From: Polytrichum commune
Lineage: Eukaryota > Streptophyta > Polytrichopsida > Polytrichales > Polytrichaceae
Reading direction: 5' to 3'
NCBI GenBank assembly: GCA_950295325.1
Contig: OX485808.1
Coordinates: forward strand, 5,272,501-5,336,500
Length of the DNA: 64,000 nucleotides
Positions 1 through 64,000 of this stretch are shown here, one piece after another. The notes beneath the pieces are model-generated. The model ran no database searches, was not told where the DNA came from, and saw only the letters and a list, made by a program, of their open reading frames with translations. Each line of letters starts with the position of its first letter. Positions within the stretch are counted from its first letter, which is position 1. Position numbers and translations under genes: made by a program.

Positions 1-245
1 GCTCTTGGGACAACCCAAGGGTCATTGGTTAGTTGATGAAGTTAAGGATTGAGTGTGTTGGTGGTTTGATTAACAACGTTGATAGCTAAATAATAGGATT
101 TGTCATCAACATTATTCTACAGAAACTCAGAAAGTAGGTTTGTTATGTATCTTCAATGGTGCATCTTATTGATCTCTCTGAGCAAAATTATGTGATTGTC
201 TTTGTGAGCTCCTTCGAACATCAAAGTTCAAACATCTGAGAAACC
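1..245 (+). repeat. Dispersed repeat, copy 1 (inverted partner at 44.75-44.99 kb)
   Basis: About 240 bases starting near GGGACAACCCAAGGGTCATT recur in reverse orientation at roughly 44750-44985, with scattered substitutions. No coding potential is visible. The repeat is cut by the window start, so its full length and class cannot be told. It may be the end of a larger element or a short dispersed repeat. Confidence 0.7.
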
Positions 246-834
246 GAAAGGAATTGAAGAGGCTATTTCAAATTCGTCATGTCATGCTAGCTCATAGTAT
301 ATCACAATTATTCCTTGAATGGTCTTTCCATCATTCGATTTCAAACATATCGAATGAAGAGAGGAGGTCACATTTACATCAAGAGCCCTCAAATAAATCC
401 AACGGCATGGTACTGATCTTCCACTTAAGCGTAACCCTTAAAAACATAAAAAACACTATCAAAGATCATAGGAAGAAGTTATGATGGTCTGAAGCTGCAA
501 GGGGCATCTAGCCCCAATGGCTAAGGGAAAATGTCTACTTGACCCCAACCCTTAGGAATGAGACAAAAGGTTTCTTGACGGTAGGGTAGGGGCCCTGCCC
601 AAAGTCCTAGAGGCTTATATGGGTGAGGTGGCATTGCCGACCAACCCCACCCGAAGCATACTTGGCAATTATGCTTCGGGTTGTTGTAGCAACACGATGA
701 TTAAGTTAGTTCAAGACTGGACTTTCATGGTTGGAAGTCCACATCTAATTATTGGCTACCTACTAAGGGGGGAATCCCGAATGCATGTGTAGGAGGGTTT
801 GGTGACCAAGCCGTTAGCTTGGGGAAAGTTACAG
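246..834. other. Left flank of the large transposon; no gene seen
   Basis: No ORF with recognisable content or coding bias was seen. The sequence lies between the dispersed repeat and the terminal repeat of the large element that begins near 839. Confidence 0.5.
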
Positions 835-880
835 CATGAGCGTAGAGCGTAGAGCGTAGAGCGTAGAGCGGTGAGCGTCA
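835..880 (+). repeat. Left terminal repeat: CATG plus tandem 7-bp AGAGCGT units
   Basis: Four to five tandem copies of AGAGCGT follow CATG, then GGTGAGCG. The inverted counterpart is at 29155-29194. Tandem GAGCG-type units are also at 59521-59550 at the end of a related element. No 9-bp duplication of the usual MULE type could be matched around the two tips. Confidence 0.65.
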
Positions 881-1634
881 TGTTTTCATGAATTTCTCCG
901 CTCGCTTTTCAAAAATTTATTGAAACATAAGGATCCTATTACCATTGAATTTGGTCCGGACAAAATTGTAAATGTATATTTTTAGGGAAAAGAGTACCCC
1001 AAATCCGTGGAAGGGGGTCCTACTGCAAATTTTTGTTATTATATATATAGTGAAATTAGGGCTGACGTCATCATTTAAATGAAAGGGTGATTTAAATGAG
1101 GACCGTTCAAGGTTGAAATGAAATTGTGTTTTAATTAATTCACAAATTTTTTTTAGTGTTTAAGGCTAAGGGCGTAATTAGGGCTGGCTTCATCATTTAG
1201 ATGCGGGCATCCTCGAAACAATAATTTAAATGGTGAAGTTTATACAATCCAACAAGTGAATATTCTTTAGGTTGATTGGCCTCAAATTTTGATGTCAAAT
1301 TAATAAGAAACAATAGTATTCAAAGTTACATACTATTCTAGGGTTTTCACGGTGGACGAGTGATAGATACGTTCGTATGCAATAATTCCCTCCCCCACCT
1401 AGATATAAAGCTTATATGATGTGTGAGGAATGGAAACAATTACTATGTCAAGGGCTTTTACTACTTCATATAAGAAATTATATGACAAAGGAAGAACATC
1501 GAGCTCCAACCATTCCAAGCATCACTTTAGAGACGCATGTGCCCTTTAACATAACCAAACGCCCCACGGGTGTTTGGAGGCAAGAAAACATATTTTTTTT
1601 TGTGTTATAATGCTATTCATAGTTTAAAAAACGC
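881..1634. other. 3' flank of the ParB-methyltransferase gene; no gene seen
   Basis: AT-rich sequence between the terminal repeat and the stop codon of the leftward gene. It holds the subterminal CCGTGGAA motif near 1005. No supported coding region; it probably contains the 3' untranslated region and subterminal transposase-binding DNA. Confidence 0.45.
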
Positions 1635-4600
1635 CTAGTCATCTCTATCACTTTCCATTCCCTGCCTGGCCTCTACATCTAAATATTCCACCACACGCGT
1701 ATCAACAGGACGAGCGCGAGTAATAGGTGGAGATGGTGCGACCGCGAACTGATGGGCAAGCCCACCAACATACGAAGGTAGTTGGAACGCCCGTGGAGGG
1801 CTTCGAAACATGTCCGGGTTGAGGACACGGATAGGGCTCTCCCGTGGAACTCTGCACACAAAGCAACATACTAGAATGCATAAGCTAAAGCAAGAAAAGA
1901 AATGAAAAAAAAAAACCAATGAAAGAGGTGCTAAGTTAGAAATCAGACTTACGCACACTTTATGTGACGCCTCAGGAGCTTTTGCCGAGGTTCAGTAGAA
2001 GAGGGGTCCGGATGTGCGACAACGGGTTCGGCCGGAGGCACAGAGTCCCGCATAGGCAGCAGGACGACCTCGAAGATCTCCGAGTCTCGCTCGAGCGCCA
2101 CAATGTGGCGCTCAGCCATACGACACGCAGTGATGGATGCACCTAAATGAAAAGAAATTGAGTGAGGTAGAGAAAAAAATTAAAAATGCAAAAGCAAGAA
2201 ATGAAACTCCAAGACAAAGTATAGGAAGGCAAAGAGAAACCTGTGCCACATTGCCAATCCATGACAATGTCGTGCTTCCTCGTGAGCGTCTGGATAACAA
2301 TGCTTAAGAATTCCATGCTCTTCTCTCGAGCCCCTCTCCATGGCACCTTGTCATCCTTCATGAGTTGGCTCTCCTCATCCGTGAAATTGTGGAGAAGGGA
2401 ATCCTTCTCCAATGAGAAGCCCAACTTCGAATAGTCCTCCGCCTCGTAAACGGAGAGAGTGGAGCCGAGGGGCACAAGAACCTTGATGAAGAAGCGTTTT
2501 GTCTACAAAGAAAATTGCATAGTTAGTGACAAAAAGAAAAATGTACAACTTGAAGTAAATGAAGAGGAGGAGAAGAAATACTTACAAACATCTTGAGATC
2601 TTGTGCGGACGTAAGGTGAAGATCATTCACGCCCCACCAGTCCCTGGCGATAGTAAAGTGACATTCCAAGGCCCAATCGCGAATGTCGTCGTGCATCTTG
2701 GGGGCATCGGGGTGCATGATGACGAGGACACCGTTGTCATGGAGGTTGTCCTCTGCGAAAGTAAAGACATCATCAAAGAAACTCGGACCCCGGCGGTTCC
2801 ACGCTGGAATGTCGGATGGCGAAGTCGAGATGGCGGGCACCGGGAGATTGTCCGGTACATCGACAAGGAGAAGGTCGATACCGGTATGGGACTTGGGATT
2901 CCTGTTAAGGCGAGTCCGACCGACACCAACCTGTAGAGCAAAGAAGAAGGTTGAGAAGAGAAGAGGAATGCTTCACAAGATAGAAATGAATGCAAGAATG
3001 AAAAAAGAAGTGGACTCCTACCTTGACAAGGAATTCTTCGATGCGAAGGTAGGCCGCTTGGTGGGAGTTGGTCTTCGTGTAGTGGTCCATGAGCACTCCG
3101 ATGTCTACATTCTCAATGAGACTGTAGGTAGAAGCAGTCTCAGAGGATGTAGCACTCATTGCTGCTGCGAATGCCTTCCTCTTGCGAGTCAAAGAGGGGG
3201 CAGTGGCTGTGCTGTGAGAAGGAGCGGGGGCATGCAAGGCAAGAGGGAGGGATGGGCTACCTACAAAGGTGGCAGCAGGTGCAGCGGAAGCCTCGGCGGC
3301 GGCCTTCGTAGCAGAACGAGTAGACACAGTGGCTTGGGAAGCTTGAGTACCCAAGACCGCCTTCACCTTCTTGCTTTTGATTTCCTTAACAACCTTCGAT
3401 GCCTTCGTACCCTTCACCGACTCCTCGGGGACCACGGGCTCGTGAAAGACAACATCAGCGGGTGCCTCAGCATTCAAAGAGGTGAACAAATGAACCTCCG
3501 AGGGAGGAACGAACCCCTTCGAACAGTCCAAATACCACCTGCATGCTTGAGGTGAGCAAATGGGTAAACATCGTGCTCGTCAGTGTACATGAAATTCGGG
3601 GAGGAGTCCAGAACCCACTCCTCGACATAGACCGGTAGAAAGGAGGCAGAAAGAGCTTCTTTCGGAATAAGCTCGTGATAGATGTACCTAAAGCAAAAGA
3701 CATGGGAAAAAATGAGAGAAGTTCGAGTGTTGCAAAGAAAATGAAGGACAAGTAGAGAGGAGGAAGAAATACCTATAAAGGACACGGTGAATGATCTTGA
3801 TACCATCTTCAATCTCAGTGAGGTTCGTGCCCTTGAGGAACTTCGTGTTTGACTTCTCCTCAAAGTAATGCGGGAAGGCGTGGTCCCAGAGAAGGATCCT
3901 CCATCCATCCACGAACTTTGGTGGACGTAACACATCCCCTTGCACATCCCAATTGATGGCGCGGCCAAGGCTAGCCTCTAAGGACTTGAACTCCAAATCA
4001 ACCCCGTCCTCCAACTGTAGTCATAGAATGAAAAACAAGAAATGAGGATAGACAACCGTAGAGAAAACAATCAATCCAAAGGAGGGGAGAGATTCACCTG
4101 AGCCCAGAAAGAGGCCTTATGAAGCCAGGATTCGAGGACCCTCTCCTTAAGGGGCACAATGGAAGGGAATTTGTTGCCGATTCGGACAGTCATGGTGGAA
4201 TTCCACCAACGGAGCCACTTCGCCTTGAAATGACACGGGACATGAGTGTTGGCCACCTTAGAAAACTTCTCGATGGTCATGTCCGGGACCGTGTTCACCG
4301 AGAAGTGCCGATTGATCTAGATGAGGAAATTGGAGGTGAGTTAGCAAAATCGAGAAGAAATCATGAAGGACAAATCGAAGGAGAAGAGAAGATGAAGAGG
4401 AGCACCTCATCAAAGAAGGCGTCGGTATTCTCGGAGTTGGCAACGGCCACATACTTCTCGAAGCTCTTGGAGCGAATGGACTTTCTGGCCTTCTCCTCAG
4501 CAAGTGTCATGGCCATCCAAACACCAAGAGCGGTCCTCTGATCGGCCGGAGTCTCATCCTTGTAAGCTCTAGCTGCAGCGTCGGAGGCGGCGGAGATCTC

Positions 4601-7600
4601 TCTCTGGTTGCAAGCAAAGGTAAGCCAACGAAGAAGATGGAAATTGAAAGGAGAGAAATCAAAGTGTGGGGAAGTGATTACCTTGTAGAGAAAGGAGACG
4701 AAGACGTCGATGGTCAAGGGGTACCAAGTGTTGTGCTTCCTCTTGGCATTGATACAAGCCAAGTAGTCCTCCTTGGAAATGAGGTCCTTGAAGTCCTCCA
4801 ACTCCAAGGTCCCAAAGTAGCGGATGCGGTGAAGCTTGGAGGGGAGGCTGGACTTGACGTGGTCGTTCTCGATAGACCTACAAAAAATTGAAGACAAGAT
4901 GAGAAGACACTCACAAACAAAGAATGAAGTAGCAAAAAATAGAGAGAGACATACCAATTCACGTCGTTCATGGCATTCATGAGAACGCCACTATGCTTCC
5001 GCGAATCCAAGGCAATACAATAGGGAGAGATATGCCACGCCTCTTCCGTAGGATGGAACTTGTTCACGTGGCGCCACCAAGCAGTCAACCGGTGGTTCCC
5101 CTCCCACACGTAGAACATCTTGCCCACAAAGTGGACAAGATCGGGGTCGGCGGCCATCCGTGCATCGAATCTTTCACTCTCAAGCTTCCACAACGGACTT
5201 CAGGTGGACGAGATGTCCTCCGTGACCTCCAAGATGTCGTCCTTGTTGTTGTAGATGGAAACATAGAGAACACGGTCACCCTCTCGGTACCCCGTAACGA
5301 ATTCGTTCTCCAACCTCTGGACATCCAACTCGTTGATGGGCCAAACAAGTGGCAAATCCCGCAAGCGGCAGAGGGAGATGCAAAGTCGAGACTTCTCAAG
5401 AGGCCGAATGCGGAGGCGATTGATGACTGCCGTCGAATCTTGTTTCTGCTTCGCTCGAAGATTGACCTCACTCTCCTCGGGGTTAGCCGACTCGGGAGGT
5501 TCCTTGGGAAGTCTAGAGGGAGTCTACAAACATCCGATTCAATTTAGTACACACGAGAATAACTCAACCACCGACTCTAAAGGAGGGCAGGTGCAAGAAC
5601 GGAAGACATAAGTGTCTAAATCAACTACCTCCTGCACGTCGGTGTTCATCCGGTCAACTTGCTCGAGTTGTTCTGGAACAACCTCCTCAATATCCTCCAG
5701 CTCTTCGACGTTGTTCAAGTCCACAGCTTCCTCCGCTTGCTCCTCCTCCACAGAGGGCTCCAAGACCACAAGATCATCGGAGAGATCCATTCCCTCCAAC
5801 TCCTACATAGAGAGAAACAAATGGCATTAACAAAATGAAAGACTAATGAGATGAAGCAGCAAAGAAATTGTGAAAATTTGACCATATCTCTTAATCCCAC
5901 GGATCCGTGGGATTGGAGCAAATTGTCCACGAAGCCGCAACCGAGGTGCCTGACGAGTGAAAATCTGCCGGGTGGGGGGCGTCCTCCCTCACTAACTAAA
6001 CTTCAATTGGTCACCCCTTACCTCCATTTCTCAGCTAACTTGATCACAAGTGGTGTGTAAAACACCTTTTCTTTATTGATTTTCACTTTCTCAAGAGCAT
6101 TTACAAATGCTTTGCTCATACATAGAGTTCGTTTTTTTGCATCCCTACCTTTAATACTACTGTGACAGCAGTCCCTTCTACAGGTAGCCAAGCATGATCA
6201 TGTGCATCTCTAAAGTAACATTCTACTGGAATTAAGCTTCATGCAGCTGCAGCCTTGCACCACTTATCCTAATTACTAGAATAACACTAGGCAATTTCCC
6301 TGTGGCCCTCACAAGGAGCGCCTGAGACGAAGGAATTTCTTCTCCTTGACGTGCCCAACAACAGTCATCTCCTCACCTTCTTCCAGCAAGCTCTGTAGTC
6401 ATTCAAGCAGCAGCCGGATTAGTCCAAGACATCACCAATTTGAGCCAATTCACAAGATTGAACCACGAGGAACCTAATCCAACAACCGCTCCACCGCATA
6501 TCAGAAACCTGTGCATTCCCCTATCGATCAACTTCGCGAGGACGGTCTTTCAGATCACAGAATCGAGAGAAAGAAGCAATGTAGATAAAGGCCTGTACTC
6601 ACAGAAAGCGCTAACTGACATTATCTGGGGGAAAGAAGTATATATGTCTACATGGCACACAACCTATGTCAGGTACTTACATGAATTATCACTATATTCG
6701 TCAATTTGGGACTTTTTCGGCATTTTAAGACAGTAACAAATATAAGAACATGGATAAAATCACACGGATATTGGAGAATGTTGTAAGATGCAAATACTTT
6801 GAAGCGGGTGTTCATACGAAGAACCCAATTAAGACCTCATATCAAGATGGTTTAGGTAGGACGACCCAAACATTAGACCATGTTGGTATGGTCCATATAT
6901 TAATTTGAGACAAGAGAAAGTCTCAAATTAACGAATACAGTGATGAATACCTTACCAAGGTTTATGTACCTTCCTTCCATAGAAAACTAGAGAGAGTATT
7001 GCAACCTGAATAGTATATAAGTTATTTCTGTTATGAAGTACATCTATTACAACCAGCGCCTGTGTACTCTTTGTGAAGATCTAAAATGATAAACCATAGC
7101 CATAAGCATCAGTCCTTATCTACTCAGATAGGGTAACTAAAATCACCTTGAAATCTGTTGACGCCTGGCTGATTGGTTATTGCTCTGACATTGTAGTCTG
7201 TGCATCCTCTGCGACTCTTCGCCTGTTGACGCCACCTCATGAATTCGCCTCCTGCTTGCTCCCACATTACAAGTAAAATTCGAACTGGCGTTTAGTAATT
7301 CCTTCTGACCTTACCTAATTGATAACAATAATTTTAATCAAAACTGATAAAGAAACCCCAAAAATTTATGATTGGATGACAAGATATGATAAACAAAGTC
7401 CTCATTAAATTTATCATCCTTTCCCAATCTACTATGGATGATCATGGACTCGTCCTTTCAACAACCCCAGTGTGGTCATTCATATCATTGCAATCTGCAT
7501 GTGGAGAGTTCAAATGAGTCACAAGAATCATTACACCACCATAGCTAGGCATGGAGGCCATATTTCGCATCAATTGCAAAAGCAGAGTTTCTTTGGAACT

Positions 7601-10600
7601 GGCTACAAAGGTTCTGAAACCTCACAAGGATATAAACAAGTTTCATACTGGAATAATGAATCCATACGCAAGCTACTCCTATAGAGATGACCTTTCGTAT
7701 ATCCAACCATCTATGCTTTTGACTCTTCGCCCTCATCCAGAATGATAGTTGTAGAGCATCTGTCAAATCTGAGATCCTAGCCTTTCCCTAACCCAAAGGC
7801 AGCCCGGCCTTAATGGATTGACTAAATATGTTGATTAGTGTTGGAAACACTAATAGTCGACGAAAACGCTAAATGTCAATTGTCTTCATAGTGTTAGAAC
7901 ATCAAATGTCAACTCTAACACTATTTGTACCAATTAGTAACTTTGAATATTTACATAAGCGCATTTAGTGTTAGATGATTTTTTTGTAGCATGTAAGGGC
8001 AGCAACGTCTGCCAATCTGAAGCATGATTCTTCATATTGCTTCAGGCTAAGCATATGGCCGTATGTAACCCTGAGCGTTGGCCAATAACTTGGAGCACCT
8101 TAGAGGAGGGATTCAGCTCGCACACTCCGTCTGCTAAAACACCTAATTCATTTTTGCATCTATTGAGTCGCACGGACCCAACACCACTAAAATCTAATTT
8201 GATCAGTGCATGCATGCCCAGCTGATGTTGATGAGTGCGGGAAGAAGATGATTCAGCTCAGGGCTACACCAGCTCAACAGATGGGTCCTGGTAAATTAGA
8301 GATGAGGTTCCTGGTCGTAGCGAAATGCAAAAATCCAAAATATAGCAGGAAGGCGAAATGGAAAGCATGTGAAGTGATTTGAGTGGAGGCAGGCTACTTC
8401 ACCATGAAGCTCATGTGTGATGACTCTCTCCCCTGATCTATCTATCTATCTATCTATCTTGAGAAGCCCTCTTGCTCCTCTCGAACTTTTCTGTGCAGCG
8501 TTGTGGATTCGACAGTCCTCTCATTCTCCACTCCCCATCTTCGCAGCTAGCAGCACTGCTCTTGGTGCCCCCTTGCCCGCAGACCTTCCTCTCACCTCCC
8601 GTGACTGCACCCTCTTCCCGGCTTCCAAAACCGGCAGGGCTTAGCCCTCAGAGTTTCTCAGCCAGCCTGAGGGGGAGAGAGAGAGAAATGAGAGAGAAGC
8701 CCCAGCTCTCCCCGGACCCCCCTCAAGGCCTCCTATTTTTCCGCTGCCCGCCTCTCACCTCGGGCAGCTCAAAAGATTCCCCTTCCTTCCAGTTGGTGGA
8801 CTTCACTAAATATGTTGATTAATGTTGGAAACACTAATAGTCGACGAAAACGCTAAATGTCAATTGTCTTCATAGTGTTAGAACATCAAATGTCAACTCT
8901 AACACTATATGTACCAATTAGTAACTTTAAATATTTACATAAGCGCATTTAGTGTTAGATGATTTTTTTGTACATCTTCAAATGAAGAATTGGAGGTAGG
9001 ATATGTGAGCCTCATATAAAATGTAATATGCTAGGAATTTGATATTACAAAAATTTAAACTTAATGGAACCCAACTCAGATAATGCAAAATAAAGACAAA
9101 GGAAATTCTAACACTAATTGTAATTTCAAGTGACATTTAGTGTTTTGGGTAATTATTGGCTCTAATACTAATCTTCATCCAACACTAATCAACCTATTTA
9201 GTGTAGTTCCAAACAGACTAGATTATTTTCAAGAAAATGGTGTATAGATTCTCGTAATTCATAAAGTTTACTGACTTATCATGAAAAAAATAGGAAAAAT
9301 TCATGAAAAATGTCACTTTTTGGCAAAATGAAAACCCGTAGGATTGAAGACTATAGCCTCCTATGTGAGATTTTATGCACATTCATCAATTCCACGGATC
9401 CGTGGGATTGCAAGACGTGGGTCCCGCTGCCCATGAATGTAGACATTCTCCTATCCCACGGATCCGTGTGATTAATGTTTGTCTTGTTGCATGACAATGT
9501 GCATACTATTCAATCCCACGGATCCATGGAATTGATGAATGTTAGCTCCGATTGTGAGGCCAAACCCCCCACCCTTAAGCGTCCGTAGTCCGAGTAGTGG
9601 GTTTGGGCTCACATTCCTCCGCGGTATTGGATTTGGACTTGGATGAGTCCATAGTGCAAGGTTCACCCTTCAAGTGGTCTTGGATTTAACTGGAATTTCA
9701 CTTTTAACAACTCAATGTACGATTTCAATACGTATGTGGAGAATGCACAAGTTAACTATGTTATTTTAACCTCCTTATGCTCGGGTGCTATTTTGTCTTT
9801 GTTTGCTTCTAACGTCCATCCGGCTGCTTTAGCTACACAAGCCCTTAAGGATATCCCTCTCCTAAATGGAGTCCGTGCCGTTGACTCTATACTACCACTT
9901 GAACTATCACTTGTGTATTCCGTATCGCTACTATAAGAGGTCTCACTTGGTGTCTCCATACCGTACATAAGCCTTTAAGTATTAAGAAATACTTATGTGA
10001 CTTATGTCAATCTCTCCCTCGCACCTTTGGTCTTTGCTTCCTTTGTCTTGCCATCGCGAGAGTGCTCCACATTCTCCATTAAGTTGTGCACGTGGTTTAT
10101 TTTTAAAGAGAGGATGCAAGTGTTAAAAAAAACACTATTCTCTATAGTCAATCTCAAATACATTTACTTGTGAAAGCCACACATAACACTAACTAGCATA
10201 ATGTAACTAACTACTTGTCTATGAGCTAATTAGGTAGGCTATCTACTAAGCTCCTTCATGAACCCATCTCTTTACTTTCTAATTACATAAACCTAGCTCC
10301 TTCATAAACCCAGCTCCTTCATAAACCCAGCTTCTTAGCTTCTAACTAAACAAACCCAGCTCCTTCATAAACCCAGCTCCTTCATGAACCCAGCTCCTTA
10401 GCTTCTAACTAAACAAACCCAGGTCCTTCATAAACCCAGCTCCTTCATGAACCCACAACTTTGTAGTTGTAATCCCCAACTACCTCACTAATTATTCAAG
10501 CCCTTAACTAATCTTCCTACCTAATTTCCCTAATTCTACTAACAATCCCTTTCTAATCACACAATTCTTCTCTAATCCTAAAATCCTAAAATCCTAGAGA

Positions 10601-13600
10601 GGAGAGGGGGAGAGAGAATTTCCTAACTTCACTAAGACTAACTAATCCACACAAGTATATTTTTGCACTCATCACAACATCAAGTGCTCAACTCTTAAAC
10701 ATGGAACTTGCAACCACGTGTATTCAAAACATGAACTTAAAGTACCACAAATTGGAATCATGAATTAACTTTAAAATCCTTCACGTCAACACTAATTCTA
10801 CCAAGAGGTCAAGCCCTCTTCAAGGCTAACAAGCCTTGGCTCTCAAACTAAAAACTAAGCACACACATGTGCTCCAATATGGCTTTCCACACCCACACTT
10901 ATAACTCGTGGGGTGCCTTGGAGCACAAAGGAAAGAGAGGATGAGTGAGGGAAGAATGAGGGATTATATAGTAAGCTTGAGGGGGTGAGCACCCTCAAGG
11001 CTCACGATAAGCCCTTGAGATTTCCTCCTACTTAGTAGGCGCCAATCCTATCTTCTAAGCCTTCCTCCCTCAAATGATCAACAAGGATCCTAATTCGAAC
11101 ATTTAACTAGCCTTGGCTTTCTACCTACCACACTTTACCAAACTTGGGATGCTTCAACCCAAACTTAGCCTCCTTCGCTTTCCGCCGCCATAACTTTCTC
11201 CCCTTACTTTCCCAAATCGTCGCTCACCACTTAATTCAAACCACGATGCTTAACTCGTGATTTGATTGGTGCTTTGAGAATTTGCTTATCCTCCACCTTG
11301 CATTCTTCCTTGGGCCTTCCCCATTAAGTGGCCATGATGAGGTGGTCCACTTGTGCGCTCCATGTGATCCTCCATTCATCCCAATTCGAATGCACTTGCC
11401 TCTTGAGTCACTTTGGTTGTCTCCATCCATTTGTACTAGCCTACTCACTAACTACTCAATCCAAGTTCTCCTTACCTATCCTCATTCACTCAAATCCTTC
11501 CGAAGGTAAAAACACAATAACAACTCACATCCTAGCCTCTTACAACATGGTACTTCTAAGACTAACATTTCACTCTTTTTATATTTTTGTGAAGTAACAT
11601 GCTACTTCAAAGTGCATCAACTAACGTTTCAAGGGTCTAAGACTAAATGTGGGCACCCTTTTGGGCTCACACCGATATAAAAATGTATGCACATGCATCA
11701 ATCCCACGGATCCGTGGGATTGATGAATATTAGCTCCGATGTAAAAATGTATGCACATGCATTAATTCCACGGATCCGTGGGATTGATGCATGTCGGCAT
11801 CGTTGCTCAACTGCGTAAACACTTGTCATTCCCACGGATCCGTGGGATTGGTCAATGTTAGGTCCAATGTAAAAAATTATGCACATGCATCAATCCCACG
11901 GATCCGTGGGATTGATGAATGTTAGTTCCGATATAAAAATGTATGCACATGCATCAATCCTACGGATCCGTGGGATTGGTGAATGTTGGCATCGTTGCTC
12001 AACTGCGTAAACACTTGCTAATCCCACGGATCCGTGGGATTGATGAATGTTAGCTCCGATGTAAAAATGTATGCACATGCATCAATCCCACGGATCCGTG
12101 GGATTGGTGAATGTCGGCATCGTTGCTCAACTGCGTAAACACTTGCCAATCCCAAGGATCCGTGGGATTGATGCATGTCGGCATCGTTGCTCAATTGCGT
12201 AAACACTTGCCAATCCCACGGATCCGTGGGATTGATGAATGTTAGCTCCGATGTAAAAATGTATGCACATGTATCGATCCCACGGATCCGTGGGATTGGT
12301 GAATGTCGGCATCGTTGCTCAACTGCGTAAACACTTACCAATCCCAAGGATCCATGGGATTGATGAATGTCGGCATCGTTGCTCAACTGCGTAAACACTT
12401 GCTAATCCCACGGATCCGTGGGATTGATGAATGTTAGGTCCGATGTAAAAATGTATGCACATGCATCAATTCTACGGATCCGTGGGATTGGTGAATGTCA
12501 GCATCGTTGCTCAACTGCGTAAACACTTGCCAATCCCAAGGATCCGTGGGATTAATGCATGTCGGCATCGTTGCTCAACTGCGTAAACACTTGCCAATTC
12601 CACGGATCCGTGAGATTGATGAATGTTAGCCCCGATGTAAAAATGTATGCACATGCATCAATCCCACAGATCCGTGGGATTGATGAATGTCGGTATCGTT
12701 GCTTGATGTGGTAGGCAAAATTTAATCTGACGAATCGGGAGTAAATTGTTGTTCCCAACAAAAAATACATTCTCCAATCCCACGGATCTGTGGGATTGGT
12801 GAATTTCTCACCTCTATCAAAAGCCGGGGAATTTAGCTGAATGCAGTTTCATGTTCAGTCAGCAATGAGAAGTCTAGATGCAAATGGAATGATTGCCTTA
12901 CTTGTGAATCATCGAGTGTCTCCGATCGAGTCTTTTTGCGTTGCTCCCTCAAGGCCTCTTTGTTTGGCGCTCTTGCTTCCATCAGATGTCTCGCGCCTCC
13001 CCGCATAGCCGGTGTAATACAATTTGTGCGCTTATCTTCTCCCTCTAAAGCTGTCACTTCGTGATCTGGAAATTCTATATCATCCGTGTCTCTATAGATA
13101 TGTCCGCTATCAGGGCTATCTTCTTGCTAATGAATCACAAACATATCTCGCGTTAGTTCAAACTACTGCAATGATTAGGGTTTCAACAGAAGCTTAAGCC
13201 TCCAAGGAAAACACTTACATTGTCCGCGGGAGGATCACTTGTCTGCTGAGGTGAATCCATCTTACTAGCATCACTCGCTCTGCTACTCGATTCCTTCTCT
13301 TGTTCGCTCTCGTCCATCGCTGTTGCAACTAAGGTCCCGTGAATCTTGCCCGCGTCCTCAGTTTCTGCTATCGACTCTAGGTGTAACAACCGTATTTTAC
13401 ACCTCCCTCTCCAAGTTCCTCCCTGATCCTCTTCCGCTTCGTCGCTCAAGTTCGATGGAGTTCCACGACCCTCAATGCTCGGGGTGTCCTTCTTCTTCAG
13501 ATCCCTCGCAACGCGCCTCTTCTGCTTCGAGTTGCTGAAGTTCGTCCTACCCCTCCTCTTCCTAGGCTTCTGTGACGGCTCCGCTGAAGAGACTGCTGTG

Positions 13601-13617
13601 TGCCCTGTTTCCTTCAT
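1635..13617 (-). CDS. ParB-like domain plus permuted DNA amino-methyltransferase-like protein
   Basis: Thirteen exons join with matching phases: 13617-13219, 13126-12902, 5802-5629, 5523-4955, 4877-4682, 4603-4406, 4316-4098, 4014-3773, 3687-3022, 2930-2586, 2502-2241, 2142-1953, 1851-1635 (about 1300 codons). The N-terminus is basic (PRKRRGR) and then acidic. A ParB/sulfiredoxin-type motif, FYVWEGNHRLTAW, lies near residues 404-416. After a middle region of unknown fold, exon 10 has LLLVDVPDN at the place of the catalytic DPPY motif, and exons 11-12 have MDWQCGTGASITACR followed by HIVALERD, the SAM-binding FxGxG region. The order catalytic then SAM-binding is the beta-class N6/N4 methylase order. 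DVPD instead of DPPY makes catalysis doubtful. Exon 4 has an in-frame TGA at 5200-5202, and exon 9 needs a one-base shift or an unseen short intron near 3545, so this copy may be broken. Joining exons 1-2 to exon 3 across the 7-kb repeat-filled intron rests on phase and the shared palindrome, and is less certain than the rest. Confidence 0.72.
1953..2502 (-). other. Methyltransferase SAM-binding exons (motif I)
   Basis: The exon pair 2502-2241 and 2142-1953 splits the glycine loop: IVMDWQCGTG on one side and ASITACR on the other, followed by HIVALERDSEIF, the usual Glu/Asp-ended strand that binds the SAM ribose. The preceding helix contains KSMEFLSIVIQTL, in the position of the RPxxLLxxLI helix of N6/N4 methylases. 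The exon junction is phase 1 with clean GT and AG ends. Confidence 0.75.
2523..2930 (-). other. Methyltransferase catalytic-motif exon (degenerate DPPY)
   Basis: The exon (2930-2586) encodes GIDLLLVDVPDN, then an acidic helix region and NGVLVIMHPDAPKMHDDI, which matches the motif IV strand and following strand of amino-methyltransferases. DVPD at 2861-2850 replaces the usual [DNS]PP[YFW]. The loss of the second proline and of the aromatic residue is seen directly. Loss of activity is inferred. Confidence 0.65.
5893..5912. repeat. Single GGATCC-centred 20-bp palindrome beside exon 3
   Basis: A perfect copy of ATCCCACGGATCCGTGGGAT stands about 90 bases upstream of the acceptor of exon 3 (minus strand). 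It is the same palindrome as in the array at 11.7-12.8 kb, which supports both lying in one intron. Confidence 0.85.
7815..7990. repeat. Partial CACTA-like MITE
   Basis: About 160 bases starting ACTAAATATGTTGATTAGTG are repeated almost exactly at 8804-8974. Multiple AACACTA or TAGTGTT motifs occur within. This copy lacks the right terminus. Confidence 0.6.
8803..9205. mobile_element. CACTA-like MITE, about 403 bp
   Basis: The left end CACTAAATATGTTGATTA is matched in inverse by the right end TAATCAACCTATTTAGTG (with one or two mismatches). The interior has repeated AACACTA-type subterminal motifs on both strands, as CACTA elements have. No 3-bp duplication could be matched, so the ends may be off by a few bases. 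No coding capacity. Confidence 0.55.
9389..9531. repeat. Left part of the GGATCC palindrome array (3 copies)
   Basis: Three copies at 9389-9408, 9452-9471 and 9512-9531, each with zero to three changes from ATCCCACGGATCCGTGGGAT. The array is split from its main part by the LTR-like element at 9553-11671. The unit sequence GTTAGCTCCGAT resumes after the insertion. Confidence 0.9.
9553..11671 (+). mobile_element. LTR-like element (probable solo LTR), 2.1 kb
   Basis: The element starts TGTGAGGCCAAA, ends TTTGGGCTCACA, and is flanked by the 5-bp duplication CCGAT (9548-9552 and 11672-11676). Comparing the interrupted palindrome-array unit with intact units confirms the empty site. TG...CA tips and a 5-bp duplication point to an LTR retrotransposon, most likely a solo LTR. 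It contains CCCAGCTCCTTCATAAA tandem repeats near 10.26-10.46 kb and a short conserved minus-strand frame. No gag or pol was seen. The intact duplication suggests it is younger than its host element. Confidence 0.75.
9756..9968 (-). other. Conserved short frame inside the LTR-like element
   Basis: A 70-codon frame whose centre reads ISLRACVAKAAGWTLE. The same core occurs at 23904-24128 and at about 53521-53694 in two other members of the element family, always in the same orientation relative to the element. The flanking residues vary. Function unknown; it may be a conserved structural segment instead of a protein. Confidence 0.4.
11701..12796. repeat. Main GGATCC palindrome array (17 copies)
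   Basis: Seventeen copies of ATCCCACGGATCCGTGGGAT or near variants, mostly 62-68 bases apart, starting at about 11701, 11765, 11828, 11893, 11957, 12021, 12085, 12149, 12213, 12277, 12341, 12405, 12469, 12533, 12597, 12661 and 12777. Spacers alternate between two types: one with GTTAGCTCCGATGTAAAAATG and one with GTCGGCATCGTTGCTCAACT. The array lies in intron 2 of the leftward gene, starting about 105 bases after the exon 2 donor. Each palindrome contains GATC and two CpG pairs. Confidence 0.95.
12902..13617 (-). other. N-terminal exons 1-2 of the leftward gene
   Basis: Exon 1 (13617-13219, 133 codons) starts at the first ATG (MKETGH) of the open frame. The longer frame reaches back to a GTG at 13695. 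It ends ...DPPADN before GTAAGTG. Exon 2 (13126-12902, 75 codons) ends ...LDDSQ before GTAAGGC. Both are phase 0, as is the acceptor of exon 3 at 5802. Content is Lys/Arg- and Ser/Glu-rich with possible nuclear localisation signals (PRKRRGR, KQKRR). No domain recognised. They could instead be the remnant of a separate gene. Confidence 0.55.
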
Positions 13618-14278
13618 GTGTGCGTCTCGATGCCCCACTAATGCCCGAACTTCTCTGCTCCTACACCAACTCTCATGCACACTAGCTACTCTCACGAGAT
13701 GCTCCTCCCGGAACTAATCGTACGTTCATGTCTCCCAAGCTAGTCCTCCGTATCCCTTTCCTTTGTATTTAATTTCTATCAAGCTATGTCATCGAATTAT
13801 ATTCCCGCGTTTAATAAAACGCGGTATCCGAGATTAGATCACTAACAACACTGACATCAGTTACTAATCTATTTCGAATTTGTCGATATATTTACGCATC
13901 TCTCCTGACAATGACGGCCTCCACAAATTTTCAAATTTATTATTTTTCCATAAAAGGTACATACACCTTTAGGGTTTAACTTCATCATTTCGGCATAGCA
14001 TATATTAGGTTATCAAGAATGAGTTATTTTTTAGTGCGTAGGAAAATTAGTCTATACTGACATGTATCATATTTGGTGGTCATAAAGTAATGACTATTAC
14101 TGGAGTACATTCTAATCCTACATGAAACAGGTTGTCTAGAATTGACATGAATAAATATTGACTATTAATTGATCTAATAAGTTGTCATATATTTGGGTAT
14201 TGGTGTCTACCCAAGGTGTATATAATACCCAATTATTGGTACCCTTTCCTTCATGTCATCTCATCATATTCTTCTCCA
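13618..14278. promoter_or_regulatory. Divergent promoter region between the two element genes
   Basis: About 660 bases separate the leftward start (13617) from the rightward small frame (14279). It holds a perfect hairpin, CCGCGTTT-AATA-AAACGCGG at 13805-13824, and a wider inverted pair AGATTAG...CTAATCT just to its right. Dual promoter function is inferred from layout only. Confidence 0.4.
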
Positions 14279-14716
14279 ATGGGTACTGACTCACGTCTCC
14301 CAAGCCTTGCTCCATTAGGTGCTCCTAGTTCATCTCAACTTCACACCACGTTGTCCATCGATGGTTCTGCAGACGTCAACAACATGAAGATTGCCAACCC
14401 ACCTGACTGCTCAGTTACTCCGGCGGTCGTCGTTCACACTCCTAAATCACAGACTCCATCTTTGCGGGCAGTTGATGCAACATTGATACAGAACAAATCT
14501 ACTTTCAAGATTCATGCCTATTCTAGAGCAGGGGTTATTAAACCTGGCACTTACTCTAGATCCATATTAAGGAGTGCCAAAGGTCAGAAACTCGATTGCG
14601 CAGGATGCACTGCAGTTCGTAGTTTAGGGATTGACCATTGTCATAAACATGACGGTGAGAAATATGGCAAAGGGCCCCATATGGAAAATGCCCCATTTTC
14701 GTCTGGCACTCCATGA
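14279..14716 (+). CDS. Small Cys/His-containing ORF upstream of the transposase
   Basis: The frame starts at an ATG at 14279 (MGTDSRLP) and runs to a stop at 14716, about 145 residues. The C-terminal part has LDCAGCTAVRSLGIDHCHKH, a CxxC...CxH pattern that could bind zinc. The N-terminal part is Ser/Pro/Thr-rich. No relative is recognised. It lies 160 bases before the transposase start and reads the same way, so it may be a first exon or a small accessory protein. The matching region of the second element lies outside the window. Confidence 0.4.
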   Translation: MGTDSRLPSLAPLGAPSSSQLHTTLSIDGSADVNNMKIANPPDCSVTPAVVVHTPKSQTPSLRAVDATLIQNKSTFKIHAYSRAGVIKPGTYSRSILRSAKGQKLDCAGCTAVRSLGIDHCHKHDGEKYGKGPHMENAPFSSGTP

Positions 14717-17700
14717 TTCTTAATATTTCCCATAATTAACCAAACATTTTCTGACTACATCCTGTACATGTCTGGGATGTCCAACGATTTCATCAACCTC
14801 TCATGTATATATCCCATTATGTTTTTTCAATCCCCCTTTTGCAAATGCATTCAAATAGCTTTGTCAAATTGTTTCTCAATGTCTTCCGCTGCTGTCCAAG
14901 CTCCACTCTTTGATGCCATCGAACTTGTTTCTCCTGGATCTCTTATCCCTACATGCATACCTACTGGCCCTGATGGAACCGTTGATCTCACTCCCCAGTG
15001 GCTATCCATTCGTTATGGTTTCGATGCTGATAGCTTGTGGTTAGAGACAGATGTTGTCAATCCGGAAACTCGAAATGTCCTTTATTCCTTATACGTCCAG
15101 CCTGTAACGTTAGAGAATAATGCTCACGTTTGGAAACTCAAGCCCGGAAGGTATCGTGTCTTTGGCTTGTCGGAGTCCATGAACGCTTCTACAGTCCTAC
15201 TCACTCCTCACAGTTCCTCCACATTGTGCACTGAAGCCCCCTTACTGTCTCGTGTCAAGATCGAACCAGGTCTCCGCGTTAGCATCGATTTGATCGATTC
15301 TTCTGATGATGAGGGGAGGCCTTCCCATCCATCAATCCGGTCTAGTGCTAAGCATCCATCTCCCTCCTCTTCTCAAGATTCACGTAGGACTACTCCTTTC
15401 CTTATACCTTCGCAAACTACTAAACTGATAAACATTCTTCCCTCCCTTCCTTTCCTGGGTAGTATGCCTGGAAGCAAGTCAGTCCTTAAAAAACTGAACT
15501 ATGATTCCATCCGTACTGAGAACGTAGATTTCTTGCCACCGTCGTTCAATGGGGATGTAATCTTCATTCTTCCTCCCACCCTTCCATCTGCCGTCCAGAA
15601 GAATGCTAAATGTATGGAAGGTATGGACAAACGTTACGATGGCCATATGTGGACAAAGACTATGACTACTAACATCAGTAACACGTTGGGGCTGTCATTC
15701 CGGTCGTCTAACTGTGTAGGTCATCTTCAATGCCACAATCCCAAATGTGGGTTTCTGCAGCGGCCTGAACGCGCATCTGGAGTGAACGAGGTCGAGTTCG
15801 AAGGTTCTTCCAAAGATGCCTTCCCTGTTGCAGACGCTCCACCTCCAACTTCAACAATAGTCTGTAAGATTTGTAAAGGACCTCCTTTTTGTGTAGCCTC
15901 TTGTGATGCAAAAATCTTCTACATTTTTGGAGATGATACGCAAGAGCGTGCTTGCGTCCATGTAGGCAACCATAAACATCCTGTCAAGGTAGGAGACTAT
16001 AGGGGCACGCGGAAGATAATAGACGATTTGATCGAACAACATGTTGAGCGCAACCCGCAAGCTACCATTTCCAAAATAGTCTTGGAAACTAGCAAGGATG
16101 TTTTAGGTAACGTCTTGCTCCGCGAAGAAGACGACCCTCCCACCTTACTTTCTCTGGAACAGCTAGAGCCTATCTTCTAATGCTGCAAGGAGCTCAATGT
16201 AAGCCCAAATCCCCCTCACCCTTCGATTGTGTCCTAGTCCGGGTGAGGGTTCATGGACTACATTCAAATATGCAAGTAACAATTGCACCCAAGAAAAGAG
16301 GATTGGAAGAAGTGGTGTGTATAACACCTTTCTTTTTTTAAACATACAAGCATTAACAAATGCTCAAGCACGGTACATGGTTCAATGCCTACTACTTAAC
16401 TAAGTCCTTCCCTCATGCTAGCTTACATTTACAATCCTTCCACAAGAAGAGACTGCTACTCCTCCCCTACATCACCCTCCTGTTGTGTTTTCCCCCTCTT
16501 TGGTAGCACCCCCGCTGGTCTCCAGACTTCCTTGCCCAAGCCTTCCTGAGCAACTTGAACCCCCACCCTGCAATTGCCGTTGATGACAATGGTGCCGCAG
16601 TCCCTGCACCTCCCACCTCCTTCGCAGAACGGCCGAGTCTTGCAATTACGTGTTGAAGGTTAGTGGTACCTGCAGCAATCTAATTCCCTCGGCCCCTAGA
16701 AGGTCCACATCAATTCCTCCTCGGTGCTAGAGCGCTATCAGATGGTATGCCCGCATGCCATGGTAGCAACTACCATTGCATACGACCACTTTGTTTTAAC
16801 ACGCTAAAATATGGGCGAGGATCACAACACAATCTAACCCTTGAATCATAACCCTTTTGGAAGAAAAAAATGAGATAGAATACCTTTTATTTAGTCGAGA
16901 CACCACCATTTCACTCTGAAACGGCTCCCCCGGTGCCGTCAGTAAGCCCTCGAGCTTGATGGACTTCGGTGCGGCAGGAACATGTTAGAACCTCTGCAAC
17001 TTGTCTACTCCGAGATCCTTTCTACAGCAGTAATGAGTGAATCACATAAAATTTGCTTACTGCATGAATGGCTTCACAGAGGCATGGCGACCGGACACTC
17101 TACACCCCGATCCCCTACTAAGCTAAATGTTTTGACTTGAGATTTCACAGATATAGTGCCACGCCACCCTTAATACCCCCACATGTCGGCGCTCTGACTC
17201 CTAAGGTGGCAACTGCAATGTTCTGCGGGGATGTCTATTCACCTCTTCCTCGTTTCAGGGGCTGCGAGTATGCGCTGTGCAACGACAAGAGGGTAACCTG
17301 ATTGATGATCAACCTTGAGATCGAATTAAGTGCAACTTGGAATCAGCAGTTCCCACAGAAGTCTAGCGGCACCATCTGCGGAATGCGTTATCCTGGACCC
17401 TTAGTTCGTGTTCTAGCTACATTCCTACTCTCGTTACGCCTCGTCAATGGACCCCTGCCAGTGTCTAATTCCCCTTCCGCAGACCAAGCTCGCGCAACCT
17501 TGAAGAATTCCGCCTGAGGTCCTTACTGACCCTTGCCTACCGTGTCTTCATTAGTGACCTCTCATCCTTGCCGCCAACCTCACTCCACTAATGGAAGCCA
17601 TCTCAAAGAAAACTAAACTGGGCACATAGCGATAACGCCGCAATCCCCCACCTTTTTAAGTGAGAAGGGTGAATCCTGATTCATCCTTGCCACTTCCTGT

Positions 17701-18321
17701 TGACACTACTGACCCCGGTGACTCTTCCCGTCAGGATTGCTCCCGCATCTCTCGCCCTTACTTGTTCTTCTTTTCCTCTTCTTTGTTCTTTATTTTTCTT
17801 TGTTTTCTGTATCACGAAATAATGAATCTGACTTAGAGAGTTTGCAACCAGGAGGATCGAGGCCTGCTTATCTGTATCCGGCTCCCCAGTATGAGAGTTA
17901 GCCTCCACCCTTGACACCCAGGTGCAAATCAGTGGGAGGGCGGCTCTCGTCACAGCTCTCCCTGACCACCGCTTGTCGACTCCCGTCTCCTTTTTCCTTA
18001 GCAGCTTCCGAAGTCTGTACTTCGGCCGATCTTGGCCGTGCGCCTTCGCTTGATTGTGCCTCTGCCGCTGGTGCTCCCACTCGCTCAATCCTTCGTTTTG
18101 TGCAAGCGACACATACGCATCTTTCTGTTCTAGTTCCCCTTGTCTCTTCCCGCCATGATCCCGTCTCCTAACCCTACATCTACCACTTCTCGCAATTCCC
18201 CAACGATTAAAACAAGTCTGTTAAGGCGCGTCCGAACTCCACTTCCACAGCGGAGCATGGCTTCCTCATGATCTCACTGCTCTCCTTCTCCTCTCTCCTT
18301 GCATCACTCCTCAATGAGGCA

Positions 18322-18450
18322 GGGCTTCGCCCCCTCTTTTCCCTCTCTCTCCTCCTCTTCTCCTACATGTGCATCAAATCCCAACGGAGCAGGGCTTCGC
18401 CCTCCTTCCTTTCTCTCCCATTCTACTTGCATTTTGGCAGGGCTTCGCCC
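18322..18450. repeat. Three GGGCTTCGCCC mini-hairpins
   Basis: The motif occurs at 18322-18332, 18392-18402 and 18440-18450, each preceded by CA or A. A fourth copy is at 26913-26923 in the related element. GGGC-TTC-GCCC can form a tight hairpin. Confidence 0.6.
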
Positions 18451-18829
18451 TCTTGACCTTCTCCCTCTCTCCTCTACCTCTGAAAAAACTTGCATAATGA
18501 GCTCCTTGCCTCTACCTCCGGAGACCCCTCCAACCTCTACCTTTTTTCCCGGGTTGCCCGGCATCTTTCGGGCCGCCCGAGAGAAAAATGGGTCAAGACC
18601 TTTTCTTTTGGCCTCTCCTCCTTCCAAACCCACTTTCCCTTTTCTTCCATTGACTTCTTCTCCCCCTAGCCTCATAGATAAATAAAACTCATAGATAGAT
18701 AGATAGATAGATAGATAATTAGATACGATAAAAGTAACCCACCATAGTTGTTACCAAGTAATCACGCTCGCGTTGTGGTATAAGTTGTGAGTCGTTATGG
18801 TTGTGGTCACCAAGTCATGTTTCCTCGGT

Positions 18830-18890
18830 TGGTTGAGGGAGGGAATTTGTACGACACTTTAAACGGTCCGGGTTCGACTCCCGTCGAGTT
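18830..18890 (+). other. tRNA-like Pol III promoter motif (possible SINE head)
   Basis: GGTTCGACTCC at 18871-18881 fits the B-box consensus GGTTCGANNCC, and TGGTTGAGGG about 40 bases upstream loosely fits an A-box. No full cloverleaf was drawn and no poly-A or T tail bounds it, so a SINE or tRNA relic is only a possibility. Confidence 0.25.
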
Positions 18891-19653
18891 CGTGTGATCG
18901 TTTCATGTGTTACACATGACTTGGCTAGTGATTTCTAGGCAGGAAATTAATATCCAACCAACCGGCTCTTACCCATCCTCCTGAGCTATCCGTGTAAATA
19001 TCATTCAATAAATAACGGTCACCATCATGACCCCCTCCTCTTATTCTATTGGTTTTTCTTGGTCCTTTTAAGCATGCTTTTACTAGACTCCCCATGAAAC
19101 GCTTATGCATTATTCCCCTTTAGTCCCCTAAGGTTAATTTCTCTCCAAGTTCCTAATCATTTTTTTTTTAGCCTAATTCCACCAAGATATTTAACACCTT
19201 ACCTTTCCCATCACCTACTAGTTCTATCAACCATGGAATCGACGTGTTAGCCATGTTTTTTGCGATTAAGGATTAATGTGAGTACGATTTTGGGCTCACA
19301 CTCAACTCCCCTAACTTAAAAAACCGTGTCTACAGTTTCAAGTATCTACGCAGATATGGCGTTCTTGATGGCATCACTAAGCTTAGAGGGCTTAGCAACT
19401 GGGCCTACGTGCAACGAAACATGTTTCTAGGCCAAGGTGACGACTCCGACAAGGTCTTCATATTCAAGATGTCCGAGGTGGGACCTGGCAGTGGTGTTGA
19501 CCTTGTCCGCCGAATGCAACCTAGCGGCGATTTAGAGCACTCATGGATGATGTTTGACCATGTCAAATGAGTTGCCAATTGGACCACCATGGCATGCCAC
19601 GTGTACGACTCCTCTTACCAACGTGTACTCACCATTGCTTGCTGTGATTTCCA

Positions 19654-20150
19654 CACGGGTAGATCACTCTAAGGCATTTTTGTGCACCACGTGCGGCTGG
19701 GGGTTATTTGTTTTGGGGCTATTTACCTTCAAGGGTTGAATTAAACCTCCCTATAATTACTTAAATTTCAAAAATGGCCCATTTGTTTGCACCCTTTCAT
19801 TACTTATATTGTCCAAGTCATTGCAATTTTTTGTACTCTATATTCCTTTTAATTCATTTTTGGATAGATGGAAATCCCAATTATCATCTATTCCCGTGAG
19901 TCCTAAACCCATTTACATACCATACTAAACATACCTTCTAGGATTCTTATCTTTAGCCCCTATATTAATTTTACAAAAAAATAATGGCCCACGTTTTATG
20001 TTCATCTAACTTCTTTATAATGGGATTGTCTACATTTAATGGCCCCTTCATTATTTGGAATTCCTTTATAATTTTTATTTCAAATGATTTTAATCCTCTC
20101 TATATTATGCCGCACGTCGTTTTTAAAATGCACTAAGTGATCTACCCGTG
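19654..20150. mobile_element. hAT-type MITE, copy 1 (497 bp)
   Basis: Terminal inverted repeats start CACGGGTAGATCAC; the right end reads GTGATCTACCCGTG. The 8-bp duplication GATTTCCA (19646-19653 and 20151-20158) is perfect, which fits the hAT superfamily. It splits the transposase codons CCDF and QSED. A second copy at 57158-57710 is highly similar and carries an extra internal segment of about 52 bases. No coding capacity. Confidence 0.9.
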
Positions 20151-21810
20151 GATTTCCAGTCTGAGGACAAAGATGCTCAACTCGTGTTCTGGAAGAACCT
20201 TAACCACGTCATGGGTAGGCATGGAATACACAAGCCGTAGTTCAAAGGTTTCATGGCGGATAGTGCTCAAGCCAATTGGAACGCTGTGCGTATCATATAC
20301 GGATCCGGAGACCCAAAGATACCCATGGAAGGCCGCGAGCGAACGTGTTATTTCCATTGGGCGCAATCCCTACAAAAACACACCAAACAATACATCGTGC
20401 ACGAATTGCAAGATCAACACAAGAAATTGTGTATGCAGTACAAAGATGCACAGTCTGTGGCAGAGGCTGAAACACGTTATTTGGCAATCAAAGCCTGGTG
20501 GACATCTTCGGATGCCACCTCTGACGCAGGCCTCCACCATTTGAACCATTGGCTTGCGTTTTGGCATTTCCGATACAGGCAGTGGGGTGGTTTCATGGAA
20601 CTGGTAAGTGTACACTCTTTCATTCAAATTATTCAATTATTTAAGTTTGCATTTTTTTCTCTGCGTCTAATGTAGTATCTAAACAATATTAAATCTTTTG
20701 CTTTTAAATGGCATGGCCCACCACGACTCCTCCTTGCTCACTTGAGTTTCCGAACATTTCTTAACCAGTTGCCTTCATACAGGAGAAGAAACTTTCTCCG
20801 GATGAACTAGCTGAAATGCCCTCTTGCAACCTTGCTGAGACCGTTCACAACAAATGGTTGCAAGCGTCCGGCAATAGGGGTGGCGATCTCTACGTAGCAG
20901 CGGTCGACGATTACGTTAGAGCATTCCTGCAAGTGGTGGGGTACTATCAATACCTCAAAGGTGGAGCGGTAGGCTCTGGACCCTTGAGAGAAGAACTTCG
21001 ACTTCGGACAGCCCAACGCCGAGCTCACCGAACCGGGGATCCGACTACCCTGAACGCAGCCGTCTTGAACATGCCCGGAGCCGAAGATTTTTGTACTCGA
21101 GACGCACACCTCGAAGGAGCTGAGGTTTTTGGGTCGAGGAAACGGAAGCCGGATCTTCCCCTTGGCGCCGAAGAAGAAACTCATAGGCCAGACACTGTTA
21201 ATTTTTCACGTCCTCGAGTGGGTCGGAGGGTGACACATGCTCGTGCTCAAAATCTGAGTACCATCCAGGAGGAAGTTCAAGTGGAAGTAGAACGCCCAAC
21301 ACAGCCCCCTGCCTCAACTGGCATAGATATTGGACGGGTGACGGCCGTGGAGGAGACTCGTGTGAATGAGAAGCTATGGCACATTGCCCGACTTAATAAG
21401 GTTTCTGCGAAGGCTTGTTGGGCGCAGATGGTTGTCACTCGAAAGAAGTGTACATCCCGTATCGTCCAAAACGGGAAGAGCACCCCAGCTCCCACATACA
21501 CTGGCCTTTGGACCCACCCTCAAAAAGGTAACCAGAAGGTGGTGGAGCAGTTTTTTTTCTGTGCTGACGATATTGAGAGGTGTGTGAAGGGGCATCGTCG
21601 ACGATGGATAGAGCCATTTTCGGATTACGAGGAACGACCTCCCATCCCGTCGGTTTGGCCTGTGAAGATAGGGACCAATCTCACACGTTCCGAGATTGAA
21701 GCGTTGGAGAACGCGGGATTTCAACTTCCCCAAAAGCAAAGCGTTCCTATGAGCCTGTGAGGCCAAAGCCACCCCCCTTAAGCGCCCTAGTCCGGGTGAT
21801 GGTTTTGATA

Positions 21811-23844
21811 TAGTCTAACCTTGATAATGTCACCCTTGTTAATGGGACACCTTGATACTGTCACCTAAAAGTTTGAAACCGATTTTCTTAGTGTAAAACT
21901 CCCTCGTTATTATCCCTATCACCTTTGTTAATGTCACTATTTTTTTCCAAAATCCGTAGTGTAAATGTGATAATATCAAATATGGATGGATTGTATGTGA
22001 TGGTTGGATGGACATATTGTAGTAGCCAAAAGGGTCATGAGCCACCCCTGTGATAAATGCAATGTTATTCAAAGGGTCATGAGCCACCTCTGTGCACCAA
22101 CCCTGAACGGTGCTGTCTATACACGTCACTCAAAGGTGTTGTCTTTGATGGCGTTGCCAAGACTTCTTGGCCTCTATGCACCCCACCTTCCGTCACATGT
22201 GTTCACCTATGTGTCTTTGAGGGTTTCAGCTTGTGTGAAGTAATTTAGGATGTTAAGTTCTACGGTTTAGCTGAGCTGGTACAGAGTAGTGTCGACTTAA
22301 GCTAAATTAGTTCAATTGGTTTGCAATGTAGAAATCTCAAGATATGTGGCACGGTCTTCACTGTTTCTATAGTCAATAGTCGCATAGGAGAATCTAGTAA
22401 GATCCTGAAGACATCTTCAATTTTGATGAGACAGGTTTGTATTATAAAGCCTCTCCTTGCAAGACTTTGAATATTGGGAAGGCAAAAGGAAATAAAAAGA
22501 AGAAGGACCGTGTGACATTGGGGCTTTGCACTAATATCTCAGGGAAGGAGCGATTGAAGCTTGTTTTCATTCACAAATCAACACGTCCCAGATGCTTTCC
22601 TCGGAAGTTTGATCCAAATAGTATAGTACACTATTATTCTAACAATTCAGCCTGGATGAATGGTGATGCTTTTACACATTGGGTGAAGAGTGAGAACCGA
22701 AGAATGGCATTGCAAGATAGAAAAAATTGCATTATTATGGATAATGCAGGAAGCCATGATATTCATGGTGAGGTCAAAAAAGTTATAGATGGATTTAATG
22801 CTTTTGTACTCTCCCATATCACTATATTGTTTCTTCCACCAAATGTGACTTTAGTTGTTCAGCCTTTGGATCAAGGAGTGATTGCAGCATTCAAAATGTG
22901 CTATAAACGCAAGCTTGTTGCCTGGACTTTGCAACAAATTGATAACTCAAATGAAGATTTGGGGAAACTGAATGTTGATCTATTTCAAGCAATGCTATGG
23001 TGTGTGGCGGCATGGCATGAATTAGATGATCAAACCATTAGAAATTGTTGGAGAAAGTCTGCCATATTGCCTGCAGCGTGGAATGCAGATATCAACAATT
23101 CTGATGAACGTATGAAGTCCAAAATGGAGGAAGCAGCTTTGGAATTGGGCAATCTCATCGCCGCATTGAATTTGGGTTTGGATGTTGAAGGCAAGCCTAT
23201 AGAAAAGCTTAGTCCTTTAGAGTACATAAACATGGAAGGTGAAGATGATTTTGAGGTGGAATATTCTACTGAGGAGCTTGTGCAATTAGTGCAAGATGGC
23301 GAACATGTACTTGATTCCATGGAAGAAGACCCATTGATTGTTAATAGCAATGATGATGAGTCTAAAGTAGTGAAGCTAAGCGATGCACAAAAATATGCTA
23401 AAGATGTTTTGAATTTTATGGCTAGCCAAGGTTCTCAGATTTTCAACACTCATGAGTTGTTAGGAATGGAAAACATCCATGACAAACTCATTAGAATTGG
23501 TGTTGGACATTTAACATCACTAAAACAATGTGACATTAGAAGCTTCTTTGTCTCTAGTGAGAGGTCTTTACCTGATCTCAATGACACATTGTGATGTGCT
23601 CATGTTGTTATTCACAATTTTGAATTATATTTTACATTCAAAAACATTGAAGTCTTGTGTTTGTTTTTTTTTTTTTTTTTTTTTTTTTTACATTGTAATT
23701 TCATTTTGATTTTCTACCTTTTTTTTTTGATAATATCACATTATGCACAAATCTTCAAAATGTGACATTATCAAATATGTCACACCTTGTTTATATCACA
23801 CTTTATGGTGAAACGGATGGTGTGATATTATCAAGGTTAGACTG
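21811..23844 (+). mobile_element. pogo/Tigger-like DNA transposon (2.0 kb)
   Basis: The ends are inverted: (T/C)AGTCTAACCTTGATAAT on the left and its complement on the right, each followed by GTCAC or ATCAC. They are flanked by TA (21809-21810 and 23845-23846), the Tc1/mariner-pogo target. It carries a DDE_1-type transposase and a 27-base T run near 23663-23689. It lies nested in the LTR-like element, so it is the younger of the two. Confidence 0.88.
22400..23594 (+). CDS. pogo-like DDE_1 transposase, N-terminally truncated
   Basis: The frame opens just after a stop at about 22398 and reads DPEDIFNFDETGLYYK, then IIMDNAGSHD, then FLPPNVTLVVQPLDQGVI; these carry the three catalytic Asp residues of pogo/Tigger transposases. 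The first ATG in the track (22437) is already downstream of the first Asp. The CENP-B-type helix-turn-helix DNA-binding domain expected upstream was not found between 21811 and 22400. So this protein would be inactive for DNA binding, or its N-terminal exon is unrecognised. The C-terminal tail is acidic. Confidence 0.8.
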
Positions 23845-23903
23845 TAATCACATGTATTGTTTGTGTATTGAAAATACACCCTTCACATCCCAAGGCATTC
23901 ATG

Positions 23904-24128
23904 TCATTTTAAATCACTTTGTTTATTAATGGTAGCCTCTTGACTTGTAGTCGAATTGGCCTTCTCAAGGGTCCAACCGGCGGCCTTGGCAACACAAGCT
24001 CTCAAAGATATTCTCCCTTGGCCTTTGATTATCCTCTTCTTCACTCTTCCATTACTAGAGTCTTCCACTTTCTCCATCTGCCTAACCTCCTTTGTCTCGC
24101 CACCGCGGATGTCCTCCACCTTCTCCAT
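23904..24128 (-). other. Conserved short frame in the 6.5-kb LTR-like element
   Basis: Contains SLRACVAKAAGWTLEKAN, matching the frames at 9756-9968 and 53521-53694. It precedes that core with VEDSSNGRVKKRIIKG, also partly shared with the copy near 53.5 kb. Function unknown. Confidence 0.4.
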
Positions 24129-24403
24129 TAGTAATCCCAGTGATTTATTTTGACCAATAGGTTCAAGTGTTGAAAAACATTTTTCTCAATGGTTCAAGCA
24201 ACAAAACATTCAAAAGTCATACATGCCCTTCCTAGCCTAATGAATCCAATACTTTACCTAAGGCCTAAGATATTCTAAAAATAATCTATTGTAGTCCAGG
24301 TTAATTTGTGGTGGGGCAACTAAGGTTACTATGTGTTGATTTGTTGAGTGAAGGCCTAACAAGGCTTAGCCCGGCTTAATCTAAGATCTGCCTCAAACCA
24401 GTA

Positions 24404-24680
24404 GAGTTAGCTAGCTGCCCCAGAGTTGGCTCGGCCAGCCGGTTGTATTCGTAGCAGAGTTTAGCTAGCTGTCCAGCGTTGGCTCAGCCAACAGGTTGTA
24501 TTCGTAGCAGAGTTTAGCTAGCTGCCCAGAGTTGGCTCGGCCAGCAGGTTGTATTTGTAGCAGAGTTTAGCTAGCTGCCCAGAGTTGGCTCGGCCAGCAT
24601 GTTGGATTCGTAGCAGAGTTTAGCTAGCTGCCCAGAGTTGGCTCGGCCACCAGGTTGTATTCGTAGCAGAGTTTAGCTAG
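24404..24680. repeat. 53-bp tandem repeat, about 5 copies
   Basis: Units begin TTTAGCTAGCTGCCCAGAG and contain TTGGCTCGGCCAGCAGG. The copies differ by a few bases each. The tandem lies in the middle of the 6.5-kb LTR-like element. Confidence 0.9.
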
Positions 24681-24839
24681 CTACCCCCCCTAAATGATAT
24701 GTGGTACTTTTGGGCCACCCCCTTTCGAGGGAGCCTAAAAGTATCACACAAGCCCTTCGGTGAAGGTGGCCTGCATTTGCAGGCGCCCAAGCCGAACCCG
24801 GATGATAGGTGTATAACGTGAGTAGTTAGATTTTTAAAG

Positions 24840-27800
24840 GAGATTAAATATGCGTCGTAGTACCTCCGGAGGTTAGGCCTTAGTTTTTTACTAGTGTGGC
24901 TTTAAACTCCACTAACCAATTTCATATCTAGTTCTAACCTTAACCTACAACCTATTCTACGCGCAGACGCACCAGCCTTGAAACCAAGGCAATCCTAATT
25001 TGTGAATTGGGATGGTTCTGATACACCCAACCGGGTGTGACTCATACCACCCCAACTCAACGAACGGAATAACGACAATTTGATGGACCATTCAATTCTT
25101 CCTATTTCTTTATTTATTTTTATTTAGTTTTCTAAGCGGGGGAACTTGGCCTAAGTCCCACCCTTCACACAAATTCCTTCTTAATTACTTACTTTTGTTT
25201 GCACGTCCTAACTTACTACATTAACATATTAGGCATCACCCCTTACCTCGGGTCTCTTGCCAACAAGGGTTTACGATTTATTTTGTATGTTTTGATTGTT
25301 AAATGTGTTTACACTGGATAGACCACGAAATGCAACTCAATGGGACCAGGGTGACGGGCGACCTGTAGGTTCAACCTGTTGCGCAATCTTCATAAATTGG
25401 GGCCATTACTCCCAATCTATGGGGCCAACAACATAATAGTGGATTCGCGGGTCATTAACCCCACCTTTCCACCAACAACATTCAGAGTGGTCGTGTCGGT
25501 GATTAATCCGACTTACCACACACGAAACTTGCTAATAAATGAAGCTACTACCACAAAACATACCAAGGGCCCCGAAAACAATGGAATTGGGTACTCCCTT
25601 GGCGGTCAAGTGGTCAAGCCACTTGACCTTACGAGATAGGTGAGTGGGTTTAGAGATGCGTACCTTAGCCGTGCTCCCTCCAATCCTAAATGGAAGGCTT
25701 AAGGTTAGTTAATTTACCTCAATTTTCCTCGGTTGATTTGGGCTTGATGTAGGCCGAGCCGCTACCTCCTTCCTTGCTCCACTTTCCGAGCGTCGACCTT
25801 GCCTCCTTCTTTGTAACTAGTTTGGTAGTAAGCGTACCTTAGTTAACAATTAAAATATAAAGTGTTATTCTGCCCTGTAATTTAATTCTAAGCATAATTT
25901 TTATACTTAGTGCACCAAATTATCTTTCCAATGATCTAAAAATCACTCTAATCGGATAAGAAATGCAAAAGTTATGAGGGTTGGAAGTGTGAGGTCGATT
26001 CAACCGACCCTTCCAACCCACCTATCTACCTTCTAACTTCAAAAATTCATAGCACATTCCTTACTACTTGGATCTAGGCTTTCCTTATACCATTGGAAAG
26101 CTATGAACAAGCTCTAACTAGAAAAAATTATGACATCAGCAGGTTAAGCTAATAGAAATTCAGCGGACTCCTTGTAACACAGCAGTCAATCAAGAAGGCT
26201 TAAACTATGTATCTCGCCTTCAACAATTCATATCTAATTCAAATCTTAGTCAAATCAAACGTTCTATATGACCCTGGAGAGATATTAAAAAGATGTATTT
26301 GATAAAAATATTTGATTAGAAAGGTAAGCCGAAGTGAACCCAGCAGGTCCTCTGTAATGCAGCAGTCAACCAAAAGTTCTCAAACTATGTGTCCCATCTT
26401 GCACAATTCATATCTAATTCAAATCATGCTCAAATCAAATGTTCTAAGCCATTTTGGAAAGCTACACAAAAGTTCTACTTGGGAAAAATATAATTTCTTG
26501 GAATTAAAATTCCTATTGGGCTCGCAGGTCTGATCCAGCAGCCGCTACCCACAAGACCACCCAGTTTTTCTACTCCATCTTTGAAAATCCATAACTAATT
26601 GTCATCTCAACCAAATCACAAATGGGAAACGGCTATGGATAGCTATATGAAATCTCTCTAAGAAAAAAATGATAAGTATCTTGTTCTAGCTTTTGAACTA
26701 AGCCTTCAGGGCATTGGCAGATGAGGTCTATAATGCCTCTACTCAAAATTCTACCATCCAACCTACCTCTACAAAAAAAGGAATAATTTTGTTGGTGTGT
26801 TAATAAACACACAACCTAACTAGGAGAGAGAGAGTAGAGGAGGTTCTCAAGCCTTTCTTTTAGACCATTGAGAATACATGCTAAAGGATTTTTTCCTAAT
26901 TACATTGAAGCAGGGCTTCGCCCAAAAACTAGAGAAAGAGAGAGAGCTACAAGGTGGAAGGAGGGGTTTTTAAACCCTCTCACAAAAGGGTTGGACCCCT
27001 CCTCCACCGGATCCATTTTTCAAACCCTTTCCCGAAATTTTGGCTCGGGGGTTTTCCTGGTTGAGGTTGCCACCCTCTCGCCGAGGTGGCTCCGACAAAA
27101 AACCTTTAGAAATCTTTCTAATTTTTCCGCCATCGAGTTGGCAAGGGGGCAAGTGGGCAAGTATCCCCCTTGCTTTTTTTTTTTTGTCTTCAAAATTCTT
27201 CACGCCGATTTTATCTTCTTACCTAAACCACCTCTAATAGTCTTGTGTGCCTCACACTAACTAATAAACTAACACTTGCTTAGCTAGCATTTACTAACAT
27301 TTGCTTAATAGCTAGCATCTACTAATATTTGCTTAGCTAGTTGTTTTTACTAGCTAGCATATTTTTTCTACTTTGCTATCTTCTAGCACTACTTAGTTTC
27401 ATTTTGACCTTCCTTCTTCTAGGCTAAATGCTAAATGAACTAATTTTCCCTAAATTCCCTATCAATTCTAACTTTTAATGCTAACATTCTAACTAAAAGT
27501 GATCCCGCAGAGTGGTGGACCACTCAAAGGGTTCACATGATACAACCTTAAGGGCTAATCCAACATCCACTAAGTTCCCCTTCTTTGCACTTTGGCTAAG
27601 TGGGCTAACCTACACCACTAATGAACTAAACTAATCTAACACACAACTACTTCTAGGAGCTACTTACTCCACACACCTTGTCTCAAGCTCTAAGAGCTCA
27701 CCCCCTTGAGAGACAATGAGAGAGAGAGCTTAACTAATCAACTTCACTAAAAACTAATAACCCACACACGTGGCTCAAGCTCTTAAGAGCTTGCTCCCTT

Positions 27801-28200
27801 GAGAGCGCTTGATGGAGAGAGAGGAAAAATGAGAGAGAAAACACCTTAAGTAGCAAAGAGGGAGAGAGGGAGAGAGGGAGAGAGAGGTGAGGATAGGGTG
27901 AGAGGATTAGCACCTCCAATCACAATCCCTTAACCTTCACCTCTAAAGTAGGGACTAATCCCCATCCACCAAGCTTCCTTCTTCCTAAACTACCAAAGTG
28001 GATCCAAAAGTGGGCATTTAACCCGCGGAACTCACCTTGCTTCACCTTACCCCCTACTCACATTATCAAGGCATACTCTTATTGAATTCAACCTTGAGAT
28101 AATCACACAACACATTCTAATGCCTAAACTTAAATCCACACCACACTTCACTCTTTTTATGTTTTGTGAATAAACATAACACATCAAAGTCAAACTAAAA
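24840..28200. other. Interior of the 6.5-kb LTR-like element; no gene recognised
   Basis: AT-rich sequence with several related stretches around CATATCTAATTCAAATC (26.2-26.6 kb), a hairpin motif at 26913, and GAGAGAG tracts near 27.7-27.9 kb. The part from 27.66 to 28.25 kb is the 3' region shared with the other family members. Confidence 0.4.
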
Positions 28201-29154
28201 TTGGTTTCGAAGAGTTAATCACCACATGTGGGCACCATTTTGGGCTCACAGAGCCACATGTTCAATAGTGTAGCACCACCACCGGATCTGTCACAGGTTC
28301 CAATGCCAGATAATGCGGACGTTTATCCAAAAACACGAAAGTCAAAGAACATGCGCCGCTCAATCACTTGTGCCAGTTCGAAGCACATGCAGAACATTGA
28401 TTCCGCTAGAGCAATGAAGGCAAGTATTCTGAAGGTAGTAATGATACCTCAACCCGGTTTTGGATGCGTTGTAACTTTGCAATCTAAACCAGCTCCCACG
28501 GAGTCAGTTTACCATCTCTCAATTAGTGCCTACCCAGACTGCAATTGCCCGGCGTTCAAAGAGACAATGGCTAAGCTGGGTAGACGCGGGTGTCCATTCC
28601 GACCTTGTAAGCATCTTTACTATCTCTACGTACAAGTCTGCAAACTAGAAGCCGACCATGACCTCTTCATGCATGCGCCTACCCTCAGTTTTAAGGAGGT
28701 GAAAACAATTCTTGAAAGGGGGATCTTAGCCCATGCTACAGTTTAAAATCAACGGATTTATTTATTAGTCTCATATATATGTTCTTTTTCATAAACGTGT
28801 ATGACACACGTCACTCTATGTATTTTCACAATTTAGTGAATACGTATATATAAATATATATTATTTGTTCGCTATGTTAAATTTATGAATCACTTGTACT
28901 TGTCCTTCACTTGTGTTGTTCCGTGAACATGTGTCCTTTTAGTTCTATTCAATGAAGTCTTCTATTTCCTCCAAAACTCGGTCACAGATAAATTTATTCC
29001 ATGTCAAGCCCATTTTGCACGGTTATGGGTACTGAATTCCACGGTCATAAGACTATAATATTCGAATATTCTGAGGAATATACGCTTCCCCCAAAAATCT
29101 ATTTGTGGACAAAAATTACTAAAAATAATTCCTCTCCGCTCAAAATTCAGAAAA

Positions 29155-29194
29155 TGTATGCTCTACGCTCTACGCTCTGCGCTCTACGCTCATG
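29155..29194 (-). repeat. Right terminal repeat of the giant element
   Basis: GCTCTACGCTCTACGCTC units followed by CATG mirror the left end at 835-880. The CCGTGGAA subterminal motif lies at about 29036-29043 on the minus strand. Confidence 0.65.
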
Positions 29195-30897
29195 CCCTAG
29201 CAACGCTCCCGTTAGCTTGGAGGTTTGCGGTATGGGGACCTAACCATGAATGTGTGTGGGATGTGTAGGTTAGCGCTCATGACACTTGCTAAAGTTGGGA
29301 AACGGTCAAGACAAGTTAAGGGGCGCTAGCAAGGGTTGCGACAATTAGGTTGACTCAAGAAATGCATTCACGTGGTCTATTATCTCAATCCCCTTAGCAA
29401 TAATTTTTAGTGGTCTACAAGACTAAATATAACACTCTGGCCATCTCTAGTTTGGGATTGCAGATGATTATTGAATTTGAGACCTCTATTGTTACAAAAT
29501 CTCTTTACGTGGGCAATGGTGCCAACATGGCTCTTTAAAAAATTTGAGAACAGATTGTTCACGTTATTTTTTTGGTGCATCCTGGACAACCCCCCTATAT
29601 CCTTAAGGGAATTGTGACATACTATCTTGATGGTCCCTACATTATTCTCATCCCAAGACTTTAGTGACCATCTTTGATCATTCAAAGAATTAAATTTAAG
29701 GCGACCTTAAGATTGTCATGACCTTCAAGGTACATCTCCATGGCTAATTATGGTATAAGAGTGGGCTTTAAAAGACACTCTTGTGAGCCTTGCTGCACTT
29801 CCTCACCACTAACCCAAGAAGAAAATGCCGGACGGGGGGGGGGGGGGGGGGGGGGTTGGGTGCGGTTATGGAGGATTTGCATGATGTGGTTGCTTACAGA
29901 CGGAATCCTAGAGAGGAATGTCATTGGACACAATAGAGTTTGCAACCTCCTCCACGTAGCGACACTTTGGTGCAACCATGGTCTCACTATTGACATATAT
30001 AACGTTTACAATAGGAGGGACCATGTTCAAAGACTCGAGCCTCATCCGGACCCGTATCCATTCCTCGATATCGAAAAAATGAAATGGCCAGTCAAGGACA
30101 TTTTTTCCCCCGGATTAGACCTCAAAATAACCTAACAATCACCCTCTTCAACGCGGACATGACCAAAGAAAATGGTTTGAGAGTCTTCTTGCTCCAAGTG
30201 TAGAGTTTTACCCTAAAACTCTATAAACCCAACCCCATTGTCCCAAATATCTAGAGAAAACCACAAATATAAGAAGAATAACATTGTAAGCTCAAAACAT
30301 CAAACATGGACAAAGCAATGGCCAGAGAAATCCCTTATTAGGTACAAGAAACCCTTGATTGCAAACCATGGAATGACTTGGTCAAGCTCCACAACCCTAA
30401 TCCACGAAGTTGTTTTATAGCCAAATCACGCTCCACAACAATGAAACCCTAAACTCTCTCCAAAGAAATGCATGTACCACAAACGATGCGATTGCTTAGA
30501 GCAGTGCATAATCTTCTCCATCGAGGAATTGCTAGGCATGTAGAGCACAACATGCATTGAAACATTCAAAAGCAACAGTAGGGCGCAAAATCATGGGCAA
30601 CCACAACCTTAGATGCTTCAACAGAAAGTGGAGAGACGAGTGCGTGCAAACAAGATGGAAACCTTGACAACTTCATCTTTGAAACAAATGAGAAAATAAC
30701 AAATTTCCATCCAAATAGTCTATTTTCAAGATGAGGTAGGGACCTCCCCAAACGGGTTCCTACCATCCATTTTTGAGTACCCTATGCGTAGTTCTACTAA
30801 AAAAAGTAATTCAATACATTACAAAGTATTGTATCATATTTATAATATACTATGTAAATACAAATGATGCTAAATTACCTTGAATGTCTTAAAAATA
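29195..30897. other. Spacer between the giant element and the receptor kinase; no gene seen
   Basis: No coding region could be supported. A run of 22 G (29834-29855) stands out. The antisense and sense short frames here have no recognisable content. Confidence 0.45.
29834..29855 (+). repeat. 22-base poly-G tract
   Basis: Uninterrupted G run on the plus strand. Such runs may form a quadruplex or be a length-variable homopolymer; the exact length in the assembly may be uncertain. Confidence 0.9.
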
Positions 30898-40643
<9,746 letters not shown>

Positions 40644-41554
40644 CTCCAGCACACCCAACATCAGAAACACATCAACATTCATGCAACACACAAATTCCTA
40701 TCCCTGCTGCATTGAATCAATGCCGTGTTGGAGTTCATGAAATGATTTAGAGTAAAACTGCCTTTTTAACGTCAAATGATGTTGTTTTCTGATGAGTCTG
40801 TGGAGCAGGACAAAATTCTCACAGAAACTTCGCAGACTCCCAAACAACAAGTATTGTTTTGGGGAGCAAGTTGTGACCAGGTGCGCTATATATGGACTAC
40901 ACAAGGTAGATAGATAGGTCTTAAATGGTTCCTTCTCCAACTAGCCCACTTCTGGTAGAATACGAAACATGTGATTAATGCAAGATGGTCCGCAAATCCG
41001 AGTAAAGGCCATCACCACTTTCCTCATAACATCTGGAGCGTGTATGAATATCTTATCCATGGTCAAAGTGAAGATTCTCGTGCTCATTAAATAGCCGTGT
41101 GGGTCACCCTCAATTATGTTGACTATTGAGCTTAAAATGGTTATTGCAATTTGAGCATGCAATTCATTCTTTTTAAAACACATGTCTTTTTGATATCCAT
41201 TCTTGGAGTCACACCAAACTACATAATACTTAAATGTGAGTCTCCTAATAAGAAAACTAATGAAACAAGGGATGTTACCTTAATGAGCGAGAGGATATTG
41301 AATGACGAGCTTCAATCTAGCAACTAGACATCCATTGACTCAACCGTTTTGGGACTCGACCGGATTGCTCATGGATGCAAACTATAGGTTATGGTTGAAA
41401 TGTCCTATTTGTGGATAATATACATGTAAAGGTTGGTGTTGGGAGTGCCATCCATTTAAATGAGCACATGGTTTTTGTCGTGAGTGGACACTAGTGGCCC
41501 ATGTGCTTCACCTTTGCTCACAAGCACATGCCCAACAACTCCGTCAACATTGGT
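40644..41554. other. Upstream region of the receptor kinase; no gene seen
   Basis: Expected to hold the promoter and first exon of the kinase, but no signal-peptide exon could be supported. Short open frames here have no recognisable content. Confidence 0.4.
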
Positions 41555-41711
41555 CATTATAGGAATCACGATTCCTTACCACTGGTTTTGTTTCATTGAA
41601 TGGTTATAAAATTTATAGCTAGAACAGATTTCCGATCCATATTCATAGTATGGATCGGAAACCCGTGTAATGGAAGAGAACCAGTGGTAAGGAACCGCTA
41701 TTCCTCTAGTG
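41555..41711. mobile_element. CACTA-like hairpin MITE (157 bp)
   Basis: The left end CATTATAGGAATCACGATTC is inverted at the right end (...CCTCTAGTG), and both arms share TTCCTTACCACTGG. A 3-bp duplication GGT flanks it (41552-41554 and 41712-41714). The centre also folds (GATCCATA / TATGGATC), so the whole element can form a long hairpin. Confidence 0.7.
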
Positions 41712-44700
41712 GGTGTGATTGTTCTGCATATCTGTGCAGATGCTCTTATGGCCCCAAGGCTCTCTTTGGATCTTGATGATCAAGCTAGTTATAATGGGAA
41801 CCAAGATATTGGAGACAACTAGAAGGTATGGCACTAACGTTGACTCAAAAAACATGTGCAACATTCCATTCCAACTGATCTATTGGGTTTCAGAATTTAT
41901 ACTGTCATGTACTGAAAAGAAGTTTAATGAGCTCCAAAGAGGCCTTTGGCAGAATGCAAGAACCATAGCAAACACCAGCTTCTTGAACACCCCCATTGTT
42001 GATTACTTAGCCGGTTTTTGTGGGAAAGGCCTTGCTTGAACAGGTTGTGGGCAAGAGTCGTCTCCCAAGTTTCGAACTGCAAACATCACAAGAATACAAA
42101 TTTATTAGACAACCTTCTCTGGATTGGCCTCAGCACGTGAAGCCTATCTTGTCGTCATGATATAATATGTGAATACATGACAACGTATCCTCAATAAAGT
42201 CATCCATAAAGTTCCTCAAAGTAAGACGAAACCATGGAAGTCCTTTTGAAAGAAGTTTTATCAAGAGCTCATTAGCTCGTTGTCTCCACCCATCTTAGTA
42301 GAATAAGCTAGAAAGCCGGTATCTAATGGCCTAACACCAACCTTTGAGTATGATACTTGAAGCACTAAAAAAACTTGTCAAGGGATTTTATGCATAAGCT
42401 CTCATACTTGCATTTTAGCGAACTCAACGGGACTTTGATACCAAGACTTTATAAATAACTCTAATATATGATGGATTTTCTGTCACTAAGAAAACAAAAT
42501 TCTGGAATTTCAATTTCTCTAGTTTCTCCAATGGCCATACAGCTGCCGTACCCTGAAGTCATGCATGTATGAATTCCAATACATGATGGGATCGATCAAA
42601 TTCAAAATAACAGTAGCCAGATTTCAATATTGCAGCTAAAACTTCTTGACCACAAGCTCAAGAACAATTAATATACCTGAGGGCAACTCAGGGTAGCAAG
42701 GGAATCGAGCACCCCCAAAATGTAGCTGCAGGTTTGGCCTACTCCTCCATGCAATCTCTAAATAACATGCATCCGCCTGCTGCCCAAACCAAGCAACCTG
42801 AATTCTTGATCACATGCAGAAAATATGAAACAACCCAACGAACAAGATAATCAGAACGGAAATTACCTGAAGAAATATTGTATTGAGTGATTCAACAGGC
42901 ACAAGAGAAGATATGATCCAGTCCAGGTCATGAGTTGCCGGGAAACAATGATTCTGCAAGAAAGTCACGAAGAAAGGAGACGAAATTAAATATCCAGAGA
43001 GGCCAACGCTTCAGGTTAGCACTACAAGGATTGGATGCGAACTACGCGGGAGGACAGTATTGCAAGCAACCTTGTCACCTCAAGAGGCGTCGAGTTTAAA
43101 GCAGCAACACATGCACCTCAACTCATTTTCAGCCTCCAAACTTTGACTTCCCTAGCTCATCTAGCACAATATATGGACAGCAACAACCTCCCTATCTCAT
43201 GAGGGAGCCTCGCAGCACAAGACCTTATAAGGGCTTGAGAATGATTCAGATCATTATAAGAGCAAGATTATCACGTCTTGCGTGAGTGTCGGAGACAATG
43301 CACCTCTTCACGCTGGGGGAGAGAGATTGGAAAAAAATATTATCAGAAGGTTTTTGAAACAGGCATGAGGATGCATATGATGATTCATGTCGAAGTGAGC
43401 CCTTTCAATATCCTGTCATGTATGAAAAGTTGGTGGAAATTAGAAAGCTTCTCATGGAATTATGTGCACTTAAGCTAGCTATAGGAAACTGACAACAATT
43501 TGTTCATCTTCCCTTCTCTTGGGGCAAATGAAGGACAAGAATAGGTGCAAAGAGGTCAAAACCAAGAGAAAAGAAAGAGTAGGCAACATCCTCAACAACA
43601 ACAAAAAAATGCCACTCCTACCATGTTTCTGAAGAATCAAATATAATATGCCCTTGAAATCCTCAATGGTTGTTGCATATAACTATGGGAGATGCGAGTT
43701 GTTGAATCCTAGACCATCTCAATCTCCTTCGGTTGTGTTGTCGCATGCTTTAGACTCGGTTGAATATGCAAGACAAGGATTTTGGGACAAGTGTCGTAGA
43801 AGGACCCATTCAAGGGAATTTTTCCCAGAGCTCCCTTGAATTTTGTGTCCTACAACCTTTCAATATCATTGCCTCTTTATAGCCCAACTTCTACCTGATC
43901 ATTTTTCACTATTAAAACCCCAACCAAGTGGCATTAGACCATGAGATTCCTTCCAAGAACCTTGAAACATTTGAGCAACTCCTCCGATTCCATCTCCATG
44001 TTCACTAGACTACCACTTTCCAAAGCCAATTTTTCCAAGACCAGAACAATCCATTGATAATAAGCCCATTATCTTTGAGAGTGTGACAACCTTGTGCCCC
44101 AAGCTTGTCAACAATAAATTGCCCCACCACTAAACAAACACAAGCATTAGGCTCATTACAGAGTAATCGCTTCCTTAATAATAATTGCAAGTGTTTTTTT
44201 AATGTTTGTTTAGTGTTATTCATTGGACTACATGGACTTGGAAAGTCTATGCTTCAGAAGGAGGTTAAGACTAGACGTGAGTGTGCAATTATGAAAGGGG
44301 AGGGGGGAGGGGCGGGGGTCGAGGTCACCTAACGTATTTTATCACATTATCAAAATATAATCAACAAACTTTCGAGGCACAGTAGTATCAATAAAGTTAG
44401 TGTCATCATAAAGTACATGATTGACGTATGCATTTACAGGGCCTTCTAGCTCATCGCCATATCCTGATACCTAGGATTACGGAAGATGTCCCACTTTCGC
44501 CAGTGGGATGATCTACCTTAAGCCTAGATATTGGCAGAGCGTTACGAACTCTGGGGCTATGACTGTGGAGATTTGACCGCTAGTTACAGATGGGCCAGTG
44601 GAGTTTCAAAAATAGTCATTCATGGTGAAGACTTTATGCAAATCGTAAATCATTCAAGGAGAATCTATATTCAAATGAAAATAAAGTGATAAACGAAAAC

Positions 44701-44749
44701 CGAAAGATACCAACATGTAGCCGGTTGGACTTGGAAGCTTTCTATTTCT
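41712..44749. other. Intergenic; no gene supported
   Basis: The frame at 41719-42039 and others here show no family motif, no splice pattern and no coding bias that could be recognised. Confidence 0.4.
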
Positions 44750-44985
44750 TAGATGTTTGAACTTTGTTGTTCAAAGGAGCTCACAAAGACAATCATATAA
44801 TTTTTTTCAAAGCAATCAATAAGATGCATCATTGAAGATACATACAAGTCTACTTCCTGAATTTCCTTAGAATAATGTTGAAGATAGATCCTACTATTTA
44901 GCTATCAAGTTGTTAATCAAACCACCAACACACTCAATCCTTAACCTCACCAACCAACCAATGACCCTTGGGTTGTCCCAAAAGC
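44750..44985 (-). repeat. Dispersed repeat, copy 2 (inverted relative to 1-245)
   Basis: Reverse-complement match to the first 240 bases of the window, including GACAACCCAAGGGTCATTGG and TGTGTTGGTGGTTTGATTAA. Confidence 0.7.
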
Positions 44986-46530
44986 AACCCTCCCTTACCC
45001 TTAAGGGATGTGGGTGTTATTTGGTTCATTTTTTATGTTTTCCAACTTCGGCCGATTAGATATACACAACGAAACTTATGTTACACTAGTGAATCTTCGA
45101 AGAGCATAAGCAAATATCAGATTGAAAACAAAACCTCACATGATTTAGTTATGGTTATTAGAAGTGATTGTTTATTGATTCTTAAACCGTAACATAGATC
45201 CTCCTGACTGTATTCACTATTGACTGTGCAGTAATGACTACGATCTAAAAACATAATCCGATCTCTTTTAAACATCATTGAAGTATCGTCATGGCATTTG
45301 TTCTTCGATCCTCGTCTAAGAAGAGTCCGATTCCCTTTTACGCCCTGGATAATTGTATGATGCTACCCAGGATATAACTTAGCCCACCCGAAGACACTCT
45401 TTGTTCATGCTTGCTCTTACGGAGTCCGCAATTATATCCATCTCAAAGTCGTTATCTAATTTGCAAGAAGAGGTTCCATTCACGAAGTGAACACGTCTGG
45501 CCTCTAGAAAAAAAACCAAAAATAAGTGATAGATGACAACAAATGGTGAACCTAGTTGCTAACCTTGGCTATCGGATTCGTGAGTCGATCAGCATGCACT
45601 CTGATCCGTGAAGACCAAAAGAAGAAGAAGAAGAGCGCTCATTGTGAGTGCAAGGAGAAGGTGAGATGGCCATATATAAAAGCCAGAGCTCGAGCCTCGG
45701 CTGACAATGTCCTCGCTCCATCATCCATCCTCCCTCCATTCATTCATAATACTTGTTTTCCCCGACAAAAAACTCATCCATACAGCTCATGGGTGCTGAT
45801 GAGCAGTATTATGTGAATTAACTTATTGGTTTGTGTGGTGGGTACTTATCAGCAGACACGAGATTTTTGTGCACCCAAGTCAATCATCCTAGCACCTACT
45901 TACATTTGGATTCCCCACTTGCACACACAAGAGGCAACAGTAGGACGTCGGTATGGAGGTCAATCCATTAATTATATGATAGAACTTATGCGACAGGAAT
46001 AACATCTTGTATATTAACTGTACCTATGATCGGGGAGACCCGGCAGTTAGTTACAGATGAACCGGTTAAGTTTGAGAAATAACCGGTTGAAGTTTGAGAC
46101 TTCGGGAGAATTACTGATCACTTTAAAGGAATCAATGGAATATACCTGAAATTAATAAAGAAAAACCAAAGGATGCCAACATGTAACCGGTTGGACTTGC
46201 AAACACTAGGATCTCAACCGGCTATGCCCAAAAATCTCCACAATTATTGAAGTGTACTCAGATTTTTTGAGCCTGGTATTGTTTTCCCTCTTTAGTATGA
46301 CATGTTTGGGAAACACAAAAAAAGTTGTATTATCGAGGTGTTGGTTTCTCATTAATATGACAAATGGTGTAAGTAGTCGCATTATTGAGGAATGCGAAAA
46401 CATAAGTAATATGAGTTTTTAAATATATACAACAAGTTTAAGCAATATAGATGGTATGAAATAATAACTTTTAACTCCAAACAAATAGAAATATTTTCAA
46501 GAACTCTTGAAATAGGAGTCCAAAGATCTC
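44986..46530. other. Intergenic with a possible isolated TATA motif; no gene supported
   Basis: ATATATAAAAG at about 45673-45683 fits a plant TATA box on the plus strand, but no coding region follows it. A block near 46.03-46.2 kb resembles 44.57-44.75 kb (shared AGTTACAGATG and CCGGTTGGACTTG). Otherwise nothing recognised. Confidence 0.35.
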
Positions 46531-47794
46531 TAGTGGGGATGCTAAACATCCCCCCACGAAATTTTATGGGGAGGTAGATTTGGGCAGGGGCAACCGCCTA
46601 GAGAGAGAAATCCATAATCTCTAGACCCGACCAAAACTTTTGCTCGTCCACCCGACTTTGAAAAAACCATTGCCCTTGCATTCTTGAAGGCCACTTATCC
46701 ACAAAACCCATATTGAGTGCACTTCACCTTCAAGGTCCAAAATCCAATATATATGTCCACTTTCATTGAGTAAATAAGCAATAGGCTGGAATTTCATTAT
46801 CAAAGTGAAATTGTCAATAAACCATGTAATTAACTTGGAAGTCAAAAATATTACAAAACCCTCACTAGCATTGAGGTTGTAATTTTTGTGACTTGCCATT
46901 GAAAGGGTCTTTGTCATTCTTAAAATGGAACTAGATTTTACTGATTTATTTTTAGTATGTTAAATATCATAGTCTAGTTAATACCTTCTACTTTCACAAA
47001 GTGTTCATATGCATTTAAACTAATAAAGTGTGATTGAATGTAATTAAGTCTAATCAATTTTGATTAATCCTTATTAAGCCCAATTAAATCAGAAAGTGTG
47101 CTTACCAAAATAATCAAGCCTAATTAATTGTAAAATGTACTTATTGGATTAATTTATGATTTACTGGAACTTAAGTACATAATAGTCTTAATTAGTCTTA
47201 ATTAATTTGGTGAGGATGCTTTCTGATTTAATTGGGATTAATTATAATTAATCATGATTAATTAGGTTTAATTACATTCAATCACACTTTATTAGTTTAA
47301 ATGCGTATGAACACTTTGTGAAAATAGAAGGTATTCACTAAAATATTATGATATTTAACATACTGAAAATAAATCTCTAATTTTAGTTTCATTTTAGAAT
47401 AACAAAGACCCTTTCAATGGTAAGTCACAAATATTACAACCTTAGTGCTAATGAGGGTTTTGTAATATTTTTGACTACTAAGTTAATTACATGCTTTATT
47501 AACGGTTTCACTTTGAAAATGAAATCCCAGTCAATAGTTTAATTATTCAATGGAAGTGGACATATACATTGGATTTTGGACCATGAAGGTGAAGTGCATT
47601 CAATATGGGATTTGTGGATAAGTGACCTTCAAGAATGCAATGCCAATGGTTTTCTCAAAGTCGGGCAGACAAGCAAGCATAAGTTTTCGGTTGGGTCCAA
47701 GAAATCTTGATTTTCTAGACAAGCGGTTACCCCTACCCAAATCTCCCTCGAAAAGTTCGGAGGGGGGGGGGTGTTTAACGTCCCCCGTACTTGT
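46531..47794. mobile_element. Foldback element with arms of about 600 bases
   Basis: The left half (46531-47170) and right half (about 47215-47794) are inverted copies along nearly their whole length, e.g. GACCCTTTCAATGG against CCATTGAAAGGGTC and the paired AACATCC / AACGTCC tips. The arms differ by scattered substitutions, with a short AT-rich centre. No duplication could be matched at the tips. No coding capacity; class unresolved (foldback or long-TIR Mutator-like). Confidence 0.75.
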
Positions 47795-47840
47795 GTACTT
47801 AAGTCAATTATCGTAGGACCTACACTAAGATTGAGGCATC

Positions 47841-48224
47841 TATAGTAGAGGCGTCTATTCCCGATTTGAACCCCATTGGCAATCTATAGGGTAGCGGAAT
47901 TTTGATCTTGTTGAGACTTTATTTTTGATTAGGCATGAACCAAAAGTTTAATGACAAATGTCTTGGTTTTGAGCTCTAAAATGAGGAGGAATGAGCGGTT
48001 AAAATGAGTGGTTATGCCAGACTCTAGACATTGATAATATGATTGGGTCAACTTTTGGCTTCAGAAATTTGAAATAATTTCAATTTAAGGAATAAAGTTA
48101 CCATTTCTTTTTGCATTCTTCTTGACTCCTACCTTCCTACACGTGAAAAATTTGCACCACCTTGTACTTCTCTACATATGGTGCAAAAATTCTTGAGTGA
48201 TCGGTTATGGGCACCTCTACTCTA
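47841..48224. mobile_element. MITE of the TAGAGGCGCC family, copy 1
   Basis: It starts TATAGTAGAGGCGTC and ends GGCACCTCTACTCTA, an inverted pair. The interior has ACCCCATTGGCAATCTATAG. TA-like flanks would fit a Tc1/mariner-type target but cannot be separated from the repeat. Confidence 0.7.
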
Positions 48225-48332
48225 TAAACGATAAAACAAAAAAGTATGCATTTGTTTAGGAAGAGTATGACAGATAAAATAAGAGAGTTTGCATAATAAT
48301 ACATATAAAATTTAACTTTTTGTCTTAAAATA

Positions 48333-48693
48333 TATAATAGAGGCGCCTATTCCTGATTAGAACCCCATCGGCAATCTATAGGGTACGCCAATATTTATTA
48401 GGCTGGTACTGACTTTTGATCAAGCCAGAAGCAATAGTGCCATGAAACAAATCTTGGTCTTCAGTGCTAAAGTGAGGAGGAATGAGCAGTCATGGCATAC
48501 TCTAGACATTGATAATATGTGTGGACCAACTTTTGGCTTCACATTAATTTCAATTCAAGTAATAAAATTATTGAGAATTTTGCAATCCTCTTGATCTTTA
48601 TCTTCCTACATGGGAAAAAATTGCACCGCCTTATACTTCTCCAAATTTGGCACAAAATCTCTTAAGTGATTGGTTATGGGCGCCTCTGCTCTA
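48333..48693. mobile_element. MITE of the TAGAGGCGCC family, copy 2
   Basis: TATAATAGAGGCGCC at the left and GGCGCCTCTGCTCTA at the right, with the shared interior ACCCCATCGGCAATCTATAG and TTGCACCGCCTTATACTTCT. Confidence 0.7.
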
Positions 48694-48909
48694 GATTTCA
48701 TCTATGTCAGCATTACATGACCCTAGTGAGCAGTTAAATGGACTTGGTCGACTATGTATGCCTCGATCTTAAATACAATATTTAGGGTAGTTTTTCTTTG
48801 TATTTTCACCCTCTCCCATAAGTAGGTGTCACAAATCTTTACCCCTTGAGATTTTAGTGGGGTGTTCCCTATCAACCGAAAGACCATCTCTACTTTCATC
48901 CAATCTATG

Positions 48910-49294
48910 TATAGTAGAGGTATCTATTCCCAATCGAGACCCCATCGGCAATTTATAGGGTGCCGTAATTCCAATCATGTTGGGACTTAATTTTGATCAA
49001 GCCAAAACCAATAATGCCATGACATATGCCATGGTTTTGAGTGTTGAAGTGAGGTGGAATGAGTGGCTTAAATGAGCGGTTATGGAAGACTCTAGACATT
49101 CATAATATGTTTGAGCCAACTTTTTGATTAAAAAATCCATAATTTTTCAATTTAAGGAATAAAATTACGGAAGAATTTGTAGTCCTCATGAATTCTATCA
49201 AGATTCCTACATGGGAAATTTTAGCACCGTCTTATACTTCTCCAAACTTGGTGTAGAATCTCTTAAGTGATCGGTTATGGGTGCCTGTACTCAA
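48910..49294. mobile_element. MITE of the TAGAGGCGCC family, copy 3
   Basis: Left end TATAGTAGAGGTATC, decayed right end GGTGCCTGTACTC, same interior blocks as copies 1 and 2. Confidence 0.65.
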
Positions 49295-49335
49295 GACCAC
49301 TTCATCCATGTGATTTTCTTCATTTGAATGCATTT

Positions 49336-49793
49336 TATAATAGAGGTTCCTATTCCCAATCAAGACCCCATCGGTAATTTATAGGGTATTGGAATTTCAA
49401 TCAGGTTGGGACTGAGTTCCAATCATGCTAGGACAAAAGCATGATAAGATTGTGACTGAATTTCGAGCAGGCTAGGATTGAATTTTGATGAAGCTAGGAA
49501 TAAATTTTGATCATGCCAGAACCAATTGTGCCATGAAACATGTCCTAGTTTTGAGTGCTAAAATGAGGAAATATGAGCGGTTGTGGCAATCTCTAGGCAT
49601 TGGTAATATGTTCAGGCCAACTTTTGGCTTCAAAAATCACAAAAGAACCAATTCAAGGAATAAAATTATCAAAGAAATTACAATCCTTTTAATTTTTATC
49701 TTCCTATACAGGAAAAAGATTACACCACCTCATACTTCTCCAAAACTGACGCATAATCTCTTAAGTGACTGGTCATTGGCACCTCTGCTCCAT
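49336..49793. mobile_element. MITE of the TAGAGGCGCC family, copy 4
   Basis: Left end TATAATAGAGGTTCC and right end GGCACCTCTGCTC, same interior, with an internal duplication of short segments (AGGTTGGGACTGA, GGCTAGGATTGA), which lengthens it. Confidence 0.65.
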
Positions 49794-50564
49794 CACTTGC
49801 AGGCTTTATCATCCTCTAGACAAACCTAACTCCTAATCCCCTTTTCCTCTATGGTATGAAATGAAAGGGGACTCTTTAGAAACCAAGGACATTGCTTCAA
49901 TGTGATAAAACCCCAAATTTGAAGTTGATTGGATGTGAAATACAAAGGTCTAAAGATTTGTCAACCCATGAAGCGAAACAACTTGAAAGGCCGCTAACCG
50001 AGTTTGCAATAGATGGCACTAGCTTCCAAATAAAGTGCCTACACAATAAATAAATAAAAATTTAATTTAATTATAGAAATTTAAACCAGAAAAACCATCT
50101 ATTATGTGCATGAAGGATGAAATGATGGATAAGAAATAGAATTTTTTTTGCAAGTATATTGTAACACTATATTCGGTAATTGGAGACTTTTTGTTGATTA
50201 TGAGACTATATAAGGATGCACATTTCAAAATTGGACCAGTAATGATGACTAAAAATCCCATATGTATAATGGTATGCTACTATTATTATACATAAAGGCA
50301 TGGAAGTGAACAAAAATGTGAGGCATACATGAAAATAGTTGCGTATGAAATGACAACTTGTTATAAATGGAAGGGAAGATGCGAAGAATGAATGGAAGTT
50401 GAATGAATTAATTGGGATTGAAATACAATTATAATGGAAATACCATCAATGTCTTGAGTAACTTGGAATAGCATAGAAAGTAAGCACTTAAATATGTTCT
50501 ACACCTAAGCCCATTTAGGGAGTCCGTCCCACTAGTACGCTTCTAGTCACACTAGTCCGACCCA
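49794..50564. other. Spacer 3' of the second ParB-methyltransferase gene; no gene seen
   Basis: AT-rich and without supported coding. No GAGCG-type terminal repeat was found here, so the left end of the element that carried the gene at 50.6-58.3 kb is not identified. Confidence 0.4.
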
Positions 50565-52343
50565 CTATTTTTTTTCCGCGGCCTTGTCCTTGTTTTTGGC
50601 AGCCTCCATGGCCCTGAAAATCTCCGGCCCGCGGCTATAACCGTCCTTGTTGACAGACCCGTAATACAAGCCGTTCTTCCAAATTTCCGGACGCTCTCCC
50701 GAATTGTGGGGAGTGGTATTGTGAGTGGAATACGAGTGCGTTTGCGAGAGGGAATGTCTTGTGCTACGGCGGAGGGCCAAACAACGATCGGACTCGGATG
50801 ATGCGGCCTTGAGGGCGTGCCTATCCAAGGAGGACGTGGAGGAGGGCCAGGCACCAAGCGAGCGGGTAGCCACCTGCGAAACAACGTCATAGGAATATAA
50901 GAATAGGAATGGAGTGGGGAAAATAATGAGGGCGGTTTGGGATGGGCGCTCGTAAAGAGAACGGCATGCAAACGGAAGACAGGGGAAGCAAAAGCGGGAA
51001 AGGGGTTTAGGGTTGAGGAGGGCACCTTGGCTTTGGGGACGCCCATGCGGGGAACGGTGGGAACGAGGGGGGCGTCGACGGGAGCATCCGGAGCCGATGG
51101 AAATATTGCACTGTTGGATGGCGGGGGGGAGTCGAGGCGTGGAGGGCCCACGATCGCGGAGGACGTTGCGGGGGGAGGAACGGAGTCGGCGGGGGACGTG
51201 TGGCAACGGGGGCCTTCCATGCGTAGACGCCGGCTCGGCCCGCGACGAGCGACGCCGTCGTCCTTAGAGGGCGAGAGGTGCCCCAAACGAACGAGCGTCC
51301 GTTTCTCCTTGGAGAGGGGGGAGGGCGACGGGGCGTACGCGCGGGGGACAAGTGCTGGGGGCGGGCTGTTGACGATGCCGACGTCGCGGGAGTAATCCAC
51401 GGCCGAGGCCGCGTCGACCGCCGAGAAGTGGTAGAGGGATGGCATTTGGAAGTCTGTGACGTCGCAGGAAGGGGATGCCGGGGGCGAGAGGGGACGGGAA
51501 GGGCCATCGACTACAGGGGCGTCGCATATGGGGGCAGACTATGGGCAAGAACAAGAAAAACAATCACAACAACAAAAGACACCGCCGCCGTGATTGCATT
51601 GTGAGCCCAAAATGGTGCCCACATTTGGTGATTAACTCTTTGAAACCAATTTTAGTTTGACTTTGAGGTGTTATGATTATTCACAAAACATAAAAAGAGT
51701 GAAGTGTGGTGTGGATTTAAGTTTAGGCATTAGAATGTGTTGTGTGGTTATTTCAAGGTTTGATTTCAATAGGAGAATGCCTTGATTATGTGAGTAAGGG
51801 GTAAGGTGAGGCAAGGTGAGCTCCGCGGGTTAAATGCCCACTTTTGGACCCACCTTGTTAGTTTAGGAGGAAGGAAGCTTGGTGGATGGGGATTAGTTCC
51901 TACTTTGGAGGAGAAGGTTAAAGGATTGTGATTGGAGGTGCTAATCCTCTCATCCTATCCTCACCTCTCTCCCCCTCTCTCCCTCTTTGCTACTTAAGGT
52001 GTTTTTCTCTCATTTTACCTCTCTCTCTATCAAGTGCTCTCATGAGAGCGAGCTCTTAAGAGCTTGAGCCACGTGTGTGGGTTTCTTAGTTTTAGTAAGT
52101 GAAGGAGTTAAGCTCTCTCTCTTGTCCTCTCAAAGAGGTGAGCTCTTAGAGCTTGGAACCACGTGTGTAGATTAGTTAAGGTTGTTAGTTAATTATTTAG
52201 TTATTAATCAAAAACTAAGAGAGTTAGCCATTGTCCGATTAAGCATCTTTAGAGGATTACATTTAGTGTGTAGTTGAAAGGCTCGCATGTGGGCTTTTAA
52301 CTAATTAGATGCTTAGGTGGATTGTGGTAACTTAGTTTGGCTT

Positions 52344-53237
52344 GGCTAAGGCCCTGGGAGCCGAAGACTGGCTAAGCCGGCAGTCTGAAGTTGGCTAAGG
52401 CCCTGGAGCCGAAGGTTGGCTAAGCGGCAGTCTGAAGTGGGCTAAGGCCCTGGAGCCGAAGGTTGGCTAAGCGGCAGTCTGAAGTGGGCTAAGGCCCTGG
52501 AGCCGAAGGTTGGCTAAGCGGCAGTCTGAAGTTGGCTAAGGCCCTGGAGCCGAAGGTTGGCTAAGCGGCAGTCTGAAGTTGGCTAAGGCCCTGGAGAGCT
52601 GAAGGTTGGCTAAGTGGCAGTTTGAAGTTGGCTAAAGCCCTGGAGAGCTGAAGGTTGGCTAGCGGCAGTCTGAAGTTGGCTAAGGCCCTGGAGCCGAAGG
52701 TTGGCTAAGCGGCAGTCTGAAGTGGCTAAGGCCCTGGAGAGCCGAAGGTTGGCTAAGCGGCAGTCTGAAGTGGCTAAGGCCCTGGAGAGCCGAAGGTTGG
52801 CTAAGCGGCAGTCTGAAGTGGCTAAGGCCCTGGAGAGCCGAAGGTTGGCTAAGCGGCAGTCTGAAGTGGCTAAGGCCCTGGAGAGCCGAAGGTTGGCTAA
52901 GCGGCAGTCTGAAGTTGGCTAAGGCCCTGGAGAGCTGAAGGTTGGCTAGCGGCAGTCTGAAGTTGGCTAAGGCCCTGGAGCCGAAGGTTGGCTAAGCGGC
53001 AGTCTGAAGTTGGCTAAGGCCCTGGGAGCCGAAGGCTGGCTAAGCCAGTAGTCTGAAGTTGGCTAAGGCCCTGGAGCCGAAGGTTGGCTAAGCGGCAGTC
53101 TGAAGTTGGCTAAGGCCCTGGAGCCGAAGGTTGGCTAAGCGGCAGTCTGAAGTTGGCTAAGGCCCTCGAAGCCCAAGGCTGGCTAAGCCGGCAGTCTGAA
53201 GTTGGCTAAGTCCCTGGAGAGCCGAGGCTGGCTAATT
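52344..53237. repeat. 47-bp tandem repeat, about 19 copies
   Basis: Units read GGCTAAGGCCCTGGAGCCGA then AGGTTGGCTAAGCGGCAGTC, with small length variants (46-50 bases). A stretch near 52.70-52.92 kb is in frame and open by chance of the unit length, not as a gene. Confidence 0.95.
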
Positions 53238-53520
53238 AAATTAAAAGGGGTACCCGGTTGGTTAACCCATTTATACTTGATTAAGCTAAGAGGCTACTCG
53301 GAGTTGGAACTAATCAATAAAGCACGAGCTATTCTAGCATCTATCACATTAGATTCCCCAAGACCTTAATTAGCCATGGGAAGGTAGTTAGTACTTTTAG
53401 TATAGTTAGAATTAAGGGTGGGCGCAAGGCAATTGTGTGGAAGCGTGTTTAACCATTAAGGGAGTGTTTTTTAACACTTACATCCTTTCTGGTAGAAAAT
53501 CGATCACTTATAAAAAAAAA

Positions 53521-53694
53521 GATGGAGAAAGAGGAAGACTCTAGCAATGGTCAAGTAACGAAGAGAATAATCAAGGGCCATAGGGGGATATCCTTGAGAG
53601 CTTGTGTTGCCAAGGCCGCCGGTTGGACCCTTGAGAAGGCCAACGCGGCCCAAAGCCGAGAGGCTACCACTAATAAACCAAGTGATTCAAAATG
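53521..53694 (+). other. Conserved short frame in the reversed LTR-like element
   Basis: Starts MEKEEDSSNGQVTKRIIKG and includes ISLRACVAKAAGWTLEKAN. Same relative orientation inside the element as the copies at 9756-9968 and 23904-24128. Function unknown. Confidence 0.45.
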
Positions 53695-54794
53695 ATATGA
53701 ACGCCTTTGGGTGCAAGGAGATTGTTCTTCCGATACAAACAATACATGTGGATCTCAACACCATCACCCGGACTAGGACGCTTAAGGGTGGTGGGTTTGG
53801 CCTCACATGCATCGTGGGAGGTTGAGGCGGCCGCCGTCACTTCCGGGGGCAATGGACTTCCCGCCGGCGTTGGGTGTGGCGTTGTTTGGTGGGAAGGCCC
53901 TCCTTGGTACATGACTGGAGGTGGGGGCTGTGAGGGGTATCCTCCAGGGGGGTAGGGGTAAGGTTGTTGGACCAGCGCAGAGAAGCTCTGCATGTTTCTG
54001 AGCATCTCGAAGATGGCGTCGGTTTTGGCCGCTGAATCCCTCAGCTGCTCTTGCAGCCTGGCCAGATGCTTGGCGCTCTCCTCCTGTGCTGCAGCCATCT
54101 CCTCCTTCATCTTCGCCTCCAGCTTGGCGTTGAGCTCAGCGACGGTGAGTGCCTCCTCCTTCACCTGCTTGTTCTTGTCGTAGTCCACCCCAAGCTCGGC
54201 CATGATGTCCATGTCCCCCTCTTCCTCGTCCGAGACCTCGATGATTGCTCCCGGCGGCAACTCCACGTATGGAGTCTTCTTCATCCTCCTCCTCGTGTTG
54301 CGGAAGAGGTCCAAAGATGGCCGCGAGCGTTGGTCGAGGATGTCCAGGGTTTCCATCTTCGGAACCACGGCGGGCCTTGGAGACTGTGACGTCGAGCATC
54401 CGCCTGGCGTTCCGAAAGGCTCCGCAAGAGACATTCGCGCGGGGAGGACGTCCAAGGTTGTCCCCGCGGACAATCCTGTATAACCACCCGGCGTCCCTTG
54501 AGGGTCGGGAAGATCTGTCGTTGGCGGCAAGATCCGAAGCGGGGGTACGTCGAAGGACTGCAGAATGGCGTCCACGTTGGCGGAGGGGGCGGGCTCGTCG
54601 TCCTCAGAATCGTGGAATGGTATGCCCTCGTCGGCGAGCATACTGAAGTCCATCCTGGGGATAGAGATGTCCTTGAGGTCCATTGTCGACGCCTTCGCAT
54701 GGTGGATCTTGAAGTCTTCTTCGTCGACAACGTCAACGAATGTGTTGACTACGAGACCCATCATCTGTGAGAAGAGAGCAATAAGGTCAGAAAA

Positions 54795-54966
54795 TACGAA
54801 CGCACGTTCGTAAACATCAAAGCGTAGCGTGCAACGAGTTTCAAGCATTACATTACGAAGGGGGTTATGTTTACGAACGAGCGTTCGTAAACATGAATGC
54901 GTCACTTGCAGTGACTGTGAAACAATACATTGAGAAGTTGGTTAACTTTACGAACGAGCGTTCGTA
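54795..54966. repeat. Three TACGAACG-NN-CGTTCGTA palindromes in an intron
   Basis: At 54795-54812 (centre CA), 54872-54889 (AG) and 54949-54966 (AG). They lie in the intron that splits the SAM-loop codons of the second ParB-methyltransferase gene (54987-54765). Confidence 0.95.
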
Positions 54967-56345
54967 AATGGAGTCTGGACAACTTACCATGGCCGCATAC
55001 ATGAATTTGGAGCCTCCACATACGTTGTATACCGTCTCTCCACTTATAACCAGACTCTGCAATACAGAGACGTAGAACTCCATCCTGAGTTCTATGGCGG
55101 GGAAGACGGTGTAGAGGGTCTCTTGCAGCAGATCCTTGGGAGGGGGATGCGGGATGCTGTAGATTTTCTTGAACGTGTTGTTTGCCTTGATAGGCGGTCG
55201 CCCATCCCTAAGCTCATTGTACGTCAAGAAAATCAGGCTGACCGCTCCCACCTGCTTGTTGCCCCTGGCCTCGTTGATGGCCACGATCCCCTCCGTCTTC
55301 GCTGGCACGTACGTGCTGTGGAAGATGCTGTACTCGAATTTGATCTTCTGCTCGTACAGCTCTGTGACGACCGACAACTTCTCTTGTTCGACTATCCACA
55401 GCCAAACGTGTGGCTCCCTCATGGCCGGCGATTTGAACTCCATGAACTTGGCCATGAAGGGGTTGTAGAAGGGAATGTCCTTCCCCCCCTGCCTTGACGC
55501 ACCCGGGATCCCCCTGAAATCGATTAGGGCAAAAGGGCAACCCCGTCAATCCTCCCTCGCCTCGGCCCTGCTGATGGTGCCGTCCCACTTGGAAAATGTG
55601 ACCCTCTCCACGCCGGAGGTCATCATGCAAAACCTTGCCACTCCTTCGAATGTGGCGTTCCTCTTCCACTCCAAAAATTTTAAGTACAACATTACTTCAT
55701 GGGGATCCGTGTCGGTTTTCTTAGTCCTTTTGTTCCCCTTCAACTTCAAAACCGAGGCGTGCTCCTTGACTAGACTGCGCATGGAGGCTCCGTTGATGTT
55801 GTAGTCGACCTTTAACAATTGCCATTGCGGCCAGTTGATGTCGCCGTCGACTTCAAAGATTTTGTACTCTGGTACAAGTACGCTCAACTCTCTCATGGCA
55901 GCAGTCTTCAGCTTCCGGTGGTCACACCACTCCTTGATAGAGTACGTCCCGGGCTTGTGCTTTGGCCTCTTCAAAAAGATCTTGGGATAGGGAAGGTTTC
56001 TTCCCACGGTGTTCCCAAGAACATGAATCGCACACCTCTTCAGCTCTGACTCCGTCAATCCCTGGAGGTGTCTAAAGAACTCCCTCAGTAGTGGGGGCGC
56101 TTCACCGGTTTTTTCCGTGCTGTACTTCTCCTCCGTGTCGGGATTGACCAAATCGCTCGAGCTGTGTGCATCAAAAAACTGGGTCCACAAGTCCCATGTG
56201 TCCCTGTTGCAGCAGATCAGTCTGAGCTCACCCTTCAGCTCAAGCACAGACTTGGTGGTGGTGGACTTCATATCGATGGAAGAGAACTTGTCTACCATCG
56301 CGTCGCAAAATGCCTGCACAAAACAAGATGTCAGTGTTGCACATA

Positions 56346-56422
56346 ATACGAACGCACGTTCGTAAATTGAGTCAGTAATTGATGTTTTCGTGAATCCAAC
56401 ACTTTACGAACGTTCGTTCGTA
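56346..56422. repeat. Two TACGAACG-NN-CGTTCGTA palindromes in an intron
   Basis: At 56346-56363 (centre CA) and 56405-56422 (TT), inside the short intron 56426-56316. The second starts only four bases from the donor. Confidence 0.95.
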
Positions 56423-57157
56423 AACTCACCTTCCATTGAGGAGACTGGTTCTTGGCGTTCTCCCTCTCCTTTGGTGGGCATCCGTGTGCCACCCAGACGT
56501 CTCTAGCAGCCACTATGTTAGCCGCCCACGAAGCCTCGAACGCCTTGATTTTGTTCCCCGAGTTCAGGAAGGTTGAAATCTTGCGCAGCTTGTCCCAATC
56601 GTCCGACCAGACCAAGAACGCCTTCCAGTACCGCAGGTCAGCCTTCAGCTCGTGCTGGAAGTTGTCGTCCTTGAGGATTTGTTGCGACGCCTCCAAACTA
56701 TGCTGACCATCTATAATCCAGAATTCTCCATTCTGGATTCGCGGCCAATCCATCTCTGTCGGTCGGGAAGTCAGCCCCTTGGGCATGACGTAGACGGTCT
56801 GCCTATCCCACTTGACGTTATTCATGAGGTTGTTGATCTGCCACTTCACCCCACCGCTCTCACGAGACCTTACCACCCACTTGTTGGGGGACTTTTCGCA
56901 CTTGAAGGAGTCCACGTTGAACGTGAAGTGGCGCCCCATGGGCCAGCAATCCTTCGAGTAATTATTGAAATCTCGTAGGATCTTTGTTGCCTTCACTGCA
57001 TCTGGATTCTCACCCTTCTTTAAAGGGGTTGGCATCAGGGGAGGAGAGCTCACCTCAGCGCCCTCTGTTATCCCAGACCTCTTCATTTCGTCCCGGGACC
57101 TCTTCGATGGCGTGGAATGTCGGCTGGGACCCTCCGTCACCCTGCTCGCGGAAGGCA

Positions 57158-57710
57158 CACGGGTAGATCACTCTAAGGCATTTTTGTGCACCACGTGCGG
57201 CTGGGGGTCATTTGTTTTGGGGCTATTTACCTTCAAGGGCTGAATTAAAGCCTCCCTATAATTACTTAAATTTCAAAAATGGCCCATTTGTTTGCACCCT
57301 TTCATTACTTATATTGTCCAAGTCACTGCAATTTTTTGTACTCTATATTCCTTTTAAGTAATAAACGGGCGTGGGGAAGACAACCCCAACGACGGCACGT
57401 TCCCTTTTCATTTATTTTTGGAGAGACGGAAATCCCAATAATCATCCATCCCCGTGAGTCTGAAACCCATTTACACACCATACTAAACATACCTTCTAGG
57501 ATCCTTATCTTCAACCCCTATATTAATTTTACAAAAAAATAAAATGGTCCATATTTTATGTCCATCTAACTTACTTATAATGGGATTGTCTACATTTAAT
57601 GGCCCCTTCATTATTTGGAATTCCTTTATAATTTTTATTTCATATGATTTTAATCCTCTCTATATTATGCCACACGTCGTTTTTTAAATGCACTAAGTGA
57701 CCTACCCGTG
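57158..57710. mobile_element. hAT-type MITE, copy 2 (553 bp)
   Basis: CACGGGTAGATCAC at the left and GTGACCTACCCGTG at the right, with the perfect 8-bp duplication GGAAGGCA (57150-57157 and 57711-57718). It interrupts the codons of KPVPSASRV in the second ParB-methyltransferase gene. The segment from about 57357 to 57408 (AAACGGGCGTGGGGAAGAC) is missing from copy 1. Confidence 0.92.
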
Positions 57711-58312
57711 GGAAGGCACCGGCTTGGGTGCACTTCTCGATCCTCCTGCCCCGGATGCGGATGGTTTTCGTGGGCTCTTCTTCTTGTTGGCTTCGGCGAT
57801 CACGCTATTGTACTTGGAGATATTCAAGGAGAGCGCGGCCAACTTCCTTGCTGTCCAGTACGAGCTTAGGGCATACTTCGTGAAGAGGTCTTTGAGGAAG
57901 TGTTTGGCATCAGCCACTACGTTATTTTCTGCGTATGTGTAGGAGAAACTATGTCTCATGTACTCTAACAAGAGGTTAATGTGATCCTTCTTGTTTTTTA
58001 TGTCTAAAATCACATAATCTCCTTGTGCCTCAATTGATTCTACTTCCCAAGTCTTCATTTGCACCCATTGCTCTGGCTGGTCTGGCGTCGTTTCCAGCTC
58101 GTAGGTGAAGCGAATACAGAAAAGACCGTCAGATGTCTTCTCTGGCAGTGCCGTCCATTCCCCAATGAAGTCCTCCTTGGGGACATAATTATCGTTTCCG
58201 TTGGGGTTGGACACTGACTCTGGTAGCTGATCTATTTGCACTGCAAACATCTCAATGGCGCTTCTGATTGGTCTAGCCATCTGCAGAGCACATAAACATT
58301 TAGTATTGTGTT

Positions 58313-58855
58313 TACGAACGAGCGTTCGTAATTGACAAGCAAATCATATATACTAATCAATGAACGCTGGCTATGGATACCCGTGAGGAGTTTTAATGAT
58401 GTCTTCGCTGATTTCATTTACGAACGATCGTTCGTAAAGAATGTGGTTGCTAAGGTGTATTTGGCTCAAGTTTACGAACGTGCGTTCGTATTGTTTCTAA
58501 ACAAGTCTACGCGTTGTCCAGGGTTATCTAATTTCCATGAGCATCTTCTAAATAGGTGAATTAATACTTTAGTTCTTATTTACGAACGTGCGTTCGTAAA
58601 TTATGCTACTAGGGAAAGCAGACAATTACCATGAAGGGTTTGGTATATTGTTATAGTTTGTGATTACAAACGTTCGTTCGTATTTTTGTATGTGTAATTT
58701 GATTTGAGGATTTGTCTGATGTAGAGGGTATAGACAAATATACGAACGTGCGTTCGTAAAAATGAAGGGTGAGGTGCGTATTTACGAACGCACGTTCGTA
58801 TATGTTTGTGGGGTAAGGCATGTATTCACGCCACATTTACGAACGAACGTTCGTA
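58313..58855. repeat. Eight TACGAACG-NN-CGTTCGTA palindromes upstream of the gene
   Basis: Copies at 58313, 58419, 58473, 58581, 58665, 58741, 58783 and 58838 (18 bases each), centres AG, AT, TG, TG, TT, TG, CA and AA. Only the copy at 58665 has a half-site change (TACAAACG). Spacers of 24-91 bases show no shared sequence. A splice acceptor follows at 58281, so this is probably intronic. Confidence 0.95.
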
Positions 58856-59520
58856 AATGTGGTCATCTGGGATTAGGAAATGGTATATTTATTTATATAC
58901 ATATATCCGTACATATACAGATACATATATGTATATATACGTATATATGTTGGTATGAATGTTGCGATCTTGCATTGTTCATGAACCTGCAACTCGTGAT
59001 CAGATTGATGAAACACAAGTGAAAAATGGAATCAGAACAAAATTGCGAGTCAGTGATTGATAATTCAGAATGAAGAGGAAAGTGTTATTTCATACAAAAC
59101 ATGCCATACCTCATAATGCAGAAAACAAATCACAAGGAATTCATCAAACAACAATTTCAGATTGTGAAGGAGTGATTTGTAAAGGAAACCTGTACTCACA
59201 TTGAATTGTTGCATACAAAACCTCCTGCCTCCTACTGAGAAATCCAGAAATCCTTACAAATGCACACCAAATTGTCTTTCAAAAGCGTTGAATTCGCTTT
59301 CAATTGCAATTTCACTTTGTCACACTCTCAAGCCTTCACAACTTATATGCAAATCCTACACAAACCCTGATGTACACAACTCACAAGCTTCAGAAAACTC
59401 AAGCTTTCTGAAACTCTCAAGCTCTCAAGCTTTCCTACTCTCAAGCTCTCAAGCTTTCCAAAACTCTCAAGCTCTCAACCTTTCTGAAACTCTCAACCTC
59501 TCAACGGACGACACTTGTAT
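58856..59520. other. Spacer with TATATGTA and CTCTCAAGC repeats; no gene seen
   Basis: A TATA/TACA-rich stretch near 58.89-58.95 kb, and a (TCTCAAGC)n-like tract at about 59395-59500, which adjoins the terminal repeat of the next element. No coding exon recognised. Confidence 0.45.
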
Positions 59521-62500
59521 GTGAGCGGTGAGCAGAGAGCGGAGAGCGGAAAGGATGTAAAAATAGCAAAGTTCTTTGACTAAATTTAGGCATATAAAAA
59601 AGATTCAAATATATTCCAAGAATAGTAAAAAATATGACCTATTTCCGTGGAATGCATAGGTCAAAAAATAAACAAAAAGGCCCTGAATTTGAAATGGTTT
59701 CATTAAAATTGGAAACCGGGAAGTGCTAAAATGATAGAAAAATTGTGATATAATAGATAAGTAAATGATTAAAACCAAGGATGATCCCGAGAAAGAATAT
59801 ATGAAAATGATTTTTTCGAGATTGGTATAATTGAAGTCCGAATCATCTAGGAGATTGGCAACACGGAAGTAGAGTTGATAGACATAGGAAGCACCTCCAA
59901 ATTGAACATGTAGTGTTCAACCGGGGGAGAGACACATGGCACAATTGAGTATTGTAATACAACATTTTGAAGGGAATAAAAATAATCCATGATTTTTTAT
60001 TTATTATAGCAAATTGTGTAAAACATGATATGGATGGTATAGTTGATTTGAGAATACACAACATATATTGAACTGCTACCAAGATTTAGATGCTCAATCT
60101 GACCAAGGTGGAGACAAACTGACAATCTTATATTACTGAGTGCAAATCTTATATTACTTAGTCAATGCCGGACTCGATTAGAAACATGGATGAATAGGCA
60201 CTACTTCATCGACCAGGTTGATTTTAGAAAGGGACACTTCTAGACTAATTCCTAGGTCCGATCCAAAGGGTGAGTTAAGATTCCACTCTCGAGGACTACT
60301 TTGACCTCGTTGAAGCTGAAGGTTGGCGCGTGGATGAAAAGGTCTACATCTGGATTGCGATGGCAGACCTTTAAAAGGATGAAGTAGACATGTTTGCAAT
60401 ACGAGAACTGACTCCTCCCTCGAAAGTTGGTCATTGTCTTCTTGAATGCGGGGCAGGTGCAACCTGGAAGGGAGCTGATGGTGATCTGGAATTGTGTCAT
60501 GTCGGGTGGCGTCATCGAGTTTAGCGCAATGATGCAACCATGGCCAGTGTGAGGAATCATCGTGACCGAGCGGCGAGCGGAGTTGAGCTTTGAGGGAATC
60601 CGAAGAGCCCATGGATAGCCTCTGCTGAGGGTTTGGACGGGTTGCGGTGCGCTTGACGATCTTCCCTTCTCTCTTGCTAGGATACCTGTCTGCATCCGCG
60701 GGCACCGGCACGGAGTCTAGATTTGCCGGAGACGGGGCCGTGGAAAAGAGCCTTCTGGGCGAGACCGGCACTTTCTGCGGCAGTTGGAATCCGGCTGCTT
60801 CGAGGGCCAAGATCTCACATTGCTTGAGGTTTGTACCAAGTTTCACTGGCCAAACATCCGGAATGCTTGGTCTCTCCTGCTGCGCAGAGTATTGAATGAC
60901 CCATTTGCGCCTCCTACCCTTGACGCACCTCTTGATATCATCTGAGCAGAAGAAGAACTCTGTGGACTCTTTCACATTCCTCCTAGTGCTGTGCCATAGA
61001 CCGGTGTACGTAGGGGCGGGGGTTGATTTCACACCCCTTACGATTCTCTCAGTACACTTCTTTTTGGTGACAGCTCTCTGGGCCCAACAACATTTGGCAG
61101 AAGTCTTTGGCAACCGAGCGATGTGCCACTCCTTCACGTTCACCCTAGTCTCCTCGACAACAAAGACGTGCCGGATCCGTCCCTTGGGGGTGGGGGACGG
61201 GATGACATCGTTGGCATGTGGCGTTGGGGGTGCAATTTTCTGGACATCGGAATCTTCCTCTTCAAGAATTATTGGCATGTGAGTGGAACGAGTCCTGAGA
61301 GCCCTACCAATGCCACGGGGATGCGAGAAGTTGACCTTATCAGGCCTGTGCGACTCTTCATCAGCTCCAAGGGGCAGGTCTAGCTTCCGCTTCATCGAGC
61401 CAAACACTTCCTCTCCCGCCATGTGAGGGTCGCATGTACAGAACTCGTCGGCTCCGGGCATGTCTAGCATGGGGTCCTGGAGGACCTTAGGGTCACCTAT
61501 TTTCTGGGCCCTACGTTCTGCCATCCGCAGCCTTAGCTCTTTCTTGCTCGGTCCAGTCCCGCCCACGTCGCCCTTCAAGTATTGGTAGTAATTGACGACC
61601 TGTAGGAATGCCCGGATATAGTCATCCACCGTGGCGACATAAAGATCACCGCCATTGTTGCCGGATGCTTGAAGCCACTTGTTGTGGACAGTCTCCGCAA
61701 GGTTGCAAGACGGCATCTCAGCAAGTTCTACCTCCGTGAATTTCTGGGCATCGCATGCAAGGTCAAGTTAGCATAAAATTCAGAACTATATAACCCTTCA
61801 AAGTCCGGATTGATGTTCATGGCAAAAATCGAATGAGCTTACCCCTGTCATAAATCCACCCCATTGGCGATAGCGGAAGTGCCGAAAGGCAAGCCACAAC
61901 TCCAATTTACTCAACGTTTTTTCAGTCACGGCCCCGGCGGATACTCACCAGGCCCTCAGCCCATGGTAAAGACTCTCGGCCTCGGCTAGCATCCGTGCCG
62001 TCCTATACTGGTGGCACATCTTCACGTGTTGTTCCCTCATGTTTTCAGCGATGTGTTTGTCCGTGTATTTCAACATGGACTGGGTCCAGTGAAAGTGACA
62101 AGTCCTCTCTCGATCGTCCATGCGATCCTCCTTCTTGCCGTTCCCGTATACGACCCGGACGGCATTCCAGTTTGCCTGCGCACTATCCGCCATGAATCCT
62201 TTGAAGTAAGGCCTTTCGACGCCATGTCTCTCCATCACTGCGTTGAGGTTTTTCCAGAACACCATCTGCGCATCAATATCCTCGGATTGCATGTCGCAAC
62301 ATGCGATGGTCATCACACGGCAATAAGTCGAGTCGTAAACATGACAAGCCATGGTGGTCCACTGCCTCACCCGTTTGACGTGGTCGAACATTATCCAAGC
62401 ATTCTCGAGGTCCCCCTTGGGCTGCATTCGCTTCACCAAGTCCACCCCACTTCCAGGCCCCACCTCCGACATCTTGAACACGAAGACCTTGTCAAGCTCT

Positions 62501-64000
62501 GCACCTTGACCGGGAAACATGTTCTTTTGCACAAAAGCCCAGTTGCTGAGACCCCGCAAATTGGTAATGCTATCCATCACACCATACCTCCTCAAGTATC
62601 TAAAGGTGACGACCTTATTCCGGATGTTGGGCGAGGCCATGTCCTTGCATCGGTCAAGCACCAGAACGAGTTCCTCAAAAGTAAGCGTCTTTGGCGGATC
62701 GTCCTCGGACCTCAACAAGTAGTTGCCAACAAGCATCTTACTTGCTTCCAACACAATTGCACTCTTCGTGGCATGTGGAGTCTTCTCGATCTGATCTTTG
62801 ATGAGGCTACTAATTTTGACCTTCGTATCTCTATAGTCGCCAACTTTAACAGGATGCTCATGGGTTCCAAGGTGGATGCAAACACGGGTGTTGTTACGCT
62901 TGCCCGATACATAATAGATCTTAGCTCTACAAGTGGCAAGACAAGCGGGAGGTTCCTTACACACCTTGCAAACCAGAGTCGAATCTTTGGGAGGACCCTG
63001 GCCAACAACAAATGCTTGCAAGGTACATCCGTCAAACTCTGTCTCGTTCACTTCGAAGATGCGATGCTCACGGGTCAGGTAGGCGCACTCCTTATTCTCA
63101 CACCGCAGGTGACCGACACAACTTGAGAACCGAAAAGAGAGACCCATATCATTAGTCATGTTGGTCGTGATGGTTTTGGTCCAGACATGACCATCGTATC
63201 GTTTATCCATGCCCTGCATAGATTTTGCTTGCGTCTGTGAGGCTGAAGTACCAGCAAGAGGCAACTCAAACATGACATCACCGTTAAATATTGCAGGCAA
63301 GTACTCAACTCTCTCATGTCTAATGGAATTGTAGTCATGCTTCTTTAGGAGATTCTTCTTCCCTGGCCTAGTAGCCAACTTTTTCAAACAGTCTACGATA
63401 CTGACGCACACACATGAAGAAGGCGGTTGCAATGGAAGACACTTATCTGAAACAACTACAGGAGACTTCGACTGACCAGAATGGTTGGGTGGACTAGGAA
63501 CGAAAGGCGTGGATCTGTGAGGACTGTCATCGTCGTCTGATGAAAGGGTGATGACTGAATTAAAAGTGCCCGGTTCAACCTTAACTTTTGCAAGAAGAGG
63601 AGTCTTTGGTCCTGGCTCTACCTTGACCTTTACATCAGTAGGAAGAGGGGTATGCATAGTGCACGTAGATGAACGGCTAGGGGTAAGAATTTCCGTAGAT
63701 GCTGCCATCTGGGAATCTGTCAATCCATAGACCCTATACCTGCCGGGAGCAAGTCTCCACATCTTGCAGTCATTCTCATCACGAATTGATAACTGGCCAA
63801 TTGTGTGAGTTAGTTCAGACGTGAGGTCATCGAAAACCTCCTCCTCAATACTAATAGTGTCTTCTAGAAAAGTGAATCTAAGACTCAAACGCTGACTAGA
63901 TACTGAAGCATGTCCGTTCTCATCCACGCGAAAGGTAAGAGGAATGCCCATGCCATGGGCGAGGAGCACAGCCAACGCAGCGGTTGAGACTGAATCCGCC
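59521..64000 (-). mobile_element. Second giant-type element, transposase side, truncated by the window
   Basis: GTGAGCGGTGAGCAGAGAGC at 59521 resembles the ends of the element at 839-29190, and CCGTGGAA lies about 125 bases inside. The transposase reads away from this end, just as at the right end of the first element. The other half would lie beyond 64000. Confidence 0.6.
60252..64000 (-). pseudogene. MULE-type transposase gene (copy B), 5' end outside the window
   Basis: Exon 64000-61843 and exon 61743-60252, joined in phase 0. Order: GRYRVYGL region; acidic linker; LLKKHDYNSIRHERVEYLP; Cys/His finger (CVGHLRC, CKVCKEPPAC, CIHLGTHEH); YDSTYCRVMTI (first Asp); GFMADSAQANW (second Asp); CHFHWTQSM (C2H); NLAETVHNKW (Glu); Cys-rich segment (AKCCWAQ, KKKC); SWIM finger CTCPAFKK...YCKH. 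One in-frame TGA after GLRAW (61945-61947) and a frame change near 60.6 kb before the SWIM part suggest it is broken, although much less decayed than copy A. The sequence up to 64000 stays open with no stop, so the start lies outside. Role: transposase of the giant element family. Confidence 0.85.

Follow-up and report, generated by a model that had tools for sequence, protein, structure and literature searches.

How transposons escape silencing is an open question beyond a few cases such as VANC, and the locus discussed here bears on it by raising a more particular one: do a ParB/methyltransferase-like (ParB-MT) gene and a MULE-like transposase gene that lie divergently in a land plant belong to one mobile element, and what might the accessory gene do for it? 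The window, by which we mean the whole stretch of DNA analysed, is 64,000 nt of Polytrichum commune (assembly GCA_950295325.1, contig OX485808.1, positions 5,272,501-5,336,500, forward strand).

The window element spans 821-29208, with a perfect 10-bp target duplication on both sides. It is built from a ParB-side end, the accessory gene, a palindrome-rich middle, the divergent transposase and a transposase-side end, and its limits are as follows.

811..820, no strand: target site duplication, left copy, CCGTTAGCTT; the same 10 bp lie outside both tips
821..877, + strand: ParB-side end, with a GGGGAAAG tip and then a 7-nt GAGCGTA array
29157..29208, - strand: transposase-side end, with a 7-nt array and a GAGCG tip
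29209..29218, no strand: target site duplication, right copy, CCGTTAGCTT

Three further elements in the genome have been read. The sister on contig C2 (18,901 bp) has its own perfect 10-bp duplication and divergent ParB-MT and transposase genes; its main transposase exon is uninterrupted, the transposase giving a single unbroken 95.7% match to P0026, and the frame is open in 10 of 10 modelled ParB-MT exons. A diverged sub-family is represented by near-identical copies on C3 (21,324 bp, referred to below as element A) and on C7 (known from two 9-kb pieces only); each carries the two genes and is flanked by a duplication of its own. As all four elements (window, C2, C3 and C7) are flanked by duplications and carry both genes, comparison of their sequences supports the view that the ParB-MT gene and the transposase move as one unit in the elements read. 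The original prediction had inferred such a unit and proposed a search for further copies, and the head-to-head pair between ends on C2, C3 and C7 bears it out. As to whether transposase copies without a ParB-MT gene are the norm, which would count against a unit, a comparison by eye of 61 scored transposase copies with 150 scored ParB exons (candidates numbered 2394 and 1324) placed an exon no more than 30 kb away from 3 of the copies. Both lists are incomplete, and the C2 sister's transposase, with a ParB-MT gene alongside, is not among the 61.

With regard to the ends, inverted 7-nt arrays are found no more than about 60 nt from either tip of the window element, and the outermost tips are unlike each other (GGGGAAAG and GAGCG). 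With up to one mismatch the window has 9 matches to AGCGTAGAGCG, where shuffles average 0.27, and 14 to GAGCGNNGAGCG, where they average 0.85, the latter at 838-877 (+), 29159-29191 (-) and 59523-59548 (+), with strays at 55881 and 60568. The inverted GAGCG ends that had been predicted are thus present above shuffle expectation, but the true tips are 18 nt further out. The first 11 nt of the ParB-side tip are the same in the C2 and C3 elements. The predicted common subterminal sequence was also found, CCGTGGAA being present at 1005, 29037 and 59645; element A has CCGTGGAA and CCGTGGGA 162 and 166 nt inward from its two tips, and the subterminal CCGTGG[A/G]A is present at 5 of 5 ends examined.

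Alignment of the ends, suggested at the outset as the way to the true target duplication, gave the 10 bp listed above. The duplication is perfect in all 4 elements examined; in the other three it stands at the same position, with sequences that differ from that of the window element. The flanks of the window element have a common run of 12 nt; when 19,697 pairs of 60-nt flanks were drawn at random from the window, 14 had a run of 12 nt or more in common, some of these being real repeats. A scan limited to about 9 nt from the array did no better than chance, and a duplication length of 9 bp was dropped in favour of 10 bp once the tips were fixed by the other elements.

The sequence is best explained by taking the locus as a giant MULE-type DNA transposon, from a family that encodes its own transposase. 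The window copy itself is a relic, broken and enlarged by nested insertions.

14888..28746, + strand: MULE-like transposase, located by tblastn with P0009/P0002
16198..19300, no strand: nested LTR-like insertion, 5-bp duplication CTCAA, missing from the C2 sister's transposase
19654..20150, no strand: nested MITE, duplication of about 8 bp (GATTTCCA)
21756..28250, no strand: nested LTR-like insertion, 5-bp duplication GAGCC, with a DDE_1 gene inside

The transposase exon pieces are at about 14888-16198, 19301-19653, 20151-20660, 20786-21748 and 28258-28746, and besides these three insertions the damage includes one in-frame TGA (exon 2) and one frameshift (exon 7) in the ParB-MT gene. DDE transposases of the MULE type have a C..H insertion motif between catalytic residues 2 and 3, and in the 18 transposase relatives D541, D607, C636 and H639 are invariant, with NLAETVHNKW further along, by eye. 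A SWIM zinc finger is common, although not universal, at MULE C-termini, and here PF04434 matches the C-terminus at E 0.003 (17.5 bits, under the cut-off of 19.6). Because no Pfam transposase model matched in 5 transposase relatives, the assignment was made from motifs and ends, that is from catalytic-motif spacing judged by eye, the sub-threshold SWIM match and the features of ends and target duplication. The element resembles MuDR, Jittery and Hop in a target duplication of between 8 and 11 bp, and probably also in a SWIM-like C-terminus and a C..H pair placed after the second catalytic residue and before the third, but differs from them in the lack of a Pfam transposase match, its 19-21 kb size and the 7-nt GAGCG arrays after the tips. 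The excerpts of PMC6446971 give 8-11 bp for MULE target duplications; here it is 10 bp.

In the case of the accessory gene, the model rests on GT/AG splice junctions, homolog P0001 and the C2 sister, which is open in every modelled exon; tblastn with P0001 also found a C-terminal piece at 1823-1662.

1635..5790, - strand: ParB-MT accessory gene, modelled in 10 exons (5790 to 1947), followed by what is probably the last exon, with its end at 1635
4955..5523, - strand: exon 2, ParB/sulfiredoxin-like domain with motif FYVWEGNHRLTAWW, from a relative's model, structural comparison and 23 aligned relatives
2027..2930, - strand: methyltransferase-like domain, exons 8-10, with motif IV VDVPDNLP and motif I VMDWQCGTG, from alignment and matching stretches in element A

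A ParB/sulfiredoxin fold is predicted for the ParB exon. A GNHR-type motif is a mark of proteins with this fold, and in the 23 relatives EGNH is invariant and R is present in at least 90%. In the methyltransferase-like domain, motif I, the SAM-binding motif of such enzymes, takes the forms DWQCGTG, DWKAGTG and DWSANTG among ParB-MT members. Motif IV reads DVPDNLP in the window element and the C2 sister, DIPENLP in element A and DAPEGLP in Ceratodon. The canonical catalytic motif IV of N6/N4 DNA methyltransferases is (D/N/S)PP(Y/F/W). As none of these three diverged members has DPPY, the domain may be non-catalytic. P0001 had no match in a PDB sequence search and A4 had one at E 1.1, P0001, P0009 and P0002 had no match in NCBIfam, and a scan of viral_contigs for the first ParB type, the second ParB-like type and the transposase gave 0 confirmed loci for each.

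The original prediction placed the pairing in no described family. An accessory gene of this kind opposite a transposase has in fact been published for the brown alga Ectocarpus (PMC12477816, in excerpts that cite Iyer 2011 and Petroll 2025 for green and red algae); our literature search found ParB-methylase accessory genes only for algal elements of other superfamilies. The Ectocarpus element is like ours in carrying a ParB-like and methyltransferase-like gene on the opposite strand to the transposase within one transposon. It differs in belonging to the Sola-1 superfamily where ours is MULE-like, and in that the excerpts predict a methyltransferase product, where ours has a non-canonical motif IV, and mention no palindromic arrays. 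The ParB-methylase accessory gene is extended here to a MULE-like element of a land plant.

The arrays in question lie in the middle of the element.

5893..12797, no strand: palindrome 1, 21 copies of AATCCCACGGATCCGTGGGATT with up to 2 mismatches per copy, confined to the stretch that separates the two genes

Each of 20 shuffles had 0 or 1 copies. Genome-wide there are 192 sites (reversed control 0), and among the genomic clusters listed palindrome 1 is in front of the window's ParB sub-type in 6 of 7. Element A has no palindrome 1 within 4 mismatches and carries palindromes of its own, the second class of which is GGGTGYCGTNNACGRCACCC; in the elements read the palindromes go with the sub-family. 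A further class, palindrome 2, has 5,060 sites genome-wide and is in introns of a second ParB-like gene, at the same place in that gene's relatives. A translated trace of it was looked for in 15 relatives of this second type (P0052-P0066), and was found in 12 of the 13 that are informative, P0057 and P0059 ending before the intron; P0074, of the same type and outside this set, also ends before it. The tail of P0052 has a near form, RTNVH, that was scored as a miss. A regex for translated palindrome 1 had no match in protein relatives.

We suggest, with confidence a little above even, that the accessory protein provides self-recognition and anti-silencing in the manner of VANC, for its own sub-family only. 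The ParB/sulfiredoxin-like part would bind the palindromes of its own element, as a dimer or a spreading clamp, and the methyltransferase-like domain, lacking the canonical motif, would act as a reader that binds SAM or DNA, or as a methyltransferase whose chemistry is altered. Once loaded on its own copies, the protein would keep host silencing off that sub-family alone, while the transposase would act on GAGCG ends with subterminal CCGTGG[A/G]A sites. ParB, Noc and KorB, which serve bacteria and plasmids in partition and silencing, likewise have palindromic sites clustered near the gene, and the fold predicted for exon 2 would be like theirs, but here it belongs to a plant transposon and is joined to a methyltransferase-like domain. 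A bacterial DNA-clamp fold seems here to have been recruited as the recognition system of a transposon, by which the element may recognise and protect its own DNA. The case also suggests that catalysis is not required of the methylase part.

The VANDAL MULEs of Arabidopsis also carry an extra gene, and have tandem repeats of short motifs, in introns and upstream, that vary by sub-family; the comparison made here covers the arrangement of these motifs. The VANC system is marked by sequence-specific binding to its own motif arrays and by loss of DNA methylation. In contrast, the motifs here are palindromes, the ends are clear where those excerpts describe short degenerate TIRs, and the accessory protein has ParB and methyltransferase-like domains, neither of which they mention for VANC. 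It would then do VANC's job with what looks like an unrelated protein. A wider proposal, of a genome-wide clan of MULE-like giants in which a bacterial-type ParB fold, joined to a repurposed methyltransferase domain of altered catalysis, co-diverges with element-specific palindromes, giving anti-silencing of evolvable specificity independent of VANC, is more tentative and in our view rather less probable. As different palindromes stand beside different lineages in one genome, the specificity code is directly testable.

It is unlikely, although worth weighing, that the accessory protein functions as an N4-cytosine or N6-adenine methyltransferase whose mark on its own palindromes protects or regulates the element. 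The ParB domain comes first and motif IV stands ahead of motif I, an order that fits this, as does a match of P0001 to PF01555 over the motif I half (E 0.015), and the Ectocarpus authors, in the excerpts of PMC12477816, propose self-binding and modification for their gene. However the PF01555 score of 15.7 bits is under the curated cut-off of 26.7, motif IV departs from DPPY in all three diverged members, and the element that holds the DIPENLP member exists in a second, near-identical copy.

We give the same low weight to the palindromes being transposase sites (enhancers or autoregulatory), with ParB-MT acting otherwise, for example in synapsis of ends about 20 kb apart. The palindromes do lie in the common divergent promoter region, and the CCGTGG[A/G]A of the ends resembles the palindrome 1 half-site CCGTGGGA. 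Element A, however, keeps CCGTGG[A/G]A without palindrome 1, so that the two do not go together, and palindrome 2 lies within the second ParB-like gene's introns, and at the corresponding place in relatives of that gene. The subterminal CCGTGGAA had been considered as a palindrome 1 half-site and was rejected on the same ground. That the palindromes are a functionless by-product of tandem duplication and the gene a captured passenger is very improbable: most palindrome 1 copies are in a 64/192-bp tandem array and MULEs pick up extra ORFs, often held to be host-derived (PMC6446971, in excerpts), but palindrome 1 is also found beyond the main array (singly at 5893 and 12776, and as a short run at 9388-9512), the two centre bases left free in the search for palindrome 2 vary widely, its translated trace is as frequent as noted above, and the gene is common to elements with ParB exons 50% identical and to Ceratodon.

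Returning to the window, where self-recognition is our preferred reading of the accessory gene, there is part of another element towards its right-hand edge.

59506..59549, + strand: transposase-side end of another element, continuing past the window, from the array and comparison of the tip with element A
60252..63999, - strand: second transposase copy, disrupted by one TGA and one frameshift, its 5' end outside the window

Compared by eye with the transposase-side tip of element A, an independent element, the tip at 59506 agrees at 19 of 22 positions. A third end at 59521 had been predicted to stand at the same distance and orientation from a transposase copy; the end is real and the orientation is as predicted, but the distances differ, the tip lying 462 nt from the transposase stop in the first copy and 746 nt from it at the third end.

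The window element begins with a left tip, GGGGAAAG, at 821 and ends with a right tip, GAGCG on the reverse strand, at 29208, both outward of the GAGCG arrays, which are present as the original prediction described and at a frequency far above chance. The true target duplication, which it had been proposed to find by aligning the ends, is a perfect 10-bp repeat, CCGTTAGCTT, at 811-820 and 29209-29218. The flank match was first detected as a 12-nt shared run, and a run of at least this length also occurs in 14 of 19,697 pairs of random flanks.

It had also been suggested that the ParB/methyltransferase-like gene (gene 1, ParB-MT) and the MULE-like transposase form one unit, and this is borne out by further elements in the assembly holding the window (407,808,757 bases, 64 contigs), which the window enters at G000:C6:5272501-5336500.

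Contig C2, 37555521-37574421: sister D, a relative of the window element, 18,901 bp, target duplication CCCTCAAAGA
Contig C3, 48368816-48390139: element A, a diverged element, 21,324 bp, target duplication AACGCCCATA

Sister D matches the window element in long blocks at 96-99% identity, and the window element minus its three insertions is about 18.3 kb, close to sister D. The sister D transposase gives one uninterrupted, stop-free match of 669 residues, and all ten modelled exons of its ParB-MT keep an open frame. Contig C7 has a near-identical copy of element A with target duplication CTATTTTGAT, and ParB-MT and transposase are divergent within both of these duplication-flanked elements (the C7 copy being read as two 9-kb pieces, one at each side). 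As sister D, element A and the C7 copy each hold both genes and have their own duplications, the two genes have moved jointly, and this has occurred in two or more diverged sub-families. Ceratodon purpureus has a homolog, which, with a kinase-domain fragment in the window, would fit a land plant, perhaps a moss.

With regard to the possibility that the transposase normally lacks a ParB-MT neighbour, 3 of the 61 scored transposases (of 2394 candidates) had, counted by eye, one of the 150 scored gene-1-type ParB exons (of 1324) within 30 kb, a proportion that applies to lists that miss known pairs, the sister D transposase not being among the 61. Two of these pairs are divergent (C3, C7) and one, unlike the others, is convergent (C2, 8863065 and 8870706, 5.5 kb apart, span G000:C2:8863065-8871239); a fourth pair in the scored lists, on C6, is on the same strand and 31 kb apart. 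The 16 highest-ranking copies of the transposase, which share 93% identity with protein P0002, have no ParB exon within 30 kb among the 150 scored, and their ParB gene is either of another lineage, or outside the 150, or absent. In the protein collection transposase P0036 and ParB exon P0073 come from contigs of one length, 674,632, which suggests that the two may be linked in another assembly.

Palindrome 1, the class between the two genes of the window element, has 21 copies in the window (up to 2 mismatches), all within 5893-12797, where 20 shuffles gave 0 or 1, and 192 sites genome-wide (up to 2 mismatches; reversed control 0). Sister D has 24 sites and element A none, at up to 4 mismatches. 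The 50 of the 192 sites that were listed form 7 clusters, in 6 of which the palindromes stand 5' of a ParB exon of the gene-1 type, and in five of those 6 a site lies 388-391 nt from the exon match. The other cluster, G000:C4:55128443-55129358, has no ParB exon among the 150 scored, and is perhaps a non-autonomous copy. Element A has an imperfect palindrome of its own, GTGCTTTCGGAGCAGAAAGCAC, in five copies at 9901, 11106, 11660, 12214 and 14604 (L021-L023 joined), with none in sister D or the window within 4 mismatches, and a 94-bp tandem array holds six copies of GGGTGYCGTNNACGRCACCC, of which four are exact and the other two have 2 mismatches each. In those elements that were read, the palindromes are shown to follow the sub-family.

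The window includes a second ParB-like system.

58280 to about 50560, minus strand: second ParB-like gene, diverged, in which IIDGQHSLEASQ has a ParB-like context

It shows no significant similarity to gene 1, and its CGGS stretch is taken for motif I. Palindrome 2, TTTACGAACGNNCGTTCGTAAA, has 13 copies (up to 4 mismatches) in the introns and upstream of this gene (region 50560-58857) and 5,060 sites genome-wide at no more than 1 mismatch, where the reversed control gave 0; the centre bases of these sites vary. In 12 of the 13 relatives whose ORF continues into intron 2 the tail contains the translation of palindrome 2, with 21 matches in total, whereas other proteins (43,161 residues) and coding sequence (5,261 residues) gave none. 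Retention of the palindrome at a fixed intron position is best explained by a protein site.

The accessory protein has a predicted ParB fold, and could recognise the palindromes of its own element and so shield its own sub-family from silencing, with the methyltransferase-like part perhaps a reader or an altered enzyme. The model for this is VANC, the anti-silencing protein of Arabidopsis VANDAL MULEs. According to PMC5735166, its motifs are arranged in tandem, both within introns and in upstream regions, and vary from one VANC to another. Alternatively the accessory protein may actively methylate its own element, as the Ectocarpus authors suggest for their gene in PMC12477816. A further rival is that the palindromes are transposase sites.

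PMC12477816 has ParB-methylase genes paired with transposons of other superfamilies in algae, and the claim that the pairing fits no described family holds only in that no MULE-like or land-plant case was found in the literature covered, mostly outside subscription journals. Nor did that literature, which excludes the green and red algal works cited, link palindromes to ParB-methylase transposons.

The window transposase is one protein in pieces, interrupted by two LTR-like insertions and one MITE.

Transposase pieces, plus strand: about 14888-16198, 19301-19653, 20151-20660, 20786-21748 and 28258-28746
16198-19300: LTR-like element (TG...CA ends), duplication CTCAA
21756-28250: LTR-like element (TG...CA ends), duplication GAGCC
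About 51600-53810, apart from this transposase: LTR-like element (TG...CA ends), duplication ATGCA

The second transposase copy in the window (copy 3, 60252..63999, minus strand) has 50 relatives in the protein collection at 43-82% identity, with no Pfam transposase match in any of the five scanned. D541, D607, C636 and H639 are invariant across 18 aligned relatives, NLAETVHNKW is present and a SWIM match is weak, which together we take to be a MULE layout.

All three LTR-like insertions sit within transposon genes, and a DDE_1 transposase ORF (22401-23594, E 2.8e-34) is nested in one. Similar MITEs with TIR CACGGGTAG lie at about 57165-57711 in the second ParB-like gene and 19654-20150 in the transposase. 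Between the two genes of the window element a 176-codon frame (13183-13713, minus strand) has no Pfam match. The element also has 171-nt direct repeats at 7818-7988 and 8802-8972, which share 98% identity, begin 984 nt from each other and may be a small LTR pair. A tandem array of about 19 copies of a 48-bp unit lies at 52342-53235.
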